Assembly (NCBI GenBank): GCA_029556615.1
Contig: JAKQDD010000002.1
Location: 62,001-126,000 of the forward strand
Origin: Verrucomicrobiota bacterium
GTDB taxonomy: Bacteria; Verrucomicrobiota; Verrucomicrobiia; Limisphaerales; J093
DNA length: 64,000 bases
Direction: 5' to 3'
Shown in pieces: positions 1 to 64,000 of this stretch. Under the pieces are notes generated by a model that saw only the letters and a program-made list of their open reading frames with translations, was not told where the DNA came from and did no database searches. The position numbers and the translations under genes are program-made. Every line of letters starts with the position of its first letter. Position 1 is the first letter of the stretch.

Positions 1-313
1 TGTACACCATCCCGCTCTTGCGAGAGGTCGTCGGAGAGCGACGCACCACGATGACCTCTGGGTAGCCGTTCGCGCGCAGGAAGGCGTTGATGATCGCCAG
101 GTAGGCGTAGGTCTCCGGCTTCTCGTCCCCGGTATCTGCAAAGAGTATCAGGTCGGGTCGGATCGACAGGTTCACCAGCTCGACGAGCATGGCGGTCGAG
201 TCAACCCCCATCCCGTACGCGACGATCAAGGGAGGTCGCCCATCGACAGGGTGGTACAGCGGGTCGTACAGCTCGATGTAGCTGCCCAGGGAGGGCGTGG
301 TCTGGAAGCACAT
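1..313 (-). CDS. PAPS-reductase-like PP-loop ATPase (partial, 3' end outside window)
   Basis: The minus frame from the ATG at 313 runs off the window edge, so about 104 residues are visible. It has a PP-loop-like AYGMGVDSTA (residues ~34-43) followed by LILFADTGDEKPETYAYL, the layout of phage adenine-nucleotide alpha-hydrolase proteins annotated as phosphoadenosine phosphosulfate reductase. Such enzymes bind ATP or PAPS. The phage versions have no settled reaction; nucleic-acid thiolation or sulfate metabolism are options. The start is fixed by a class-1 promoter exactly 29 nt upstream. Divergent from the gene at 389. Confidence 0.75.
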   Translation of the reverse strand, partial: MCFQTTPSLGSYIELYDPLYHPVDGRPPLIVAYGMGVDSTAMLVELVNLSIRPDLILFADTGDEKPETYAYLAIINAFLRANGYPEVIVVRRSPTTSRKSGMVY

Positions 314-350
314 GTCTTGTAGTCGATGAGTAAAAGGTCTTTGGAGCTGA
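314..350 (-). promoter_or_regulatory. Class-1 leaderless promoter for the PAPS-reductase-like gene
   Basis: On the minus strand TCAGCTCC (350-343), then 18 nt, GACTAC (324-319), then 5 nt, then ATG at 313. This is a perfect match to the consensus seen across the window. Confidence 0.8.
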
Positions 351-351
351 G

Positions 352-388
352 TCAGCTCCGGACCGTGACGAACAACCCAGGAAGGCGC
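352..388 (+). promoter_or_regulatory. Class-1 promoter, divergent partner
   Basis: TCAGCTCC at 352-359 lies 29 nt before ATG 389. The -11 to -6 slot reads CAGGAA rather than GACTAC, and an AGGAAGG ribosome-binding-like stretch precedes the ATG. It sits one base from the minus-strand copy, giving a near-palindrome at 343-359. Confidence 0.65.
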
Positions 389-724
389 ATGGACAATCCT
401 CCCAGGTGCGCGTACGTCCCCTGTTCGGAGCCGGTCGTCACGACCCTCACACACAAGAAGGACACCTACCCCCTGTGCTTCGACCACCTCTGCGTAGCGG
501 CCCAGGAGGGGCTCATTAACGAGGAGCGAGCACTCCGCGCGGAGACACGCTACGCGATCCTCGCGGGCACCCCGTCCTCGGTCAAGACTCCGTCCTTGCT
601 CAAGGTTCGCCTCGACGAGCTACGCGCCGTCATACGAGACCCGTCCCAGCGGCCTCCGGGCCGAACTCCGTGTCGAGGATCAACCCCCAGCAGAGCCCGT
701 GGGGTGTCACCACGACCTGCTTGA
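389..724 (+). CDS. Small putative zinc-binding protein
   Basis: 111 residues. Start chosen at 389 because it lies 29 nt after TCAGCTCC and has an AGGAAGG just upstream; an in-frame ATG at 326 would begin before the promoter. Residues ~7-45 contain CAYVPC and, later, PLCFDHLC, a Cys/His arrangement able to hold one zinc. The C-terminal ~30 residues are Arg/Pro-rich and overlap, tail to tail, the last 95 bases of the convergent Ppx/GppA gene, so the true C-terminus may be unstructured. No family recognised. Confidence 0.55.
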   Translation: MDNPPRCAYVPCSEPVVTTLTHKKDTYPLCFDHLCVAAQEGLINEERALRAETRYAILAGTPSSVKTPSLLKVRLDELRAVIRDPSQRPPGRTPCRGSTPSRARGVSPRPA

Positions 725-1559
725 CGGTTGGGCGATCAACGAGGACGTCGAGCGCGATCGCGCCGGCCCGGAGCACCTTGGCGCGCTCAGGTCCCACCCA
801 GGGCAGCGCGGCGAGCTCCTCCTCCTTCCGGCCAATGGTAGCTTCCACCAGGGCCAGGAAGGCCCTGGCGGGGCACTGAACGACCCCGCTTGGGTGGGTC
901 AGGTCCTGCTCGGAAGCCTTCCTGCGCGCGTCGGCCACCACGGCGCCTACTACCGCGTTCGCCGTCCCTCCCGTCAAGACGACCGACCCTCGCGGCTCAG
1001 GAGCCGTGGCGATCGCCTTACCAACGGCTGCGCGCACGTCGCCCACCAGGTCACCCGACTCGGCGAACCTGTCGGTGAGCGTCGTGGAGCCGAAGGGCAA
1101 GCTCGCCCAATCGGTGGGACGACCCTTGGACCCGATGACGACCTCCGTCGAACCTCCCCCCAGGTCGATGAGGGTCACCTCCGTCTCAATGCCCGCCGCG
1201 TGACAGGCCGCGATGAAGGAGAGGCGCGCCTCCTCCTCCCCGGTGATGATGCGCAGCGGGATGCCGAGCGCCCACACGCACTCAAGGAGGTCCTCGGCGT
1301 TGCGCGCGCTTCGCAGCGCCTCTGTCCCGACGCCCACGAGGCGCTCAGCCCCGAGCTCCACCGCGCGGTCGTGGAAGGCGTGCAGCGCGCGCAGCGCGGC
1401 CTCGGCCGCGTGGGAGTCGATGACCCCCGTCTGAGCGAGGCCCCGGCCGAGCCGAGGGGTCGCGACCTGGTGCTCCAGGATGCTCGTCCCCTCGGGAGTT
1501 CGGTCAGCGACGATCAGGTGGATGGTGTTGGTGCCGCAGTCGATGGCCGCGATCCGCAT
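630..1559 (-). CDS. Ppx/GppA-type exopolyphosphatase / (p)ppGpp phosphohydrolase
   Basis: 309 residues, the length of the catalytic Ppx/GppA module without the extra C-terminal domain. ASKHA motifs are intact: DCGTNTIHL at residue ~7 (phosphate 1), GTEALRSARN near 78, GEEEARLSF near 105, IDLGGGSTEV near 131 (phosphate 2), LTGGTA near 194 and a late VTPHGLCWGL. The family hydrolyses polyphosphate chains or converts pppGpp to ppGpp. In a phage it may adjust the stringent response or phosphate supply; that role is inference. No class-1 promoter: TATGTA lies 5 nt before the ATG. Confidence 0.85.
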   Translation of the reverse strand: MRIAAIDCGTNTIHLIVADRTPEGTSILEHQVATPRLGRGLAQTGVIDSHAAEAALRALHAFHDRAVELGAERLVGVGTEALRSARNAEDLLECVWALGIPLRIITGEEEARLSFIAACHAAGIETEVTLIDLGGGSTEVVIGSKGRPTDWASLPFGSTTLTDRFAESGDLVGDVRAAVGKAIATAPEPRGSVVLTGGTANAVVGAVVADARRKASEQDLTHPSGVVQCPARAFLALVEATIGRKEEELAALPWVGPERAKVLRAGAIALDVLVDRPTVKQVVVTPHGLCWGLILDTEFGPEAAGTGLV

Positions 1560-1574
1560 GTCGATACATACCCT

Positions 1575-1611
1575 TCAGCTCCGGTCTTTGGTGTCCACGC
1601 GACTAGGCGGC
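1575..1611 (+). promoter_or_regulatory. Class-1 leaderless promoter
   Basis: TCAGCTCC 1575-1582, N18, GACTAG 1601-1606, N5, ATG 1612. It lies in the 52-nt gap to the divergent Ppx/GppA gene. Confidence 0.8.
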
Positions 1612-2412
1612 ATGAACCGGCCATCCTGGATTCAAGCCCTCCACCTCAACACGACCTCGAAGCCTGATGAGGACAAGCGTGCGGACCTGCTGAACCTCTA
1701 CCGCATCTACCGCGCGCTGGACGGCGTCGAGGATGCCGCCGTCGTACTGCGCACATCCGTGCTCAACCGCCTGGCACCGTTCCTCGGCCTGCCGGTGTCG
1801 CCCGAGAGCACATTTCCTTCCACGCTGGTGGTCACCGCTTGTGACCCCAACACAGTCCTCCTCGCCGGACTGCGCTACGACTGGACCGTCATGGCCCACG
1901 CGATCTCCGTGGTGGGAGAGTGCTACGTCACGGGAACGTCGTTCAGCCCGCGCTGCTTGGTCAGCCCTCCGGTCGGAACCCCTCGGTGGGAACGGACGCT
2001 GCGGCTCCTGGCGATGGCGCATACCTCCGCTAACCACGAGGAGGTACGTGGGGCCAAGGGGTACGCGAGCGCGTTCACCGACCCCTCGTACCTCCGCACG
2101 CTGCTGTCCGAACTATGCAAGGTCCGCGAGGTGGTCACCTCGACGGAGGAAGGCTACAGGTACAGCGAGCTTCGAGAGAAGCTGCTGATCAACTTCATGC
2201 TCCGGGAGCTCTGCCGAACCGACGAGGAGACCTCGCGGTCGCTCTTGTCGTTCGACCACAAGAACGGGGAGTTTCGTGTGGGCGGCAAGCCCTATGGCAA
2301 GCAGGTCATCCTCGGGTCGATCGACCGCGTGGCCGTGTCGACGATACAGCAACTAGCGCACCACCCCGGCGAGTGGAACGAGGCCGGCGAGTGGGTCGGA
2401 GGGAACACCTAA
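1612..2412 (+). CDS. Unknown soluble phage protein
   Basis: 266 residues, start set by the class-1 promoter. No signal peptide or membrane segment. The C-terminal third is charged and helical (SELREKLLINFMLRELCRTDEE). First gene of a three-gene operon: its TAA overlaps the next ATG as TAATG, implying translational coupling. No family recognised. Confidence 0.7.
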   Translation: MNRPSWIQALHLNTTSKPDEDKRADLLNLYRIYRALDGVEDAAVVLRTSVLNRLAPFLGLPVSPESTFPSTLVVTACDPNTVLLAGLRYDWTVMAHAISVVGECYVTGTSFSPRCLVSPPVGTPRWERTLRLLAMAHTSANHEEVRGAKGYASAFTDPSYLRTLLSELCKVREVVTSTEEGYRYSELREKLLINFMLRELCRTDEETSRSLLSFDHKNGEFRVGGKPYGKQVILGSIDRVAVSTIQQLAHHPGEWNEAGEWVGGNT

Positions 2413-2681
2413 TGTCCGCCCAAAAAGACCGTCCTCATCCAAACCATCCCGCCTGCTGCGCGTACCACCAGGCGGGCCACCCGTGGTACCAGGCGTGCAA
2501 CGAGAACCCCAACCACGAGCCGTTCGGGATGCCGTACTTCGCGGCCGAGCCCAAGTCGCTCTCCGCTGGGGTCTGCCCCTACTGCTCGGCGTCCGTCTCG
2601 ATGCGCGGAAACAAGGGACCAGAGGCGCGACACGCGCACCTCATGCAGACCTGTCCGCGACGCCCCCAAGGGACCCCATGA
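2412..2681 (+). CDS. Small zinc-finger-like protein
   Basis: 89 residues. A His/Cys-rich N-terminus (ACCAYHQAGHPWYQAC) is followed by CPYC near residue 55 and a later HAHLMQTC, consistent with a C-x2-C...H-x-H...C zinc site. Coupled on both sides: it starts inside the upstream TAA (TAATG), and its TGA overlaps the next ATG (ATGA). Function unknown; nucleic-acid or protein binding is possible. Confidence 0.65.
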   Translation: MSAQKDRPHPNHPACCAYHQAGHPWYQACNENPNHEPFGMPYFAAEPKSLSAGVCPYCSASVSMRGNKGPEARHAHLMQTCPRRPQGTP

Positions 2682-3502
2682 ACAAGATCCTCTTCTGCAT
2701 GCTGGTAGGCCCCGACATCGCTCAGGTGCAGGCCACCGTGAGGTTCGACCGAGACCCCATCGTGCGCCCCACCGCTACCGTACGGTTCAACGACCCCCAC
2801 AAGCCTGAGATCCAGGTCGACTGCCCGCCGCTTCGTAACGTGTCGGACGCCTGCACGCTCATGACCTCCAGCCTCCTACGGGCTGTCACCCTGGAGGCGC
2901 GTCGAGTCGCGTCGCGCGTCCGGTACATGGCAGGCAAGTCGAAGGCCCCCTCGGCGCACTTCGGGGACCTCATCGCCTGCACGAACTGCGAGGCGCTCTT
3001 CCAGGTCAACGCCAAGGACTGGAAGCCCGGCATCGTGGGCCCCTCCGACGGCATCTATCAGGCGGGCTACGTGGTCTACTGCCCCCGCTGCAAGGGTCGT
3101 GTGGATGTTCGACTCGTAGACGACGTGTCCGCCATCGGGCCTCGGCACGAGTTCAAGGCTCCTCCCGGCGTGGCCGAGGGGAACCTAAACTCCTGGTTCC
3201 GGTCCGTCGACGTCCCCAAGGTCTACGACCACATGCGCAAGGTGTTTCCCCCAGCGAACAACGCGACCAACGACCTCCAACCCACGGGTCACGGGTTCTA
3301 CGTGCGCAAGCGTGGGAGCCTCGGTATCGAAGTGGCCCACTGCGGGGTCCACAACCACGATGAGAACGTCCTCGACCGCTACGAGAAGCACCTGGCGAGC
3401 AAGTTCGCCGTGCGCCGCACGTACCAGGGACTTAGCTGCATCCCCCACCTGTACGTGTTCCCGCGCGAGCGCAAAGCTCCCGCGAGGCAGAAACGCGCGT
3501 AG
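2678..3502 (+). CDS. Zinc-ribbon-containing phage protein
   Basis: 274 residues. A central zinc ribbon is formed by ACTNCEALF (~residue 103) and VYCPRCKGR (~residue 137), about 30 residues apart. The N-terminal ~90 residues have alternating beta-like strands (VQATVRFD, TATVRFND). Last gene of the 1612-3502 operon, entered through an ATGA overlap. No enzyme motif seen. Confidence 0.65.
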   Translation: MNKILFCMLVGPDIAQVQATVRFDRDPIVRPTATVRFNDPHKPEIQVDCPPLRNVSDACTLMTSSLLRAVTLEARRVASRVRYMAGKSKAPSAHFGDLIACTNCEALFQVNAKDWKPGIVGPSDGIYQAGYVVYCPRCKGRVDVRLVDDVSAIGPRHEFKAPPGVAEGNLNSWFRSVDVPKVYDHMRKVFPPANNATNDLQPTGHGFYVRKRGSLGIEVAHCGVHNHDENVLDRYEKHLASKFAVRRTYQGLSCIPHLYVFPRERKAPARQKRA

Positions 3503-3515
3503 CTGGCGCGGGCCG

Positions 3516-3552
3516 TCAGCTCCTGTAGGCGGACAAGTATCGACTACTCCGC
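3516..3552 (+). promoter_or_regulatory. Class-1 leaderless promoter (consensus)
   Basis: TCAGCTCC 3516-3523, N18, GACTAC 3542-3547, N5, ATG 3553. Full match; lies wholly in the 50-nt intergenic gap. Confidence 0.85.
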
Positions 3553-3930
3553 ATGAGTGTCGTTGACTTCCCCGATACTGACTCCCCCCTCATCACCTAC
3601 CAGATGGACGTGTGCGGCCGAAACGTCGCCGTCATCGCCCTCTACGACGGAGCGAGCCAAGAGCTCGCGCGCGCGTCCGTCCACTTCCTGCCCGCCTCGC
3701 AGGTGCGCGTCGTCTGCACCGTGGCGGCCTACTCGGGCGACGACCTCACCCGAGCGCTCCTGGTCGGCGAGGCCATCCGGGGGAGCCTCGCGCGCGCGCA
3801 GCGGATCGCCGTGGACCCCCAGGTCCTCGCCGCCGCCGACGCCTGCTTCGACCTCGCGGAGCCGCGCCCCTTCGGGGAGCTCGCCCGGATGGTGATCGCC
3901 GCGGGTGCCAAGGAGGCACCGCGCGCCTGA
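3553..3930 (+). CDS. Unknown small phage protein
   Basis: 125 residues. Predicted beta-rich N-terminus (QMDVCGRNVAVIALYDG), then helices (DDLTRALLVGEAIRGSLARA). No recognised motif. Heads an operon with the next gene through a TGATG stop/start overlap. Confidence 0.65.
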   Translation: MSVVDFPDTDSPLITYQMDVCGRNVAVIALYDGASQELARASVHFLPASQVRVVCTVAAYSGDDLTRALLVGEAIRGSLARAQRIAVDPQVLAAADACFDLAEPRPFGELARMVIAAGAKEAPRA

Positions 3931-4502
3931 TGGGCGTCAAGGACTTTCCCCGCCGGCTCCCCGACCCGGTCCTCGCGCCGCTCGTGGTCGGGGACACGAC
4001 CTACCGGCTCACCTTCGTCCTCACCCTGGACTTCTGGGGCGAGGGGTCCTCCCTCCGCGAGGAGAACCGCCTCCTGCCGCTCGACGGCTTCGGGCAGTGC
4101 CTGCACGACGAGTACTTCGACCTCGCCAGGGCGCGAGCGGCCGAGTTCCTCGCGGACAACGGCCTCCGCCTGTGCGACGACCGGTCCACGGTCGCGGGGA
4201 TCCGCATGGTCGTGGACCGCCGCGAGGAGGACCGTCCCCCCGTCCCGGCCGGCTGGACGGAGAACGTCGGCGTCTACTCGCGCGAGGTGGGGGACCTGTA
4301 CCTCCAGGTGGTGCGCTGCGACGACCTCAAGGCCCCCACGGCGTACGCCGCCTCCCTGTGGCGGGGCGGCGAGGTCCTCTACACCCAGGACACCCTGGCC
4401 CTCACGCTCGCGACCCGCGCGCTCCTGCGCGCGGCCGAGCGGTCAGCTCCGGTCTCGTCCGCCACCTCGACTACCCCTCATGAAGACTCCAAAGCTCCCT
4501 GA
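3930..4502 (+). CDS. Unknown protein with a C-terminal GWT/LYLQV domain
   Basis: 190 residues. Residues ~108-172 read GWTENVGVYS...LYLQVVRCDD..., and the same pattern (GWT, then LYLQV and Cys-Asp/Glu-Asp, then a helical ALxxAxxAALAAEQ-type end) recurs in the next gene, so the two share a domain. The last ~16 residues run across the downstream promoter and start codon; they are low-complexity (SSATSTTPHEDSKAP). Function unknown. Confidence 0.65.
   Translation: MGVKDFPRRLPDPVLAPLVVGDTTYRLTFVLTLDFWGEGSSLREENRLLPLDGFGQCLHDEYFDLARARAAEFLADNGLRLCDDRSTVAGIRMVVDRREEDRPPVPAGWTENVGVYSREVGDLYLQVVRCDDLKAPTAYAASLWRGGEVLYTQDTLALTLATRALLRAAERSAPVSSATSTTPHEDSKAP
4443..4479 (+). promoter_or_regulatory. Class-1 leaderless promoter inside upstream CDS
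   Basis: TCAGCTCC 4443-4450, N18, GACTAC 4469-4474, N5, ATG 4480. It lies within the 3' end of the preceding gene, so the spacing is kept even at the cost of overlap. Confidence 0.8.
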
Positions 4503-4725
4503 AGGATGGACCCAGCAGCAGGACATCCAGCCCTGGTGGTCGGCGCGCGCCCAGCACCTGTACCTCCAGGTCACCACCTGCGAGGACCGCGACCCCGCCT
4601 GGACCGTCTGGGACGGGCACAAGCGCCTCGCGGGCGGCACCGCCCCCGACGTCCTCCAGGCGGCGCTCGCCGCCGAGCAGGCCGCGGCCCCCTTCCTCCC
4701 CAAAGTGCCCGATGCGTCGGCTTGA
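4480..4725 (+). CDS. Stand-alone GWT/LYLQV-domain protein
   Basis: 81 residues, essentially the C-terminal domain of the preceding gene on its own (GWTQQQDIQPWW...LYLQVTTCEDRD, then an Ala-rich helix). Likely a partial tandem duplication. Overlaps the next gene by 14 nt in another frame. Confidence 0.7.
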   Translation: MKTPKLPEGWTQQQDIQPWWSARAQHLYLQVTTCEDRDPAWTVWDGHKRLAGGTAPDVLQAALAAEQAAAPFLPKVPDASA

Positions 4726-4951
4726 GACGGTCGTCGAGACCGACCCCCACGACGGGAGGGTGATGGTCCACATCGCCCCCTACCCCGGCGCAGACGCGGT
4801 CACCCTCTGCGGGATCACCGACTGGTGCAAGCGACCCCGCGGGGTCCCCTCGCGCCGCACCCCCGACTGCCCGCAGTGTTTGGCGATCGCACGCTACTGC
4901 CAGGAGCTCCCGCGCCTGGTCCCCTCCGGTAGACCCAAGGAGTCCCCATGA
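4712..4951 (+). CDS. Small Cys-rich putative zinc protein
   Basis: 79 residues. HIAPYPGADAVTLCG and RTPDCPQCLAIARYC supply a C...C-x2-C...C set, like tiny zinc proteins common in phages of high-GC bacteria. Overlaps its neighbours by 14 nt and by ATGA. Function unknown. Confidence 0.65.
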   Translation: MRRLETVVETDPHDGRVMVHIAPYPGADAVTLCGITDWCKRPRGVPSRRTPDCPQCLAIARYCQELPRLVPSGRPKESP

Positions 4952-5535
4952 GCCTGCTCCGCAGCGTCACCTCCCACCTGGAGGACCTGCTCCCCGACGA
5001 GCACCAGCGCCGCGAACCCCAGCCCCTTGCGCCCGGCGTCCGCTTCGAGGCGGTGCGCTTCGGCCAGCGGAGCGTCCTGGTGCGCCTGCTCGGCGTGGGC
5101 GACTACGCCCCGGCGCACCACCTCCTCGACGACTTCGCCCGCCGGGTCGTCCTGCTGCACGTCGTGGAGCGGTTCACCGTGGGGTCCGCCGGCTGGGCGT
5201 CGAGCACCGGGCTGCTGGTGACCGGCCGCACCGACAAGATCCACCTCCGCTCCCTGGTCCCCGCCGGGATCCCGCGCTTCTTCCCCGTCCCGCTCGCCCT
5301 CACCCGCTCCGTGGAGGGCCGGCGCGTCACCCTGACGGCCCTCGGGGAGTACGGGTCCGGCCCCTCCGACTACGCCGCCCTCCACGCGCTGCGCCACAAG
5401 CTCGCCCTCGCGCTCCGCGTCGACCCCCGCAAGCGCGGCGCGGCCGACCTCGCGGCCTCCTGGCAGGCCCCGGTCCCCCCGCTCGGCCTCCACCTGGACC
5501 TGGAGCGCATGACGACCGGCTTCCTCGCCCTGTAG
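4948..5535 (+). CDS. Unknown soluble phage protein
   Basis: 195 residues, entered through an ATGA overlap. Mixed alpha/beta, Arg- and Leu-rich, with no Cys and no obvious catalytic motif. Its stop codon is the first base of a 31-bp repeat (5535-5565), after which a new promoter begins. No family recognised. Confidence 0.65.
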   Translation: MSLLRSVTSHLEDLLPDEHQRREPQPLAPGVRFEAVRFGQRSVLVRLLGVGDYAPAHHLLDDFARRVVLLHVVERFTVGSAGWASSTGLLVTGRTDKIHLRSLVPAGIPRFFPVPLALTRSVEGRRVTLTALGEYGSGPSDYAALHALRHKLALALRVDPRKRGAADLAASWQAPVPPLGLHLDLERMTTGFLAL

Positions 5536-5565
5536 TTTCGTCAACCCGCCCGCTGGGCTCCGAAC
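5535..5565. repeat. 31-bp repeat, copy 1
   Basis: Matches 8075-8105 at 29 of 31 positions (differences at 5548 and 5560). The ends are partly inverted (GTTTCG...CGAAC). It abuts the -35-like element of the next gene by two bases, a position suited to an operator or a terminator. Confidence 0.7.
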
Positions 5566-5600
5566 AGCTCGGGTCCGTCCGCGGCCAGCGACCTCCCCCC
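5564..5600 (+). promoter_or_regulatory. Class-1 promoter variant
   Basis: ACAGCTCG 5564-5571, N18, GACCTC 5590-5595, N5, ATG 5601. Two mismatches in the 8-mer but exact spacing. Confidence 0.65.
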
Positions 5601-5849
5601 ATGGACAACCAACCCCGACCGCTCCAGCCGGGCGACCGCGTCGTGCGCGCGACCCGCAGGGGCAGGAGATCCAGCACCTCGCGCCGCGCCTTCGTCCCCG
5701 GCACCTCTGGTACCGTGGGGGGCAACGCCTCCGCGCACCTGTCCGTCAACACCGAGTACGTGGTCGAGGCCCTCACCCCCGAGGGCGGCGTGCGGCTGCA
5801 CGGCTTCACTCTCCCCGTGTCCATCAGGGACCTCCGCCGCGTCGAGTAG
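5601..5849 (+). CDS. Small SH3/KOW-like protein
   Basis: 82 residues. LQPGDRVVRATRR, GTSGTVGGN, NTEYVVEALTPEGGVRLHG and IRDLRRVE give the strand order of small SH3-like barrels that start with G-D-x-V-V. The basic N-terminal half could contact nucleic acid. Single-gene transcription unit by its promoter. Function unknown. Confidence 0.65.
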   Translation: MDNQPRPLQPGDRVVRATRRGRRSSTSRRAFVPGTSGTVGGNASAHLSVNTEYVVEALTPEGGVRLHGFTLPVSIRDLRRVE

Positions 5850-5886
5850 TCAGCTCCGATCCGACCCGACCGGGCGACTCTCCCCC
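5850..5886 (+). promoter_or_regulatory. Class-1 leaderless promoter
   Basis: TCAGCTCC 5850-5857 directly follows the upstream TAG; N18, GACTCT 5876-5881, N5, ATG 5887. Confidence 0.8.
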
Positions 5887-6270
5887 ATGAGCCAGACAGA
5901 CCCCCGCTTCCCCGCTGCCCTCGCGACCTTCGTCGCCCGCGCCCAGAAGATCGTCGACGCCGAGGAGAGCCGCACCTCCCACACCCTGGAGTGCAAGGAC
6001 GGCCGCCGCTACGTGCTCGTCCTCGACGTCCACTACTCGGGTCCCGAGTCGGACCGCCACCGGCACGAGCGCGCCTTCTGCTTCGTCGACAAGACGACCG
6101 GCGCCGTCCTCAAGCCCGAGACCTACAAGAAGCCCCACCCGACCCCCCGTGGCACCATCTACTCGGACAAGCTGGAGGGCGTCAACGCCCTCGGGGCCCT
6201 GTACCTCCCCGCGGGCAAGCCCCACACCCACACGGGACCCGACGCGCTCGCGTCCATCACCCAGAGGTAA
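5887..6270 (+). CDS. Unknown small phage protein
   Basis: 127 residues. A central stretch (KDGRRYVLVLDVHYSG ... RAFCFVDKTTGAVLKPETY) looks like a beta sheet with a substrate-like DKTTG turn. No recognised family. Monocistronic by context. Confidence 0.65.
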   Translation: MSQTDPRFPAALATFVARAQKIVDAEESRTSHTLECKDGRRYVLVLDVHYSGPESDRHRHERAFCFVDKTTGAVLKPETYKKPHPTPRGTIYSDKLEGVNALGALYLPAGKPHTHTGPDALASITQR

Positions 6271-6274
6271 GCCC

Positions 6275-6311
6275 TCAGCTCCATCCGACGGATGCACATC
6301 GACTTCACGCC
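6275..6311 (+). promoter_or_regulatory. Class-1 leaderless promoter
   Basis: TCAGCTCC 6275-6282, N18, GACTTC 6301-6306, N5, ATG 6312. Confidence 0.8.
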
Positions 6312-7160
6312 ATGCAGCCCGTCACGCTCCCCCTCGGCCCCCTCACCCTCCACGGCTTCAGCCGAAGCGGCCTCGCGACCTACGTCGCGGTCCCCGCACT
6401 CGACGCCTGCTTCGACCTCGGCCACTGCGACCAAGACGTTGCCGGCCTCCGCAACGTGCTCCTGTCCCACGTCCACCACGACCACGTGCTCGGCCTCGTC
6501 CGACACCTGCGCCTCCGCGCCCTGTCCTCCGCCCCTCCCCCGCGCGTCTACGTGCCCGCCGAGTCCCGCGACGACCTGCTCGCCGTCCTCCGCGCCCACG
6601 AGCGCATGGAGCACGCCGACCCCCAGGACCTCGACTCCATCGTCCACCCCGTCTCCCCCGGAGACGTCCTCCACCTGTCGTCCCGCTACTCCGTCCGCGC
6701 CTTCGACGCCACCCACCGCGCACCCTCCCGCGGCTACACCGTCACCGAAACCCGCCGCAAGCTCAAGCCCGCGCTCGCCGGCCTCCCCACCGAGACCATC
6801 CGCACCCGCGCTCAGCGCGGCGAGACCGTCACCGACGACGTAACCTTCGACCTGCTCACCTACGTCGGCGACTCCACCGTCGACACCCTGGAGCGCCACC
6901 CAGAGGTCGGACGCTCCGAGGTCCTCCTGCTGGAGGCCACCTACCTCCCTCCAGACCCCACCTCAGCCGCCGCACGCTACGGACACACCCACCTCGACGA
7001 ACTCGTCGAGCTACACCACCGCTGCCCCCAGGCGCTCGCCTCCCGCCACGTCGTCCTCAAGCACTTCAGCCTGAAGTACAGCGACTCCCAGGTCCACGAG
7101 GCCCTCGCCCACCTCCCCGACGGCCTCCGCGACCGCGTCACCCCCCTGCTCGCACCCTAA
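6312..7160 (+). CDS. Metallo-beta-lactamase-fold hydrolase, RNase Z-like
   Basis: 282 residues. LLSHVHHDHVLGL near residue 51 is the HxHxDH zinc motif. It is followed by TYVGDST (~185), LLLEATYL (~207), YGHTHLDE (~223) and LKHFSLKY (~252), matching the order GD-T, EAT, GH-S/T-H and H-F-S-x-R/K-Y of tRNase Z. That family cleaves 3' trailers from tRNA precursors. A phage copy could process phage or host tRNAs. Other MBL hydrolases are possible, but the HFSxKY end favours RNase Z. Converges on the next gene with overlapping stop codons (7157-7160). Confidence 0.72.
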   Translation: MQPVTLPLGPLTLHGFSRSGLATYVAVPALDACFDLGHCDQDVAGLRNVLLSHVHHDHVLGLVRHLRLRALSSAPPPRVYVPAESRDDLLAVLRAHERMEHADPQDLDSIVHPVSPGDVLHLSSRYSVRAFDATHRAPSRGYTVTETRRKLKPALAGLPTETIRTRAQRGETVTDDVTFDLLTYVGDSTVDTLERHPEVGRSEVLLLEATYLPPDPTSAAARYGHTHLDELVELHHRCPQALASRHVVLKHFSLKYSDSQVHEALAHLPDGLRDRVTPLLAP

Positions 7161-7426
7161 CCCCGCGCCCGCTGCTTGCTGCTCACCCCCATCACCCCAG
7201 GGTGCGACACCTCCAGCGCGTGCACCATCTGCGCCACCGAACACCGGTCCGCCAACCGCCTCACGTTCCCCAGCGCCCACGCCAGGTCCACCTGGTAGAC
7301 ACGCCCGTCTACCTCCACCCATACATCCCCATCCCGCTCCACCACCCGCGCCACCCACCTCGACGGAAACCCCGCGTACTCCGCCGCCCGGTTGATCTCT
7401 TCCTCTAGATCCTGCGTCGTCGCCAT
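7157..7426 (-). CDS. Unknown small protein
   Basis: 89 residues. Start at 7426 chosen because a class-1 element lies exactly 29 nt upstream. WVARVVERDGDVWVEVDGRVYQVDLAWAL looks like a short beta meander followed by helices. Plus-strand bases here are C-rich although the gene is on the minus strand. No family recognised. Confidence 0.65.
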   Translation of the reverse strand: MATTQDLEEEINRAAEYAGFPSRWVARVVERDGDVWVEVDGRVYQVDLAWALGNVRRLADRCSVAQMVHALEVSHPGVMGVSSKQRARG

Positions 7427-7463
7427 ACCCCTACGTCGAACCCTCTGCTCCTCGTAGAGCTGC
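7427..7463 (-). promoter_or_regulatory. Class-1 promoter variant
   Basis: Minus strand GCAGCTCT (7463-7456), N18, GACGTA (7437-7432), N5, ATG 7426. The 13 bases before the ATG are almost identical to those before the gene at 58581. Confidence 0.7.
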
Positions 7464-7464
7464 G

Positions 7465-8049
7465 TCAGTCGCTCTCGTAGAGCAGCGACCCCTCCCCATC
7501 GTCCCCCCACGGGTCCTCCTGCTCCTCCTGCACCTCCCCAGACCCCTCCACCCGCTCCGACACGTACCGCCGACCCTCCGGCACCACCGCCAACACTCCG
7601 CACAACCGCCCCACCCACCGCGGCAACCACACCCCGTCCAGCCACGGCACCACCGCCCGCCAACCCCTAGGCCGCCTACCCCGCCCAAGCCGCCCCACCG
7701 CACGCACCTGCTCACGAACCCACCGCGCGAACACCTCCACCACCGTCTCCCCGGCCCGCACCACCACCCCCAGCGCCTCCCCCAGCCCCTCCGCACTCTC
7801 CGCTCGCCTCCGCCCCACACCAGACGCACCCCCCCGACCCAGCAGCCTCCCACGCGCAGCCTCCACGAGCTCCCCGGCCCGCGCACGCGCCACACCCCAC
7901 GCACCTCGCACGCTCTCCGGCCGCACAGGCACCAACCCCCGCCTCACCCGCGCCCCAAGCCACCTCACCGGATCCCCACTCTTATGCACCGCCTGCCGAC
8001 TCGCCCCCCCAAGCCGCGCGTACACCTCAAGACTCACCGCTCCCGTCAT
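7465..8049 (-). CDS. Putative DNA-binding protein with N-terminal HTH-like segment
   Basis: 194 residues from ATG 8049, which has GGGAGGA 8 nt upstream; a GTG two codons earlier is possible. SLEVYARLGGASRQAVHKSG at residues ~6-25 fits a helix-turn-helix (A-x-x-G-x-S-R-Q-A-V). The middle is a long Arg/Glu/Val-rich helical region and the C-terminus is acidic. The second copy of the 31-bp repeat sits 26-56 nt upstream, where an autoregulatory operator would be. Regulatory role is inference. Confidence 0.55.
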   Translation of the reverse strand: MTGAVSLEVYARLGGASRQAVHKSGDPVRWLGARVRRGLVPVRPESVRGAWGVARARAGELVEAARGRLLGRGGASGVGRRRAESAEGLGEALGVVVRAGETVVEVFARWVREQVRAVGRLGRGRRPRGWRAVVPWLDGVWLPRWVGRLCGVLAVVPEGRRYVSERVEGSGEVQEEQEDPWGDDGEGSLLYESD

Positions 8050-8074
8050 GCCCACATCCTCCCCTGCCTCCCCC

Positions 8075-8105
8075 GTTTCGTCAACCCCCCCGCTGGGCTA
8101 CGAAC
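8075..8105. repeat. 31-bp repeat, copy 2
   Basis: 29/31 identical to 5535-5565. It lies upstream of the minus-strand HTH-like gene at the left edge of the non-coding region. Confidence 0.7.
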
Positions 8106-8528
8106 CGTCTCGACTCGCCGTTCGCTTGTCCGACCCCTCACCGGCCCCCTCCGGCCCGTGAACGCCACGGTGCGCCACGGACCCCCCGAAACGCCACGAC
8201 GCGGGACCCTCACGCACCGTGCCCGTGCCGCCCGTCGGTGAACCGGCCCCGCGACGCCTTCGGGTCGAGGCGACTCGGTCGCGCGTCGGCGCGCACGGAG
8301 GTCGGTCGCGTACCGTCGGTGAGATCGCCCCGAAAGGGGGGTGATCTGGTCCGTCGAGGTGAGGTCCGGTAGAAAGGGGGTCAAAACGGGGGGAAAACGG
8401 CGTCTACTCATGATGTCGGTTCGATTCGCCCAAAACGGGTCCCTTGGCTGGTCCCGAAGGTTTATCGAGCGGTTCTGTGGGGGGTGGGGGGGTACCCCCA
8501 GGGGGAGGGGGAGGGGGAGGTCGGACCG
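8106..8528. other. Non-coding region with GC-skew inversion (candidate origin/regulatory region)
   Basis: The longest stretch without a convincing gene. It holds three CGCCACG repeats (8163-8200), several TCGGTCGCG/CCGTCGGTGA near-repeats (8230-8325), a hairpin at 8322-8347 (AGATC...GATCT outer stem, CCCC-GAAA-GGGG inner stem), three AAAACGG repeats (8380-8440) and G-runs towards 8520. To the left the plus strand is C-rich whatever the coding strand; to the right it is extremely G-rich. Such a switch is typical of a replication origin. No DnaA-type box or initiator gene was recognised. Confidence 0.5.
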
Positions 8529-9119
8529 TTACGGGATCCAGGCGAGGTGTGGGTAGCGGAGGTAGAGGTCGGCGATGGGGGCGGAGAGTCGGAGGAGTCG
8601 GTCGGGGCGGGGGCTGATGGGGAGGTGGAGCGGGCCGACCTTGACGTGTGGGGTTGGGGAGGGGTGGAGTCGGGAGGAGGAGGGGGTGCCGGGGTGGTTG
8701 GCGTCGAGGTCCGCGAGGGCGATGAGGGTGCGGAGGTGGAGCGTGGCGGCGTACTGGGCGAGGGCGTGGAGGAGGAAGAGGGCGAGGGTGGGGGCGGCGA
8801 GGTAGCGGGGGACGGAGAGGAAGTTGAGGCTCGTGAGGTGGCTGAGGGCGAGGAAGGTGAGGAGGACGAGGGCGCTGGCGAGGAGGCGTCCTCGTGGGTA
8901 GGGCAGGGGGTCGGGAGCGGAGGGGTTGGTGGTGCGTAGGAGGGTGCGGAGGTTGGTGCGGAGGGAGCTTGAGGCGGAGCAGACGGACAAGGCGCACAGG
9001 AGGGAGGTCAGGAAAGACCAGAAGGGTGCGAGGTGGCGTGTGGCGGAGCAGAGGGAGGCGAAGAACAGGAGGAACGGCAGGGGGGACAGGGTGTTGAAGA
9101 CGTGGCGAGCAGGTGGCAT
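8529..9119 (-). CDS. Multi-pass membrane protein
   Basis: 196 residues with four to five hydrophobic segments: near residues 10-25 (LSPLPFLLFFASLC), 30-48 (FWSFLTSLLCALSVC), 80-98 (LLASALVLLTFLALSH) and 105-125 (YLAAPTLALFLLHALAQYA), then a cytosolic-like tail. AGGAG lies 6 nt before the ATG and a class-1 element lies 43 nt upstream. Coding strand extremely C-rich. Function unknown; phage inner-membrane proteins can act in superinfection exclusion or lysis timing. Confidence 0.65.
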   Translation of the reverse strand: MPPARHVFNTLSPLPFLLFFASLCSATRHLAPFWSFLTSLLCALSVCSASSSLRTNLRTLLRTTNPSAPDPLPYPRGRLLASALVLLTFLALSHLTSLNFLSVPRYLAAPTLALFLLHALAQYAATLHLRTLIALADLDANHPGTPSSSRLHPSPTPHVKVGPLHLPISPRPDRLLRLSAPIADLYLRYPHLAWIP

Positions 9120-9170
9120 GGGGGACTCCTTTGGGGACCCGTCGGGGTGGGGGGAGCTGGGTGGAGCTGA
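9120..9170 (-). promoter_or_regulatory. Class-1-like promoter with short SD leader
   Basis: Minus strand TCAGCTCC (9170-9163). If the start point is 37 nt from its first T, as elsewhere, the mRNA begins at 9133 and carries a 14-nt leader with AGGAG before ATG 9119. Confidence 0.55.
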
Positions 9171-10073
9171 CTAGGGGGACAGGGTGAGGGTGAGGGTCTT
9201 GGCGAGCTCGTCGAGGAGCTCTGGGGTGACGGGCTGGTCGGTGAGGGGGGCGAGGGCGAGGCGGACCTTGGCGGTGAGGGAGGCGCGTGCGAGGGCGCGG
9301 GGGAGCTCGGTGGGGTCGGTGGTGAAGCGGGCGTACTCCTCGGGGGAGAGGCCGAGGGCCTGGGCGAGGGGGCGGGGGTCGTGGCCGTCGTGCCAGGAGT
9401 CGATGAAGTCGTCGGCCTCGGTGGGGAGGCGGAGGCCGGCGGTGCAGAGGTCGACGAAGGTGGAGGGGATGGGGGATGGGGGTCGAGGGGTTGGGGCGTA
9501 GGGTTCGGCGTACAGGGCGGCGTGGTCGCGCTCCCAGGCGTGGGCGGCCTGCATGTTGGAGGGGGGGAGGGAGTGCTTGCGGAGGATCAGGCGGACTCCG
9601 TGGGCGAGGGTGGCGGCGCGGTCGAGGGCGTGGTCGCGCTCGCGGCGGAGGCGGGTCATGTACTCGATGGCCGCGAGGCTGGAGGCGTCGGAGTGCTTGG
9701 CGTGCGCCATGAGGCGGGCGTGCTGGTCTTCGTTCTCGGAGGTGAGGCGGGCTAGCTCGGCGCGGGCTTCAGTGAGCGCCTGGGCGAGGCGGCGGGTGTG
9801 GTTGGCGAGGGTGCAGACCTCGGGGTCTCGGTGGTTGTTGATGAGCAGGTCGGCCTGGGCGAGCGCGGTCTCGACCTCTGGGGGGGTGGCGGCCTCCAGG
9901 GCGGCGAGCCGGGTGAGGGCCGCCAGGACGTCGGTCATGGCGTCGGGGTCCGCGTGGAGGGCGTCGCCGATGCGGGGGCCGGAGCCGGTCATGAGGGCGA
10001 CGAGCTCGCCTGTGGGGCGGCTCTGGGGGTAGCTGGGTGAGGGGACGTGGGATCTGGCCGGTGGGGTGCTCAT
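9171..10073 (-). CDS. Coiled-coil-containing unknown protein
   Basis: 300 residues from ATG 10073, which overlaps the upstream stop (ATGA). Residues ~85-160 are a long heptad-like helix (LAQALTEARAELARLTSEN). The C-terminal ~90 residues are acidic and helical (LGLSPEEYARFTTDPTELP). Cys-poor and Pro-rich at the N-terminus. Last gene of the 10509-9171 operon. No family recognised. Confidence 0.65.
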   Translation of the reverse strand: MSTPPARSHVPSPSYPQSRPTGELVALMTGSGPRIGDALHADPDAMTDVLAALTRLAALEAATPPEVETALAQADLLINNHRDPEVCTLANHTRRLAQALTEARAELARLTSENEDQHARLMAHAKHSDASSLAAIEYMTRLRRERDHALDRAATLAHGVRLILRKHSLPPSNMQAAHAWERDHAALYAEPYAPTPRPPSPIPSTFVDLCTAGLRLPTEADDFIDSWHDGHDPRPLAQALGLSPEEYARFTTDPTELPRALARASLTAKVRLALAPLTDQPVTPELLDELAKTLTLTLSP

Positions 10074-10276
10074 GCGTGGGGGTAGCGGGGGCGGGCCTGG
10101 GGCGAGCTGTTGAGCCCGCGCAGGAGGTCTTCGTCCTCGATGGAGAAGACGTCGGGCCACGCGCCGTGCGAGCGGGCAGCGTTGCTGACGATCTGACCGA
10201 GGCGGAGGTCGGGGTTCTTCTCCCACACGCGGCGGAGGGCGTCGAGCATGGGGACGATGCGGGCGGGGTCTCTCAT
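10070..10276 (-). CDS. Small conserved PDLRLGQ-type protein
   Basis: 68 residues. IVPMLDALRRVWEKNPDLRL followed by GQIVSNAARS and FSIEDEDLL is the signature of a tiny protein (x-L-x-x-W-x-x-x-PDLRLGQL-I-x-N...EDxxL) found widely in phages and bacteria without assigned function. ATGA overlaps at both ends couple it to its neighbours. Confidence 0.7.
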   Translation of the reverse strand: MRDPARIVPMLDALRRVWEKNPDLRLGQIVSNAARSHGAWPDVFSIEDEDLLRGLNSSPQARPRYPHA

Positions 10277-10509
10277 GCGAGAGAGGCTAGCACGGTGCCT
10301 GGTGGGTCGGGCCAGTCGCACGGTGGTATCCCGTGCTTCCGGGCGAGCAGGCTCCACCACCACTGGAAGCGGGAGCGGGCCAGGCCGAGGTAGATGACGC
10401 AGCGCCGGAGGTTGGAGGGGAGGGCGTCTACCGCGCGCGTCATCTCGCTCACGGACTGGATGGGATCGATGCGGGCGTACTCGCGCTCCGCCTCGGGGTC
10501 GGTTGCCAT
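10273..10509 (-). CDS. Small unknown protein, first of operon
   Basis: 78 residues. A C-terminal aromatic patch (RFQWWWSLLARKHGIPPCDW) is unusual. GAGGAG lies 6 nt before the ATG, so this operon starts with a classical ribosome-binding site; no class-1 element was found. Function unknown. Confidence 0.6.
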   Translation of the reverse strand: MATDPEAEREYARIDPIQSVSEMTRAVDALPSNLRRCVIYLGLARSRFQWWWSLLARKHGIPPCDWPDPPGTVLASLA

Positions 10510-10551
10510 GGGGGCTCCTCGGGCGTTGATCGCCCGTCCAGGGTACTCGGG

Positions 10552-11391
10552 CTACGGGCTCTTGTCGGGAGTCGGGGGGCTGGAGGCCGGCAGGCGGAAG
10601 AAGCGTCGGGCGTTGTCGGTGGTGGTGCGGGCGACCTCCTCGGGGGTCTTGCGGAGCACGGCGGCGACGCGGCGGCACACGTGGACGAGGTTACAGGGCT
10701 CGTTGCGGCGGGTCTGTCCGAGGAGGCCGGGCGGGCGGAGGAAGGGGGCGTCGGTCTCCAGGAGCAGCCGGTCCATGGGCAAGAGGGCGAGGGCGCGGAG
10801 GAGTGCCCCGTTGCGGCGGTCGTCGCAGACCCACCCGGTGACGCCGATCATGAACCCTCGGTCGAGGTAGGCCCGCACCTCCTTGTCGGTTCCGGTGAAG
10901 CAGTGGACGACGGCGGGAACGGGCAGGGTCCCGTGGTCGCGGTAGTCGTCGAGGATGGACAGGAAGCGCACGTGGGCGTCCCGCTCGTGGAGGAAGAGCG
11001 GCTTTCTGGTCTCGATGGCGGTCTCCACCTGGGAGGCGAAGGCGCGCTCCTGGACGGGGCGGGGCGAGAAGTCGCGGTTGAAGTCGAGGCCGCACTCGCC
11101 GATCGCCACCACGGCGGGGTCGCGGGCGAGGGTCGTGAGGTGGGGGCTGTCCCGCTCGTAGGTCGTCGCGTTGTGTGGGTGGACCCCGCACGTCGTGTAG
11201 ACGACGCCGGGGTAGCGGGCCGCGAGCTCCAGGCCGGCGCGGGTCGCGCGCAGGTCGGTGCCGGTCGCGACGATCGCGCGAACGCCGGCCTGCTGGGCGC
11301 GGGCGATCACCTCGGGGCGGTCGGGGTCGAACTGGCGGTTCGAGAGGTTGGTGCCGATGTCTACGAGGTCGGGTGGATTCTGGGGGGTCAC
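10552..11391 (-). CDS. tatD: TatD-family metal-dependent DNase
   Basis: 279 residues and close to Escherichia coli TatD in motif order: LVDIGTNLSNRQF at the N-terminus, TCGVHPH (~68), AIGECGLDFNRDF (~96), HCFTG (~163), GITGWVCDDRR-like (~184) and LLLETDAPFLRP (~210). The family is a 3'-5' exonuclease on single-stranded DNA and is implicated in DNA repair and apoptotic-type DNA degradation. Metal ligands (Glu of GECG, His of HCF, Asp of ETDAP) are present. GTG start at 11391 overlaps the upstream TGA (GTGA). A phage copy may help degrade host DNA or repair its own; inference. Confidence 0.9.
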   Translation of the reverse strand: MTPQNPPDLVDIGTNLSNRQFDPDRPEVIARAQQAGVRAIVATGTDLRATRAGLELAARYPGVVYTTCGVHPHNATTYERDSPHLTTLARDPAVVAIGECGLDFNRDFSPRPVQERAFASQVETAIETRKPLFLHERDAHVRFLSILDDYRDHGTLPVPAVVHCFTGTDKEVRAYLDRGFMIGVTGWVCDDRRNGALLRALALLPMDRLLLETDAPFLRPPGLLGQTRRNEPCNLVHVCRRVAAVLRKTPEEVARTTTDNARRFFRLPASSPPTPDKSP

Positions 11392-11648
11392 AGGAAGAGC
11401 TTTCCGCGCTTCCCGACGGCGATCATGACGTCGAAGCGCTGGGTGAGCTGGCCGACCTCAGAGTTTAGGTCGAACACGCCGGGGGGATTGGGGATGCCCG
11501 TCCAGGGGCAGGGGATGTTCTTGCCGTTGATCCGGTCCATCGCGTGCAGCACGAACCTCCCACCTTGTAGTGGGGCACGGATCAGGCACACGGGGCAGGT
11601 CCGGCGCGGCCCCTCAGGGCTCGCGGAGGACGGCGTAGGCGGACTCAT
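11388..11648 (-). CDS. Small Cys-pair protein
   Basis: 86 residues. CPVCLIRAP near residue 18 and a later IPCPW could bind zinc. Overlaps the 3' end of the upstream gene by 35 nt and couples to tatD by GTGA. Function unknown. Confidence 0.6.
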   Translation of the reverse strand: MSPPTPSSASPEGPRRTCPVCLIRAPLQGGRFVLHAMDRINGKNIPCPWTGIPNPPGVFDLNSEVGQLTQRFDVMIAVGKRGKLFL

Positions 11649-12114
11649 CGTCTGGGGCTCCCTCGCTACCGAGCAGCGCCCGCACCTTGGGGACGAGCTG
11701 AAGGAGGAAGTTGACCGCGCCCGCGTGGTCCCCGTCCGACAGGGGGGACTCCGGGTGGTCCACCAGCAGCAGCGCCTCCAGCAGCAGGAGCATGCGGTCG
11801 GCGTCGTGGGCGAGCTGCCTTACGTCGGGGTCCGACGACCGGCCGAGAGACCGCGTCCGCTCTCGTATGGCCAGCCGACCTGCGGGGAGGGCGTGACGCT
11901 CTCGACGCTCTCGACGCTCGTGCCGTCCGAGCAGGTCTCGACAGACCCGCAGCAGGTCCTCCGCGTACTGTGTGCCGAACACGGACCCCTGCGCGACCTC
12001 CTGCGCCAGGGCAGACGCCGTGTACTCCACGTCGAGGACGCGCCACACGACGAGGTCTTGCGGGAGCTCCCGCAGGAGTGCGGCGACCGCGCTGTGAAGG
12101 GTGGGTGAGGTCAT
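11614..12114 (-). CDS. Unknown helical protein
   Basis: 166 residues from ATG 12114 (ATGA overlap upstream). Leu-rich amphipathic helices throughout, with an Arg/Glu cluster GRHERRERRERHALP near residue 75. No recognised domain. Part of the 12458-10552 operon. Confidence 0.6.
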   Translation of the reverse strand: MTSPTLHSAVAALLRELPQDLVVWRVLDVEYTASALAQEVAQGSVFGTQYAEDLLRVCRDLLGRHERRERRERHALPAGRLAIRERTRSLGRSSDPDVRQLAHDADRMLLLLEALLLVDHPESPLSDGDHAGAVNFLLQLVPKVRALLGSEGAPDDESAYAVLREP

Positions 12115-12458
12115 AGGCGAGCGATCTCCGCCCCGAGGTCGGCGGGGAAATGCTCGCTCGAAGGCCAGGCCCGGTGCGGGCCGTATGTTTCGGATGCGTG
12201 TCCCAGGCCGCCGATCCGTATCCGGGGCACCATGGCGTTGAACGCCCGCTCGTCCTCTGCGGTGAGCTCGTGCGTGGTCGCCTTGGGGAAGCGGACGTTG
12301 AAGAACCCCATCCCGAGCACCCAGCGCCCGTAGTAGTTGTCCTCGTCCTCCTCGGTCACCACGCACCAGTCGGGCACACTACTGCTGAGGTCGCCCAGCT
12401 GGTGGTGGGCCGCGGTGGCCTTCATCGTGCGGGGCTCTAGTAGGGTGGTTCGGCTCAT
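12111..12458 (-). CDS. Unknown small protein
   Basis: 115 residues from ATG 12458. WCVVTEEDEDNYYGRWVLG suggests an acidic loop between strands. TAAGCT lies 5 nt before the ATG, a possible class-2 leaderless promoter; an internal ATG at 12425 is an alternative start. Function unknown. Confidence 0.55.
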   Translation of the reverse strand: MSRTTLLEPRTMKATAAHHQLGDLSSSVPDWCVVTEEDEDNYYGRWVLGMGFFNVRFPKATTHELTAEDERAFNAMVPRIRIGGLGHASETYGPHRAWPSSEHFPADLGAEIARL

Positions 12459-12469
12459 GTCCGAGCTTA
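12459..12469 (-). promoter_or_regulatory. Possible class-2 leaderless -10 element
   Basis: Minus strand TAAGCT (12469-12464) then 5 nt then ATG 12458. No -35 match. Confidence 0.35.
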
Positions 12470-12790
12470 CCCGGAAGCCCCGACGACGAGGTAGGTCCCC
12501 CCGGGGGCTCGCCCCTCGCGGACCAGGGCGTCGAGGATCGTCTCGATCGAGACCGACACGATCGGGGGGTCGGGGGCGCGCAGCGCCTCCCACTTGGCGT
12601 GCTGGACGGGGCTCAGGTGGCCGCTCGCCTCGTGCAGGCGGGGGAGCGGGGGCAGGCGGGCGAGCTCGAACAGGGCGATCCTGCGGGGGTCGAGCACGAA
12701 GGGTGCGACCTCCCGGCCAGCGACCTGGGAGGCGAAGCGGATGAGCTCGTCGAGCTCAACCACATGGACCTGCTTGGTGAGGATGTGCAT
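12467..12790 (-). CDS. Unknown small protein
   Basis: 107 residues. A beta-helix-beta-like start (HILTKQVHVVELDELIRFAS) and an alpha-rich C-terminus. Overlaps the upstream gene by 35 nt in another frame. No family recognised. Confidence 0.6.
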   Translation of the reverse strand: MHILTKQVHVVELDELIRFASQVAGREVAPFVLDPRRIALFELARLPPLPRLHEASGHLSPVQHAKWEALRAPDPPIVSVSIETILDALVREGRAPGGTYLVVGASG

Positions 12791-13124
12791 GCGGCAAATC
12801 TACCCCGCGCGTTGCGTGCAGGGCGTCCCTGAGCTGCTGGCGCTCGGCCTCCGACCTGCGCAGGTGGTCGACGAGCGCTCCGACGTCGAGCGCGATCGTT
12901 CCAAGAAGGGACAGGACGGGGCTCGGCAGGTCCCCTCCGAACACCATGGGGGCCATCACGGCCGTCTCGGCGCGCTCTAGCGCTCCATGGATGACGTCGG
13001 ACGCGGGGGTCGCCTCCAGGCGGACGAGGCGGTCGATCGCGTCGATTAGGAAGGGGTGCAGCAGGTGCGGGTCACAGCCCTGGTGCAGGGCGTCGGCGAG
13101 GTCTTGGGCAGGAAGGCTCAACAT
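12756..13124 (-). CDS. Unknown helical protein
   Basis: 122 residues, mostly helical, with a hydrophobic centre (AVMAPMVFGG, VLSLLGTIALDVGALV) that might associate with membrane but is short. Start fixed by a class-1 element 29 nt upstream. Function unknown. Confidence 0.6.
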   Translation of the reverse strand: MLSLPAQDLADALHQGCDPHLLHPFLIDAIDRLVRLEATPASDVIHGALERAETAVMAPMVFGGDLPSPVLSLLGTIALDVGALVDHLRRSEAERQQLRDALHATRGVDLPHAHPHQAGPCG

Positions 13125-13161
13125 GGGGAGTGGGGACCCGGGGGTTCCCGTTCAGAGCTGA
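13125..13161 (-). promoter_or_regulatory. Class-1 promoter variant
   Basis: Minus strand TCAGCTCT (13161-13154), then 29 nt, then ATG 13124. The -10 slot (CCCCAC) does not match GACTAC. Confidence 0.6.
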
Positions 13162-13162
13162 C

Positions 13163-14218
13163 CTACGAGACGAACGGGACGGGGTCGGAGATCGCGTAGA
13201 AGGTGTCGGTCAGCGACGAGAACGGAACCCCATCAAGGGACCCCTTGCCCGAGACGGCCGCGTTCTGGACCTTCACGGTCGAGAACAGGGGCGTCCCCTG
13301 CACGGCGGGGTTGCCCGCGACCCAGTTCGAGGGGGCCAGCAGGTGGTAGTAGAGGCCGACCGACACGACGTTCGGGGCGACCGCGCCCGTCGTGTTCACG
13401 AGCGGCTTGGCCGTCGCGGTGGTGGTGCTCTGCGGGCAGTAGCCGAGCACCACCACGATGGTGTTGTCGGCGGTCGCCGTCGACAGCCGACCGTCCACCG
13501 CGACGCGCCCGATGATCGTCGAGTAGTCGACGATCGCCAGGAGCCCGCGCGCGTGCGCGCTCGTGGGGCCGAACCGCAGCACCTCGGGCGACTCGCCCCC
13601 GACGAGGTTGGTGTTGGTGAGCTCGGAGTACTTCACCTGGAGCAGCCCGGAGTCCTGCACGACCGCCTGGAAGGCCGCGCTCAACGGGGCGAGTTGGACG
13701 AGGTTCGCCTCGACGGTGGCGTTCACGGTCGAGGTGTTGTCCATGAGGAGGCTCACCGCGCTGCCCGTGACGATGTCGTCCTCCAGGCCGAGCGCCTGGG
13801 GGTTGGAGCCGGTGAAGTGGATGCCGGCCGGGGCCCCGAGCGGGGCGTTCACCCCCATGCCGCGCCACTCGACGAACGCCCCGAACGGGTCGGGCGCGAG
13901 GTCGACCACCACGTAGCCGTTGAAGAACGAGATCGCCTCGTCCTTGGTGCCCGCCCCCCACACGTGGACGTGCTTGCGCAGCGTGACCACCTGGTCGGGG
14001 TAGGCCCCCGGCAGCACCCGCACGAGGGCCGGGTTGAAGAGGGTCCGCTCCCCCCCGGCCGCCGCCGCGTCGATGCCCGCCTGGATCGTGTGGTAGGGGG
14101 CGTTGGTGCCCGCCGGACCCACGACGAACTCCTCGGGACGCGGCTGGACCGCGTCGGCGAACTGGTAGTTGAGGGGCGTGCAGCGCAGGTTACGGCAGTG
14201 GCTCGTGCGGTAGCTCAT
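13163..14218 (-). CDS. Right-handed beta-helix virion protein (tail spike/fibre-like)
   Basis: 351 residues. After residue ~40 comes a pectate-lyase-like opening: FVVGPAGTNAPYHTIQAGID, then ALVRVLPGAYPDQVVTLRKH, the classic 'it is listed as an indexed array of events' start of such repeats. Many short Val/Thr-rich strands follow (TVNATVEANLVQL, NTIVVVLGY). This fold is common in phage tail spikes and fibres that bind or cut surface glycans. No catalytic residues could be assigned. Start overlaps the end of the upstream RadC-like gene by 29 nt. Confidence 0.7.
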   Translation of the reverse strand: MSYRTSHCRNLRCTPLNYQFADAVQPRPEEFVVGPAGTNAPYHTIQAGIDAAAAGGERTLFNPALVRVLPGAYPDQVVTLRKHVHVWGAGTKDEAISFFNGYVVVDLAPDPFGAFVEWRGMGVNAPLGAPAGIHFTGSNPQALGLEDDIVTGSAVSLLMDNTSTVNATVEANLVQLAPLSAAFQAVVQDSGLLQVKYSELTNTNLVGGESPEVLRFGPTSAHARGLLAIVDYSTIIGRVAVDGRLSTATADNTIVVVLGYCPQSTTTATAKPLVNTTGAVAPNVVSVGLYYHLLAPSNWVAGNPAVQGTPLFSTVKVQNAAVSGKGSLDGVPFSSLTDTFYAISDPVPFVS

Positions 14219-14672
14219 GAGCGGATCTTCCGCCCCGCTGGCAGCCTCGCATACCGGCGGGTTCGGTTCGGGATCGGTCCGGGGCCTCCAGGGGGGGTCC
14301 CACGTCGACCGGGCACCCTCGCCGGCCCGGCACGAGCACGTGGGCGACGAGCGGGATCCCGAGCCACTCCCCGGCGTGCCGCAGCCACGCGGTCACGTCG
14401 CGGTCCCCGTCGGACGGACCCGTGTGGCCTCCCGGGTGGTTGTGGACGAACACGAACTTCACGCAGTTGTGCCGGATGAGCTCCCGGAAGACGTCCCGCG
14501 CGTGGGGGTAGGCGATGTCCACGGTCCCCACCGAGACCAGGTGGACGACGGTCACGTGGTGGCCGGCGTCGAGGCCGAGCACGTAGCAGTGCTCCTGCTC
14601 GGCCTCGCGCAGCGCGCGCACCTGGGGGACCCGCAGCACGTGGGTCGCGCGCTTGACGACGGGGCTCCTCAC
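14190..14672 (-). CDS. RadC/JAMM-like metal-binding protein
   Basis: 160 residues from GTG 14672, which overlaps the upstream TGA (GTGA). FVFVHNHPGGHTGPSDGDRD near residue 78 is the H-x-H-P-(x)7-S-x-x-D JAB1/MPN zinc motif of RadC-type proteins; YVLGLDAGHHV upstream provides the preceding strand. RadC-like domains occur in phages and mobile elements with unclear, DNA-related roles. The ~40 C-terminal residues are basic and low-complexity. Confidence 0.8.
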   Translation of the reverse strand: MRSPVVKRATHVLRVPQVRALREAEQEHCYVLGLDAGHHVTVVHLVSVGTVDIAYPHARDVFRELIRHNCVKFVFVHNHPGGHTGPSDGDRDVTAWLRHAGEWLGIPLVAHVLVPGRRGCPVDVGPPLEAPDRSRTEPAGMRGCQRGGRSAHELPHEPLP

Positions 14673-15148
14673 CTTGGTTCGAGCGCTCCCGACCGGGTGA
14701 CGTCCGCCATCCACTCGTCGTAGGCCGCACCGGTCGGGCTTCCCGCCTGCACCCACAGGCGCGCCCACAGGCCCCAGCGGCGCTCGGGCACCCCGTCCGG
14801 GGGCGCGTGGGGGAGGAGCCCCCGCTCGCCGGGCATCGCGTGCCAGCCCATGCAGAACAGCGCCCACCTCGGTCGGCCCGCGGACTCCTGGACCGGGCTG
14901 GGGTCCTGGGCGCGCTCCCGGTACGCGTTCCGGTACGCCAGGAGCGCCGACAGGATCCCCTGGAGCGCGTCGACCTCGCGGGGGTCGCGAGCGGGTCCCC
15001 CCTCGACGTACTCGTCGAACTCCTCCAGCAGCACCGTGAGGGGGTAGTGGGCGACCGCCGGTAGGACGGAGGTGAGCGCGCTGCTGAAGCGCCTGCGCAG
15101 GTCCGCGTAGGGGCGCGCGTCGCGTGGCCAAGGCTTGGGTGGGATCAT
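14669..15148 (-). CDS. Unknown helical protein
   Basis: 159 residues, ATGA overlap upstream and GTGA downstream. Helical N-terminal half (FSSALTSVLPAVAHYPLTVL) and a Trp-rich C-terminal half (WALFCMGWHAMPG, WGLWARLWVQAG). No recognised family. Confidence 0.6.
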   Translation of the reverse strand: MIPPKPWPRDARPYADLRRRFSSALTSVLPAVAHYPLTVLLEEFDEYVEGGPARDPREVDALQGILSALLAYRNAYRERAQDPSPVQESAGRPRWALFCMGWHAMPGERGLLPHAPPDGVPERRWGLWARLWVQAGSPTGAAYDEWMADVTRSGALEPR

Positions 15149-15756
15149 GGCTTCTGGGGAACGTACGTGGCTGACGCGGGAGCTGTCCCCCGGGGGTCGA
15201 GGATCACCCTGCTCGGGACCTCGCGCTGGGCGGCCTCCTGCTCCCCGCGCCGGCGCCGGGCGTCGCGCAGGTCCTGGCCTCGCAGGTCCTCACCGCACGA
15301 CGCGCAGCGCTTCCCGTCGCGGGGGACCACGTGGTGGCAGGTCCACTCCTTGGCGGGGAGGTACAGCGGGGCCGTCGCCTCGACGAGGTGGTCGCGCAGC
15401 ACCACGAGGCCGGGCCGCTCTCCTGCCGGCACGCCCGCGGGGTCCTGGCTCGACGCCACGCGGATCGACCCGCGGTCGAACTGCGCCCGCTGCCCCTCGA
15501 TGCGCTGGAGCCGGAGCCCCGCCCGCGCGGCCATGCCGGTCGCGAGCCGGAACATCGTCTCGTCCCGCACGTAGGAGGGCAGGGCGACCACCACCACCTC
15601 CTTGCCCTCGGAGGCGTGGGAGACCGCCTGGCAGAGCATCCGGGTCGTGTAGCCGCGCTTGCGGCCGTCCGTGGACGGGGCGACCGTCTCGGCTGCCCGC
15701 ACGTGGGCGTCGGGGTCCTTCAGGCCGCACGCGGCGGCCACCTGGGCGGGCGTCAC
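15145..15756 (-). CDS. Possible P-loop-like protein with zinc knuckle
   Basis: 203 residues from GTG 15756 (GTGA overlap with the large upstream gene). STDGRKRGYTTRMLCQAVSH resembles a degenerate Walker A (no GKT lysine), followed by EVVVVALPSYVRDETMF as a possible strand/helix. CASCGEDLRGQDLRDARRRR near residue 160 is half a zinc knuckle before a basic tail. Function unknown; nucleotide binding is only a guess. Confidence 0.55.
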   Translation of the reverse strand: MTPAQVAAACGLKDPDAHVRAAETVAPSTDGRKRGYTTRMLCQAVSHASEGKEVVVVALPSYVRDETMFRLATGMAARAGLRLQRIEGQRAQFDRGSIRVASSQDPAGVPAGERPGLVVLRDHLVEATAPLYLPAKEWTCHHVVPRDGKRCASCGEDLRGQDLRDARRRRGEQEAAQREVPSRVILDPRGTAPASATYVPQKP

Positions 15757-18700
15757 GACGAGGCCCCCGTTCCCGCCAGGAGCGCGACGGCGTCCTGCAT
15801 CTGCTGCCCCGCCTTGCTCGGCTCCTCGTCCCCCAGGCTGGCGATCACCTCGCGCTCCTCTGCCTCGACCTTCTCCGCGAGGACCTGGCGCTGCATCGTC
15901 TCCGGTCCCGGCCGCACGTCCTCGATCGTCTTGTCGATGAGCGCGAACGTGTGGGCGTCCTCCGCGTCCTCCGCCTGCTTCAGGAGTCGTCCCTCGGCCG
16001 CCTTGAGCGCCTCGGGGTCGTCCATCAGGCCGCGGGCGAGCAGGAAGACCGCCTCGTCGTCGGCGTCCGCACCGAGCTCCGCGCGCGCGGCCCGCGTGGC
16101 CCTCTCGGCCAGGTCCCTGACGGCGCGGGCATCCTGCTCGGGCATGTTGACAGCCCAAGGCCCCGGGCCCCCGTCAAAGTCGTCCGCGTGCTCTGGCACC
16201 CGCGCGTGGTGGGTGGGCGGGTCTTCCCCCGCGACCCTGCGCGCCACCTCTTCGGGGCTCATGCCGTCGATGCGCTTCACGAGCCTCTCGGCCCTCTCGG
16301 CCTCGTGATCGGCGACCGTCGAGACGATCTCCTTGTCGTCCCCCCACAAGGTCTTGCGGATGCGCTCGACCTCGGGAGCCTCCGGGTCCGGCCCGAGCGG
16401 GCCGTCGTCGCCGTCAGGAATCTCGTCGAGGGACAGGACGGGGAGCGGGGCGATCTCGTCCCCGGGTCCTCCGACCTGGCGCGCCGGCTGGACCGTGCGG
16501 ACCTCGGGGTTCGGAACCGACATCCCCTGGTCCTCGTAGGCGGCCCAACCCACCTCGGACTCCGGACCGAACCCGACGGAGCGGGCGCGCTCCTGGCGTC
16601 GCGCTCGCTCGAGATCGGCGTGGGTGTCCTGCATGGTCACCTGGCTCGGGTCGGGAGGCACAGAGGTCGTCAGGGTCTCCGCCCCGAACACCTCGTCCAT
16701 CGCGCGGTGCTCCTGCGGGGTGATGGGGCCCTGGGTTATGGGGGTCTCCGCTTCGTCCTCGCGCACCACAAGCCCCAGCTTCCGCAGCGCCTTGACGCGC
16801 CCTCGGGGATTCACCAGTTCGGCGATCTTCTTCTCGATCGCGTCCGGCCCAAGGTCTCCCCCCACGTGGACACGGGCGAGTCGCAGGGTCGTGTTGCCAA
16901 CCTGCGCGATCAGCGTGTCTCCTGTCGCAACGCGTAAGGCGCGGGGCTGTACTGCCTCCGACGGAGATCCCTCGAAGTCCGCGGCGTAGGCCACGGCGCA
17001 CGCAGGCACCCCCATGAGCGAGTCTCCCAGGCCCGCCTGTCGCCACCCGCGACATCGCAGCAGGAGGTTCGATTCCACCCGCGCGTCCTCGGGAATCACT
17101 ACGACGTCTTGTGTCAGACCGAACCACGAGCCGTGCAGGTCGGCAAGGTAGCCGAGCGCTTGCCCCACGGGCTCGCCCAGCACGACCTCTCGCATCACCT
17201 CGGACACCTTCTGCATGATGCGCCCACGCTGCTCGATGTCCTCCAGGGGCCAGCGACGCGGGTCGTCGAGCCTGGAGTAGCTCACCGGAACACGAATCCC
17301 CATCGCGGTGAGCTGCTCTGCCCATCCGAGGTCGTCGCGGATCGCCGTTCGGTCGATCGCGTCGAGTATGGACGGCTCCCCGTGGGGACGTGCCGCGATG
17401 TTGACGGCACGCACGTAGTGCGGGACGTTCACGCTCTTCGCGTAGGTCCCCGTTCCCACCCAGAGGTCCTCGATGTTCTTGGGAGGAAGTTCCTCGGCGA
17501 CGGCTTCCCGGCAGACGGGTATCACGACCCCGCCTTCTTGCCGCCAGTCGACGCGGAGAAGGAGCGTGTTGCGCAGGTGGGACGGTTTGGCATCTACCAC
17601 CGCGACCGTCTCCTCGTGAGGCCATCCGAGCTGGTCGAAGATGCTCACGTAGCGGGGCGTGTTGGGGCGGGCCGCCTGCTCCTCGTCCGGGTCCGCCTTG
17701 TAGGTCATCGGCTCGGGTCGGTCGACCACCAGGTGGCTCGGGTCCTTGGTGCAGCGGTAGTTCACCCACTCGTGCCCGATCGGGCACGCCCCCACCTGAC
17801 GCGGGTCGAGGGTGCGGGTCATCCTCGACCCGCACACGGCGCACTCGAGCTGCTGGATGGCCCGCAGGGTGGCGCGCTTGATGATCGCGTGCGTGTTCTC
17901 GGCCTCGGGGGTGCCGTAGTCCCCGAAGGGGGTCGCCTTGGGCGTCCGGGGTCCCTTCGAGGTGAAGTCGCGAAGCGGGATCGCGTTGCGTCGAGGCACC
18001 TCCTGGGCCGCGCGCGGGATGTTCGCGACCTCCCTCAGGTCGGCGAGCGGGTCGAGCTCCGTGGGGTTGTCGTCGACGTTGGGCAGGGGCGACCCCTCCG
18101 GGACGTCGGCCGACCACAGCCGCGCGAGGGTCGCGACGTCGTCCGAGTCCTCCTCGGCCTCCTCCTCGCCGATCCCCGACAGGCTGAGCCCGTCCTGGTC
18201 CGACAGCTCCAGGGCGCGCATCGCCTCCTCGATCCGCTCGGGGGGCTCGGGCTTGTCGCTCCACAGCGAGGCGAGCACGTCGAGCGCCGAGTCGTCGTCG
18301 ACCTTCGCGGCCCGCAGGATGATCGCCTTGACCGCCGCCACGAAGTTCCCCTTGACCACGGGGTGCACCCAGGTCCGGTCCTGCCTGGTGGCCAGGTGGG
18401 CCGCCTGGCGCACCGCCTCGTTCGGGTCGGTCGTCAGGAAGGGAAGGTGCTCGACGGGCAGGAGGAACGCCGCCGCGGCCCGCCGCACGGGGGACTCGCT
18501 CCGCGCGAGCGAGCTCGCCACCTCGGGCTTGTCGCCCTGCTGGGCGAGCCCCGCGGTGATCCGCGCGAGCACGTGGACGCTGAGGTTCTCGTTCGCCAGC
18601 AGCCGGCGCGCGGCCTTCATCGCGCGGGTCCGCCGAGGCCCCGTGCCGCGCATCGCGGCCACCAGCACGTCCGCCGCCTCCGTCTGGACGAGCCTGGGCG

Positions 18701-19748
18701 GAGCCTCCGGGGAGGCCGTCTGCTCGAGCAGCCATACGTCTTCGTCTCCCGGCGCTTCCCGCACGTCGTGCTCCTCCTCGTCAGGTTCCTCCCGCACCTC
18801 GCCCGGAGGCTCGGGGGGCAGGGTGCCCACCGCTTGCACGACGCGCATGTAGCCCTCGGGGGCCTCGCGCGTCTCCTCCCCGGCCACGACGAGCGGGTAT
18901 CCCCGGTCCTCGTTCCACTGGTCCTGCCGCTCGTAGACGTGCCACCTGCGCCCCTCGTAGAAGCGGACGTCGCGGGGCACGATCACCGTTCCCTTGACGG
19001 ACCTCTCGGCCTCCCCGTTCAGCATGAGGACCTCGACGACCTCCTGGCCCCCAAGCTCGTCAAGCGGGGGGAGGGCGTCGGGCGCGGCCGGCTGACGCGT
19101 CGCGGACTTGAGCAGCGTCGCGGCACCCCGCATGCGCGCGAAGTCCCTCTCGGCGAGCTTGCCCGCCTTCGGGGGGTCGCTGGGCCACAGGGCCCGGAGC
19201 CCGGGGAGGATCGACCCGACGACCAGGCCGTTGAGGGCGCGCGCGACGCGGTGCGCACGCACCCGCACGGACCCCGCGGCGACCAGCGTCGTGGGCGACT
19301 CCGCCGCGACGTATAGCACCTCGTCCGCGCCCAGGTTGGGGTCCACGACGAGGCGATGCAGTCCGCTCGACCTCGCCGAGCGGGCCAGCAGCGTGCCCTC
19401 CTGGATGGGGGGAGCGCCCGCCTCGTGGCGAACCACCACGGTCTCGACCGGCTTGACGGGGGCCACCTTGACGGCGCGATACCCGTCGCCCCGAACAGCG
19501 TCTCCGAACAACACGGCGTGCGCCTCGTCGGTTAGGACCACGCAGCACTCGTAGTCCTCGTCCATGCCGTCGAGCAGGCGCGTCGGCTTGCAGACGATGT
19601 GCCCGTCCGGGGGCGGAAGGACCCGGCAGATCGCCAGGATCGTTCCGGGCCGAACGAGCACGTCCTGGGGGACCGCGACGTCGCAGGTCTCATCGAACTT
19701 GAACCCGACCTCGTCGGCCGGGAGAGAAAGGGATTCGGTGTCGCTCAA
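15753..19748 (-). CDS. Giant unknown phage protein with HEAT-like repeats and zinc finger
   Basis: 1331 residues. TTG start at 19748 chosen: it overlaps the upstream TGA (TTGA) and has AAGGAGA 5 nt before it. The first ~350 residues are beta-rich. Residues ~380-560 hold HEAT-like helices with SPVRRAAAAFLLPVEHLPFL and DPNEAVRQAAHLA, a motif repeated in the upstream gene. A zinc site (CAVCGSRM ... CPIGHEWVNYRC) lies near ~690. The C-terminal third is very acidic and helical (ADLERARRQERARS, DDEAVFLLARGLM). No enzyme motif recognised. Size suggests a structural, injected or scaffold role; that is inference. Confidence 0.7.
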   Translation of the reverse strand: MSDTESLSLPADEVGFKFDETCDVAVPQDVLVRPGTILAICRVLPPPDGHIVCKPTRLLDGMDEDYECCVVLTDEAHAVLFGDAVRGDGYRAVKVAPVKPVETVVVRHEAGAPPIQEGTLLARSARSSGLHRLVVDPNLGADEVLYVAAESPTTLVAAGSVRVRAHRVARALNGLVVGSILPGLRALWPSDPPKAGKLAERDFARMRGAATLLKSATRQPAAPDALPPLDELGGQEVVEVLMLNGEAERSVKGTVIVPRDVRFYEGRRWHVYERQDQWNEDRGYPLVVAGEETREAPEGYMRVVQAVGTLPPEPPGEVREEPDEEEHDVREAPGDEDVWLLEQTASPEAPPRLVQTEAADVLVAAMRGTGPRRTRAMKAARRLLANENLSVHVLARITAGLAQQGDKPEVASSLARSESPVRRAAAAFLLPVEHLPFLTTDPNEAVRQAAHLATRQDRTWVHPVVKGNFVAAVKAIILRAAKVDDDSALDVLASLWSDKPEPPERIEEAMRALELSDQDGLSLSGIGEEEAEEDSDDVATLARLWSADVPEGSPLPNVDDNPTELDPLADLREVANIPRAAQEVPRRNAIPLRDFTSKGPRTPKATPFGDYGTPEAENTHAIIKRATLRAIQQLECAVCGSRMTRTLDPRQVGACPIGHEWVNYRCTKDPSHLVVDRPEPMTYKADPDEEQAARPNTPRYVSIFDQLGWPHEETVAVVDAKPSHLRNTLLLRVDWRQEGGVVIPVCREAVAEELPPKNIEDLWVGTGTYAKSVNVPHYVRAVNIAARPHGEPSILDAIDRTAIRDDLGWAEQLTAMGIRVPVSYSRLDDPRRWPLEDIEQRGRIMQKVSEVMREVVLGEPVGQALGYLADLHGSWFGLTQDVVVIPEDARVESNLLLRCRGWRQAGLGDSLMGVPACAVAYAADFEGSPSEAVQPRALRVATGDTLIAQVGNTTLRLARVHVGGDLGPDAIEKKIAELVNPRGRVKALRKLGLVVREDEAETPITQGPITPQEHRAMDEVFGAETLTTSVPPDPSQVTMQDTHADLERARRQERARSVGFGPESEVGWAAYEDQGMSVPNPEVRTVQPARQVGGPGDEIAPLPVLSLDEIPDGDDGPLGPDPEAPEVERIRKTLWGDDKEIVSTVADHEAERAERLVKRIDGMSPEEVARRVAGEDPPTHHARVPEHADDFDGGPGPWAVNMPEQDARAVRDLAERATRAARAELGADADDEAVFLLARGLMDDPEALKAAEGRLLKQAEDAEDAHTFALIDKTIEDVRPGPETMQRQVLAEKVEAEEREVIASLGDEEPSKAGQQMQDAVALLAGTGASS

Positions 19749-20584
19749 GGGGTCTCCTTGGAGGTGGGGTCCGTCGGGGCGTCCAGCCGGGCCGCAAGGT
19801 CCCAGCCCTCCGTCGGCGGGCCATGCGGGGTCGGATGGTTTATGCGCTCGACGTCGTGGTAGCCCCCCACGAGGGGAAGCGCGTCCGCGGGCGACCACGA
19901 CTGATGGTTCGCGTCGTGCACGCGGGCGACCGTCTTGCGCAGGGTGTCGGGCTCGTCCCGCGGGCTGGGCTCGAAGTCCGCGGCCGGGTAGTCGAGGATC
20001 TCGCGACGCGCCCAGACGGCGCTCGCGGCCCGGTCGCGAGCGCAGCCGCTCGGCATGATGCTCGGGATGACCCTCGACACGGGGAGGCGGTCGCTCTCGA
20101 AGTCCTGCTTGGGCGCGAAGAGCTCCGAGGCGAACATCGCCTCGGTCGCCCAGGTGGGGATCTGTGTCCGCACTGTCGAGGCGTCCGTCGCGAGCAGGTC
20201 CGTCACCGCCTGCCGCACGTCCCTGGAGGGGTCGCGCCGGCGCAGCCCGAGGTCCCAGAGCAGCACCCGCAGCAGGGGGAAGGCCGCGCAGATGCGCGCG
20301 GCGGCGAGCCGCACGCAGGCGTCCGGGTCTCCCAGGAGGAACGGGACCTCGTGCGGCGCGAGCTGGTAGGCGGCGGCGGCGCGCACCAGGGGGTCCGGGT
20401 TCCGAACGATCTCCCGCGCCTCCCGCGCGATCATCGCGTTGACTGCGCCCAGCGCCTCCAGCTCCAGGGCGTCCTCCTGGGCGCTCGCGTACGCCTCAGG
20501 CGATGGTTCTCCCCCGGACGGGGCGTCCTCGCCGTAGTGGTGCAGGACGATGGGATCCGGGGGAAGATCGGTGGGCTCGGACAT
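19745..20584 (-). CDS. HEAT-like repeat protein, paralogous to downstream giant protein
   Basis: 279 residues. Residues ~60-135 read DPLVRAAAAYQLAPHEVPFL, then DPDACVRLAAARI, then DPSRDVRQAVTDLLAT: three HEAT-type units. The first closely matches SPVRRAAAAFLLPVEHLPFL in the 1331-residue protein. The C-terminal half is unlike any family I know. AAAGGAG lies 9 nt before the ATG, and TAAAAT about 24 nt upstream may be its -10. Confidence 0.65.
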   Translation of the reverse strand: MSEPTDLPPDPIVLHHYGEDAPSGGEPSPEAYASAQEDALELEALGAVNAMIAREAREIVRNPDPLVRAAAAYQLAPHEVPFLLGDPDACVRLAAARICAAFPLLRVLLWDLGLRRRDPSRDVRQAVTDLLATDASTVRTQIPTWATEAMFASELFAPKQDFESDRLPVSRVIPSIMPSGCARDRAASAVWARREILDYPAADFEPSPRDEPDTLRKTVARVHDANHQSWSPADALPLVGGYHDVERINHPTPHGPPTEGWDLAARLDAPTDPTSKETP

Positions 20585-20645
20585 GCGCGGGCTCCTTTGG
20601 GTCCACGCATTTTACTCTTGATCTCAACGGGCCGATCGGGGGGAT
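20585..20645 (-). promoter_or_regulatory. AT-rich intergenic gap with candidate sigma70-type -10
   Basis: Minus strand TAAAAT around 20615 with an 18-nt leader containing AAAGGAG before ATG 20584. No -35 hexamer recognised. Confidence 0.4.
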
Positions 20646-20936
20646 TCACCAGCGGTCGCGCTCGCCGGGGTAGTGGTCGCGCGGCGCGCTCACCACCCGC
20701 TCCAGCCGGCCCACGAGGGAGAGGCGGTAGCCCTTCCACTCGCGAGGCATGCGGGGAAGCCCGACCCCCAGGCGACGGGCGAGCCGCTCGAGGTTCTCGA
20801 CCCGGTAGCGCCCGTCAGGTCCGCGCTGGCTCACCCTGAGGAGGGCGCGCCGCGAGATGTACCAGCGGTCACCCGCTGGTCGCTCCGTCCCGCGCCTCGG
20901 GGGGCGGGGTGAGGGGCTGCTTGAGTCGCATCTCAT
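20646..20936 (-). CDS. Small basic unknown protein
   Basis: 96 residues if it starts at ATG 20936, inside the upstream gene; a later non-ATG start near 20870 is possible. RYRVENLERLARRLGVGLPR and EWKGYRLSLVGRLERVV suggest a compact basic domain, perhaps nucleic-acid binding. No family recognised. Confidence 0.5.
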   Translation of the reverse strand: MRCDSSSPSPRPPRRGTERPAGDRWYISRRALLRVSQRGPDGRYRVENLERLARRLGVGLPRMPREWKGYRLSLVGRLERVVSAPRDHYPGERDRW

Positions 20937-21180
20937 CGAGGAGCCGCAGGATGTCGACCACGACGCCGATCCGCGCGGTGCGGGAGGCCCGCACCAGGAC
21001 GGACAGGTAGTGGCTGAAGGTGAGGAGGCGACGCCTGGCCTCCTCGGGCTGGTTCTTCGCGAGCAGCTGGGCCTGCCGGCTAAGGACGAGCAGGTCGCGG
21101 GCTCGGGTCTTCTCCAGGGGCATGGTTCGCAGGGCGCGGACCATTCGCGCGACGATCGCGGGGGGCTTGGGCGTCTTCAT
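20869..21180 (-). CDS. Small basic helical protein
   Basis: 103 residues, almost all helix, with many Arg/Lys (LLVLSRQAQLLAKNQPEEAR). GAGG lies 5 nt before the ATG. Overlaps the next gene by 68 nt. Function unknown. Confidence 0.6.
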   Translation of the reverse strand: MKTPKPPAIVARMVRALRTMPLEKTRARDLLVLSRQAQLLAKNQPEEARRRLLTFSHYLSVLVRASRTARIGVVVDILRLLDEMRLKQPLTPPPEARDGATSG

Positions 21181-21228
21181 GGGACCTCGGAATCCCCGTA
21201 GCCTACCAAGAGACTTTCCCCCTGTCAG

Positions 21229-21390
21229 CTAGACCATGGGGGGTTTGTTGTCGGCGTCGGATTCCTTCCCTTTCCCCTTCTTCTTGTCCTTCTTGGGGGG
21301 CTTGGCGGACTTCTCGGCGGCGGGCTTCCCGGGGGTCGAGGGTGAGGGGTCGGCGATCGTGAGGGCGAGTCCAAGCAGCAGGGCGTTCAT
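21229..21390 (-). CDS. Small exported, Lys-rich protein
   Basis: 53 residues from ATG 21390 with GGAGGAG upstream. MNALLLGLALTIADPSPSTP looks like a short signal peptide, followed by a very Lys-rich hydrophilic segment (KPPKKDKKKGKGKESD). Could be a small secreted or membrane-anchored peptide. Function unknown. Confidence 0.5.
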   Translation of the reverse strand: MNALLLGLALTIADPSPSTPGKPAAEKSAKPPKKDKKKGKGKESDADNKPPMV

Positions 21391-21415
21391 GGGGGCCTCC
21401 TCCCCGGAGTACCCG

Positions 21416-22027
21416 TCACGCGAGCCTCTCGTACAGCTTGTCGTCACCTCGGCATCGCTCGCGCAGGCGCGCGTACCACGCCTGGTTCTTCACCTTGAAC
21501 ATGCGGGGCAGGCCGGGGCTCGCGAGCTCCGCGCTCTTGCACACGACCCCCTCGAACGGCATGCCAGGCAGCGTCCCGGCGCGGACCGGCTCGATGACGT
21601 CCCCCACGCTCCCGTGGTGCAGCAGCACCGCGTGGTCGACGCCCCGCAGCAGGCGCACGAACTCGTTGGGGGGCAGGATGCCGCGGTTGTCGGCCGCGAC
21701 GTCGAACAGCGTCACCGTGTGGGCGTCGCCCTCCTCGTGCAGTCCCGCGAAGCTCTGCGGCCCCCAGAACTCGTAGAACACGACCACCTTTCGCCACCGC
21801 GCGTCGCGGAAGATCCTCGACAGGTCCTCCTCGTACTTCTCCCGAAAGAGGTCCGGTCCCCTGAGGAGGTGGGGGTTGGAGTCGTCGAGCAGCCCGTTGC
21901 GCTTGCCGTGCTTCCAGAAGCCCCTCTTCGGGCTCCACTCGGAGCGCAGGCTCGACCCGTCGTACTTGCCGAACACGTAGTGGGTGCCGCCGCGCACCGT
22001 GGCGTCGATGCTGGGATAATCCTTCAC
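21416..22027 (-). CDS. RNA ligase-family nucleotidyltransferase (short form)
   Basis: 203 residues from GTG 22027. All covalent nucleotidyltransferase motifs are visible: FGKYDGSSLRSEW (motif I, Lys ~21 as AMP acceptor), VVFYEFWGPQSFAG (motif III, ~87), MPFEGVVCKS (motif IV, ~157) and FKVKNQAW (motif V, ~178). The family joins RNA ends with ATP. Only the catalytic domain is present, with no large C-terminal domain. Probably seals tRNA or mRNA breaks made by host defence nucleases; that role is inference. Confidence 0.8.
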   Translation of the reverse strand: MKDYPSIDATVRGGTHYVFGKYDGSSLRSEWSPKRGFWKHGKRNGLLDDSNPHLLRGPDLFREKYEEDLSRIFRDARWRKVVVFYEFWGPQSFAGLHEEGDAHTVTLFDVAADNRGILPPNEFVRLLRGVDHAVLLHHGSVGDVIEPVRAGTLPGMPFEGVVCKSAELASPGLPRMFKVKNQAWYARLRERCRGDDKLYERLA

Positions 22028-22028
22028 G

Positions 22029-22430
22029 CTAGTCCTTGCGGGCGGGGGCCTTGGTCCCCCTCCTGCGGGTCGGCGTCTCGTCGAGACGGTCCGCCATCTT
22101 GTCGACGCGGTCGGTCAGGTCGTCGACCGCGTCGCGCAGCCCGTGGAGGCCGATCCCGCGCAGCACCTGGTCGCGGACCTCACGCCTCCCGTCCTCGACC
22201 CCGCGCAGGTAGTCGCTCACCATCTGGAGGATGAGGGTGCGCAGGTGGTCGCTCGTCCAGTCGAGGCCAGGCAGGGCGATCGTCCTCGGCTCGACCGTCT
22301 TCCGGTCGTAGGCGTACAGGGGGAACTCGACGCGGGTGATGCCATCCCGCTGCATCCTGTACGCGGTCGCGTTGACCCCAAGGGTCGGGATCTCGACGAC
22401 GAACTTGCTGGGCGTCTTGGGGGTTGTCAT
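22029..22430 (-). CDS. Unknown protein with C-terminal coiled coil
   Basis: 133 residues from ATG 22430, overlapping the tiny upstream gene by ATGA. N-terminal beta-rich half (KFVVEIPTLGVNATAYRMQ) and a C-terminal heptad-like helix (LRDAVDDLTDRVDKMADRL) ending in a basic tail. Function unknown. Confidence 0.65.
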   Translation of the reverse strand: MTTPKTPSKFVVEIPTLGVNATAYRMQRDGITRVEFPLYAYDRKTVEPRTIALPGLDWTSDHLRTLILQMVSDYLRGVEDGRREVRDQVLRGIGLHGLRDAVDDLTDRVDKMADRLDETPTRRRGTKAPARKD

Positions 22431-22591
22431 CGGTACTCCGTGTACCAGAAGTGGACGAGGATCGTCAGGACTCCGAGCCAAGCGGCGGTGCCCATCGCGT
22501 GCTGGGCGAGCAGCAGCGGCGAGGTGGCTGGCGAGCAGGAGAACCCCATGAACCCGTACAGGACGATGAGGGTGTAGAGGCGCGCGTTCAT
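22427..22591 (-). CDS. Tiny two-helix membrane protein A
   Basis: 54 residues, framed by ATGA overlaps on both sides. Two hydrophobic segments: RLYTLIVLYGFMGFSCSP and AAWLGVLTILVHFWY. The FSCSP motif and segment order are shared with the next gene upstream, so the two are paralogues. A Cys at the end of the first segment could be lipidated or disulfide-bonded. Function unknown. Confidence 0.65.
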   Translation of the reverse strand: MNARLYTLIVLYGFMGFSCSPATSPLLLAQHAMGTAAWLGVLTILVHFWYTEYR

Positions 22592-22806
22592 GGAGTCTCT
22601 CCGGAGCTCGTCTCATCGACCTTGGTCTCGTCTTCTGCGGTGGGAGCGTCCATGAACGCGACGCACACCACCGCGATGACGAGGAACACGCCCGCCCAGC
22701 CAGAGACGCGCGTTGACACGTCGAACGCTGACGGGGAGGGCGAGCACGAGTAGCCGATCAGGCCGCCGGCCAGGACAAAGAGAAGGATCTTGATGGGTGT
22801 GGGCAT
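22588..22806 (-). CDS. Tiny two-helix membrane protein B
   Basis: 72 residues from ATG 22806. IKILLFVLAGGLIGYSCSPS and GWAGVFLVIAVVCVAF are two membrane segments, then an acidic tail. GYSCSP matches GFSCSP in protein A. AAGGA lies 7 nt before the ATG and an ACAGCTCC element lies 41 nt upstream. A superinfection-exclusion or holin-like role is possible but unsupported. Confidence 0.65.
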   Translation of the reverse strand: MPTPIKILLFVLAGGLIGYSCSPSPSAFDVSTRVSGWAGVFLVIAVVCVAFMDAPTAEDETKVDETSSGETP

Positions 22807-22855
22807 GCGGTATCCTTGCCACATGAGCCGAGACGCTCGCATCGCCTGGAGCTGT
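22807..22855 (-). promoter_or_regulatory. Class-1-like promoter with short SD leader
   Basis: Minus strand ACAGCTCC (22855-22848). Applying the usual 37-nt offset puts the start at 22818, leaving a 12-nt leader with AAGGA before ATG 22806. It overlaps the divergent gene's coding sequence. Confidence 0.45.
22811..22822 (+). promoter_or_regulatory. Class-2 leaderless -10 element
   Basis: TATCCT 22811-22816, 6 nt, ATG 22823. The divergent ATG at 22806 is only 16 nt away. Confidence 0.55.
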
Positions 22856-23572
22856 CCCCACCTGGTGAGGGAGCGGACGCGCGTCCGCTCCGGGACCGGG
22901 ACTGTCACTCTCCGGGGAGAGGTCGCGGGTCCCGTTGAGGTGCGCGTGGGGGGCGTGGTGGTCTCTCAAGAGGGTCGTGCGGGGGGGTCCGGCACGGGTT
23001 GGCCTGGCTGGGCTGCTGAGGTGGGGAGCACGGAGGTGTCGTGGCGCGGCTGGGCTCCCCGAAACGAGACGGTCGAGGTGCGCTACGTGAGCTACCCCTC
23101 CGTGTGCCCCCGCTGCGCGGGGAGCCTCGTGGAGAACGACGCGCGCCTGCAAGACCGTGCCGTCGCGTGGGTCACGGGTCCTGACCTGGTCTTCCAGCAG
23201 GTCGCCAAGTGGAGCGTGACCAACCGGGGGAGCGCCCCCGCGTACCCGTGGTACGGGACGATCATCTCGTCCCTCATCGGGGCGCGCGGCGGGGCCACCG
23301 CGGCGGCCTCCGTCGTGGAGGACGAGATACGCGGGGTGGCTGACGGGTTCCGCCGGCTACAGGCTTCGCAGCAGCGCTACCAGGGACTCGCGCTGGGCGA
23401 GCGGCTGGTGGCGCTCGCCAGCGTGGTGGCCACACCCAACGAGACCACGCAGTCCGTCGACACCGCGATCTCCCTGCGGGTCGATGGTGACACGACGGGT
23501 GGCCGCATCCAGTACGCGGGCGGCGGAGCCCGCCCACTTCGAGGGAAGTTGCCCGCCAACCCCAAGGGGTAA
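22823..23572 (+). CDS. Putative virion/assembly protein
   Basis: 249 residues. YPSVCPRCAGSLVEN (~residue 92) is one half of a zinc site. A Gly/Ala segment (TIISSLIGARGGATAAASVV) at ~150 could insert in a membrane or pack as a glycine zipper, and the C-terminus is beta-rich (TAISLRVDGDTTGGR). No family recognised; a structural role is a guess from composition. Confidence 0.5.
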   Translation: MSRDARIAWSCPHLVRERTRVRSGTGTVTLRGEVAGPVEVRVGGVVVSQEGRAGGSGTGWPGWAAEVGSTEVSWRGWAPRNETVEVRYVSYPSVCPRCAGSLVENDARLQDRAVAWVTGPDLVFQQVAKWSVTNRGSAPAYPWYGTIISSLIGARGGATAAASVVEDEIRGVADGFRRLQASQQRYQGLALGERLVALASVVATPNETTQSVDTAISLRVDGDTTGGRIQYAGGGARPLRGKLPANPKG

Positions 23573-23611
23573 GGCAGGTCGATGAACCTCCAGTCGGATT
23601 CGCGCGACACC

Positions 23612-23647
23612 TCAGCTCCGCCATGTGTCTCGCAGCTAGAAAACAGT
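23612..23647 (+). promoter_or_regulatory. Class-1 promoter of the CarD-like gene
   Basis: TCAGCTCC 23612-23619, 28 nt, ATG 23648, with TAGAAA at -11 to -6. It fixes the start well inside a longer open frame. Confidence 0.7.
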
Positions 23648-24121
23648 ATGGCAAACCACCGTGTGTACCGAGGAGTGGGCGTGTGTAGGGTCCTGTCATC
23701 GGATGATGACCTCCTCGTCCTGGAGCCTCTCACGTCCTTGGGAACCCCACCACGCATCGAGATCCCTCCCGAGCGTGTGGACTTGATGACGCGTGAGACG
23801 GTCACTCCGGTCGAGGCTCAGGAGGTCCTGGACCTCCTGGCTGAGGCCCCAGAGCCCCTGGCCCACAACTACTGGACGCGCCGTCGCCGCGTCTACGAGG
23901 AGGTGGTCAAGGAGAGCGTCCTGTCGGAGCTCGCGAGCCACCTGCGTGACCTGCTGGGGCGGAAGACTCCCTCCTACGTGGAGCGTACGCTGCGTGACCG
24001 ACTCCGATCCATGGTGGCCGACGAGCTGTCCGTGGTGCTCGACCTTCCGCGTTCCAAGGTGCTGGACCTGATGGAGCGCGCTCGGCGCGCCTCCCTGGGT
24101 CAGAAGGACGGAAAGCGATGA
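23648..24121 (+). CDS. CarD/CdnL-like RNA-polymerase-binding regulator
   Basis: 157 residues, the usual CarD length. N-terminal RID-like barrel: HRVYRGVGVCRVLSSDDDLL (compare the V-Y-P-x-H-G-V opening of CarD), LVLEPLTSL, then RIEIPPERVDLMTRETVT (compare VPxxNAxxVGVR). The C-terminal helical part has YWTRRRRVYEEVV, LASHLRDLLGRK and LRSMVADELSVVL, matching W-x-x-R-Y...VVRDL...A-x-x-x-L-x-x-EL. CarD binds the RNA polymerase beta subunit and stabilises open complexes. A phage copy could redirect host polymerase to the phage promoters found here. Coupled to the next gene by ATGA. Confidence 0.75.
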   Translation: MANHRVYRGVGVCRVLSSDDDLLVLEPLTSLGTPPRIEIPPERVDLMTRETVTPVEAQEVLDLLAEAPEPLAHNYWTRRRRVYEEVVKESVLSELASHLRDLLGRKTPSYVERTLRDRLRSMVADELSVVLDLPRSKVLDLMERARRASLGQKDGKR

Positions 24122-24807
24122 CCTCCACCAGCGACCAGCTACGCCCGTGTCCTGACTGCAAAACCCTCCCAGGATGCCGGCACCGCGCGGGGTGTGACGT
24201 CGAGCGCTGCTCCGCCTGTGGAGGTCAGCGTCTCTCGTGCGCCTGCCCAAACCACGACCCGAACTTCTCCCGCTGGGCAGGTTTCTGGCCAGGGCAACTT
24301 GAGGCTGCCGCCCTGGGGATCGACCTGAACGAGTTCTACCAGCGCGACTTGAACCGGGTCCTGTTCGTGAAGCCCTCCCCGGAGGAGGTCGTCGTTCCGA
24401 TCGCGCTCATCGTGCGGGAAGGTTTGGTCTTCATGACCAAGCGGTCCCCCGACACGTTGCGCCCGTCGATGTGGGAGCTTCCAGGTGGCAAGGTAGAGGC
24501 TCAAGACCTCGAAGGAGACCAGCCGACCGACTCCGTGGTCCTCGCTCGCGCTCTACGTCGCGAGCTACGAGAGGAGCTTGGAGTCCATCACGCCAAGGTC
24601 GGAGGGATCATCGGGTCCTGCATGTTCGCCTGGCGGAGCCCGGTCAGGGTCGTCGCGCTCCACGTGGATCTTGGGAGCTGGAACCCAGAGCCGAATGCTC
24701 CCTACGAGCACCGCTGGACGAGCCTCGAAGACGCGCTAGACCATCTCCCCTGCGTCCCGTCGCTGTACTGCCTCTACACGGAGCTACAGAGCGCGATCCT
24801 CCGCTAG
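24118..24807 (+). CDS. Zinc-finger/Nudix fusion hydrolase
   Basis: 229 residues. Residues ~10-45 are Cys-rich (RPCPDCKTLPGCRH, CDVERCSACGGQRLSCAC), then NFSRWAGFWPGQLEAAALGI and DLNEFY, a domain seen in bacterial and phage proteins of unknown role. Residues ~100-220 form a Nudix fold: WELPGGKVE ... ARALRRELREELGV is the Nudix box with an ~11-residue insertion after GGKVE. Nudix enzymes remove nucleoside diphosphate derivatives, often oxidised dNTPs. Insertion and Zn domain make the substrate uncertain. Confidence 0.8.
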   Translation: MTSTSDQLRPCPDCKTLPGCRHRAGCDVERCSACGGQRLSCACPNHDPNFSRWAGFWPGQLEAAALGIDLNEFYQRDLNRVLFVKPSPEEVVVPIALIVREGLVFMTKRSPDTLRPSMWELPGGKVEAQDLEGDQPTDSVVLARALRRELREELGVHHAKVGGIIGSCMFAWRSPVRVVALHVDLGSWNPEPNAPYEHRWTSLEDALDHLPCVPSLYCLYTELQSAILR

Positions 24808-24808
24808 G

Positions 24809-24845
24809 TCAGCTCCGCAAAGCTGCTCCCCGCGGACTACCTCGC
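24809..24845 (+). promoter_or_regulatory. Class-1 leaderless promoter (consensus)
   Basis: TCAGCTCC 24809-24816, N18, GACTAC 24835-24840, N5, ATG 24846. Confidence 0.85.
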
Positions 24846-25862
24846 ATGAGAACCCACCATGTTCCTTGGAGCAGCATCGGCTTGCTCCCCTACGTCGTCG
24901 AGACCCTTCGCCTGCTCTCCGAGCAAAGCGGGGACCCTCAGCCCACCCTTCGCTATCGCACCAAGATCAAGCAGCACGGCACCAACTGCGCGGTGCAGGT
25001 ACGCCGTGATGCGCAGGGGTCTGCGCACGTGTTCGCGCAGGGGCGCACCAACATCCTCACGCCCGAGGACGACTACAAGGGCTTCGCCAAGTGGGTCAAG
25101 ACCAACGAGGAACGCTTCCAGGCCGTCCAAGGTGACGACACGACGATCTTCGGCGAGTGGGCTGGACTGGGCGTCGAGCCCGGCATGGCGATCTCCCAGG
25201 TCGAGGACAAGATGTTCCTCGTGTTCGCCGTCCAGGTGGGGCGCGGAGAAGGCGCGAGTCTCGCCTACGATCCCGACGTAATCCTAAACCTCCTCGGTCC
25301 GGCCGTGTGGGCTCCCGGCCTCGTCGTCCTTCCGTGGGAGGACCCCATGGTCGTGATCGACTTCGGCGACCCCGAGTCGGTCGAAGCTGCGGCGCGCGCG
25401 ATGAGCACCGTCGTGCTGGAGGTCGAGCGCGAGGACCCGTTCATCAAGCGCACCCTGAACATCTCAGGGATGGGGGAAGGGCTCGTCTTCTATCCCGTCG
25501 GTACCGAGGTTCCCCGCGACCCTGAGCGCTACTGCCAACTCATGTGGAAGGCCAAGGGGGAGAAGCACTCCACGGTGCGACAGCGCCAGCCCGTGCAGGC
25601 GAACCCCGAGGTCGTGGCGAGCGCAGGCGGGTTCACCGACCTCATGGTCACCGAAGCCCGCCTCCTCCAGGGGGTGACGACGGCCTGTTCCGGGACTTAC
25701 GACCCAAAGCTCACGGGCAAGTTCGTCACCTGGGTGGCGGGCGACGTGCAGAAGGAGTCCACGATGGAGCTAGCGGCCTCCGGCCTCTCCTGGGGGCAGG
25801 TGCAGCGCGCCGTCGAGACTCGCGCTCGCGAGTGGTACCTCGGCCGGGCGCGGAAGCCCTAG
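24846..25862 (+). CDS. RNA ligase, T4 Rnl2-like
   Basis: 338 residues, typical of Rnl2-type enzymes. Motif I is KIKQHGTNCAVQV (~residue 43, KxHG), motif III TIFGEWAGLGVEPG (~103), motif IV GEGLVFYPVG (~209) and motif V LMWKAKGEKHS (~230). A ~90-residue C-terminal domain follows. Rnl2 enzymes seal nicks in duplex or bridged RNA. Second RNA ligase in this window, suggesting dedicated RNA repair. Its TAG overlaps the convergent gene's stop in CTAG (25859-25862). Confidence 0.82.
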   Translation: MRTHHVPWSSIGLLPYVVETLRLLSEQSGDPQPTLRYRTKIKQHGTNCAVQVRRDAQGSAHVFAQGRTNILTPEDDYKGFAKWVKTNEERFQAVQGDDTTIFGEWAGLGVEPGMAISQVEDKMFLVFAVQVGRGEGASLAYDPDVILNLLGPAVWAPGLVVLPWEDPMVVIDFGDPESVEAAARAMSTVVLEVEREDPFIKRTLNISGMGEGLVFYPVGTEVPRDPERYCQLMWKAKGEKHSTVRQRQPVQANPEVVASAGGFTDLMVTEARLLQGVTTACSGTYDPKLTGKFVTWVAGDVQKESTMELAASGLSWGQVQRAVETRAREWYLGRARKP

Positions 25863-27160
25863 AGGGTCGTCAGCGCGACGCGGACGGGGTACGTCTTCGC
25901 TCGTCCGCGCCGGTCGGCCTCGACGAGGTAGCGTACCGCGACTCCTGAAGGCAGGGGAATGTCCACCTCGACCGCGCAGCGCGCGACAGAGACACGCGTG
26001 CATCGACCCAGCGCCCGGCCCAACGGACCCCCATACGCGCCACCCAGCGCATCAAGGGGCCACTCCATCCCGCCCACACGCAGGCGCTCTCCTGCGATCA
26101 CGCGCGAGAAGTCCTGGTCCGGGTCGTCGAGCCAGTGACCGTCACGCACCACCCCGAACCCCCGTAGGCCCGTCGGTGTCGTCTCGTAGGAGACCAGCTT
26201 GTCTCCCAGTGCTTCCAGCGGGCAAGCGGCCCGGTTCACGCGTCTGCGCGCCTCGCGTGGCCACCCTGGCACCCAGGCGTACAAGACCGCGCCAGGTGGG
26301 GCGAACAGGAAGTCTCGCGACGCGTCCGCAACGAGGTTGCCAGCCAGCACCATCCCCTCGCCCCACTGTGGGGCGCGGCCCGAGAAGTACCAGCGCGCGT
26401 CGTCGTCGTGGTTCAGCTCCATGCACTCGTCGGCCAACGCGTCGGCATCGTCGTGCAGGGACACCTGCTCCCGCGCGACGTACCGCACGTCTGCCGATAC
26501 GGCAGCGGGCTTCGTCGCCGCGATGACCGCGCGCACCGTCGCATCCTCGACGCCGAAGTCGGCTCCGGGCGGGAACGGGACCTCCACCTCGATCGCGCCC
26601 GGCAGGAGCTGGGCCGCGCGCGGCCCGAGCTCCTGGAGGGCGACTCCCACCTCACGCACGACCACCCGCGGGATGTCCGACGAACTCGACAGCGACACCG
26701 CGGCGATCGCCTCGGCGACGGCTTGTCCTACCGCCTCAGGCGTCGCCCCACGCAGGAGCAGGACGGCAACCGTGCGGGCCAGCCGCCGCACCGCGCGGTC
26801 GCTCGGCAGGTTGGGGATGTCGGCCTCGACGATCGACTTGCGTACGACTTCCCCGAGGAGGTCGGAGCGCGTCCACGCCCACGTGGCGTCGGCGAGCACC
26901 TCCTCGGCGTCCGCGTGGGCGAGGGCCGACCCCACCTCGACCGCCGCCTCCTGGAGGTCGCGGTACAGCGGACCCCCCACCTCCGAGACGTAGGTCGACC
27001 CCATGTAGCCGGCCGCCGCCGCGCTGCCCGCGTCCGTGAGGAGGGCGTCCGCGTCCGCCCGCGCGGCGTCCGGAGCTCCCAGGGGGCCCGGGAGCTGGTC
27101 GGACAGCGGAGGGAGCGCCTCCGACCGGGACGGCTCTGGTAGGTCCAGCCTACGGGCCAT
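25859..27160 (-). CDS. Putative baseplate/tail structural protein
   Basis: 433 residues, last gene of the baseplate operon directly downstream of the J-like protein. N-terminal helical half (ALAHADAEEVLADATWAW), then beta-rich (AIEVEVPFPPGADFGV, RVSVARCAVEVDIPLP). Position and strand-rich ending fit a baseplate wedge or tail component. No specific family assigned. Confidence 0.55.
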   Translation of the reverse strand: MARRLDLPEPSRSEALPPLSDQLPGPLGAPDAARADADALLTDAGSAAAAGYMGSTYVSEVGGPLYRDLQEAAVEVGSALAHADAEEVLADATWAWTRSDLLGEVVRKSIVEADIPNLPSDRAVRRLARTVAVLLLRGATPEAVGQAVAEAIAAVSLSSSSDIPRVVVREVGVALQELGPRAAQLLPGAIEVEVPFPPGADFGVEDATVRAVIAATKPAAVSADVRYVAREQVSLHDDADALADECMELNHDDDARWYFSGRAPQWGEGMVLAGNLVADASRDFLFAPPGAVLYAWVPGWPREARRRVNRAACPLEALGDKLVSYETTPTGLRGFGVVRDGHWLDDPDQDFSRVIAGERLRVGGMEWPLDALGGAYGGPLGRALGRCTRVSVARCAVEVDIPLPSGVAVRYLVEADRRGRAKTYPVRVALTTL

Positions 27161-27404
27161 GGGACTCTCCCTCAGGGGGAAGGGGCTTCTCGTCCTTCAC
27201 GAAGGAGTCGAAGTCCTTGCACCCACTCCACAGCTTGAGACACATGCGATAGTGCCCGTTCGGGTCCAGGCTGCGAACCGTCTTCCCGTCGGTACCGTAG
27301 GTAGGTCGTAGGTCCCTCTCCTCGACGATGTTCCAGTCGTCCCCCGCGTACGTGACGGGGCCGTTTCCGTCGTGGAAGTCGATGGTGATGCGGGAGTTGT
27401 TCAT
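27150..27404 (-). CDS. Small protein in baseplate operon
   Basis: 84 residues, ATGA overlap with the J-like gene and 11-nt overlap downstream. SRITIDFHDGNGPVTYAGDD suggests a beta hairpin start. May be a small baseplate or chaperone component; function unknown. Confidence 0.55.
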   Translation of the reverse strand: MNNSRITIDFHDGNGPVTYAGDDWNIVEERDLRPTYGTDGKTVRSLDPNGHYRMCLKLWSGCKDFDSFVKDEKPLPPEGESHGP

Positions 27405-30400
27405 CGGCGCTCCTGGTTGAAGAGGATCTCGACCTGCCCAAGCACGACCTTCTCGAGCAGGCCCACCTCGACGTCCGAGGGTTCGCGAGGTGGGTCAGCC
27501 GTCACGTAGGTGACCTCGACGTCTGACGGAGGAGGGGCCTCACGAGGGAGGAAGACGATGACTCGCTGGCCGGAGCGGGAGGCCCGCTCCGCCAGGATCG
27601 TAGGGTCAGTCGAGTCGGGTGGAAGCAACGACGCGAGGGTCGCGTCGTCCGACACGCCAGGGATCACGAGGCCGCGAGCCTCCACCACGTAGGCAGAGGG
27701 AGCCAGCGACCGGAACGGCTCTCCCGAAGCGGTGGGAGGTTGAGTCACCGTGGTGACCGGCACCAGGCGCACGCGCACCGACACCGGGTCAAGGTCCGTC
27801 CCTCCGCCTGGCTGCGGGGGCCAAGCGAGCAGCGGGGACAGGTAGGCCGTCACGGTGTCCCCAGACCAGGCGTCGATCCGGGTCCATCCCACATCGGCGA
27901 CGGCCTCGGCGAGCACGAGCGACCCGTACGACCTCCCCTGAAGGGCCAGCGGCTGCACCACGTAGGACACGTCGGGCACGTCGTTGACCGCAGCGACTAC
28001 CTCCGAGATCCGCATCGCCTCCCCCATGCGACGTGGCGCGAACAAGCGCGACAGTGCCGTGAGGATCGCGGCGCTCGATCGGGACACCGACACGGGCCGT
28101 GCGGGGTCGTGTCGGAGCACGACCGTCATCTTGAGGTCGACGGGCACCTCGACCGCGATCTTGGCGAGCGGGTTCGAGTCCGCGTGGCGCTGAGCTCCTA
28201 ACACCTGCTGCACCGAGGAGACGATCCCCTCGTACATGTACTCGACGACGAAGTTCTGGTCGTACGCGTAGTCGATCAGCACCGCGTCTCCGGGCCGCAC
28301 CTTCCCGTCGCGCGCGAACCTGAGCACCAGGGGGTCGCGTGAGGTCGCCGGGATCTCTACGTCCCAGTCCGGGTCTCCGGCACCAGGGGGCACAGGGTCC
28401 AGGGGACCCCGGAACGAGGCCCCTGTCGCGGGGTCGCGCACGACGATCGACGTGGGGTCGACGCCGAGCCGGCCGAGTGGCTCGGGTCCGTCGAGGACCA
28501 CGTGCCGCTCGCCGGACACGGACAGCGACGGGATGCCGACCGACACGAGCTGGCCGGGCGGAGGGGGGCGCAGCACGATAGAGTCATCCGCCACCGTGCT
28601 GCGCCCCTTGAGCAGCGGGTCGGCGCGCTTGGACAGCACGTACGTTGAGGGGTCGAGCAGGCCCGTCTCCTCCCCCGTGAGCGAGGAGATCGACCGCACC
28701 GGCTGCCGGTCCGTCACGTACTCCGAGGAGACGCGGAGGCGCACGTCCACCGACACCTCGTCAGCCTGCCCCACAAGGCCGGGATCGTTACGCAGCGGGT
28801 CCAGGTCGAAGGTGTCGGGCCCAGACACCTGCACGTTGGTCAAGTCGAACCAGTACCCGCGGGTCATGTTGCGCGCCCCGAGCGACCGAGAACGATTGTC
28901 GATGACGTAGAGGAGCGGACGCTCCTCGCTCGCCCCCTCGACGCGGAAGCGCAGGCGGCGGGGGTCCCCCACGGGGACAGCGCGCGCCGCCCGCAGGACC
29001 GCCGCGTCGAACACGAACGTCTCGGTCCGACGCACAGGGGCCGTCGTCCCGTACACCCAGACGTCGGTCCCACAGGGGCCGCGGCGGTACAGCGGGTGAT
29101 CGCGGTCCACGCAGAAGACCTGCTCTACCCCGCTCGTGCCCGCGGCGTCCGCCTCGATCCCCACGACGGTTCCTGAGTCGACCGCGCCGAGCGCCCGCTC
29201 GATCCGCTCGGTGAGCTTGGCGTTGGAGTCGGGGGGGTCTCCGAGGAGGTCGGACGCGGCCACCGCGGCTACCGCGTCCGGCTGCCCCTCTATGGTTCCA
29301 CGCTCCCCAGCAGCGACGTTGGAGGCGTTGCCCGCGACCTCCGCCTCCGCACGCACTTCGGTCACGTAGCGTCCCGTCGATGGGTCATAGGTAGACGCGA
29401 GCCCATCCACGGGGATCGACCCGGGCACAGTCACGACGTAGGCCCTCCCGCCGAAGTCGATGCGCGTCCCTGCACCGATGTTGATGCTAGTCGTCGGCCG
29501 CTGGCTGGACACCACCTGGACGGGGCCCTCCGCGCGCGTACCCTGCTCGCGGGTGATCCCGAGGTTGGAGGCGAGGGCCTCGAAGGCTCGGTCGATGACC
29601 CGCTGCACCGTCGGGTCGTCGGGAAGGAACAGGGCGTCCCGCAGCGACTGCTTGTAGCTCGACTCAGAGACGGGCACGCTCGTTCCCGTGAGGTCGGGGT
29701 CGTCCACTTGTAGGAGGGCCCGCGCCGAGCGCGCGCGGTTGGCGAAGTCGAGAACGAACCGGACCCGCTCGATCTCAGCCGACACCGGCACCACGAACGC
29801 GTCGTCCCAGAAGCTGCCGGGCTTCACGTCGATACCTGGCTGGCGACGCAGGATGGCCGGCGCGAGGCTCCCCGCGATCGCCTGCCTGGAGGGGACCGGT
29901 AGTGTGACGGGCCCAAGCGGCAGGGTCGTCAATGGCGCGGAGGACACGGCCTCAGACAGCGGCCCCTCCACCTCGATGCCTTCAGCGTCGAACACGCAGG
30001 AGGCCGCGTACCACAGGGGTACGTCGAGCGGGAGGGACCCGAGCAGCCCCGCCACGGTGGGGACCGTTCGATCGTGCTCGTAGCGCGATATCCGACGCGT
30101 GTGCCTCCGCACTGCCTGCGCCTGAACGCGCACCGGGGTGTCGTCGTCGCCCAGATCGAGCGTTCCCACCAGGTGCTCCACGTCTCCGATGAGTGCGGTC
30201 ACGCGGGCCTCGCCCGCCTGGGGTCCCACCTGGGCCTCGACCTGAGAGACCACAACCTCGTCGCTGGCCTCGTCCGCGAACCCGACGTCGGCGACCAGGA
30301 GAGAGAAGCTAGCTCCCCCCGACCGAGGGGCCGAGGCTACGTAGTAGCGCAGGCTCTTGAGTGCGGGGTCCATCGGGCACTCGACCTCGATGACCACCGA

Positions 30401-30778
30401 CTGACTGCGGCGCTCCGCCCGGATGGCCGTGGGCGACGGCGGAGCCGTCGAGACCGTGGACACCCTGCGGATGAGCGCTGTAATGGGCGCACCCACCTCG
30501 CCGGAGGCGAGAACGGGGCGCGCAACCACGGTGTTGTCCCCGTCGAGCAGGGGCAGGCCGTCCGGGTAGGCCGCCGGGTCCGGGAGGACGAACTTCCCGT
30601 TCGGGTCCATGCGCCAGAGGACGGGGTTCCCCGTCTCGGGGGCCGTTCCCACCTTGACGAGCAGCGCGACTACGTCGCCGCCGGCCGTCCCGCGGAGAAA
30701 GCGCGCGGCGAGGCTCGTCGTCACGAGGAGCGAGTCCCCAGAGGTGCCCTCGTCCCAGCGAATGTCCCATGCGTTCAT
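27401..30778 (-). CDS. Baseplate J-like protein (wedge component)
   Basis: 1125 residues. Residues ~380-560 carry the J-like core: DALFLPDDPTVQRVIDRAFE, a beta segment with RIDFGGRAYVVT, AEVAGNASNVAAGERGTI (the hallmark A-G-N-x-x-x-x-AG), then SDLLGDPPDSNAKLTERIE. The C-terminal region (VEVPVDLKMTVVL, RRMGEAMRISEVVAAVNDVP) matches the distal domain of gp6/gpJ homologues. The extra ~350-residue N-terminal part is beta-sandwich-like. The protein builds the inner baseplate ring of contractile tails. Confidence 0.85.
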   Translation of the reverse strand: MNAWDIRWDEGTSGDSLLVTTSLAARFLRGTAGGDVVALLVKVGTAPETGNPVLWRMDPNGKFVLPDPAAYPDGLPLLDGDNTVVARPVLASGEVGAPITALIRRVSTVSTAPPSPTAIRAERRSQSVVIEVECPMDPALKSLRYYVASAPRSGGASFSLLVADVGFADEASDEVVVSQVEAQVGPQAGEARVTALIGDVEHLVGTLDLGDDDTPVRVQAQAVRRHTRRISRYEHDRTVPTVAGLLGSLPLDVPLWYAASCVFDAEGIEVEGPLSEAVSSAPLTTLPLGPVTLPVPSRQAIAGSLAPAILRRQPGIDVKPGSFWDDAFVVPVSAEIERVRFVLDFANRARSARALLQVDDPDLTGTSVPVSESSYKQSLRDALFLPDDPTVQRVIDRAFEALASNLGITREQGTRAEGPVQVVSSQRPTTSINIGAGTRIDFGGRAYVVTVPGSIPVDGLASTYDPSTGRYVTEVRAEAEVAGNASNVAAGERGTIEGQPDAVAAVAASDLLGDPPDSNAKLTERIERALGAVDSGTVVGIEADAAGTSGVEQVFCVDRDHPLYRRGPCGTDVWVYGTTAPVRRTETFVFDAAVLRAARAVPVGDPRRLRFRVEGASEERPLLYVIDNRSRSLGARNMTRGYWFDLTNVQVSGPDTFDLDPLRNDPGLVGQADEVSVDVRLRVSSEYVTDRQPVRSISSLTGEETGLLDPSTYVLSKRADPLLKGRSTVADDSIVLRPPPPGQLVSVGIPSLSVSGERHVVLDGPEPLGRLGVDPTSIVVRDPATGASFRGPLDPVPPGAGDPDWDVEIPATSRDPLVLRFARDGKVRPGDAVLIDYAYDQNFVVEYMYEGIVSSVQQVLGAQRHADSNPLAKIAVEVPVDLKMTVVLRHDPARPVSVSRSSAAILTALSRLFAPRRMGEAMRISEVVAAVNDVPDVSYVVQPLALQGRSYGSLVLAEAVADVGWTRIDAWSGDTVTAYLSPLLAWPPQPGGGTDLDPVSVRVRLVPVTTVTQPPTASGEPFRSLAPSAYVVEARGLVIPGVSDDATLASLLPPDSTDPTILAERASRSGQRVIVFLPREAPPPSDVEVTYVTADPPREPSDVEVGLLEKVVLGQVEILFNQERR

Positions 30779-30790
30779 GCGTTCATAGTA
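30779..30790 (-). promoter_or_regulatory. Class-2 leaderless -10 element
   Basis: Minus strand TACTAT (30790-30785), 6 nt, ATG 30778. An 8-nt tandem (ATGAACGC) offers another in-frame-shifted ATG just upstream. Confidence 0.5.
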
Positions 30791-31363
30791 TCAACCCACA
30801 GACGCGTGGACGGGTTCGATCTGTACTCCGAGTAGCAGGAGGTCCCTCACCCCCTCGGGCAGCGGAACCACGATGTGCGACGTCGACTCGTCCATGGAGA
30901 CGGCCCGGAGCTTGTCGAGCAGGCGACCCAGGACGTTCTCTCCAACTAGCGTGCCGTCTGGCTGCACGACCGCGCCCCAGAAGGTGTCCTTGTGCGACAA
31001 CTCGACAATGGGTAGACCGCCACTCGACTGGAGCAGCGCGCCGAAGGACCGCCAGTGCTGCGCGAGCTTCACCCGCAGCGCGAACCACATGACGGGGACG
31101 CGGATGACCTCCCAGTCGGGCCGCGTGAGGGCCGCGTGGTGCTTGGCGACCATCTTGGCCGCCATGGGGGACTTCTTCTCGATGACCTCTCGCTGGACCT
31201 CCGGGTGCGCGGGGAACCGCAGCGCCTGATACAGAGCTTCAGAGGTGCGGATCGCCACCCCGTTCACGACGAGCGGGAACCCAGCCGCCATGTTGGAGTA
31301 ACCCCCGTACTGCTCCCGCGTCTTGCAGAAGACCGCGCTCTTGTCCCGCTCGTAGGTCTGCAC
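30791..31363 (-). CDS. NADAR (YbiA-like) domain protein
   Basis: 190 residues from GTG 31363, placed by its class-1 promoter. EQYGGYSNMAAGFPLVVNGV, RTSEALYQALRFPAHPEVQR, SPMAAKMVAK, MWFALRVKLAQHW, LVELSHKDTFWG-like and GENVLGRLLDKLR follow the whole NADAR fold (F-S-N-x-y, E-x-x-y-Q-a-x-K/R-F, D-x-x-W-G, G-x-N-x-L-G-x-l-L). NADAR proteins act on ADP-ribose or related N-glycosides, including removal of ADP-ribose from guanine. In a phage this could reverse DNA ADP-ribosylation by DarT-type defences or tune NAD pools; role inferred. Confidence 0.82.
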   Translation of the reverse strand: MQTYERDKSAVFCKTREQYGGYSNMAAGFPLVVNGVAIRTSEALYQALRFPAHPEVQREVIEKKSPMAAKMVAKHHAALTRPDWEVIRVPVMWFALRVKLAQHWRSFGALLQSSGGLPIVELSHKDTFWGAVVQPDGTLVGENVLGRLLDKLRAVSMDESTSHIVVPLPEGVRDLLLLGVQIEPVHASVG

Positions 31364-31400
31364 GGGAGTGGGTCGGGTTAGATGTCTACTTCGGAGCTGA
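31364..31400 (-). promoter_or_regulatory. Class-1 promoter, GTG start
   Basis: Minus strand TCAGCTCC (31400-31393), N18, GACCCA (31374-31369), N5, GTG 31363. Exact spacing to a GTG supports that start. Confidence 0.75.
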
Positions 31401-31613
31401 GAGCCGCCGGTAGTGGTTCCCGCCCGGCAGGATCTCCACGTCGTCCCGTCCGGTCAAAACGGTACGAACCACGAGCCCATCCATCGACCCCGTAACACCA
31501 GCGAGTTCGTGAAGCGCAGACCCAAAACCCGCCGCGTGGAAGATCCCATCTCCCTTGTCTCCGAACTGCTTGACAGCACGGTCAATCGCGAGTCGTACCA
31601 TGTCGTTCGCCAT
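31386..31613 (-). CDS. Small unknown protein
   Basis: 75 residues. Helical N-terminus (MVRLAIDRAVKQFGDKGDGI), then beta-like VVRTVLTGRDDVEILPGG. Upstream of the NADAR gene but separated from it by that gene's own promoter. Function unknown. Confidence 0.6.
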   Translation of the reverse strand: MANDMVRLAIDRAVKQFGDKGDGIFHAAGFGSALHELAGVTGSMDGLVVRTVLTGRDDVEILPGGNHYRRLSAPK

Positions 31614-31624
31614 GCGGCACCCTA
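31614..31624 (-). promoter_or_regulatory. Possible class-2 leaderless -10 element
   Basis: Minus strand TAGGGT (31624-31619), 5 nt, ATG 31613. Confidence 0.35.
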
Positions 31625-31630
31625 CCCGCT

Positions 31631-31667
31631 ACAGCTCCCAGCGTCACGGCCGCATCGAGGTGGCTTC
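31631..31667 (+). promoter_or_regulatory. Class-1 promoter variant
   Basis: ACAGCTCC 31631-31638, N18, GAGGTG 31657-31662, N5, ATG 31668. It shows that the long in-frame extension upstream is not translated. Confidence 0.7.
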
Positions 31668-32291
31668 ATGCACACACAGCAGGACACCCCTATCCGCCAG
31701 GAGAAGATCCACCTCCTCGTGGGCCGGTACGCGCACTTCTACGTCTCCCGGGCCCCCCTACCGAAACCCCTCACAGAGTCCGGGCTGGCTGAGGTAGCCG
31801 AGGCCGGTCTTCTGGCGCTTGATGCCTCCCACGCGGCGAACTCCCTGGAGTTACTGAACCTCCTGCATGCCCGCCTGAGCATCAATGAGGCTCAGACGTT
31901 CCTACACATGGTTGCGGCCTGTGCTCCCCTCCAGGCCAACTTGCCGGACTTTGTGCGGAACGGCCCCGACAGCATCTACGCGGTCGCGTGGGCCACGGCC
32001 TACTACATGCGACGGACCAAGCTGCGCGGGGTGATCGTCTTCGACCCCGAAAAATACAGCCCCCAGCACAGCCTTACGCTCGGGGTCCTCCAGATCCTTC
32101 ATCGAGAGTCTGCGCGGCAGGTAACTGTCGTGCTGGGGCCTCACATGTTCGACATCGCGGAAGCCCACCCCGACCTCACGTTGATTCGTACTTCTGCTCC
32201 GTTCGGGTCTCTTCCGCCATCGCCAGCCGGCGAGCCAGCGACTGTGCCTCCTGGGGGCGCGCCTCCGGCAAGGGGTCCTGCGGGGGCCTAG
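31668..32291 (+). CDS. Unknown soluble phage protein
   Basis: 207 residues from ATG 31668. Mostly helical N-terminal 120 residues (ALDASHAANSLELLNLLHAR), then an alpha/beta part with hydrophobic strands KLRGVIVFDPE and RQVTVVLGPHMFD, reminiscent of a Rossmann-like half but without a recognised motif. Pro/Ala-rich tail overlaps a convergent gene by 116 nt. Confidence 0.6.
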   Translation: MHTQQDTPIRQEKIHLLVGRYAHFYVSRAPLPKPLTESGLAEVAEAGLLALDASHAANSLELLNLLHARLSINEAQTFLHMVAACAPLQANLPDFVRNGPDSIYAVAWATAYYMRRTKLRGVIVFDPEKYSPQHSLTLGVLQILHRESARQVTVVLGPHMFDIAEAHPDLTLIRTSAPFGSLPPSPAGEPATVPPGGAPPARGPAGA

Positions 32292-32415
32292 AGCCCTGGA
32301 GCTTGGGGTCCCACGCTAGGGCCGCCGTCACGAGCTTCGGGTAGGGGAGGGCGCGCTGCGGGTGGATGCCGGTCGCGCTGGCGACCACCTGCGCGCGACG
32401 TAGGGCGAGCGACAT
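32176..32415 (-). CDS. Small unknown protein overlapping convergent gene
   Basis: 79 residues from ATG 32415, GAGG about 15 nt upstream, 10 nt after the upstream stop. Composition is ordinary (LALRRAQVVASATGIHP). The C-terminal half is antisense to the Pro-rich tail of the plus gene, so one of the two ends may be shorter. Function unknown. Confidence 0.4.
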   Translation of the reverse strand: MSLALRRAQVVASATGIHPQRALPYPKLVTAALAWDPKLQGSRPPQDPLPEARPQEAQSLARRLAMAEETRTEQKYEST

Positions 32416-32425
32416 GCCCTCGATC

Positions 32426-33688
32426 CTACCTCATCCGGTCGTACTTCCTTCGGTTCCGACGCGTGACCTTGATGATCGCCTCCTGAAGCGCGAGCGCCGG
32501 GTGGGGGGGCGTGCTCTGACCGGGGCTGTGGTGCGAGGGCAGGTGGTAGCGGCCCGCGCGACCGAGGACCGCACGCACGAAGGCGAACTCACCAGCCCGC
32601 TGGGTGATGTACCGCACCTGCGCGCGGCTGAGCTTCTTGCGCATGAGCAGGTCGGCGTGCCCGTACAGCGTCACAGACCCTCCCGCTCCCTGGCTCTCGC
32701 CTCCGACGTAGGTGAGGACCGGGGCCCCGTAGCGCTCCCGGAACTTCTCACCCCCTTCCGTGACGCGTGCCAGCACCTCGTCCATGCCAGCAGGTCGGCT
32801 GAGGTCCGCCCAGGTGCGGCGCGCATCCCGGACGTACTCTCTGATCCCTACGGTCTTGCCGTCCGAGGCGTACCAGCTCTTGGGGACACGTAGCTGGAGG
32901 ATCGCGTCCCACACGTCCTGTCGGATCATCGCCTGCTTGACCGACAGGGTGTTGTCCCAGTAGTGGTGGATTTGGTGGAAGGTCGTCCCGACCTTCGGCC
33001 GCACCCGGATCTCCGCCTCGTTGTAGTCGTGGGGCCACAGGGCGGTCGCGTACTCGGTGAGTAGGGGGAGCACCTTCTCCAGGTGCTGGGCCGTCCCCTC
33101 CTGGCCAAGTCCAAACCCACCGAAGTACCGAATAGTCACCTCGCCGGGATTGAGACGGTCCACGATGTAACCGTTGGGTAAGTTCCAGTTCCCGTCGACG
33201 TTGAAGGCCACGGGCAGTCCAGCCTTCGTGATCGCCTCCTCGATTCTTCGTATCGTGGGGACGCCGGGTCCAGCTTCAGCGTCCCACGCTATCTTGTCCT
33301 CATGCGTGGGTTCCTTGCGCGTCCCCCGCCCGAAGCCGGCCCGCACCTCGACGCGCCCCTCCCACAGGGCACGGAGCAGGGCGTCAAAGTCCATGTCCCG
33401 TCGCACTGCCACGTCGTGACAGACGTTGGATCCCACGCCCTTCTCGACGACGTCCTGAGCGAGACCCTCCAGGATGACGTCGCGCAGCGGTCCCTCCTCG
33501 ACCTCCTCGATGCTCCCGTAGTCATTGTAGCGGGCCCGCAGCGGGAATGTGCGGGCGACCCAGGTGCCGTCCACACTGTGAGTGCAGCGTCGCGCGCTGG
33601 GGTTCTTGGTGACGAGGAAGAACATCACCGGGTCGTCGGCTCGGATCGGCAGCCCAGACACGCAGCAGGAGAGGTCAAAGCATCCCAT
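32426..33688 (-). CDS. Phage protein of the 'MGCF...C-x-S-x-LPI' type
   Basis: 420 residues from ATG 33688 (set by class-1 spacing; an ATG 27 nt upstream would overlap the promoter). Opens MGCFDLSCCVSGLPI, then DDPVMFFLVTKNP. The same layout (MGSF-x-T-x-C-x-x-S-x-x-x...PAVFIPLV) begins the gene at 44885. Long middle part with Trp/Tyr-rich helices. Known as uncharacterised proteins in large phages and bacteria. Confidence 0.6.
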   Translation of the reverse strand: MGCFDLSCCVSGLPIRADDPVMFFLVTKNPSARRCTHSVDGTWVARTFPLRARYNDYGSIEEVEEGPLRDVILEGLAQDVVEKGVGSNVCHDVAVRRDMDFDALLRALWEGRVEVRAGFGRGTRKEPTHEDKIAWDAEAGPGVPTIRRIEEAITKAGLPVAFNVDGNWNLPNGYIVDRLNPGEVTIRYFGGFGLGQEGTAQHLEKVLPLLTEYATALWPHDYNEAEIRVRPKVGTTFHQIHHYWDNTLSVKQAMIRQDVWDAILQLRVPKSWYASDGKTVGIREYVRDARRTWADLSRPAGMDEVLARVTEGGEKFRERYGAPVLTYVGGESQGAGGSVTLYGHADLLMRKKLSRAQVRYITQRAGEFAFVRAVLGRAGRYHLPSHHSPGQSTPPHPALALQEAIIKVTRRNRRKYDRMR

Positions 33689-33725
33689 GTGGGGGGGTGA
33701 TTCTGCGGACCGCATGCGGAGCTGA
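33689..33725 (-). promoter_or_regulatory. Class-1 promoter, divergent pair (left)
   Basis: Minus strand TCAGCTCC (33725-33718), 29 nt, ATG 33688. Five bases separate it from the oppositely oriented element at 33731. Confidence 0.7.
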
Positions 33726-33730
33726 GAAGG

Positions 33731-33767
33731 TCAGCTCCGTACGGTTGTTGATCCTCGACTACACGGT
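33731..33767 (+). promoter_or_regulatory. Class-1 promoter, divergent pair (right; consensus)
   Basis: TCAGCTCC 33731-33738, N18, GACTAC 33757-33762, N5, ATG 33768. Confidence 0.85.
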
Positions 33768-34007
33768 ATGAGCCGCAAACCCCAAGTCACCCCTGAGACT
33801 CCAAACCCTGAGGTTGCACGCATCCGGGAGCGCCTCCTCGACATCGAGTCCGAGATGGAGGCCGAGTCCGAGGCGCACAACGAGTCAGAGTCCACCGAGG
33901 AGTGGCCGACCGTCCAGTTCCAGCGCCTCGACAACGAGCTTCAGGCGCTGCGCAGGCGGCTCGCCAAGGTCGATCCCCCGCATCGTCGTGCCAAGGAGGC
34001 CGCATGA
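33768..34007 (+). CDS. Small acidic coiled-coil protein
   Basis: 79 residues. ARIRERLLDIESEMEAESEA and FQRLDNELQALRRRLAKVDP form two amphipathic helices separated by an acidic linker. Overlaps the next gene by ATGA. Possibly a dimeric adaptor; function unknown. Confidence 0.6.
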   Translation: MSRKPQVTPETPNPEVARIRERLLDIESEMEAESEAHNESESTEEWPTVQFQRLDNELQALRRRLAKVDPPHRRAKEAA

Positions 34008-34234
34008 GGAACAAGCAGCAGGTAGAAGTATTCAGCCAGAGCTTCGACGAGCGCGGACGCGGCAACTTCGACGCCGGAGAGCGCCTCGCGAAGTGGGTGG
34101 AGGAGAACCCCCACATGCGGGTCGTCTCCATCGCTGGAGATGGCTACCAGATCATCGCGGTCGTCGAGCCCTGCGGGGCCGCTCCGTCGACCGACTCCAT
34201 ATGCCCGGCGTGCCCCCTAGCGTCCAGGCTGTAA
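34004..34234 (+). CDS. Small unknown protein
   Basis: 76 residues with AAGGAGG 5 nt before the ATG. FDAGERLAKWVEENPHMRVV and IAGDGYQIIAVVEPCG look like a small alpha/beta unit; ICPACP near the end is a Cys pair. Converges on the spike gene one base from its stop. Confidence 0.6.
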   Translation: MRNKQQVEVFSQSFDERGRGNFDAGERLAKWVEENPHMRVVSIAGDGYQIIAVVEPCGAAPSTDSICPACPLASRL

Positions 34235-34235
34235 G

Positions 34236-36503
34236 CTACCCCTTCGGGGGGCCGATCAGGTGGAAGGGCGACCCCATCCCCCAGGTGGCGAACGGGAGGC
34301 CCGTCAGCGGGTCGTTAGACCCCGCCGATATGATCGGGCCAAGCTCGTTCTTCTGCACCTGCGCCCCGAGGTAGACCGACTGCGCACCGGACACCGTGAC
34401 GGCTCCGGCGCTCGTGACGAGCTCGGCGCTCACGGTGCCGCGCAGCGATATGGGCCCCGTCTTGGCGTCGAGCGTCACGACCCCCACCGCTGCCTCTCCG
34501 CGTAGCCCCGTCGAGTCCATGTCGATCTTTGTCTGGACCGCGCGCAGGTGGATGGCCCCAAGCTCCGTCTGGTAGGTCATGGACCCCACCTGGATGGTCG
34601 TGGTGTGGGACCCGAGCTTGAAGGTCTCCTCCCGGTCTCCCGTCTCGTAGGTGACCTTCTCGCACGTCTGGCCGGGTAGCGCGGGCTTGTAGGTCCGCGT
34701 GTGGAGCGGTCCCTTGTTGCCCCCATGAAGCTCCTCGCGTCGCGTCGAGTAGTAGGCGGCCCCGATCGAGCAGCTCGTCGATAGCCGCCCGCCCGCCTCG
34801 ATGTTGACGTCCTGAGTCGCCGACGCTTGGACCGAGTCCCCGACGAGCTTCACCGTGACCGCCCGCACCTGCGCGGTGTCGGCCGCTCGCAGCAGCGCGT
34901 TCCCCGCAACGGCCTCCAGTCGGATCGACGGCCCGTCCTGCACCATGCCGGGTCCGCTCCCCTGAAGTACGACGGGGCCTCGATCGGACGCCAGCAGGAC
35001 TCCCCGTGCACCGCGGTCTCGCATCGTTGCTCCGAGCTCCGCCTCGACCTGAAGGTCACCTCCGAAGCTCACCTGCCCGCGTCCAGCCGCCACGACGTCG
35101 AGGGCCGCGTCCTCGACAGTGCCGGCCAGCGACACGCGCGCGCGACCCCCGCGGTCGATCCCCACGAAGCACGGGGGCGCATCCTCGGTCGTGGGGTCCA
35201 CCTCCAACAGGAAGGCCGCGAAGTCCTCTGGGCTCCCACCGGCCTCGACCCGCGGGTCCGGAACCCCCTGAGTTCTAGTGCGGGGACGAAGGGGCCGCCC
35301 GTAGCTGTCTGGAGCCCCCCATGGGTCATTTCCCACCGCGGTGCCCAGTGCCAGGCGCACGGTCGGCCGCTCCGGAGGGGCCTCTCCCTGGGGGGTGGGC
35401 AGGCGCTCTGCGTCGATTCCGTCCGTCACCTCCGTCGTGGGGATCTGCGGTCGGGCCTCGAACGCCGCCTCAATGCGCCACTCAGCGAAGTGCAGGTCCT
35501 CCGGACCCGGCTCGCCCGGGCGCGCGGGGACGAGCCTGTACCTCCGGCCCCCCGCCACGCGGGTAGCGGGGTCCGCTACCGCTTCCGCGCTCGCCTCCGA
35601 CAGCTTCCCGTTCTCGTCTCCCCAACCGGCCCGCACCCACACCTGGTAGGGGTCCAGGTCGTCGGGCACGCGCTCCAGCGGCTGCCCCGTGGCCCCAGGT
35701 CCCCGGTCCAGCTCGACCGCCGGCACGAGCTCGTCCTCCGCGTGGCCGCGTCGGTCGGCCTCGGGCAGGTCGCGGGCCACCACACCGAACGGGGGCAGGA
35801 GGGCGTCCCTGCGCACCGGGCCGGCGTAGACACGCACGCCGGCCGCGGCCTCATGGATGGTGACGCCGCGCGCGACCACGGAGTCGTCGTCGCCGCGCGC
35901 GGTCACCTCGCTCCCTCCCTGCGCGACCGCGCGAACCCCCGACCCCACGAGGAGGTCAGCGCCCGCGGCGGAGCTCCCCGCGATGTCTCCCGGGTTCAAC
36001 CCGAGGAACCGGTACCGCGCGGGGGCGTCCGGACCGAGCACGCCGCGCACGGTCTCGTCGTCGAGGTCCGCGTCGTCCGCGGAGAGCATCGAGGACCGCG
36101 CCCCGAGCAGCCCGAGGGGCACGCCAGGGACCACCCACCCCACGATGACGGGCGTCCGCGCGCGTGGGGCCAGCGACTCCTGCGGGATCCAGCCGACCAC
36201 CGCATAGTCTCCCACCTCGGGGAGACCGCCGAGCAGGTGGCGGCGACCCGCCATCGGCATGGGGACCGCCACGGGCATCTTGGGCTGGTCGTCCGGCGCC
36301 CCCAGCACGACCCGCAGGGTCACCTGGAGCGTCGCGGGGTCGACCGCTAGCACTCGCGCGACCCCCAACCCCCACAGGTTGCCGGGGTCGCGCCTCCGGT
36401 TACGCTCCCGCAGCGTCGCAGGATCCCGCAGGATCTCGGCGCGCGACAGGGCCGTCATCTCTTCGGCCGGGAGCCGGCCACCGCTCGTAGCAGAACCTCT
36501 CAT
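34236..36503 (-). CDS. gp5/gpV-like baseplate spike protein
   Basis: 755 residues. Residues ~45-130 form an OB-fold-like start (WGLGVARVLAVDPATLQVTL ... GDYAVVGWIP ... PVIVGWV), as in gp5/gpV and VgrG proteins. A long variable middle follows. From ~560 on, short Thr/Val/Gly strands (TVKLVGDSVQASATQDVNIE, TTTIQVGSMTYQTELGAI) build the trimeric beta-helix needle. The protein is the central membrane-piercing spike. Located between hub and J-like genes as expected. Confidence 0.75.
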   Translation of the reverse strand: MRGSATSGGRLPAEEMTALSRAEILRDPATLRERNRRRDPGNLWGLGVARVLAVDPATLQVTLRVVLGAPDDQPKMPVAVPMPMAGRRHLLGGLPEVGDYAVVGWIPQESLAPRARTPVIVGWVVPGVPLGLLGARSSMLSADDADLDDETVRGVLGPDAPARYRFLGLNPGDIAGSSAAGADLLVGSGVRAVAQGGSEVTARGDDDSVVARGVTIHEAAAGVRVYAGPVRRDALLPPFGVVARDLPEADRRGHAEDELVPAVELDRGPGATGQPLERVPDDLDPYQVWVRAGWGDENGKLSEASAEAVADPATRVAGGRRYRLVPARPGEPGPEDLHFAEWRIEAAFEARPQIPTTEVTDGIDAERLPTPQGEAPPERPTVRLALGTAVGNDPWGAPDSYGRPLRPRTRTQGVPDPRVEAGGSPEDFAAFLLEVDPTTEDAPPCFVGIDRGGRARVSLAGTVEDAALDVVAAGRGQVSFGGDLQVEAELGATMRDRGARGVLLASDRGPVVLQGSGPGMVQDGPSIRLEAVAGNALLRAADTAQVRAVTVKLVGDSVQASATQDVNIEAGGRLSTSCSIGAAYYSTRREELHGGNKGPLHTRTYKPALPGQTCEKVTYETGDREETFKLGSHTTTIQVGSMTYQTELGAIHLRAVQTKIDMDSTGLRGEAAVGVVTLDAKTGPISLRGTVSAELVTSAGAVTVSGAQSVYLGAQVQKNELGPIISAGSNDPLTGLPFATWGMGSPFHLIGPPKG

Positions 36504-36515
36504 GCGGTAAGCATA
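36504..36515 (-). promoter_or_regulatory. Class-2 leaderless -10 element
   Basis: Minus strand TATGCT (36515-36510), 6 nt, ATG 36503. TTGAAT at 36541-36536, 20 nt further up, is a poor-spacing -35 candidate. Confidence 0.55.
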
Positions 36516-36604
36516 CCGGGTATGAGGGTTCCATTATTCAAGAGGAGATGAACCTCATATCTGCATGTGAACGGGTCGCAGCGTCAGCCTGTTTAGGAGC
36601 TGGC

Positions 36605-37024
36605 CTACCCCACCAGGTGGTAGCGGGGCAGGCGCTCGCGTACGAGACGCGCACCCTCGCGTACAAGGTCCGTTCGGATGTCGTCACGTGGCTTTCCCGC
36701 GAGGTAGGGGTCGTCGAGCGGGAGCCCTACCTCGACGAGCTGGACAGGAGGGTACTGACCAATCGCGTAGGGGTCGAGGATGTGGCGGTTCCGTCCCAGC
36801 CGGCGCAGCACGATCCACGAGTGCTCGTGGAGCGCGTGAGTGCGCTCGCTCCCGTAGAGGCCGTCCTCTACCTCTCCGGAGCCGAGGACCTCCTGCACGA
36901 TGCGGGCGAGCTCGTGGCAGCGGATCCTCCCGTCTTCGGGAAGGACCTCGACGACGCGCTGGGCGAGGTCGTACGTGCGCATATCCTCTGCGCGAAACAC
37001 GTAGCAAGCCGCGTAGCCCTTCAT
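36605..37024 (-). CDS. Unknown protein in baseplate operon
   Basis: 139 residues. VFRAEDMRTYDLAQRVVEVL and HELARIVQEVLGSGEVEDGL are helical; the rest is mixed. Eight nt downstream of the hub gene's stop. The 101-nt gap after it holds only the spike promoter. Function unknown, possibly an assembly factor. Confidence 0.6.
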   Translation of the reverse strand: MKGYAACYVFRAEDMRTYDLAQRVVEVLPEDGRIRCHELARIVQEVLGSGEVEDGLYGSERTHALHEHSWIVLRRLGRNRHILDPYAIGQYPPVQLVEVGLPLDDPYLAGKPRDDIRTDLVREGARLVRERLPRYHLVG

Positions 37025-37032
37025 GACCCCGT

Positions 37033-40000
37033 CTACCCCACGGGTCCCCTGCGCGAGCTGTCAGGGTCGCCGAAGCCCGAGAACGCAGCCTCAAGCTGCC
37101 GAGCCGCCTGGTCAACCTGCGCGACTGTGCTCGACGACCCTGCGGGACGCACGCCTGGCCCGGCCCCACGCACGGCGTCCTGCCGCTGCCGCCACTGGGG
37201 TGCGACTTGGTCGGCGCGCTGCACGAGCGCCTCCGTCACGCTGCCTGGGTCACCGAGCAGGTCCTCGTCCACCACTTCGCCTGGCGGGGACACCTTGCAC
37301 ACGCAGCCCGTGTCGAGAGGACGTCCGGGGTCGAGCGCCATGTCCCCGAGCTCCGTCGGGGTGTTGCCCGCAGGCAACTTGTGGACGCCCTCCCGACCAT
37401 TGGCGACCCAGTTGAGGAGGTCGACCTCCAGCTGGTCGGTGTCCTTCTTCTTCCGCAGGAGGCCGAGCTCTAGGAGGTCGTCGTCCTGGAGGTTCTCGCG
37501 GAGCGTCCGCGCGACCTTCTCAGATAGCTCGGCGCTGGGCTTGCGGTTGGTAACGACCTCGTCGAGTACCTGGTCCACCGTCGTCCGGCTGAGCAGCGAC
37601 AGGGGGTCCTGCTTCCGCAGGTCAGACCACGCCCCACCCGCACCAGGCTGGACGCCTCGTCCGTATCGGTAGGCCCCGATAACCTGGTAGCCCCCCTCGT
37701 CGGATACAGGGAACACCGGTGCCTGTACCTGGACCTCCTTCCTCTTGGTTTCCTTGACCTCGCGCCGGTCCTGGGAGGTCACGGAGACGCGGAGGCGGCC
37801 CGCAAGGCTTCCCCAGAAGGTGTCGATCGCCTTTCGACTCACATCCGGGCCGTTGGCCCCTGTGACCGCGCGCTCCCATGCCGAGGCGTTCGCCTCCACC
37901 TGAAACCGCATCGAGTCGGCCAGGCTCGCGCACGCCGCCTCCACCCAATCAGGGGTTCCCAGGGGTCCAAGCGGAGCGTCTGTCCGCGCGGTCTGTCCCC
38001 TCGCGATGACCTCCGCGGGGAGCGTCGGAACCCCCGTACGGGGCAGGTCGAGAGCTACAGCCGCCCGCGCAGCCGCCTCCGCGATGGGGACCGCCACAGC
38101 CGCCTCCGCCCAGGGAGTCGCCATCACGTCCTTCAGGACAGATGAGGCGGATATGCCCGCGTCCCGCGCGGCCCCAAGGAACCGGCTCAGCGCATCGGAA
38201 CGCACCTCTCGCAGGATGCCCGTTCGGTTCGTCCACCCCTCGCTCTCCCGCACGGGCAGGTCGTAACGGATGGAGACCGGAGCGAGACGCACCTCCTGCA
38301 CGTGGTGCGACGGGATCACCTCTCCTCGCGGGGCTGTCGTCTTGCTCGTGAGCACCCGCACACCGCGCTGCGGGCGCACCTTCGCCACCTTGACGAGGTC
38401 GAGCCGCTCAGCGGTTTCCGCGGGCAGCAAGCCCCGCGTCGTCTCACCCACGTAGGCTGGGTCCACAGGCTCGGGCACCGTCTCGACGTCGGTCGTCCCC
38501 CCCGATTGCCGGAGCAGCACGATCGACGGAGGAGCCTGCTCGCTCGGGTCGGGGTGTGAGGCGGAGTAGTAGCGGTACCGCCCCGGCACCTCGTCCGACA
38601 GGAAGGCCGCCTTGCGGTCCCCGAGGATGCGCAGCAGGTCCGCAGTGCGCCGGGCCTTCTCGTCCTCAGGACCCGTGGGGGCAGAGCCTGGACCTCCCAG
38701 CCGTTCTAGCACCCGCACAAGGATGCCCGCCTCGGCCGCCTCTTGGGAGGAAAGGCTCGCGGACGAGTCTAGCCCCCGGAGCTGCTCGCGGAGCTTGGCA
38801 GCCTCGTCGCGCTTCTTCTGCGCCGCCTTCCCGCCGGTGGGGTCCGAACCTGCTGACTCGGCCTCCCGCAGCTTGGCCTCCAGCTTGGCGCGCTCCTTCT
38901 GCGTCGCCTTCCTGGACCGCGCGATCACCGACGCGGACTTGAGCACGTCCACTCCACCGGGCCCGGCCCCACTGCCCGCCGCCAGACGGACGGGCCTAGA
39001 CCCTCCCCGATCATCTGGGATGTCCGCCTCGTAGGTCCCGTTACCCAACCGGCGGATGATGCGCTGGTCCGCCGCCGTCTCCAGCAGCGCGCGCAGGACC
39101 GCCGGGTTGTCGATGTTGTCGAAGCCCACGCCGGCTCGCAGGTACACGGGGTCGAGACGCGTGGGGTCGAGCGCGAGGATGACGTTCGGGAACCCGACCT
39201 CACGGAGCGCCCCGTCATCGGTGCGTGCGACCACCGACCGGGGGGGATTCGACGGGTTCCCCAGGGTCACCGCCTGGATCCCGCGCGCCTCTCCTCCAAC
39301 TACGCCCGGAGGCCGAAAGGGCTCGCGACGCGCGACCATCTGGAGGGTCGTCTGGGCGTTGCCCCCCTGCGAGTAGCTGTGCGTGATGCCCGTCACGTAG
39401 TAGAAGCAGTCGCGCGACCGCACGTAGACCGGGTAGCCTGGCCGCAGCTCTGGGCGCAGCGGGATCGTGACGGTGGCCGTCGAGGTGAGGGCGTTCGACT
39501 CATCGACCTTGGACGCCGCCAGGTAGAAGGCGGTCGTCGGGTTGGTGACGGAGGCCGACTCGATCTCCAGGGGCCTCCACCCGAACTGAGCGACGAGGCG
39601 GTAGTCGACGTACTGCCCCTCGATCCCCCAGACGCCCTCGGTCCCCGTCCCGGAGAGGTTCTCGAACCGAGAGCCTCGAACTCGCGCGTACGTGACCGGG
39701 GGCTCCTTCTCGTCGGCGTTCCACGACAGGATCTCGTGGGGCTCGATGCGGTAGGCCCGCAGCGGGCTCGTGTCCATGTTGTACATCTTCGGCTTGAAGA
39801 CGAAGTCACCGTCGACGTCCTGGAAGAACTCAAAGCCCGTCACCTCGCAGACCTTCTGCGCGACGTCCATCTTGGTCTCGTAGGCCGACTCGAAGTACTG
39901 GAACTGCCCCCACTCGCCGAGGTTGGAGACGAACGCCTGCATCTCGGCGAGGTTGAACTCCAGGGGAGCGCCCTTGGAGGAGGTCCGCAGCGTGTCGCTG

Positions 40001-41703
40001 TCGGGGCGCAGCAGGTTCAGGGTGTATGCCTGGTCGAGGATCCCCGTCCCCTTGTTGCCCCGAAGCAGTGGAGAGGGGTTCTTCTCGCGCTGCGCGCGCA
40101 GCAGGTCGTCGGTGGGGGTGCGGGCGAGGAACGCCGACTGGAGTGCAGTGAGGAGCTGCCCAGTCGCCGCGTGCATGCGGAGCTTGACCTCCTTGGAGGA
40201 GAAGCGCGCCGTCCAGTAGTCGCGCAGGAACTTGTACGTCTGTCCCCCGTCCGTCCGTGCGTCGCGGTTGGTCTTCTGGGTGAGCGCCCACTCGACGCCG
40301 GCCGCCGCGCCCACCTCGTCGTAGTGCAGCTCGTAGAGGATCTGGTACGGGTGCCTCCCCACCAGGTTGTGCCCGAGGTCAGAGGTCTTGAGTCCCGACC
40401 CGCTCGGGCGCACCCCGAACACGGACGCGTTGGAGCTCACCACCTGGTACTGCCAAAAATGCAGCAGGCTTGCGCACTGGACCGAGAGGGTCACCGCGCC
40501 CTCACTCCGCCCCTCTCCGATGTTGGTCACGACGCCTCGAAAGACCGGATAGTACGGGTAGGCCGCGAGGTCCTCCGTACCGGCCCGACCCCCCTCCCGG
40601 GACAGGGTCACGTCATCGCGAGGTGGTTCGACTCGCGCGGGTGATGGGGGGTTGTCGGGCGGTCGCTTGGGCGGGAGGGTCACCGTACTGCCCTGCTGGG
40701 CGGCCTGGACCGCTCGGTCGTATGCCTCGTCAGGGTCGTAGCCGCGCGAGCGAATCGCCCCGTAGAGCACCTCGAACGACCCGTCCGCCTTGTTGCCCGA
40801 CAGTTGGGCGTGCGAGATGATGCCTGGCTGGTTCGCCTGGTCCGACGAGATGCTCGTCATGCGGAACGAGTCACCCCGCTCCGCTGGGAATGAGACGGGC
40901 ACGTTGTTGCGTCGCGCGATGTCCTGCGTGAGCCTCCACGTCGACTCCGTCTGCTCACGAGGGGGCACCGCATAGCTCCCCTTGTCCATCCAGGGCGCGC
41001 GGATGACCTGCTGGCCGGGACGCGCGTCCCGGCCGTAGTCGGGATTGGACACCTCGATCCCCACCGAGCGGGCATTGTGCGCGCCCGCGTGGGACGCCAC
41101 GCGACTCTCCGGCACGAGTCGCGCGACCGACCCGTCCGCGTCGACCGTGTAGTGGGCGGACAGGTGCCGGTGCCCCAGGGCCGCTTCGGTCTCCGCCGAG
41201 CTCCTCGTGTCGGACTCGTGAACCACCACCTGGGTGATCGCCTGGTTGCGCGGCCGGCTGCCTAGCTTGCTCTTCTTCGTCTTGTCCTCGACCTCCACGG
41301 TGGAGGGCGCGTCCGGCGCGGGCGTGAGCGCGGAGGCTTGCGCGGCGGCCACCGTGCGCTCTGGAGGATCGAGGTCTGGGAAGAGCCCGGTGGCGGGGAA
41401 GTAGCCCCGCATGAAGACCTCCACCTCAGCCCCCACGGGTATGACCCGTGATGCCTGGTACCAGGCGAGCGTCGCGGGGAGCGACAGCGTGAAGGTCGCG
41501 CTGGTCCCGCCAGGCTCGGTCCCAGCCTCCACGGTCGTCTCGATCACGTAGCGGTTCACGTCGATCCGAGACCCGCAACGGGCGCACGACAGGAGCGACC
41601 ACCCACCGTTGATCCGCACCACGGTGTCCGGGGCCACGTCAACGGTGGGGTATCCCCCTTCCTTCCAGGTCCCCGCGTACGGTCGGTTCGATGTTGCGCT
41701 CAT
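37033..41703 (-). CDS. Baseplate hub protein with inserted N-acetylmuramoyl-L-alanine amidase domain
   Basis: 1556 residues. Residues ~1-130 and again ~390-870 resemble gp27/gpD-type hub barrels (VIPVGAEVEVFMRGYF; then FRGVVTNIGEGRSEGAVTLS, ILSWNADEKEPPVTYARVRG, GYPVYVRSRDCFYYVTGITH). Between them, ~155-300 is an Amidase_2 domain: QVVVHESDTRSS, GHRHLSAHYTVDADG, VASHAGAHNARSVGIEVSN, with zinc-ligand His positions. It would cleave the peptidoglycan stem from MurNAc during injection. The C-terminal ~680 residues are of unknown fold. Opposite-strand neighbours start 80 nt upstream. Confidence 0.8.
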   Translation of the reverse strand: MSATSNRPYAGTWKEGGYPTVDVAPDTVVRINGGWSLLSCARCGSRIDVNRYVIETTVEAGTEPGGTSATFTLSLPATLAWYQASRVIPVGAEVEVFMRGYFPATGLFPDLDPPERTVAAAQASALTPAPDAPSTVEVEDKTKKSKLGSRPRNQAITQVVVHESDTRSSAETEAALGHRHLSAHYTVDADGSVARLVPESRVASHAGAHNARSVGIEVSNPDYGRDARPGQQVIRAPWMDKGSYAVPPREQTESTWRLTQDIARRNNVPVSFPAERGDSFRMTSISSDQANQPGIISHAQLSGNKADGSFEVLYGAIRSRGYDPDEAYDRAVQAAQQGSTVTLPPKRPPDNPPSPARVEPPRDDVTLSREGGRAGTEDLAAYPYYPVFRGVVTNIGEGRSEGAVTLSVQCASLLHFWQYQVVSSNASVFGVRPSGSGLKTSDLGHNLVGRHPYQILYELHYDEVGAAAGVEWALTQKTNRDARTDGGQTYKFLRDYWTARFSSKEVKLRMHAATGQLLTALQSAFLARTPTDDLLRAQREKNPSPLLRGNKGTGILDQAYTLNLLRPDSDTLRTSSKGAPLEFNLAEMQAFVSNLGEWGQFQYFESAYETKMDVAQKVCEVTGFEFFQDVDGDFVFKPKMYNMDTSPLRAYRIEPHEILSWNADEKEPPVTYARVRGSRFENLSGTGTEGVWGIEGQYVDYRLVAQFGWRPLEIESASVTNPTTAFYLAASKVDESNALTSTATVTIPLRPELRPGYPVYVRSRDCFYYVTGITHSYSQGGNAQTTLQMVARREPFRPPGVVGGEARGIQAVTLGNPSNPPRSVVARTDDGALREVGFPNVILALDPTRLDPVYLRAGVGFDNIDNPAVLRALLETAADQRIIRRLGNGTYEADIPDDRGGSRPVRLAAGSGAGPGGVDVLKSASVIARSRKATQKERAKLEAKLREAESAGSDPTGGKAAQKKRDEAAKLREQLRGLDSSASLSSQEAAEAGILVRVLERLGGPGSAPTGPEDEKARRTADLLRILGDRKAAFLSDEVPGRYRYYSASHPDPSEQAPPSIVLLRQSGGTTDVETVPEPVDPAYVGETTRGLLPAETAERLDLVKVAKVRPQRGVRVLTSKTTAPRGEVIPSHHVQEVRLAPVSIRYDLPVRESEGWTNRTGILREVRSDALSRFLGAARDAGISASSVLKDVMATPWAEAAVAVPIAEAAARAAVALDLPRTGVPTLPAEVIARGQTARTDAPLGPLGTPDWVEAACASLADSMRFQVEANASAWERAVTGANGPDVSRKAIDTFWGSLAGRLRVSVTSQDRREVKETKRKEVQVQAPVFPVSDEGGYQVIGAYRYGRGVQPGAGGAWSDLRKQDPLSLLSRTTVDQVLDEVVTNRKPSAELSEKVARTLRENLQDDDLLELGLLRKKKDTDQLEVDLLNWVANGREGVHKLPAGNTPTELGDMALDPGRPLDTGCVCKVSPPGEVVDEDLLGDPGSVTEALVQRADQVAPQWRQRQDAVRGAGPGVRPAGSSSTVAQVDQAARQLEAAFSGFGDPDSSRRGPVG

Positions 41704-41715
41704 CGGCGTACCATA
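41704..41715 (-). promoter_or_regulatory. Class-2 leaderless -10 element
   Basis: Minus strand TATGGT (41715-41710), 6 nt, ATG 41703; no -35 match. Confidence 0.5.
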
Positions 41716-41745
41716 CCGCGGGGTAACGTGATTCCTGGCGGGGAG

Positions 41746-41782
41746 TCAGCTCTGAGACCCAACACGCCCCGTAGGTCCGCAC
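41746..41782 (+). promoter_or_regulatory. Class-1 promoter variant
   Basis: TCAGCTCT 41746-41753, N18, TAGGTC 41772-41777, N5, ATG 41783. Confidence 0.7.
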
Positions 41783-42133
41783 ATGTTCGTCCACGTAGAG
41801 AATCCTCACCTAGGTGAGGGCTTCCTGAAGATGGCGGGGCGCAAGCTGCTGTTCGAGGAGGCTGAGACCGACCGCACCGTCGAGATCGCCGACCTGGACC
41901 GCGGAGGCAGGCTGCTTCGTCGTCAGCCCCCGCTTACCTTCCTCATGGACACCTTCGACCGCCTGCAAGACGACGAGGACGTGCCTACCAGCCCGGACCA
42001 CGTCTTGCTCGTTACGGGAGACCGCGAGGTGCTCCGATTTCGACTGCTCGGAGTCCCCGATGAGCAGTGGCGCACCCTCCTGCTTTTCATGCAGGAGGCC
42101 GGCGCAGCAACCCCACAGCAAGACAGCTCCTAA
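41783..42133 (+). CDS. Small unknown protein
   Basis: 116 residues. Beta-rich first half (KMAGRKLLFEEAETDRTVEI) and helical end (DEQWRTLLLFMQEAGAAT). Forty-four nt before the ParB-like gene, perhaps one operon. Function unknown. Confidence 0.6.
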   Translation: MFVHVENPHLGEGFLKMAGRKLLFEEAETDRTVEIADLDRGGRLLRRQPPLTFLMDTFDRLQDDEDVPTSPDHVLLVTGDREVLRFRLLGVPDEQWRTLLLFMQEAGAATPQQDSS

Positions 42134-42177
42134 CCTTCCCCGTGTCCTGTGCGTACCCTGCACCCTCTGGAGACCGA

Positions 42178-43140
42178 ATGCCCGCGACCCCATTTTCCAA
42201 GCCCACCACGAAGGCGGAGAAGCACACTAGGACTACTCTTGACACCTTGGAGCTAACTCCCGACGTCGTCAACGCGTGGATCCTGCCTCCCTTCCAGCGT
42301 GAGCTACGCGTCAACTCGCGCGTCGAGGAGCTCGCGGTTCAGATCAAGGCGCACGACGGAGTCATCTCGGGGGTTCTGACCCTGGGTGTCCTCGACAAGA
42401 AGACCTACCTCCTCGACGGGCAGCACCGCAGGCAGGCGTTCCTGCTGTCCGAGTGCCCTGTTGGTTACTCGGACGTTCGGATCTGCCACTTCGAGACGCT
42501 GGCGGAGATGGGGCAGGAGTATGTGCGCCTCAACTCCTCCCTGGTCCGCATGAAGCCCGACGACATCCTGCGGGGCCTGGAGCAGACCTCGGAGGCGCTC
42601 AAGCACATAAGGCAACGCTGCCCGTTCATCGGGTACGACCACATCCGGTACAGCGACAAGGCCCCAATCCTCTCGATGTCGATGGCGATCCGGGCGTGGC
42701 GCGGCGCGGCGGGTGAGATGCCGTCGTCTAGCGCGTGTGGGGTGTCCGCTACGGACCTGGTGGACCTGTTCGGGATGGACGACGCTCGGCCGATGGCCGA
42801 CTTCATGCTCATCGCCCTCGGAGCCTGGGGGCGCGACGAGAGCTACGCGAAGTTGTGGAACACCCTCAACCTCTCGCTCTGCATGTGGCTGTACCGCAAG
42901 CTCGTTCTCACGCAGTACAGCCACAAGGTCGGCAAGATGGCCCCCGAGACCTTCTCCCGATGCCTCATGGCCCTCAGCGCGAACAGCAACTACCTCGACT
43001 GGCTCACCGGCCGGCGGCTCACCGAGCGCGACCGAAGCCCCGCGTACGCACGCATCCGGTCCGTCTTCATCGATCGCATCCAGGAGGACACGGGCAAGAA
43101 GGTCTTCATGCCCGCCCCCGCGTGGTTCACCGCCAAGTAG
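42178..43140 (+). CDS. ParB/DGQHR-domain protein
   Basis: 320 residues from ATG 42178, which has GGAG 6 nt upstream; the frame is open further back but into the previous gene. WILPPFQRELRVNSRVEELA ... YLLDGQHRRQAFLLSE carries the DGQHR motif at ~residue 80, the nucleotide-binding loop of ParB/Srx-like domains. The C-terminal two-thirds is helical (ILRGLEQTSEALKHIRQRC). Related proteins are CTPases, nucleases or DNA-modification regulators; which one cannot be said. Confidence 0.7.
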   Translation: MPATPFSKPTTKAEKHTRTTLDTLELTPDVVNAWILPPFQRELRVNSRVEELAVQIKAHDGVISGVLTLGVLDKKTYLLDGQHRRQAFLLSECPVGYSDVRICHFETLAEMGQEYVRLNSSLVRMKPDDILRGLEQTSEALKHIRQRCPFIGYDHIRYSDKAPILSMSMAIRAWRGAAGEMPSSSACGVSATDLVDLFGMDDARPMADFMLIALGAWGRDESYAKLWNTLNLSLCMWLYRKLVLTQYSHKVGKMAPETFSRCLMALSANSNYLDWLTGRRLTERDRSPAYARIRSVFIDRIQEDTGKKVFMPAPAWFTAK

Positions 43141-43177
43141 TCAGCTCCAGTCGTACGAAATACATCGACTCGTACGC
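43141..43177 (+). promoter_or_regulatory. Class-1 leaderless promoter
   Basis: TCAGCTCC 43141-43148 begins at the base after the upstream TAG; N18, GACTCG 43167-43172, N5, ATG 43178. Confidence 0.8.
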
Positions 43178-44384
<1,207 letters not shown>

Positions 44385-44393
44385 CTACTCCGT

Positions 44394-44888
44394 ATGAAAC
44401 TCATCTCTCTCATCCAGCCCTGGGCGACCCTGGTAGCCGAAGGGTACAAGCGCTTCGAGACCCGCGGCTGGTACACCGACTATCGGGGGCCGCTCGCCAT
44501 CCACGCGACCAAGGGCCATCCTGACCGAGGCGCGCTCGCCTACCTGTCCGCGAAGTATCCGGAGGTGTTTCGCGCCCTTCAAACGCTTGACGAACACGGC
44601 AAGATCCTAGCGGTGGCCCAGCTTGAAGGCTGCGTCTCCATGTACGCGAAGGGCCACCAATCTCCCGACGGTACACCCCTCACCTTGGAGAACACGATGC
44701 TGGCGGGACCCATAGGACCCGTCCTGCATCCCGAGCGTGAGATCGATTTTGGCGACTGGCGCGTTGGGCGCTACGCCCTCGACCTACAGAACGTGCGACG
44801 CGTGGTGCCGTTCGTGATCCCTAGAGGATCACAGGGTAAGCCCATCTCGCTCAACCCTGCCGTCGAGACCTCCCTCGTGTACCTCTAG
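44394..44888 (+). CDS. ASCH-domain RNA-binding-like protein
   Basis: 164 residues. KLISLIQPWATLVAEGYKRF, ETRGWYTDYRGPLAIHATKG, ILAVAQLEGCVSM and FGDWRVGRYALDLQNVRRV follow the ASCH fold (xSIxQPWAxLIxxGxKxxExRxW...YRGPLxIHA). ASCH proteins bind RNA or hydrolyse modified nucleosides (YqfB type, N4-acetylcytidine). Could act on modified RNA or nucleosides. CTACTCC just before the ATG resembles the class-1 -10 but no TCAGCTCC is present. Stop shared in CTAG with the convergent gene. Confidence 0.8.
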   Translation: MKLISLIQPWATLVAEGYKRFETRGWYTDYRGPLAIHATKGHPDRGALAYLSAKYPEVFRALQTLDEHGKILAVAQLEGCVSMYAKGHQSPDGTPLTLENTMLAGPIGPVLHPEREIDFGDWRVGRYALDLQNVRRVVPFVIPRGSQGKPISLNPAVETSLVYL

Positions 44889-45991
44889 CGTGACTCGCGA
44901 TCACGGATCGTCTCGTCGAGGATCTCAGTCGTGAGGCGCGTGAGTTCCCGGTGCGCGTAGGGACTGCCACACTGGTAACCGTTGTAGCTGGGCATGAGGA
45001 CCTGGTTGCAGGCCGCCATGTTGCTGACGAACGTCCACCACGCGACGAGCTCGTCCCGCAGGCCCCCCGTTGAGACCTCGGGCCAGAAGCGGTCGAGGAA
45101 TCCAGGATCAAGCCCGTAGGCGAACAGGTTTCCTCCACCTGGTGACGCGAGGTAGCCCTTGTCTCCCTTCATGTACGACTCCGAGCGCGCGAAGATCTCC
45201 CGAAGGCTCGCCACCTGCTCCAGGTGCTCGTCATGCTCGACCGCATACGTGGGGGTCGCGCGCAGGAGCTTGACGACCTGCCAGGGGAACCGGGAGGGAC
45301 CGCCCCCGTGTGTGACGGTCATGCGGGCGACGTCGCGCGGACTGTAGCAGCTGGTCCCATTGCGCGTACGCATCCCGGGCCACTCCAGGCAGCACCAGCG
45401 GCCGTCCGACCACAGGGTGAGGCGCGGGAAGAGCGGGTGGACCCACCGGATTTTGTAGCGGTCCCGCCTGAGGTCCTGGCCCTGCTGCTCGAATCCCATC
45501 ATCGTGAGGACGCGCGGGTACAGGGCCGCGTCACTCAGCCACAGGGAGCGGCCGTCACGACCCCACTCATCGAGGAACCGCGTCGACATCTCGTCCCAGA
45601 CGCGCCGGTGCACGAAGCAGCCCCCTACGCGCTCATTGACCTGCACGTAACCCCCGCTCGATCGGAACACGAAGCCCGGAGCCGTCTGGGAGTCCCCGCA
45701 GGCGTCCAGGAACTCCTGTGGGGACTTGCCGAACGCTCGGGCGACCGCCCGGGCCGTGGGGGTGTCCTCCACGTTCTCTAGTCGGCCGTAGTCGGTCATC
45801 TGCCCGAACAGCGGGGGGCAGAGCGCGACGAAGAACGTGTACGGACCCTCGTTTGACACGATGGACGTATTCCCGCTGACGTCGATCGGTTCGCCCTTGT
45901 TGAAGAGGCCACGAACGAGCGGGATGAAGACGGCGGGCCCGCCTCCCATGGAGACGTGGGAAAGCGCGCAGGCGGTGTTGAATGAGCCCAT
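44885..45991 (-). CDS. Phage protein of the 'MGSF...C-x-x-S' type
   Basis: 368 residues. MGSFNTACALSHVSMGGGPA then VFIPLVRG matches the opening of the 420-residue gene at 32426. Later segments are Trp/Cys-rich (RWCCLEWPGMRTRNGTSCYS) and helical. Start fixed by class-1 spacing. Uncharacterised family. Confidence 0.6.
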   Translation of the reverse strand: MGSFNTACALSHVSMGGGPAVFIPLVRGLFNKGEPIDVSGNTSIVSNEGPYTFFVALCPPLFGQMTDYGRLENVEDTPTARAVARAFGKSPQEFLDACGDSQTAPGFVFRSSGGYVQVNERVGGCFVHRRVWDEMSTRFLDEWGRDGRSLWLSDAALYPRVLTMMGFEQQGQDLRRDRYKIRWVHPLFPRLTLWSDGRWCCLEWPGMRTRNGTSCYSPRDVARMTVTHGGGPSRFPWQVVKLLRATPTYAVEHDEHLEQVASLREIFARSESYMKGDKGYLASPGGGNLFAYGLDPGFLDRFWPEVSTGGLRDELVAWWTFVSNMAACNQVLMPSYNGYQCGSPYAHRELTRLTTEILDETIRDRESR

Positions 45992-46028
45992 GGAGGCTGC
46001 TGGGGCTGCGTGTCACCCGCGGAGCTGT
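45992..46028 (-). promoter_or_regulatory. Class-1 promoter variant
   Basis: Minus strand ACAGCTCC (46028-46021), 29 nt, ATG 45991; the 8-mer touches the upstream stop codon. Confidence 0.7.
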
Positions 46029-46912
46029 CAGGTCGAGTTCGGGGCGGCGAACATCCCGCAGGATGCCGCAACGTCATAACCCACCCGCTGGATGACCTGC
46101 ACCTTTCCCTTGAAGCGTCGCTGGATGATCCCGAGACGATGCTCGATCGTCTCCTCGTCGCTCTCCCTCCCCTGGTCTGGGGAGGCGGGGTTGTAGCGTA
46201 CGAGGTTGAAGTCGCAGAGAAGGTGCGCTCGATCGATCGCCTCACACACCGCCTCGATCTGCTCGACCGAGTCGTTCTCCCCGGCGATGAGCGGGAAGTG
46301 AACCTTCACGAACTTCTTCGAGAACTCCTGGTACTCACGCAGCAGGCGCAGCGCCTCGGCGAGGCGCATCGCGCCCGGTAACCACCGACTCCGCCACGCC
46401 TCGTCGGCGCTGTAGAGCGAGTAGTAGATCGTCGGGTGGACGAGTCGGAACACCTCGGGGAGCGCGCGGTGCAGCGTCGCCGGCATGATGGTGGAGACGT
46501 TGAACTTCACCCCGAGGCCGTCGTCGCGCGCCATCTCGCCGAGCTTGACGAGCAGGGAGTCGGCCGAGTCGAGCAGCACGCGGTTCGCCAGGGGTTCCCC
46601 CCGCGCCATGAAGCTGTAGTGGACGTAGCGGGCGGGCCGCCTCTGCTTCCGGTAGTGGCGGAACACCTGGACGGCCTGCCCCACGAAGTCGTTGTGGGTC
46701 GAGTCGGCAAACGAGGTCTGCCCTGTGACGGTGAGGTGGCAGAAGGTGCATCCCCGGTTGCATCCCGTCTGGGATGATAGGTAGCAGACGAAGTAGTCCT
46801 CGCACTTACGCACGAAGCGGGACTCGAGGAAGCCGACGAGCGCCTCCTCGACGAAGTTGACGGAGGCGTCCTCGGTCGACCGGAGGACGCGGAGCGGAGA
46901 TTCATGGGCCAT
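46028..46912 (-). CDS. RlmN/Cfr-like radical SAM enzyme
   Basis: 294 residues. SSQTGCNRGCTFCHLTVTGQ near residue 48 is the CX3CX2C [4Fe-4S]/SAM motif in RlmN context; YSFMARGEPLANRVLL (~99) is the GEP motif; FNVSTIMPATLHRALPEVF, YYSLYSADEAWRSRWLPGAM and KVHFPLIAGENDSVE follow the RlmN order; the C-terminal VAASCGMFAAP preserves the catalytic Cys. RlmN/Cfr enzymes methylate adenine (A2503 of 23S rRNA, also tRNA). A phage copy may modify ribosomes or tRNA. The N-terminal accessory domain of RlmN is absent or short. Confidence 0.75.
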   Translation of the reverse strand: MAHESPLRVLRSTEDASVNFVEEALVGFLESRFVRKCEDYFVCYLSSQTGCNRGCTFCHLTVTGQTSFADSTHNDFVGQAVQVFRHYRKQRRPARYVHYSFMARGEPLANRVLLDSADSLLVKLGEMARDDGLGVKFNVSTIMPATLHRALPEVFRLVHPTIYYSLYSADEAWRSRWLPGAMRLAEALRLLREYQEFSKKFVKVHFPLIAGENDSVEQIEAVCEAIDRAHLLCDFNLVRYNPASPDQGRESDEETIEHRLGIIQRRFKGKVQVIQRVGYDVAASCGMFAAPNST

Positions 46913-46920
46913 GGGGACTT

Positions 46921-47898
46921 CTACCCTCGAATGAAGGGGCGCGGGAAGAGCGGTCCTTGCGGTTGGCTCTGTGCGGGGTTCGGCTCGGAGGGAAGCACGA
47001 CGGTGTTAGTCGACGGGAGACGCGTCGTGGGCAGCGGGGCCAGGGTGGCTACCTGCTCGTCGAGCACCATGTCGGCGACCATCTGGAGCTCGATCCGGAC
47101 GCCGCCAAGCTGGGTCCGCTCGTCCTCGGCCCAGGACAGCTGCTCGAGGTGCCCTGAGTACGTCCATCCGTCATAGCGCACGGTGGTGCGACCCACCGCG
47201 ATGGGAGCCACCACCTCACCGTAGGGGTCGTAGACGCTCCCGCCACTCTGGTAGAGCGCCAGCAGGGCCTCCAGTTGCTGCCAGGCCGCTGAGTCCGCGC
47301 GGCTCGCCCGCTGGATCCCGCGACCTGGCGATAGGAACGCTCCGCACTGGACGGAGATGGCCAGGTTCTCCGCCTCCTCCCCCCAGGGTTGGTAGACGTA
47401 GCCGTAGCGGCTCCGGTCCTGGAGCTGCTGGACCTTCGTGCGCGTCACCGAGAACGACGTGGGGTTGATGTACAGGACGATCGGTGGGGTCGAGGCGACG
47501 ATGTCCACCTGCTCTCGCACCGACCGGGCCACCTGGCGGTCCCCCACCTGCGGGGACGTAGGGTCCAGCTCGCGCCCTCCTCCGGTGGCCGACCCCGTGA
47601 ACGCCTCCCCCGTCCGCAGGCCGGCAGATCTCCCCCGAGACCCCTTGGCGGCCGGCGTCACTCCGCTCACCGCTCCCGCGTAGTTCGAGGGTACGGCCTT
47701 CTTGTCCTTGGGGGTCAGCGCAGGAGGCGGGTCGACCCGCAAGAGGAACGGAGCCCACCCGCGCAGGTTCGCGTCACCGCTCGGGAGCAGCGGGGGTCCC
47801 TCACGCTCCGTCACCTGGTAGGCAGGGGAGGTGGGTAGGCGGTAGTAGTACGTCGCGGGTGCGACCTGCGTCGTCGGGGGGTCGTCCGCGCGGGCCAT
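46921..47898 (-). CDS. Tail/baseplate protein, paralogue of 55026-55625
   Basis: 325 residues. PPIVLYINPTSFSVTRTKVQ, then WGEEAENLAISVQCGAFL, LEALLALYQSGGSVYDPYGE and TVRYDGWTYSGHLEQLSWAE share a segment-by-segment pattern with VLHANPSQVSVTRPK..., YRDLLALFRNNACVY... and VTYDGASYRGWWSSFTSAED in the later gene. Phage tail-tube-associated proteins often carry this NPxxxSVTR pattern. N-terminal ~110 residues are Pro-rich linker. Confidence 0.65.
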   Translation of the reverse strand: MARADDPPTTQVAPATYYYRLPTSPAYQVTEREGPPLLPSGDANLRGWAPFLLRVDPPPALTPKDKKAVPSNYAGAVSGVTPAAKGSRGRSAGLRTGEAFTGSATGGGRELDPTSPQVGDRQVARSVREQVDIVASTPPIVLYINPTSFSVTRTKVQQLQDRSRYGYVYQPWGEEAENLAISVQCGAFLSPGRGIQRASRADSAAWQQLEALLALYQSGGSVYDPYGEVVAPIAVGRTTVRYDGWTYSGHLEQLSWAEDERTQLGGVRIELQMVADMVLDEQVATLAPLPTTRLPSTNTVVLPSEPNPAQSQPQGPLFPRPFIRG

Positions 47899-47900
47899 GC

Positions 47901-48485
47901 CTACTCGTCCCCGACGATCTGGAGGTCCTCCGCGATCACCTTCTCGACCGCTGCACCCACCTCATCCGCGAGCGCCGTGAGGCCGTTTCGTCGCAGGTGC
48001 ATGGGAGCGTAACGGAGGAGCTCGTGGCCGTTCCTGAGGCGAGAGGGGTTCCACGCCCGCCTCCCCTCGTCGCGCACCTGCATCCCGCTCTCCAGCGCGT
48101 GCGCGGCGGCCCGCGTGACCTGCGCTACCTCCTCGAGGTGGCGCATCGCGGGCTTGAACTCCCGGCGAACATCCACTGGGAGTTTCTTGTACGGGCTCTC
48201 GTAAGGGACATCAGGGACCCGGCCCGCAGCGAGTCGTCGTGCGATCGCCCTGTCCGTTGGGTTTAGCTGCATGACTAGGACCCCATGATAGGGAGATCCC
48301 AGCGCGGCGACAAACCTTCCGCCTCGCCGCTGGCTGCGATGTTTCAGCATCGACTCGCTTGAGGCCGCTGAGCCGCCCGATGATCTCGTTGTGACTGCTC
48401 GGAGATGTTGCCCCACAGCCTTGGAACTGTCCGGACCCAGCGGTTCGCACGAGACCTGCCACAAAACGGCTGAGAGATTAGGCAC
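47901..48485 (-). CDS. Unknown helical protein, start uncertain
   Basis: 194 residues from GTG 48485, supported by TAGTTT 6 nt upstream; but the first ~70 residues look atypical (Ser-rich, lower GC), and ATG 48272 would give a clean ~123-residue helical protein (AIARRLAAGRVPDVP, AQVTRAAAHALESGMQ). Two bases separate it from the tail gene downstream. Possibly a tail-assembly or minor virion protein; unknown. Confidence 0.5.
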   Translation of the reverse strand: MPNLSAVLWQVSCEPLGPDSSKAVGQHLRAVTTRSSGGSAASSESMLKHRSQRRGGRFVAALGSPYHGVLVMQLNPTDRAIARRLAAGRVPDVPYESPYKKLPVDVRREFKPAMRHLEEVAQVTRAAAHALESGMQVRDEGRRAWNPSRLRNGHELLRYAPMHLRRNGLTALADEVGAAVEKVIAEDLQIVGDE

Positions 48486-48497
48486 CCAGACAAACTA
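48486..48497 (-). promoter_or_regulatory. Possible class-2 leaderless -10 element
   Basis: Minus strand TAGTTT (48497-48492), 6 nt, GTG 48485; overlaps the upstream stop codon. Confidence 0.4.
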
Positions 48498-49358
48498 GGG
48501 TCGCGGGGGCACGAAGGGCGGGAGCTGAACAGGAGGTAGTGGTGTGAACCCGCGCCGTGCCACCTCGGACACCGCGCGCATGACTGCTGCGGGATCACAT
48601 GCGTAGAGGTCGGCTCCGCTGAACGGGTTGAGCTCCAGCAGGTAGTAGCGGCCGTCCACCTCACATACGTCGAGCACGTAGACGTCCTCGGGGGGTTCAA
48701 GCGCGCTGGCGACCACCTGCGCGAAGTCCCACGCGGGACCGGCCTCCACCCTGCGGACCGCGGCGCGACCGAGCGCGGTGTACTCGCTCCCAGCGACGAC
48801 CCGCCTGTCGACCACCACGAAGCGCCACTCAGCCGTGATCGTCCGCGGCTCCGAGACGACCACCAGGAGGTCGCGCGCGTCGTAGTAGAGCCCGTAGTCG
48901 ATGGCCTCCCACGACACCTGGTCGCGCGTGAGGAGTCGCCCGGAGAACGGCTTGAGCGGGCTGTCGGGACGCACGAAGAAGTGCTGGAGGTGCTGGTCTA
49001 GTGCCTCCGCGACGAACTGCTGGGCGGTCAGAGCGCGCCACTTGGCTCCGCAGAGGAGCCATCGTTCCGCGCGGGGGTAGTAGCTCGTGCAGCAGAACGC
49101 CTGGGCGTCGCAGTACGCGCCCGGCCGCCAGGCCAGGTTCTCACGCACCCAGAGGGCGTTCCCCAGGCTGCCGCGGAACACGAACGGGCTCGCCACGTTC
49201 ATCCCCGCTGGCTGGATGGGGCTGGGCGGGTCCTTCCACTCATCCTTCCATCCGACGACGTGATGCCCCGCCCGAATGGCCTCAGCCTCAAGCGCAGCCA
49301 CTCCGTCGGCGGGAAACACCTCCGCCTCGATCACCCAGGTAACCTTGACCTCGCTCAT
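48495..49358 (-). CDS. ATP-grasp-like protein
   Basis: 287 residues from ATG 49358 (ATGA overlap). HFFVRPDSPLKPFSGRLL (~150), AEWRFVVVDRRVVAGSEY (~200) and DVYVLDVCEVDGRYYLLELN with PFSGADLY (~250) follow the ATP-grasp order of short phage/bacterial ATP-grasp proteins (R-P, E-W/Y-R-x-F-V, D-V...E-x-N-P). Such enzymes form amide or peptide-like bonds with ATP. Substrate unknown. Confidence 0.65.
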   Translation of the reverse strand: MSEVKVTWVIEAEVFPADGVAALEAEAIRAGHHVVGWKDEWKDPPSPIQPAGMNVASPFVFRGSLGNALWVRENLAWRPGAYCDAQAFCCTSYYPRAERWLLCGAKWRALTAQQFVAEALDQHLQHFFVRPDSPLKPFSGRLLTRDQVSWEAIDYGLYYDARDLLVVVSEPRTITAEWRFVVVDRRVVAGSEYTALGRAAVRRVEAGPAWDFAQVVASALEPPEDVYVLDVCEVDGRYYLLELNPFSGADLYACDPAAVMRAVSEVARRGFTPLPPVQLPPFVPPRP

Positions 49359-49807
49359 CCAAGCTGCTTCTCGATGTCGGCGATCGTCTGCTGGGCCTTG
49401 CGCTCCGGGCTCAGGATCTTGTGTAGGGCCTCCTCCATCGCGGCGAGCTTGTCGCGCTCTGCCTTGAGGGCGCACCGCCTGATGAGGATCTGGATGTCGT
49501 GTACCCAGTCGGTCGCGGAGAACCCGTTCCACAGGAACGGGGGGACCTTGTCCTCGCTGATAAGGCTGGCCGCCGCCTCGTGGTAGTCGCGGGCCTGCGC
49601 CTGCACGTGGGCGGCCATCTTGATGAGGGTCGCCACGCTGCTCACCGTGTGGAGGTTGTGCGTACGGTTGTCCCCCTCGGCGAACGAGAACGTGAGGTTC
49701 GTCTTGTAGGACGGACGCTCAAGCTCGGCGATCGCGTCCTTCTGCTGCTGGATGCGCTGGAGGAGGGCCTCGATCTTGTCGTCGGTGTTTGACTGGGTGC
49801 TCGACAT
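49355..49807 (-). CDS. Helical unknown protein
   Basis: 150 residues from ATG 49807 with AAAGGA 12 nt upstream. DDKIEALLQRIQQQKDAIAE and KAERDKLAAMEEALHKIL are coiled-coil-like; a central SYKTNLTFSFAEGDNRTHNL is beta-like. Sits between the unknown 385-residue protein and the ATP-grasp gene in one operon. Function unknown. Confidence 0.65.
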   Translation of the reverse strand: MSSTQSNTDDKIEALLQRIQQQKDAIAELERPSYKTNLTFSFAEGDNRTHNLHTVSSVATLIKMAAHVQAQARDYHEAAASLISEDKVPPFLWNGFSATDWVHDIQILIRRCALKAERDKLAAMEEALHKILSPERKAQQTIADIEKQLG

Positions 49808-49812
49808 GGGGC

Positions 49813-50970
49813 TCAGTCCTTTCTCATGTGCCAGGGGACCACAGGAATCTCGACCCCGCACTCCAGGCGCGCGTACAGCACCTCATCGGTGGGCTCGCGC
49901 CACTCGATTCCTTCGGCCCGTTTCTGCCAGTGCTCCCGGGGGCAATCGGGAGCAAACGCATACCCGTTTACGTGGGGTTGGATGACCAGTGTGCCGGCCC
50001 GCAGCGAGACCTTGTTCTCGATGTGGGTGTACTGTCCTTTACCCCCACGAGAGTACGTCTCCGCGAGGGCAAAGGTCCCAGGTTCGATCTCGTACGCCCA
50101 TTTATCGTATCCGTGGGGTGTTTGCCTGTCGTTTGACGGGCGTAGCACCAGCTTCTCGACTCGGCTGCCACGGAAGGTTCGCGTGTGGAGGTCGACGAGG
50201 TGCGCGAAGTTGTCCGGGGTCGTCGTCGAGGACACGCGGGCGATCCCCTTGGGCTCGTTGAGGTAGACGAGGACCCACTTGTCGCCGGCCTGCTTCGCGA
50301 AGATGTACTTCTTCCGCACCCCCTTGTCCTTCCGGGGTTTGGGGGGCTTCTTGCCCTGCGTCTCGTCCGGACACAACGCTCGCGGGGGGCCCTCGCTGAC
50401 CGCGTAGTAGTAATCAAACCGCCCGAGGTACACCCAATGCTCTTGGCGCTTCGTCTCGTAGGTGTGCCCGGCGACGAGGTCCTTCGCCGTGACCTCCAGG
50501 CCCTGTAGAGCCGTGAATCCGGTGGACTGCTCGTAGTCGACGGACTTGACGGGCAACAGCACGAGCTGCTGATTGTCCCAGGCGTAGACGAACTTGCCTT
50601 CCAGGCCCTTACCTGGGTGGCATGTCCCCTCGCGCAGGATGAGGAACAGGTTCGGGATGGTGATCTCCACCTCGAACCCCCGCGGGTCGTAGACGCGCGC
50701 GAAGGGGTTCCGCACGTGCCAGCCGTACGAGTGTCGGGACCCCCCGCCGTCCCTGTTGAGGACGAACCCCTCGGTGGGGAGGTTGTCGTAGTCGACTGGG
50801 TCGATAGGAGGGGTGCTTCGGGCGCACCACCGGGACCAGGCCGTGGCCTTCCGCAGGACCCCCTGGGCGTCGAAGTAGATGACGAACCCGAGACGTCCTG
50901 AGTAGGTGTCGGACCGCGCCTGGAACCCCACGCGCAGCTTGGAGGGAATGAGGAGTTGGGCTGTGCTCAT
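49813..50970 (-). CDS. Unknown phage protein
   Basis: 385 residues. KLRVGFQARSDTYSGRLGFV, then HWVYLGRFDYYYAVSEGPPR and a Lys/Pro-rich loop (QGKKPPKPRKDKGVRKKYIF) near 205; many aromatic strands. Looks like a multi-sheet soluble or virion protein. Class-1-like element 30 nt upstream. No family recognised. Confidence 0.6.
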   Translation of the reverse strand: MSTAQLLIPSKLRVGFQARSDTYSGRLGFVIYFDAQGVLRKATAWSRWCARSTPPIDPVDYDNLPTEGFVLNRDGGGSRHSYGWHVRNPFARVYDPRGFEVEITIPNLFLILREGTCHPGKGLEGKFVYAWDNQQLVLLPVKSVDYEQSTGFTALQGLEVTAKDLVAGHTYETKRQEHWVYLGRFDYYYAVSEGPPRALCPDETQGKKPPKPRKDKGVRKKYIFAKQAGDKWVLVYLNEPKGIARVSSTTTPDNFAHLVDLHTRTFRGSRVEKLVLRPSNDRQTPHGYDKWAYEIEPGTFALAETYSRGGKGQYTHIENKVSLRAGTLVIQPHVNGYAFAPDCPREHWQKRAEGIEWREPTDEVLYARLECGVEIPVVPWHMRKD

Positions 50971-51008
50971 GGAAGGGGAGATGAGGTTTTCGTGTTCTGT
51001 CGAGCTGA
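50971..51008 (-). promoter_or_regulatory. Class-1 promoter variant
   Basis: Minus strand TCAGCTCG (51008-51001), 30 nt, ATG 50970; the -10 slot is poor. Confidence 0.5.
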
Positions 51009-51009
51009 A

Positions 51010-51810
51010 CTACAGGCTCCGGAAGCGGTCGCGGAGCTCGCGTTCGGCCTCAGCGAAGACGGGCGTCCCCACGAGTTCTGGATGCCACGCCAGTCCCTGC
51101 TTGACGAGGTCGTAGGTCCCCTGAATGCTCGCAGAGGTCGTCCGGCCCGCACCCGGGATTGACGACCGACCCAGCAGCAGCAGCGTGTCGCTCACCAGGA
51201 GCGCCGCGCGCACGTCGTGCGTGACGAGGATCACCGTGTTCCAGTCGTGCTGGTTCGCCACCGCGACGATCGCCCCGATGACGTCCTCCAGCACGGCCGG
51301 ATCAAGACCCGAGAAGGGCTCGTCGAGCAGCAGGAGCCGGCGCGGCCTGACGACCTGCTGCGCGATGGCGGCCCGCTGGCGCTGCCCTCCCGACACGTCG
51401 GCTGGGTAGAGGTGTCCGCACTCCTCCAGCCGGAACTGACGAAGCAAGTAGAGGGCGCAGTCCCTCGCCTCCCGGCGAGACATCCCGCTCATGCGCCCCA
51501 CGACCTCCAGGTTGTCCTGTATGGTTCGGTGTATGAGCAGGGGGTAGTGCTGGAACACCAGTCCCACGTCGTCGGTCAATCGGCTTCCCGTGAGGTCTAT
51601 CACCGCACCCGACTCCGGCGCGTCTAGGCCAGCGATGATCCGCAGGAGGGTCGTCTTGCCTACGCCCGACGGTCCAAGGATCCCCACGACCTGCCCCGTC
51701 GTCCGTCCCTCCCGCGTGCGGTCCACGATCGTGAAGTTCACGTTGTCCAGGATGAGCCGGTCACCACGACGCTGGCACACCCTGTCGACCTTGAGGATGG
51801 TGTCGGTCAC
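51010..51810 (-). CDS. ABC importer ATPase (TauB/SsuB-like)
   Basis: 266 residues from GTG 51810 (GTGA overlap). Complete nucleotide-binding domain: Walker A GPSGVGKTT (~43), Q-loop VFQHYPLLIHRT (~83), signature VSGGQRQR (~137), Walker B LLLLDEPFSGLD (~156) and H-loop VTHD (~195). Closest in layout to the nitrate/sulfonate/taurine importer ATPases. Partner permease at 52421 and binding protein at 53206. Encoded behind its own class-1 promoter and leader peptide. Confidence 0.9.
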   Translation of the reverse strand: MTDTILKVDRVCQRRGDRLILDNVNFTIVDRTREGRTTGQVVGILGPSGVGKTTLLRIIAGLDAPESGAVIDLTGSRLTDDVGLVFQHYPLLIHRTIQDNLEVVGRMSGMSRREARDCALYLLRQFRLEECGHLYPADVSGGQRQRAAIAQQVVRPRRLLLLDEPFSGLDPAVLEDVIGAIVAVANQHDWNTVILVTHDVRAALLVSDTLLLLGRSSIPGAGRTTSASIQGTYDLVKQGLAWHPELVGTPVFAEAERELRDRFRSL

Positions 51811-52058
51811 GGGGCACTCTTCTTGGTCCCAACGTACTCCACCAGCACCTGTCGTAGACGAGGCAGGAGACCGCCGCATGTCGCGCCCTCCACGATGTCG
51901 CCCGCGACGTACAGGGGGGCCTTGTTCCAGTTGATCTGCGCCACCTGACCGCCCGCCTTCTTGTAGAGCGAGGCCAGCCGGTCGCACCACTGGGCGACCG
52001 GCCCCTCCTCCGTCGCCGTCACGAGTTGATCTTGGAGCTCCCAGTCAAAGCTAGCCAT
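51807..52058 (-). CDS. Small protein in ABC importer operon
   Basis: 83 residues. WELQDQLVTATEEGPVAQWC then KKAGGQVAQINWNKAPLYVA. No membrane segment. It starts at the ATG embedded in the leader peptide's stop (TAATG), and its TGA overlaps the ATPase GTG, so all three are coupled. Function unknown; could regulate or stabilise the ATPase. Confidence 0.65.
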   Translation of the reverse strand: MASFDWELQDQLVTATEEGPVAQWCDRLASLYKKAGGQVAQINWNKAPLYVAGDIVEGATCGGLLPRLRQVLVEYVGTKKSAP

Positions 52059-52090
52059 TACGCCCTCACGCTGTTGATCAGGTTGTCCAT
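52058..52090 (-). CDS. 10-codon leader peptide (MDNLINSVRA)
   Basis: ATG 52090 lies exactly 29 nt after a class-1 element and is followed by ten codons ending TAA, whose last base is the A of the next ATG (TAATG at 52060-52056). A leaderless ribosome starting here would terminate on, and may re-initiate at, the next gene. Peptide MDNLINSVRA has no family. Confidence 0.6.
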   Translation of the reverse strand: MDNLINSVRA

Positions 52091-52127
52091 GAGGACGTGT
52101 CGGGTCCGTCGCGCGGGGCGGAGCTGT
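52091..52127 (-). promoter_or_regulatory. Class-1 promoter of the ABC ATPase operon
   Basis: Minus strand ACAGCTCC (52127-52120), N18, GACACG (52101-52096), N5, ATG 52090. The 8-mer directly follows the HTH gene's stop. Confidence 0.75.
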
Positions 52128-52424
52128 CTACGGTTCCATCGTGATTCGTAGTCGGAATCCGAACGCATGAGCGATGTGGGTCGCGTGCTCAACCGTCAAG
52201 CGGTTCGCGTCCTTGAGCAGCGCGCTGCATTGACGCTCGGTCCAGCCAAGGCACTTCGCGAGCACGCGCGCGTGGGCCTCCTTGGGCACTCCCTGGGCCA
52301 ACAAGAGGCGTCTCACCTGCGCGAGGAACCCCTGCGCCGCAAGCTGCACTTGCACGGAGCGGCGGAACTCCGGGTCCTGCATGAGGGCCTCGAGCTCGAC
52401 CCCTTGCGGGGCGGTTCGGCTCAT
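52128..52424 (-). CDS. Small HTH (XRE-like) protein
   Basis: 98 residues from ATG 52424, overlapping the permease stop (ATGA). HARVLAKCLGWTERQCSALL and KDANRLTVEHATHIAHAFGF fit a lambda-repressor-like HTH. Between importer permease and ATPase genes, so it may regulate this locus. Antitoxin HigA-like proteins look similar, but no toxin partner is visible. Confidence 0.65.
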   Translation of the reverse strand: MSRTAPQGVELEALMQDPEFRRSVQVQLAAQGFLAQVRRLLLAQGVPKEAHARVLAKCLGWTERQCSALLKDANRLTVEHATHIAHAFGFRLRITMEP

Positions 52425-53203
52425 TTTGCCCTCGTGATCGCCACGTAGGGGCACAGGATGTCGATGAGCAGGCGCATGAGGTAGTCGATGAGGATTCCCA
52501 CGAGAGTGACCACCAGCACGACCGCGAACACCTCGGGGAGCAGGAAGTGCTTCTCCTGGTTGAGCGCGAGCGCGCCGATCCCACCCTCTGCGCGCGAGAT
52601 CCCCTCGACGGCGGTGATCATGGCCCATCCCATTGCGACGTTCTGACGGAGCGCGTCGAGCATGTCGTGCAGCGTACCCCGCACGACGACCTCCCAGACG
52701 AGACGCAGCCGCGACCCTCCGAGGGTGCGGGCGTAGTCGTAGGTCGACGCCGGGATCGCGTCGACCACCTGGGCAGTGGCCGCGACGAGGAACGTGCTCA
52801 TCCCGAAGGTTAGGAGCGCGACCTTGAGGGGATGACCGCCTCCGAACGCCACCGTGAAGGGCACCGACATCCCGAGGATGCCCGCGAACCGTAGGCCGGC
52901 GACCGCATGGACGAGGGGTCGAAACGCCGGCACCACGCTCAGGTAGGCCAGGCCGAGCGACAGCACGACCGTGATGAGGGTCGCGTGACCGATGAGCCGC
53001 ATCGTAGCGAATAGCTCCGGCCCCAGGCCCCCGTGCCACCACAGGCCGGCGAGCGCCTGAAGGACACCGGCCGGTGATGGAAGGACAGACGGAGTGTCGC
53101 GCGTCCACAGGACCAGCGCGAGCGCGCCCCAGGCGACCGCCCACAGCGCGACGCTGTAGGGCGCGGCGGGCCTGAGCAGGGAGGTCACGCGTGGGGTCGC
53201 CAT
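52421..53203 (-). CDS. ABC importer permease (TauC/SsuC-like)
   Basis: 260 residues with about six membrane segments (for example SVALWAVAWGALALVLW, ATLITVVLSLGLAYLSVV, VALLTFGMSTFLVAATAQVV, VFAVVLVVTLVGILIDYL). The EAA coupling loop reads YDYARTLGGSRLRLVWEVVV near residue 155, correct for BPD_transp_1 permeases of sulfonate/nitrate type. Two bases downstream of the binding-protein gene. Confidence 0.88.
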   Translation of the reverse strand: MATPRVTSLLRPAAPYSVALWAVAWGALALVLWTRDTPSVLPSPAGVLQALAGLWWHGGLGPELFATMRLIGHATLITVVLSLGLAYLSVVPAFRPLVHAVAGLRFAGILGMSVPFTVAFGGGHPLKVALLTFGMSTFLVAATAQVVDAIPASTYDYARTLGGSRLRLVWEVVVRGTLHDMLDALRQNVAMGWAMITAVEGISRAEGGIGALALNQEKHFLLPEVFAVVLVVTLVGILIDYLMRLLIDILCPYVAITRAK

Positions 53204-53205
53204 AG

Positions 53206-54963
53206 CTAGTTGACCGCCCCGACGACCACCTCGACGCGTCGGTTCTGCGCGCGGCCCTCAGCGGTCGAGTTGTCGGCGACAGGTTGGTCGGACCCGTGTG
53301 CGAAGACGCGCACGGCAGCTAGGGTGAGGACGCCGTTCGACTTCCCGATGAGGTACTGCTGGACCGCCGCCGCACGCTCGCGGGACAAGATCATGTTGCG
53401 TGCTGGGCTGCCCGCCGAGTCCGTGTGTCCATGGACCTCCATGATGGTTCCGGTGGCGATCATCGCCTGGGTGCGAAGCTGATCCAGCGTCGCGTAGGTC
53501 GCCGGGTCGAAGGTCGCCTTCCCCGACTGAAACTGGATCGCCCAGGAGCGCCGACCAACCTGCCGCGTCATGGGGGTCGCGGCCGAGAAGGTGGGAGCGT
53601 CAGGGGTACCCGCCTGGTTCAAGAGCTTGAGCTTCGATCCCGCCTGATCCATGTAGCGCAGGTCGACCGCCTGGGAGTACGGGGGGACCGTCGGGAGCGT
53701 GGCGGGGTCCATCTTGTGGAAGATGTTCCCGAAGTTCTGGTAGACGGCCTCGAAGACGCCATTGGTCATGACGCCGTTCGCCACGGCCCACGAGGCGACC
53801 GACGACCCTCCGAGTTCGACCTGCTGTCCGGTCTTGTCCGTCTCGGCGTGCCGCGTGAAGTAGCGCTTCCAGTAGGTGCCATCCTTCTCGTTGTAGACGA
53901 GCGCCGAGAAGCCTGCCGCCGCGTGGAGCGCGGTATCGCTGCGCATGACGGCCTCGTTGCCCTGAAACGCCGCGACGAGCATCCCCGTCACGAGGTCCAT
54001 GTTGGCCTCGGCCCAGGGGCCGTAGAGGATGAGCGTGGTTGGCATCTGGCGGGGGAAGTCCCGCGTCGAGATCCACGGAACGAGGCCACCTCGCTGCTCG
54101 GCGATGTTCGCGTCGCCCGGCGTCCAGGTGGCGACACCATCGACGCAGTGCTGTGCGACCTCGCCGGTCTTCGCGTCGGGCAGCTTCTCGCAGTGGGAGG
54201 CGATGTACGCCTCCGCGGCCTTGAGGTAGTCGGCGACCGCGTAGATGTTGATGGCGTTCGGGTCGAACACCTTGTAGTTCGGGTTCACCGGCAGGTTGTT
54301 GATCGCGGCCCCCTGCACGAGGAGGTTGTAGTCCCCGTCACCGGGCACGACCGCGATGTAGCTGCCGCGCAACTTCTGCGGGTCCTTCTGAGCCTCGGGG
54401 CGGACCATCACCACGTCTTCCCCGGCACTGAACCCGAGGACCGCGACGGCCTTGGCCTCGCAGCGCGGACAGACGGTGCGAAGCTGGGTGTTCAGGTTGT
54501 TGTAGTGGAGCGCCAGCGAGTCGCCCATCACGACCATGCCCGCGCAGCCTGCGGGCTGCCGCTCTCCCTTCTGGAAGGCCGTGGCGAAGGTGCTGATCGC
54601 CGCGAACGCCTTCGCTGTGTCGTCCTCGCGCACCAGGCGCAGGTTAACCCCCTGACGGCACATGAGGCTCCCCTGACCCGCCTGCGCACCTCCCGTGGCG
54701 TAGATGAGCCCCATCTGGCCGTTCCAGGCCGGGATGCAGAGCTTGACCTCTGGGCGGTCGGTGCAGCCCGGCTGACCGGACAGCTTGTCCGCCGTGACCT
54801 GCTTGCTGCCCGGCAACTGCGCCATCTGCGGGACCTGCGATTCCTGGGTTGGCTTCGAGGGGGCAAGCTTGCTGCGCAGCCCCGGGTTCGTCCACAAGAC
54901 GATCCCCACTACGGAGAGAATGACGAGCGTGATGAATCCCTTGGCGAGCGGTGTGAGCCTCAT
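53206..54963 (-). CDS. ABC importer substrate-binding protein fused to OmpA-like domain
   Basis: 585 residues. A single N-terminal membrane anchor (AKGFITLVILSVVGIVLW) with no lipobox, a linker, then a periplasmic-binding domain (~60-430) with LRLVREDDTAKAFAAIS, VMGDSLALHYNNL, AVAVLGFSAGEDVVMVRPEA and a later EAVYQNFGNIFHKMDP, like the SsuA/TauA/NrtA group. The C-terminal ~120 residues are OmpA/MotB: RSWAIQFQSGKATFDP, MEVHGHTDSAGSPARNMILS, RERAAAVQQYL and GRAQNRRVEVVV. It would tether the binding protein between membrane and peptidoglycan. Ligand unknown. Confidence 0.85.
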   Translation of the reverse strand: MRLTPLAKGFITLVILSVVGIVLWTNPGLRSKLAPSKPTQESQVPQMAQLPGSKQVTADKLSGQPGCTDRPEVKLCIPAWNGQMGLIYATGGAQAGQGSLMCRQGVNLRLVREDDTAKAFAAISTFATAFQKGERQPAGCAGMVVMGDSLALHYNNLNTQLRTVCPRCEAKAVAVLGFSAGEDVVMVRPEAQKDPQKLRGSYIAVVPGDGDYNLLVQGAAINNLPVNPNYKVFDPNAINIYAVADYLKAAEAYIASHCEKLPDAKTGEVAQHCVDGVATWTPGDANIAEQRGGLVPWISTRDFPRQMPTTLILYGPWAEANMDLVTGMLVAAFQGNEAVMRSDTALHAAAGFSALVYNEKDGTYWKRYFTRHAETDKTGQQVELGGSSVASWAVANGVMTNGVFEAVYQNFGNIFHKMDPATLPTVPPYSQAVDLRYMDQAGSKLKLLNQAGTPDAPTFSAATPMTRQVGRRSWAIQFQSGKATFDPATYATLDQLRTQAMIATGTIMEVHGHTDSAGSPARNMILSRERAAAVQQYLIGKSNGVLTLAAVRVFAHGSDQPVADNSTAEGRAQNRRVEVVVGAVN

Positions 54964-55018
54964 GACGATGAGTCCTTTCTAGGAGACCCGTGGGGATCAT
55001 GTCGCGGGGCGGAGCTGA
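54964..55018 (-). promoter_or_regulatory. Class-1-like promoter with short SD leader
   Basis: Minus strand TCAGCTCC (55018-55011). The usual offset gives a start at 54981 and an 18-nt leader containing AAAGGA before ATG 54963. Confidence 0.55.
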
Positions 55019-55025
55019 GCGCCTA

Positions 55026-55625
55026 CTAGGCGGGAGATCGTGCCACGCGGCGCTCCTCGCGCACCTGGAGGTCGGCGCTCACCGTGAACTGGTACGGACG
55101 GGAGGCGTCCTCCGCGGAGGTGAAGCTCGACCACCAGCCGCGGTAGCTCGCTCCGTCGTAGGTCACCACGATGACCCCATAGTGGATCGGCGTGCCCCGC
55201 GATGAGTAGACGCACGCGTTGTTGCGGAACAGGGCCAGCAGGTCTCGGTACCGCTCGTACGCGATGGTCTCCCTTCGTGACGGGATGTTGCGGGCCATCG
55301 AGGCGAGCCCGGTCAGGCCCGCGTACATGCGAACAAACCCCCCGGTGGCCCCCTCCATGGAGAACTGCGCGACCGCCTGCCCGTAGTGCCAGCGGACGCG
55401 GCCTCGCTCCGTGTTGGCGGTCGTCGTGAGCTTGGGTCGCGTCACCGACACCTGACTCGGGTTGGCGTGCAGTACCAGCTTGAGGTCCGTTCCGAGCAGC
55501 GAGGTGCGGAAGTCGGGTCCCAGTACGTCGAGGACGATGGGCTTTCGGTTGAGGTTCGGGTCGCTCTCGTCCTCCGGGGATCGGAAGGAGCTCGGGATCC
55601 AGCCAGCCGTGCGGGACAAAGACAT
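55026..55625 (-). CDS. Tail/baseplate protein, paralogue of 46921-47898
   Basis: 199 residues from ATG 55625. VLHANPSQVSVTRPKLTTTA, YRDLLALFRNNACVY and VVTYDGASYRGWWSSFTSAE, then RPYQFTVSADLQVREERR, parallel the 325-residue tail protein but without its Pro-rich N-terminus. Probably two different rings or adaptors of the same tail. An alternative longer start (ATG 55682) is less likely. Confidence 0.65.
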   Translation of the reverse strand: MSLSRTAGWIPSSFRSPEDESDPNLNRKPIVLDVLGPDFRTSLLGTDLKLVLHANPSQVSVTRPKLTTTANTERGRVRWHYGQAVAQFSMEGATGGFVRMYAGLTGLASMARNIPSRRETIAYERYRDLLALFRNNACVYSSRGTPIHYGVIVVTYDGASYRGWWSSFTSAEDASRPYQFTVSADLQVREERRVARSPA

Positions 55626-55638
55626 ACCCCACGATCGC

Positions 55639-55675
55639 ACAGCTCTCGCGCGTTGTGGCACCTCGGGTGAGCAGG
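55639..55675 (+). promoter_or_regulatory. Class-1 promoter variant, GTG start
   Basis: ACAGCTCT 55639-55646, 29 nt, GTG 55676. It selects this GTG over earlier in-frame GTGs. Confidence 0.6.
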
Positions 55676-56143
55676 GTGACACACCAGAGAAAACGCTGCG
55701 CGCACTGCGCCCTTCCCTACGACTACCAAGGGTCTGGCCAAGGCTGTCAGGACGTGCAGAACGACCCCACCTACTGTCCCTCCTGCAAGAAGGTCATCCT
55801 GGAGGCCCTGCGGGGCGTACCAGTTGCGCGGGTTCGTGACCTCATCGCGTCGACGGACTTCTCCGTCGAGGACCTCCTGAAGATCGAGAAGATCGAGAAG
55901 GCCACCGCGGCTAAGACGGCCCAGGCCGGAGGGCTGATCCTGCCCCTTCGGCGCGTCGTGCCGGGTCTCATTGACCTGCAAGACCTCACCAACCACAACA
56001 TGAGGGGCTACGTTTTCGTCGAGGGCAAGACGTACCTCTACGACTACTGGACCAAGGATGGACCCGCCAAGGGGACGGTGCAGATGGTCGTGGAGAGGGA
56101 TGGGGCGACGGGAGAGGTCCTGGGCCCGTGGAGGGACCCGTGA
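55676..56143 (+). CDS. Zinc-knuckle protein heading ATPase operon
   Basis: 155 residues from GTG 55676. CAHCALPYDYQGSGQGC ... YCPSCKKVI (residues ~8-43) is a C-x2-C...C-x2-C zinc site; a helical middle (DLLKIEKIEKATAAKTA) and a beta-rich end follow. Overlaps the SMC/RecF-like ATPase gene by GTGA, suggesting they act together. Function unknown. Confidence 0.65.
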   Translation: MTHQRKRCAHCALPYDYQGSGQGCQDVQNDPTYCPSCKKVILEALRGVPVARVRDLIASTDFSVEDLLKIEKIEKATAAKTAQAGGLILPLRRVVPGLIDLQDLTNHNMRGYVFVEGKTYLYDYWTKDGPAKGTVQMVVERDGATGEVLGPWRDP

Positions 56144-57006
56144 TCTCGCGTCTGCTCGTCAAGGATTCCGCCCGGTCGATCGTCCCCTGGTGGTCCCAGG
56201 TAGAGGCGCTGCGCGCGCTCACGGAAGTGTGCTTCAAGCCGGGCCTCAATGTCCTGTGGGGACGTAACGGTGCGGGTAAGAGCACCATCCTCAAGGCGCT
56301 CTCTCGCCTCACCTGCTCCGAGCAGGGCGGGCGGAGCGTGGTGACCGAGGATGCGATCCGCGCCTTCTTCCCCGGCTTTGGGGCGGATGAGGAGGATAAC
56401 TTCGGCCTGCTTCTTGAGCACGATGCGCAAGCCACCGTGACCGCGTCGGCCGGCACCCGTTATGGGTTGAGCCTCGGAGGGTTCGACGACGACTTCTTCT
56501 TCGAGGGGTTCCTCACCATGAACCAGAAGGGAAGCTCAGGACAGAACCAGATGGGCCTGCTGGACCGCGCGCTCTCGCAGTACATGACGATCGCGCGCCC
56601 CAAGGCGCAGCCCTCAGAGCCAACTGGGCGGACGCCTCTCATGCGGCGTGGGGCCGCCGCGCCCCCTGTTCCTGAGTGGCCCATGATCGACTGGAGGGTC
56701 ACCGAGCAGGGCGTCAACGACCTCTGGGCCAACCGCGTGCGCAAGATGCGGGAGAAGCTGTTCACCCCGCAGATCCCGGCAGGCCCCTACACGGTGATCC
56801 TCGACGAGCCCGACCAGTCGCTAGACCTCGACATGCAGGCCCGCCTCTGGGGCGCAATGCCGCGCATCATGCAGGACAAGAACCTCCAGGTGATCTGCGC
56901 CACGCACAGCGTGTTCGCGACCGACATCCCCGACGCGCACTACATCGAGCTCACGCCGGGGTACCTAGAGGAGGTGCGCGTCGCGCTGAAGGGGAGGTTC
57001 TCGTGA
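56140..57006 (+). CDS. SMC/RecF-like ABC ATPase
   Basis: 288 residues from GTG 56140. FKPGLNVLWGRNGAGKSTIL (~41) is Walker A of the RecF/SMC/AAA_23 class; TVILDEPDQSLDLDMQARLW (~213) is Walker B plus D-loop; VICATHSVFATDIP (~252) is the switch His. The signature is poorly conserved (around MNQKGSSGQNQMG). No long coiled coil, so more like OLD/RecF-head proteins. DNA repair, or toxin-like ATPase of a defence system, are options. Downstream genes overlap it. Confidence 0.78.
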   Translation: MISRLLVKDSARSIVPWWSQVEALRALTEVCFKPGLNVLWGRNGAGKSTILKALSRLTCSEQGGRSVVTEDAIRAFFPGFGADEEDNFGLLLEHDAQATVTASAGTRYGLSLGGFDDDFFFEGFLTMNQKGSSGQNQMGLLDRALSQYMTIARPKAQPSEPTGRTPLMRRGAAAPPVPEWPMIDWRVTEQGVNDLWANRVRKMREKLFTPQIPAGPYTVILDEPDQSLDLDMQARLWGAMPRIMQDKNLQVICATHSVFATDIPDAHYIELTPGYLEEVRVALKGRFS

Positions 57007-57197
57007 GCAAGGACCCCAAGGTGATCTACGAGGCCCCGGACCAACCAAAACCCTCGCGGGACCCGATCTTTGATGTGGCGGCCCTCGCGATCGACACCTT
57101 CAACAACCCCCTGCCAGGTGAGGACTCAACCGCGCAGGTCCTGCGGTTCATTCACCGCCTCAGCCACAGGATGTCCCCACCCAAGACCAAGGCGTAG
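57003..57197 (+). CDS. Small unknown protein
   Basis: 64 residues from GTG 57003 (GTGA overlap with the ATPase). IFDVAALAIDTFNNPLPGED and AQVLRFIHRLSHRM are helical. Function unknown; operon context links it to the ATPase. Confidence 0.6.
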   Translation: MSKDPKVIYEAPDQPKPSRDPIFDVAALAIDTFNNPLPGEDSTAQVLRFIHRLSHRMSPPKTKA

Positions 57198-57199
57198 CC

Positions 57200-57709
57200 A
57201 TGCCGTTCAGGACGTTCCACTTCGACTGCAACTCAGGTTTCGGAATCATCGACAGCCCACGCAAGTGGCGCTGGCTGCTGTCGAACACCAACGCGAGCTA
57301 CTCAGTCCCCGACCTGCTGCGGGCTCGCCTGTGTGACCCCGCGAGCGGTATCCCCGAGGACGTGCCGCACTTCGGGTTTCGCATGGAGAACCAAGGGACG
57401 CGGACGCTCGGCGAGTGGTCGCAGGCCCAGGGGATGGACCTGCTGACCGACGCACTCGCTCCGAACCTAACCGAAGAGCTCCGGCGAAGAGGCGTCGAGG
57501 TGGGGCCGTTCCTCACGCGCTACCACTCGTTTCGCGGCGAGCTAATGCAGGTCGTGAACCGTTACAACAACCAGCTCTTGCCCATGCTGCTCGACGTGCT
57601 TGACGACGGGAATGAGTCACGGTTCCCCGACCTGACGGCCTGGGCCGAGTATGAGCTGTTCATTCCCCAGATGCGGCAGGAGCTCGCTGACAAGGCGTTC
57701 CCAGCATGA
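57200..57709 (+). CDS. Unknown protein in ATPase operon
   Basis: 169 residues. FRTFHFDCNSGFGIIDSPRK then WLLSNTNASYSVPDLLRARL; helical C-terminus (VNRYNNQLLPMLLDVLDDGN). Two bases after the previous stop; its TGA overlaps the next ATG. Function unknown. Confidence 0.65.
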   Translation: MPFRTFHFDCNSGFGIIDSPRKWRWLLSNTNASYSVPDLLRARLCDPASGIPEDVPHFGFRMENQGTRTLGEWSQAQGMDLLTDALAPNLTEELRRRGVEVGPFLTRYHSFRGELMQVVNRYNNQLLPMLLDVLDDGNESRFPDLTAWAEYELFIPQMRQELADKAFPA

Positions 57710-58542
57710 CAATCGAGACGCCTCCCGAGTGGGCCGCCTTCGCGGACCTGCGCGACCGCTTCAAGCGAGTCGTCGACCCCTACGCGACCGCCGAGACGAT
57801 GTTCGAGCTCCATGGGATCGAGGTCAACGCGGCCTCCATCCACTTGGTCGAACGTACCTGGAGCCAGGACAAAAACGCTCGCTACCCCCTGCGGGACAAG
57901 GACGGACGGCACCTACGCTGGGCCTGGAGGTCCGTCCTCCAGCTACACAAGCTCATCACGGTCAAGGAGGCCGCCCTTCAGTGGGCGATGTCCGAGGACA
58001 ACATGGTCAGGCTGGTCCGGGGTGTACGTTGGGTGGGGGCACGCCCCCTCGCGATGTCCACCCTCGAATCCCAGTGGGGAGACCACTACCTGGACGATCG
58101 CGTGCTCGACGACCTGGAAAACGAGCTGCTCGACCCGGTGCTCATGTCTCGGAACTGCTGCGTGGACGTACATATGGTGACGCTCCACCACCAGATCGAG
58201 AAGGTCTACGGATTCAAGGTCGATCCCGTCTTCGACGAGGTGATCCTCGCGCGGGGGGAGCGGGCGTTCGGGTCCACGCGCGACGTGGTGACCGGCAAGG
58301 CGATGTCGACCCGTCGGGAGAACGTGTGGCTGGACTATCGGGACCGGCCCGTCACCGCGCCCTATGATGCGTGCGCGATCCCCACGGTGCGGGATCTCGG
58401 TGGCGAGGCCCTGCCCTACCTTGCGGGATACCACTACAACATACAGGAGCGCACGGACGACGTGAGTCACGCGGACGACTGTGGCCTATACGACCCCAAG
58501 CTGACGCCCGAGGAGAACTGGGCCAAGTACTTCGCCAAGTAG
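57706..58542 (+). CDS. Unknown protein in ATPase operon
   Basis: 278 residues. FADLRDRFKRVVDPYATAET and LITVKEAALQWAMSEDNMVR are helical; the latter resembles an HTH-like VKEAALQWAMSEDNMVRLVR segment (clerical-insertion type, as in excisionases). SRNCCVDVHMVTLHHQIEKV has adjacent Cys and His residues. ATGA overlap upstream. Function unknown. Confidence 0.6.
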   Translation: MTIETPPEWAAFADLRDRFKRVVDPYATAETMFELHGIEVNAASIHLVERTWSQDKNARYPLRDKDGRHLRWAWRSVLQLHKLITVKEAALQWAMSEDNMVRLVRGVRWVGARPLAMSTLESQWGDHYLDDRVLDDLENELLDPVLMSRNCCVDVHMVTLHHQIEKVYGFKVDPVFDEVILARGERAFGSTRDVVTGKAMSTRRENVWLDYRDRPVTAPYDACAIPTVRDLGGEALPYLAGYHYNIQERTDDVSHADDCGLYDPKLTPEENWAKYFAK

Positions 58543-58544
58543 GA

Positions 58545-58580
58545 ACAGATCCGCCCCGCCCGTCTCTTCGACGTAGGGGC
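58545..58580 (+). promoter_or_regulatory. Class-1 promoter variant
   Basis: ACAGATCC 58545-58552, 28 nt, ATG 58581, with GACGTA at -11 to -6. TTCGACGTAGGGG before the ATG is the same as at 7426. Confidence 0.55.
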
Positions 58581-58787
58581 ATGCGCGACAACAACCTCGG
58601 CCTCGTCGTAGCACCCGAGCAGCCGGCCGTCCTGTGGGGGGACTTCGTTCAAACAGCCCCACCCTGGTCGGGCGCTACAGCTCGTCGACCACCGACCCGA
58701 GGTCCACGGGAAACTGATCGGGTTGCTCGGGAGCCTGGGGCGCGGGCAGGGCCTTGCAGGTCCCCGCGAGGGGCCGCAGGTCGATGA
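58581..58787 (+). CDS. Small protein, partly antisense to next gene
   Basis: 68 residues. The first ~30 (MRDNNLGLVVAPEQPAVLWG) look protein-like; the rest is Arg/Pro-rich and lies opposite the convergent gene 58675-58974, so the reading may end as a low-complexity tail. Supported mainly by its promoter. Function unknown. Confidence 0.4.
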   Translation: MRDNNLGLVVAPEQPAVLWGDFVQTAPPWSGATARRPPTRGPRETDRVAREPGARAGPCRSPRGAAGR

Positions 58788-58974
58788 CCTCCATTGTGCG
58801 CGTCATGGGGTTCCGCAGGTGCGCCCGCTCCACCTCGCGCACGTCCTCACCGGGCTGCACGTAGACGGGGAAGTCCTCGTAGCTGAAGCTGTCGCACAGC
58901 ACGATCACGTGGGTCGACCCGTTCTCAACCCCCGTGGCGACCCACCGCTTGATGTCTTCTCGTGTCGTGGCCAT
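58675..58974 (-). CDS. Small unknown protein
   Basis: 99 residues. REDIKRWVATGVENGSTHVI, VLCDSFSYEDFPVYVQPGED and RTMEVIDL match small phage proteins of unknown function with the H-V-I-V-x-C-D-T/S-F core. Start fixed by class-1 spacing. Confidence 0.65.
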   Translation of the reverse strand: MATTREDIKRWVATGVENGSTHVIVLCDSFSYEDFPVYVQPGEDVREVERAHLRNPMTRTMEVIDLRPLAGTCKALPAPQAPEQPDQFPVDLGSVVDEL

Positions 58975-59011
58975 GGGGGAGAACCGAGGCGGCCCGGAGG
59001 AGCCGAGCTGA
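58975..59011 (-). promoter_or_regulatory. Class-1 promoter variant
   Basis: Minus strand TCAGCTCG (59011-59004), 29 nt, ATG 58974; the 8-mer abuts the upstream mini-gene's TAG. Confidence 0.65.
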
Positions 59012-59089
59012 CTAGAAGGTCGGGGCGATCTCCTGCGAGATGTGCGCCCCGTCCGCCCACGAGAACACTGTATCGCGCATGGGCGGCAT
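59012..59089 (-). CDS. 25-residue mini-gene
   Basis: ATG 59089 with GGGGAGG immediately upstream, then MPPMRDTVFSWADGAHISQE and a TAG at 59012. Too short for family assignment. ATG 59080 is an alternative start. Placed between a possible minus-strand membrane peptide and the next class-1 promoter. Confidence 0.4.
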   Translation of the reverse strand: MPPMRDTVFSWADGAHISQEIAPTF

Positions 59090-59104
59090 CCTCCCCCCAG
59101 ATCG

Positions 59105-59141
59105 TCAGCTCCGTCAAGAGGTCTCGCGCTGACTCCCTCGT
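59105..59141 (+). promoter_or_regulatory. Class-1 promoter driving a structured leader
   Basis: TCAGCTCC 59105-59112, N18, GACTCC 59131-59136. The predicted start (59142) has no good start codon; a GTG at 59140 is 27 nt away. The transcript would then read through the hairpin at 59217-59260 before ATG 59287. Confidence 0.55.
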
Positions 59142-59216
59142 GCGGGAGATGTGGTCGCTAGGGACCTACGACCCGTGGGCGATAACGGCCGCCCAGAAGA
59201 TCCAAAGGATCACGAA

Positions 59217-59260
59217 GGCGCGGAGGAAGTCAGGACCCAGCTTCTGGGTTCCTCCGCGCC
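59217..59260 (+). other. Strong RNA hairpin upstream of 59287 gene
   Basis: A perfect 12-bp outer stem (59217-59228 with 59249-59260), a 7-nt bulge, then CCCAG-CTT-CTGGG inside. No U-run follows on either strand. It lies 26 nt before the start codon and could act as a leader structure, attenuator or mRNA-stability element. Confidence 0.6.
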
Positions 59261-59286
59261 CCGTCCATCCGACCAAGAGGACTGCC

Positions 59287-59592
59287 ATGACCAAGGCTAA
59301 GCCGCGCACCCGCAAGTCAACATCCACCCCGTCCGCCGAACCCCTCACCGCGCAGGGCCTGCGCGACATCACCGAGCGCGCCGAGCAGGCCCGCAATACC
59401 GCGCACGAGCGCCTGGTGACGCAGCAGTACAACGACGTCCTGGTGTTCTGTAAGCCTTACGCCGAGCAGAGCCGGCACACGTCAGAGGACCGTTACGGCG
59501 AGCTCCACGCCGACACGATTGCCCGCCTGGAGGCCGACAAGATCATCGTGGAGAAGCGCGGGCCAACGCACAGCTTCCGCTTCCACTGGTAG
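59287..59592 (+). CDS. Small basic helical protein
   Basis: 101 residues from ATG 59287 with AAGAGGA 6 nt upstream. Basic N-terminus (TKAKPRTRKSTSTP), then helices (GLRDITERAEQARNTAHERL) and a beta-like end with IIVEKRGPTHSFRFHW. Resembles a winged-helix end but is not assignable. The frame is open back to 59140, so a longer form is possible. Confidence 0.6.
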   Translation: MTKAKPRTRKSTSTPSAEPLTAQGLRDITERAEQARNTAHERLVTQQYNDVLVFCKPYAEQSRHTSEDRYGELHADTIARLEADKIIVEKRGPTHSFRFHW

Positions 59593-59612
59593 GGAGCCCG
59601 TCACCCCCGCGG

Positions 59613-59624
59613 TAGGATGGGGGC
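59613..59624 (+). promoter_or_regulatory. Class-2 leaderless -10 element
   Basis: TAGGAT 59613-59618, 6 nt, ATG 59625. Confidence 0.5.
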
Positions 59625-62600
59625 ATGTCCAAGCGATTCCCCCTCGTGTTCGGTGGTGGTCCCTGGGTCTCGCGGCTAGGTCCCCACCTTCCCGCGACGA
59701 TCGCTGACGTGGTGCTTCGGGTCGCGGGGAAGGTCGCCGAGGTCGAGGACCTTGACCCCTACCTCGGAGCGGTGCGCCCCAAGACCCCCGTCCCGCCGGG
59801 CACGCTGGTGGAGATCGAGGCCATCTCGGTTCCCCACGCGGTCCTCCCGATGCGCGTCGGTCTCCCCGGTGCACGCCTCGGGCAGGTCGGGATGCCCGTG
59901 GGACCCCCCGGGTCGCGCGGGCGCATGACGCTCGTGGTGGGAGGTCCGGTTCCAAACCCGCAGCCCCTGCGGGTCGCCCATCGGTACCTCGCGCAGGACC
60001 GCTCTCGTGCAAGCCTCCTCGGAGACCCCATCGGGATGCGAGTAGGTCGCCGCCTCGGCTACTCTCCACCCACTCCCCTGTCAGGGCGCTTCGTCCGGGT
60101 GCGCGTCTCGCTCGACCCCGCGGCGTTCGCCTCTCTCTGGGACGTGCGTGGGTCTGGAGACGCCAGACCCACCCAGGATGGTGTGGTGGTGATGGCTGAC
60201 CCTGACGCGGTGTTCGCCACCACGCCAATTCCTGCGCGCGACGCGGGGCGCAGCTTCCTCACGGGGCGCGTCGTCGTAGACCCTCCCGACTCCCCCGCCT
60301 TCTCCCCCCGCGCGGCCATCGGCGTGCATGACGGAGGGACGATGGCCCTTGCGGCCGTCGTTGACGTCGAGGGGTTTCGTCACCTGGGCCTCCTCACGGG
60401 CAACGGGGAATGGACCGACGCGTCCGCGTGGGGGCTCTTTCCGGCCCTTGACCTGCGGGCGGAGACCCCCACGACGCTGCGTGTCGTCAGCCAGACAGGA
60501 CTCACCAGGGCGCTTCGACCGGGAGACCGCCTACGGATTGCCTCCGGGCCTCAGGCGGGAGCTCTCGTGATCGCACGCGTGCACCGGAACGACCTGTCTC
60601 AGGTGCTGCTGGACCTCGTCGATCCCCTGCCGGTAGACCCGGACGAGGAGGGAGGACGCAGCCTTCGAGGAACCCTGGACCTCGGCGTGACGTCCTCGAC
60701 CTGGATCCTCCGGGTCGACGTGCGCGGAGCGGAGGTGTCGGCCTCCGCAGCCTCCGCGGAGGCCGCGCTCGTCCAAGCCAGCGGAGGCGCGAGACCTCCG
60801 CTCCGCGCGCCCCTCCTCCTTCGGGGCGTCGCGGACCCTCTGACGCAGGGCGCTGGGATGTTCGGGTCTATCGTGGGTCGGTCCACCTGGCAGGCTGTCG
60901 TGGGAGAGGCGTACGGCGCGCGCCTTCCCGACCGTGCTCTCGTCGTCGACTCCCCCTTACCGGTTGCCTTTCCATCGGCCGACTGGGTCGAAGTACCTCC
61001 CGCAGAGGTGACGCCCTCCGTGGGTCTTGTCACCCTGCGAGGGGACGGAGGAGCTCATCCGGCCGGCGCGGCCCTCTTAACCCCGCTCATGGAGCGGGGC
61101 GCGATGGTGCAGGTGGTCTCGACCGCGGCCGTAAGAGAGGAGACGGGAACTGGCGACCTGTGGGTCGACGTGTGCGACGGGGATCGTCGGGTTGTCCTCG
61201 CCTCCCTCGTCACCGTCATGGACGGAGGCGTCGAGCGCGTCTGGTTGCCGGACGGAGCTGGGTTGTCGTCTGGTACCGATCCTGCGCTGTCCGGGTGGAT
61301 GACGACCGGGGGGAGATGGGTGTCCTCTCCCGTCGCGCTGCGCGCGGACGGAAGCCCGTCCTCCGACATCGACCTGCCCACCGCGTTCCTGCTGCGCATG
61401 TCGGCGCGGGTGGACCCGGGGGGATCGGACGTACGCCTCGTGCTCGGCGACGCCGACCACGGAGTCGAGGTGCACCTGCGGCGCGGGGTCGCGGAGGTCC
61501 GCGCGGGTGCGGCCTTCCGCACGAGCGTCCCCATCCTCGCGGGTCCCGTGCGCGTCGAGGTGGGTATCTCCTTCGTGGGAGGCATCGTGTTCGTCGAGGG
61601 GGCCCCCCCTATCCCCCTCTCGCCTGTCGACTTGGCGGGATCCGTCCGCGCCTCGCCGGGGGCCACTGTGGCCGCGACCTCGGGAGCCCGCTTGTACCGC
61701 GTTGCGGTCTTCCTGCCCCCACCCGCCGGGGCTCGTCGCACGGTGGGGTTGCTGCTCGACCCCGCTAACCCTGGTGCCCTCGCGTCCTGGCGGCTGCCCC
61801 TCAAGGACGTAGACCCGCGGGTGTCAACGAACCTTCGCGTCCTGCTCGACCCAGCCTGGGGAGCGGTGGTACAGGCCCCAGGCACCCCACTCCCCTCCGG
61901 GTGGCTATCTGACAGGATCGACGACGCGAGCGTGGTGGTTCGCGCCGGGTACGAGGAGGCCCCGAGTGCGAACGGGTCCGCTCAGGGAGTGCTCGTAGGC
62001 GTCGGACCCGCCTCTCTCGGCCTGGTCGAGCACCTGGGTGCGCGCGTGCGCGTTGCGGCTCGTGACGTTCCCGGCGAGGTGGGACCGCAGCGTGCTGCGG
62101 TCCTCGGACGCAGCGCGATGACCTCCTCGGGCGACCACCTCTCAGACGCGCTGCCCGCAAGGTTCAGCGTGCCCGCACGCGCTGGCGTGGCCTCGATGGA
62201 TGCGGCCGGCGTTCGCCTCGCGCGCCTGTTCCGCGCACGCCCCCTAGGCACGACTCACTGGTGGGAACCCCCCGTGGTCGAGCTGCGCGACGACGGTGCG
62301 GTCCAGCTACCTGTGGTGTACGAGGGCGTTGTGGAGGTGGAGGGAGTGCCCGCGCGCATGACCCACCCCGAGACGCTGGAGTCGATGGCCGTCGCGGGGT
62401 CGCCGCACGAGCACGGGGAGGGCACCCCGCCCTTCTACCCCCTGTGGATGAGCCGCCCCACGCGCAGGGACTACGCGGACCCTGACTCGACGGGAAAGTC
62501 CGCGGGCTACGACCCCCTCGACGTGGACCGCTCGCTGCTCCTACAGGCGGAGCGCCGCATCGAGGACGGGGGTGTTCGTCAGCGCGTCTGGGTCGCGAGC

Positions 62601-62867
62601 GACGACCCAGATGACGGACCTCCAACGACAGGCGACGGGCCGGGCGACGACGGGGGTGGAGGGCCGAACATCGAGCTTGAGGGCTACGAGGAGACGTTCC
62701 CGCGCCCGCGGGACGGCACCAACGTCGGGGCGATGCTGGTCGGGGGCCTGTTCCGCCCGCGCGGAGGGAAGCATCCGGGAACCCCCACACTCGACCGCAG
62801 GGGTCAGGGACCCGCCTACGTGCTCGCGCCGGCCCCCTGGCTCGTGTCGATCGAGCTACTCCCCTAG
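59625..62867 (+). CDS. Large putative virion structural protein
   Basis: 1080 residues, almost all beta: Val/Arg/Gly-rich strands recur (GRFVRVRVSLDPAAFASLWD, RVEVGISFVGGIVFVEGAPP), with a concanavalin-like feel at ~560-720 and a Gly/Asp-rich linker (DDPDDGPPTTGDGPGDDGGG) near 1000. No enzyme motif. Likely tail or baseplate decoration; placement and size are the only support. Stops in CTAG shared with the convergent gene. Confidence 0.6.
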   Translation: MSKRFPLVFGGGPWVSRLGPHLPATIADVVLRVAGKVAEVEDLDPYLGAVRPKTPVPPGTLVEIEAISVPHAVLPMRVGLPGARLGQVGMPVGPPGSRGRMTLVVGGPVPNPQPLRVAHRYLAQDRSRASLLGDPIGMRVGRRLGYSPPTPLSGRFVRVRVSLDPAAFASLWDVRGSGDARPTQDGVVVMADPDAVFATTPIPARDAGRSFLTGRVVVDPPDSPAFSPRAAIGVHDGGTMALAAVVDVEGFRHLGLLTGNGEWTDASAWGLFPALDLRAETPTTLRVVSQTGLTRALRPGDRLRIASGPQAGALVIARVHRNDLSQVLLDLVDPLPVDPDEEGGRSLRGTLDLGVTSSTWILRVDVRGAEVSASAASAEAALVQASGGARPPLRAPLLLRGVADPLTQGAGMFGSIVGRSTWQAVVGEAYGARLPDRALVVDSPLPVAFPSADWVEVPPAEVTPSVGLVTLRGDGGAHPAGAALLTPLMERGAMVQVVSTAAVREETGTGDLWVDVCDGDRRVVLASLVTVMDGGVERVWLPDGAGLSSGTDPALSGWMTTGGRWVSSPVALRADGSPSSDIDLPTAFLLRMSARVDPGGSDVRLVLGDADHGVEVHLRRGVAEVRAGAAFRTSVPILAGPVRVEVGISFVGGIVFVEGAPPIPLSPVDLAGSVRASPGATVAATSGARLYRVAVFLPPPAGARRTVGLLLDPANPGALASWRLPLKDVDPRVSTNLRVLLDPAWGAVVQAPGTPLPSGWLSDRIDDASVVVRAGYEEAPSANGSAQGVLVGVGPASLGLVEHLGARVRVAARDVPGEVGPQRAAVLGRSAMTSSGDHLSDALPARFSVPARAGVASMDAAGVRLARLFRARPLGTTHWWEPPVVELRDDGAVQLPVVYEGVVEVEGVPARMTHPETLESMAVAGSPHEHGEGTPPFYPLWMSRPTRRDYADPDSTGKSAGYDPLDVDRSLLLQAERRIEDGGVRQRVWVASDDPDDGPPTTGDGPGDDGGGGPNIELEGYEETFPRPRDGTNVGAMLVGGLFRPRGGKHPGTPTLDRRGQGPAYVLAPAPWLVSIELLP

Positions 62868-63142
62868 CCCGGAGGCGGCTTGCGTAAGTCCGGGGTCTGC
62901 ACATCCTCGAAGTAGGTGGGATAGTTCGGGTTCGTCAGGGTGGCGCGGATCGACTCTGGGATCTCTCCGCGCAGCCCCTGCTGCCAGATCTTGAGGGTGG
63001 TCAGCAGTTCCCTAGCGCCTCCATCGGAGGCTAAGCCGCCTCGGGCTGCGTCATCGGCCAGCTTGTAGGCCGCGAGGCGGATGCGCCGTTCGATCTCATC
63101 CAGGCTCTGAGCCTGGTCTGATAGTTTTGTGGGCTCGCTCAT
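62864..63142 (-). CDS. Small helical protein
   Basis: 92 residues from ATG 63142. KLSDQAQSLDEIERRIRLAA and ARELLTTLKIWQQGLRGEIP; C-terminus Pro-rich. Resembles small phage tail chaperone or terminase-associated helices but is not assignable. Class-1 start. Confidence 0.65.
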   Translation of the reverse strand: MSEPTKLSDQAQSLDEIERRIRLAAYKLADDAARGGLASDGGARELLTTLKIWQQGLRGEIPESIRATLTNPNYPTYFEDVQTPDLRKPPPG

Positions 63143-63179
63143 AATCCCACATCGAACGCGGGGGCCCGTCCAGAGCTGA
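63143..63179 (-). promoter_or_regulatory. Class-1 promoter variant
   Basis: Minus strand TCAGCTCT (63179-63172), N18, GATGTG (63153-63148), N5, ATG 63142. Confidence 0.7.
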
Positions 63180-63335
63180 CTACGCGCAGCGCTTGATCTG
63201 CTCGCACCCACCACTCGAGGGGACGTCTGGCCCCGGCGGGGCCTTAGGCTCCTGGATGGAGGGGATCTTTCGCCCTGAGGTGCCGCAGCTACACCCGACC
63301 CACAGGATGAACACGTTGAACAGGAGGATCCTCAT
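63180..63335 (-). CDS. Small lipoprotein
   Basis: 51 residues. MRILLFNVFILWVGCSCG is a short signal peptide ending at a lipobox-like W-V-G-C; the remainder is Pro/Ser/Lys-rich with two more Cys near the end. GGAG is 4 nt upstream. Phage lipoproteins of this size act as outer-membrane spanins or superinfection-exclusion factors; neither is proven here. Confidence 0.55.
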   Translation of the reverse strand: MRILLFNVFILWVGCSCGTSGRKIPSIQEPKAPPGPDVPSSGGCEQIKRCA

Positions 63336-63486
63336 GGAGTGGTTTACCCCCGACGACGATCGCCTGCCCCACGACCTGCGCAGGGTAGGTGATGGTGTGA
63401 GACTCCATGGAGGACGTCGTCAGGAGACGATGGGGACCTTGGTGGATGACCTCCCAGTCCCGCTGCGTATTGTGTTCCTGTTCCAT
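63289..63486 (-). CDS. Small unknown protein
   Basis: 65 residues from ATG 63486 (or 69 from ATG 63498). TQRDWEVIHQGPHRLLTTSS and ESHTITYPAQVVGQAIVVGG look like a small beta domain. Overlaps the lipoprotein start by 47 nt. A TATAAT on this strand lies about 13 nt upstream. Confidence 0.55.
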   Translation of the reverse strand: MEQEHNTQRDWEVIHQGPHRLLTTSSMESHTITYPAQVVGQAIVVGGKPLHEDPPVQRVHPVGRV

Positions 63487-63492
63487 GACTGC

Positions 63493-63515
63493 GCCCATTA
63501 TACGAGAGGACCCGC
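63493..63515. promoter_or_regulatory. Bidirectional TATAAT/TATACG pocket
   Basis: CATTATACG at ~63495-63504 reads TATAAT on the minus strand (about 10 nt before ATG 63486) and TATACG on the plus strand (about 11 nt plus GAGAGGA before ATG 63516). The only near-perfect sigma70 -10 seen in the window. Confidence 0.5.
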
Positions 63516-64000
63516 ATGCACATCTTCCAGCATGACCAGCGCACCACGCAGGACGCCAAGGGCGTCGTCCTGCTGGAGCTATACGACGCGGAGGATGAGC
63601 TCGTCCTCACCCGCCTCATTCCCAACACGATCGTGTACGACGCCTCGATCGCGATGTGTCGGCTGGTACGCGACTCGCGCCTGCCGACGGCGGGGCAGAA
63701 CAACGGGGTCACGATGCTCGCCGTGGGGACTGGCGCGACCGGCGAGGACCCCAACAACCCCGACCGCCCCCAGCCCGAGCAGCGTCGGCTGAACCGCGAG
63801 GTGTTTCGCAAGACGTTCGCGGCCGTCCAAAATCGGGACCAGGCGGGACGAGCCGTCTCCTACGACACCAACGTGGTGGACTTCGTGACCGTCCTGGCGG
63901 ACGGCGAGGCGGTCGCCCCCCTCAACGAGATGGCGCTCCTCCTGCCGGCCTCTCCGAACCCCGCGGTGACGAATCCAATTAGTCAAAAACCGCTTCAATA
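63516..64000 (+). CDS. Putative virion protein (partial, 3' end outside window)
   Basis: 161 residues visible. LAVGTGATGEDPNNPDRPQP, RRLNREVFRKTFAAVQNRD and NVVDFVTVLADGEAVAPLNE with MALLLPA match the pattern of phage tail structural proteins with G-T-G...LNRE...V-D-F...G-E-A-x-x-x-x-E-M-A. Codon use changes in the last 30 bases (CCAATTAGTCAAAAACCG). RBS GAGAGGA. Confidence 0.6.
   Translation, partial: MHIFQHDQRTTQDAKGVVLLELYDAEDELVLTRLIPNTIVYDASIAMCRLVRDSRLPTAGQNNGVTMLAVGTGATGEDPNNPDRPQPEQRRLNREVFRKTFAAVQNRDQAGRAVSYDTNVVDFVTVLADGEAVAPLNEMALLLPASPNPAVTNPISQKPLQ

What the first reader, a model, noticed from the sequence alone, without database searches (positions are those of the whole stretch)
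343..63179. An almost invariant bipartite promoter with leaderless starts: TCAGCTCC-N18-GACTAC-N5-start codon
About 25 gene starts on both strands are preceded by TCAGCTCC or a 1-2 base variant. The number of bases to the start codon is 29 in nearly all cases (28 or 30 in a few). Examples on the plus strand: starts 389, 1612, 3553, 4480, 5601, 5887, 6312, 24846, 31668, 33768, 41783, 43178. On the minus strand: starts 313, 7426, 13124, 31363, 33688, 45991, 52090, 58974, 63142. In many, GACTAC or a one- to three-base variant lies at -11 to -6. A fixed distance to the codon, not to a ribosome-binding site, means the element sets the 5' end at the start codon. Spacing this exact is not expected from an operator or terminator. 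The boxes differ from sigma70 boxes, implying a phage sigma factor, a modified host polymerase, or a CarD-dependent mode.
Basis: seen in the sequence. Interest (0 to 1): 0.95.

Follow-up and report, generated by a model that had tools for sequence, protein, structure and literature searches.

The report
Huge phage's own leaderless promoter code
A huge bacterial virus carries one rigid two-part promoter-like signal about a hundred times, mostly ending exactly at a gene's first codon, so its messages probably start with that codon; the signal is likely read by a divergent sigma-factor-like protein that the virus itself encodes.

Summary
All 21 listed starts carry the box at exactly 29 bases. In the source genome the exact box+N29+ATG occurs 68 times; 66 sites lie on four contigs that look like pieces of one ~427-kb huge phage.

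It behaves as a promoter, not a translation signal. Box spacing is rigid. The unit also precedes a tRNA and the tmRNA, and a few genes have it 10-14 nt further upstream with a Shine-Dalgarno between. At exact-box starts SD is nearly absent (1 of 66) and -1 is always a pyrimidine (66 of 66), so transcripts likely begin at the A of ATG.

The phage encodes a divergent sigma-like protein that Pfam misses (257 aa, outside the window), found through relatives and supported by profile and fold. Of ten relatives sampled, seven show both a homologue and a private bipartite promoter, with leaders. A second leaderless class (GGGTANNNT) precedes 33 ATG starts and the sigma gene, suggesting a cascade. No 5' ends were measured; which factor reads the boxes is inferred.

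The parts
314..350 (-). class 1 promoter of start 313: TCAGCTCC (350-343), TCGACTAC box, start codon ATG at 313
   Evidence: 28.9 bits, spacing 29, -1 C
352..388 (+). class 1 promoter of start 389, back to back with the one at 350
   Evidence: exact -35 box, weak -10 (CCCAGGAA), 17.5 bits; frame of 111 aa not among the blindly called genes
1575..1611 (+). class 1 promoter of start 1612
   Evidence: 25.9 bits
3516..3552 (+). class 1 promoter of start 3553
   Evidence: 27.5 bits, both boxes at consensus
4443..4479 (+). class 1 promoter of start 4480
   Evidence: 27.9 bits
5564..5600 (+). class 1 promoter of start 5601; would move the gene start 114 nt upstream of the blind call
   Evidence: 15.2 bits
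5850..5886 (+). class 1 promoter of start 5887
   Evidence: 24.6 bits
6275..6311 (+). class 1 promoter of start 6312 (metallo-beta-lactamase-fold protein, PF12706)
   Evidence: 26.1 bits
23612..23647 (+). probable class 1 promoter of start 23648, spacing 28 instead of 29
   Evidence: 13.4 bits
24809..24845 (+). class 1 promoter of start 24846
   Evidence: 20.8 bits
31364..31400 (-). class 1 promoter of start 31363 (GTG)
   Evidence: 21.1 bits
31631..31667 (+). class 1 promoter of start 31668, divergent to a class 2 site
   Evidence: 13.2 bits; frame of 207 aa not among the blindly called genes
33689..33725 (-). class 1 promoter of start 33688
   Evidence: 16.1 bits, exact -35 box, weak -10
33731..33767 (+). 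class 1 promoter of start 33768
   Evidence: 24.6 bits
43141..43177 (+). class 1 promoter of start 43178
   Evidence: 28.0 bits
52091..52127 (-). class 1 promoter of start 52090, which opens a 10-codon ORF
   Evidence: 14.0 bits
58975..59011 (-). class 1 promoter of start 58974
   Evidence: 13.6 bits, TCAGCTCG box
63143..63179 (-). class 1 promoter of start 63142
   Evidence: 14.1 bits, TCAGCTCT box
1560..1573 (-). class 2 leaderless element GGGTA at -14 of start 1559, divergent to class 1 start 1612
12459..12472 (-). class 2 element GGGTA at -14 of candidate start 12458 (81 nt upstream of the blind call)
12791..12805 (-). class 2 element GGGTA at -15 of start 12790
31614..31627 (-). class 2 element GGGTA at -14 of start 31613, divergent to class 1 start 31668
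37025..37038 (-). class 2 element GGGTA at -14 of start 37024
46913..46926 (-). class 2 element GGGTA at -14 of start 46912

Best explanation
The element is very likely a phage-specific bipartite promoter, TCAGCTCC-N16-TCGACTA-N5-Y, found at about a hundred starts of a huge phage (four contigs, ~427 kb), whose transcripts are predicted to begin at the A of the start codon (leaderless) and which is likely read by host RNA polymerase carrying a divergent ECF-like sigma factor that the phage is predicted to encode. Shown from sequence: the rigid two-box unit, its fixed distance to the start codon, its confinement to the phage contigs, its use in front of RNA genes and of a few SD-leadered genes, and a sigma-like gene (contig C242:20701-21474, minus strand, outside the window). 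Inferred: that the four contigs are one genome; that transcription starts at the A; that this sigma, rather than another factor, reads the boxes; and that the sigma gene is itself switched on first from a second leaderless class (GGGTANNNT). Such a cascade would make this the middle regulon: class 1 is nearly absent from the block holding the terminase, portal and head-protease genes.
Confidence: 0.66

Rival explanations
1. Class 1 promoters are real and leaderless, but another phage factor reads them: one of the two other weakly sigma-like genes (sB at C37:150839-152296, sC at C37:149367-150488) acting with host RNA polymerase.
For: sB has homologues in W01, G061, G073 and G080, and sC in G061 and G080; relatives of both gave weak PF04542 hits; sB has a region-4-like HTH (E 0.017).
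Against: Profiles of sB and sC against PDB give only generic HTH or nothing convincing; the 257-aa protein has the clearer sigma2-sigma4 fold. sB and sC were not modelled.
Confidence: 0.15
2. A phage activator of the MotA kind binds TCAGCTCC and recruits host sigma70 holoenzyme, replacing the -35 contact.
For: In the unselected count the -35 core is far commoner at its position than the -10 (CAGCTC 102, TCGACT 20), and exact boxes with weak -10 partners exist (starts 389, 33688).
Against: The -10 box TCGACTA is not the TANNNT seen in class 2, whereas MotA-type promoters keep the sigma70 -10 (recalled). Both boxes differ between relatives. No search for MotA or AsiA was made.
Confidence: 0.1
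3. The phage has its own unrecognised RNA polymerase that reads the boxes.
For: Several proteins over 1000 aa have no family in the scans made.
Against: RNAP beta (PF00562) hits only contig C12; the PF00940 search rang in no control genome, so it shows nothing; the geometry is that of sigma promoters.
Confidence: 0.06
4. The element acts at translation or as an operator, with transcripts starting further upstream.
For: The distance to ATG is fixed in most cases.
Against: The same unit precedes tRNA and tmRNA genes and SD-leadered genes; the box is not SD-like; the space between genes is often just the 37-nt unit.
Confidence: 0.03

Closest known systems
phiEco32 gp36 / SU10 CDS32, phage-encoded ECF sigma factor (PMC4281155, passages read)
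   Same: A phage-encoded ECF-type sigma directs polymerase to phage middle and late promoters.
   Different: There the reported motif is a single tAATGTATAtA 6-8 nt upstream of the start points of six promoters; here there are two boxes, about 100 sites and leaderless placement. Sequence similarity between the two sigmas was not tested.
Sigma factors of jumbo phage group 2 (PMC7824862, passages read) and T4 gp55 (recalled)
   Same: Host polymerase captured through a phage sigma, no phage RNA polymerase.
   Different: Those of group 2 are described as single-HTH or RpoD-like; this family has ECF-like sigma2 and sigma4 plus an N-terminal beta domain.
AR9 / phiKZ giant-phage promoters (PMC5312081, passages read)
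   Same: Genome-wide phage-specific promoters in a giant phage.
   Different: Read by phage multisubunit polymerases; AR9 leaders are 26-491 nt, not leaderless.
Leaderless genes of mycobacteria (PMC4633059, search listing only)
   Same: Transcription and translation start at the same base for many genes.
   Different: Those are host genes; here it is a phage with its own promoter sequence.
Huge phage LR745208.1 (485 kb; record)
   Same: Terminase 49% identical, sigma homologue, bipartite motif CTAAAAA..CCGATAGG (46 pattern matches in 400 kb).
   Different: Start codons lie at variable distances behind leaders, many with a GAGG- or AAGG-like motif.

Membership tests
ECF-type sigma factor | sigma2 domain followed directly by sigma4 HTH, no sigma3 | tested here: met
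   AlphaFold model of P0121: helices 89-178 and 191-256, fold matches to ECF sigmas; profile to sigma-H over profile positions 139-257
ECF-type sigma factor | passes the curated Pfam cut-offs for sigma regions | tested here: not met
   phage protein alone: only r4_2 at E 0.042, below cut-off; of seven family members tested, six reach r2 at 9e-5 to 0.07, below cut-off, and P0123 none; one relative (G069) passes r2 (24.7 bits)
ECF-type sigma factor | binds RNA polymerase core and directs promoter recognition | not testable with these tools
   needs purified protein
leaderless promoter | transcript 5' end at the start codon | not testable with these tools
   no transcript data; -10 box ends 6 nt before the codon, as expected
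leaderless promoter | initiator -1 pyrimidine/+1 purine, ATG preferred, no SD | tested here: met
   66 of 66 pyrimidine, SD 1 of 66; 98 of 102 ATG
giant phage with its own multisubunit RNA polymerase (phiKZ, AR9) | phage-encoded RNAP beta/beta' | tested here: not met
   PF00562 only on contig C12; very divergent subunits not excluded, beta' not searched
CarD-dependent promoter | CarD-domain protein in the phage | tested here: not met
   only PF02559 hit is C73, in a 1278-aa frame
MotA-type middle promoter | sigma70-like -10 kept next to an activator box (definition recalled) | tested here: not met
   -10 is TCGACTA, not TANNNT

The most novel reading that the evidence does not exclude
A widespread group of huge phages carries its own sigma factor family that curated libraries barely see, and each phage has evolved a private promoter code for it. 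In this phage the promoter has been fused to the reading frame, so that RNA and protein synthesis start at the same base for about a quarter of the genes, in a two-step leaderless cascade (GGGTANNNT switches on the sigma, which switches on TCAGCTCC-N16-TCGACTA).
Probability: 0.45. Interest if true: 0.82.

Novelty: new variant of a known kind. Interest (0 to 1): 0.7.

Why it matters
If true, about a quarter of a huge phage's genes (82 class 1 sites in frame with a called gene, plus 33 class 2 sites, of 459 called genes) dispense with a ribosome-binding leader. That ties promoter choice directly to start-codon choice and gives an annotation rule that fixes gene starts. It also gives a concrete case against which to read the remark that huge phages with a possible ribosomal protein S1 rarely show Shine-Dalgarno sequences (PMC7162821, passage read): no S1 domain was found on these phage contigs, so that link would not explain this case. 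The sigma family makes transcription in uncultured huge phages testable: one protein, one core polymerase and several predicted promoters per phage.

Tried and rejected
Rejected: host promoter (66 of 68 exact hits are on phage contigs; in 400 kb of other DNA of the source genome the strongest fixed-distance 6-mer was GGCAGA at -14 of 5 of 394 candidate starts, nothing comparable). Rejected: chance or composition. Rejected: a motif shared across phages: the full pattern gave 1 hit in viral contigs and 13 single hits in genome contigs, which I judge near chance. The record of the one viral hit, L037, gave 6 matches at up to 2 mismatches, control 1. The annotated sigma of Tunturi_5 finds nothing in the phage. 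Relatives by single terminase query in viral contigs: none; by alignment: 80 kept of 162. S1 domain as an explanation for missing SD: none of 8 hits on the phage contigs. mRNA structure at the 5' end: no difference, though G is depleted at +4..+16 in leaderless genes (p 9e-5, same call). sB and sC as clear sigmas: inconclusive. PF00940 search: uninformative, since no control rang. Not in print, as far as searched and judged by the listings: searches showed no paper on a leaderless promoter regulon of a huge phage; the library holds only openly licensed PMC papers.

Script slips that touch results: two of 23 proteins (G066a, G071) seem to have been cut from the wrong frame and were not used; the G080 pattern was mis-spaced by one base and matched once, so for G080 only one search counts (14 upstream regions); the sB/sC part returned nothing because a file was missing and is not used (redone).

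Full report
What was checked. All 21 have TCAGCTCC with 0-2 mismatches exactly 29 bases upstream, and all 21 have C or T at -1. Seventeen reach 11 bits in a position-specific scan; 7426, 13124, 41783 and 45991 do not. The scan adds 23648 (spacing 28) and 36566, which opens a three-codon frame and is probably false.

The unit. Among 66 sites on the four phage contigs selected only by TCAGCTCC-N29-ATG, the other columns are free to vary. They show a second box, TCGACTA at -13..-7 (C-12 53, G-11 51, A-10 57, C-9 52 of 66), and C at -1 in 58 of 66, T in the other 8. The -35 box spans -37..-30 and the -10 box ends six bases before the codon, which is where a sigma-type promoter would place +1 on the A of ATG.

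Beyond chance. Counting every 6-mer at every distance from 645 candidate ATG starts finds CAGCTC at -36 in 102 (p about 1e-150). Of 156 positions of at least 12 bits, 97 have a start codon at offset 0, and the other 20 offsets give 0-9; ten Markov-shuffled sets gave 0-3. That matrix was trained on the 66 sites, so the count is the cleaner one. The reversed-sequence null (4 hits against 102) is slightly contaminated, because TCGACT read backwards is TCAGCT. Of the 102, 82 are in frame with a blindly called gene, 65 exactly at its called start, and 20 are not.

Where it lives. The window is part of contig C242 of a 7.2-Mb, 260-contig genome assembly. Its RNA polymerase beta points to Verrucomicrobiota: among the 120 best hits 14 carry an organism name and 9 of these are Verrucomicrobiota, though the nearest named one is labelled Paceibacterota. 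Of 68 exact hits in that genome, 66 are on C37, C98, C103 and C242. These are phage-like: terminase, portal and head-protease profiles on C37, baseplate and endolysin profiles in the window, DNA polymerase A and a DnaB-like helicase on C242. One end of C37 and one of C103 share a 141-base overlap, and all four contigs have reciprocal best hits in the 400 kb fetched of one 485-kb phage, LR745208.1 (63 in all: C242 36, C37 18, C103 8, C98 1). Together they hold 426.5 kb, 50 tRNAs and a tmRNA. That they are one genome is likely, not proved. Co-binning does not prove the host either: 400 kb of the assembly's other DNA shows no Shine-Dalgarno peak, whereas 86 of 517 phage candidate starts without the box do have an SD.

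Why it is a promoter and why leaderless. Four facts separate the unit from the start codon. First, of 114 units of at least 14 bits, 79 have a start codon at +1 and 3 have ATG one base away, but two stand in front of RNA genes: tRNA-Met (predicted +1 at C242:38966, gene at 38974) and tmRNA (predicted +1 at C103:13247, gene at 13260). Second, nine units are leadered by a called start, six with an SD-like motif in the leader; in the clear cases the start codon lies 10-14 nt downstream with AGGAG or similar close to +1 (for example C37:10091, C103:26517, C242:180066). Third, at exact-box starts the SD is nearly absent (1 of 66 against 86 of 517). Fourth, the distance from the upstream stop to the start codon peaks at 37-38 nt, the length of the unit; in 13 of 102 cases the upstream gene's TAG directly abuts the box. 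Eleven of the 114 units lie inside genes and ten are intergenic with no called start in range; three of those ten (C37:59421, C37:32513, C98:2209) precede open frames. No 5' end was measured.

The comparison. Four relatives sampled first (W01, G061, G073, G080) each carry the sigma family and each show a private bipartite motif of similar spacing: CTAAAAA..CCGATAGG (46 pattern matches), GGTAAC..CGAGTAGG (25), GGGGTTCAAC..CCGTATAG (22), and GGGTT..CCGTA in 14 upstream regions of G080 (the G080 pattern was mis-spaced and matched once). Of six more sampled in part, four show a motif (G060, G064, G085; G074 on four sites only) and two do not (G059, G087). The sigma family is in G064, G074, G085 and G087 but was not found in G059 or G060. 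So eight of ten have the motif, eight of ten the sigma, and seven of ten both. None of the ten shows a fixed-distance box like this phage's; their start-anchored signals are SD-like or weak. So the likely history is a shared sigma-promoter system from which this phage removed the leader. That last step is inference.

A second class and a cascade. Starts without the box show (C)GGGTANNNT at -15/-14: 33 ATG sites, with little information upstream, so no visible -35. Among 457 called starts of any codon GGGTA stands at -14 in 20 and at -15 in 13, against 0.6 per offset elsewhere. The sigma gene's GTG has GGGTA at -15. This resembles a housekeeping extended -10 with leaderless starts (recalled), so a plausible order is class 2 first, then the sigma, then class 1. 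In the source genome GGGTANNNTN4CATG occurs 9 times, 7 on phage contigs, control 4. Of ten class 1 proteins given to Pfam, nine have a family, among them RecA, DNA ligase, NAPRTase, PAPS reductase, a radical SAM protein and a 2OG-Fe(II) oxygenase. Class 1 is nearly absent beyond 70 kb of C37, the block with terminase, portal and head protease: 2 of 68 genes against 80 of 391 (p 1.2e-4).

Against the literature. Phage ECF sigmas are known (phiEco32 gp36 and SU10; passages), as are jumbo-phage sigmas (passages) and giant-phage promoter maps with long leaders (passages). Nine searches, judged by their listings, showed no description of a leaderless promoter regulon in a huge phage or of this sigma family. 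The kind is known; the variant looks new.

Noticed in passing
C242:42995-57100 and elsewhere on the phage contigs: 50 tRNAs, 42 of them in one minus-strand array, and a tmRNA with tag ANDNSVRLAA; a class 1 unit with predicted +1 at C242:57461 lies 361 nt upstream of the array.
   Followed up: partly
window 52061-52090 (-): A class 1 promoter opens a 10-codon ORF (MDNLINSVRA) whose stop overlaps a following ATG (TAATG): possible leaderless coupling peptide.
   Followed up: no
C37:149367-150488 (-) and 150839-152296 (+): Neighbouring genes with weak sigma region-4 signals and homologues in relatives, next to each other there too (L056, L259).
   Followed up: partly
window 1560-1611 and 31614-31667: Divergent gene pairs share a 52-54 nt gap that holds a class 2 element on one strand and a class 1 promoter on the other.
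   Followed up: no
C103:32334-37550 (-): 1738-aa DUF6094 methyltransferase-helicase protein interrupted by Hint/LAGLIDADG (intein-like) domains.
   Followed up: no
C242:1458-2924 (-): Phage-borne Cpn60/TCP-1 chaperonin homologue.
   Followed up: no
class 1 promoters: TCAGCT (-35) and TCGACT (-10) are mirror images, so the reversed sequence is a poor null.
   Followed up: yes
source genome contigs C12 and C29: No SD peak and a slight excess of TANNNT at -15..-11 (23 matches over 394 candidate starts), so the assembly's own bacterium may use some leaderless starts.
   Followed up: partly
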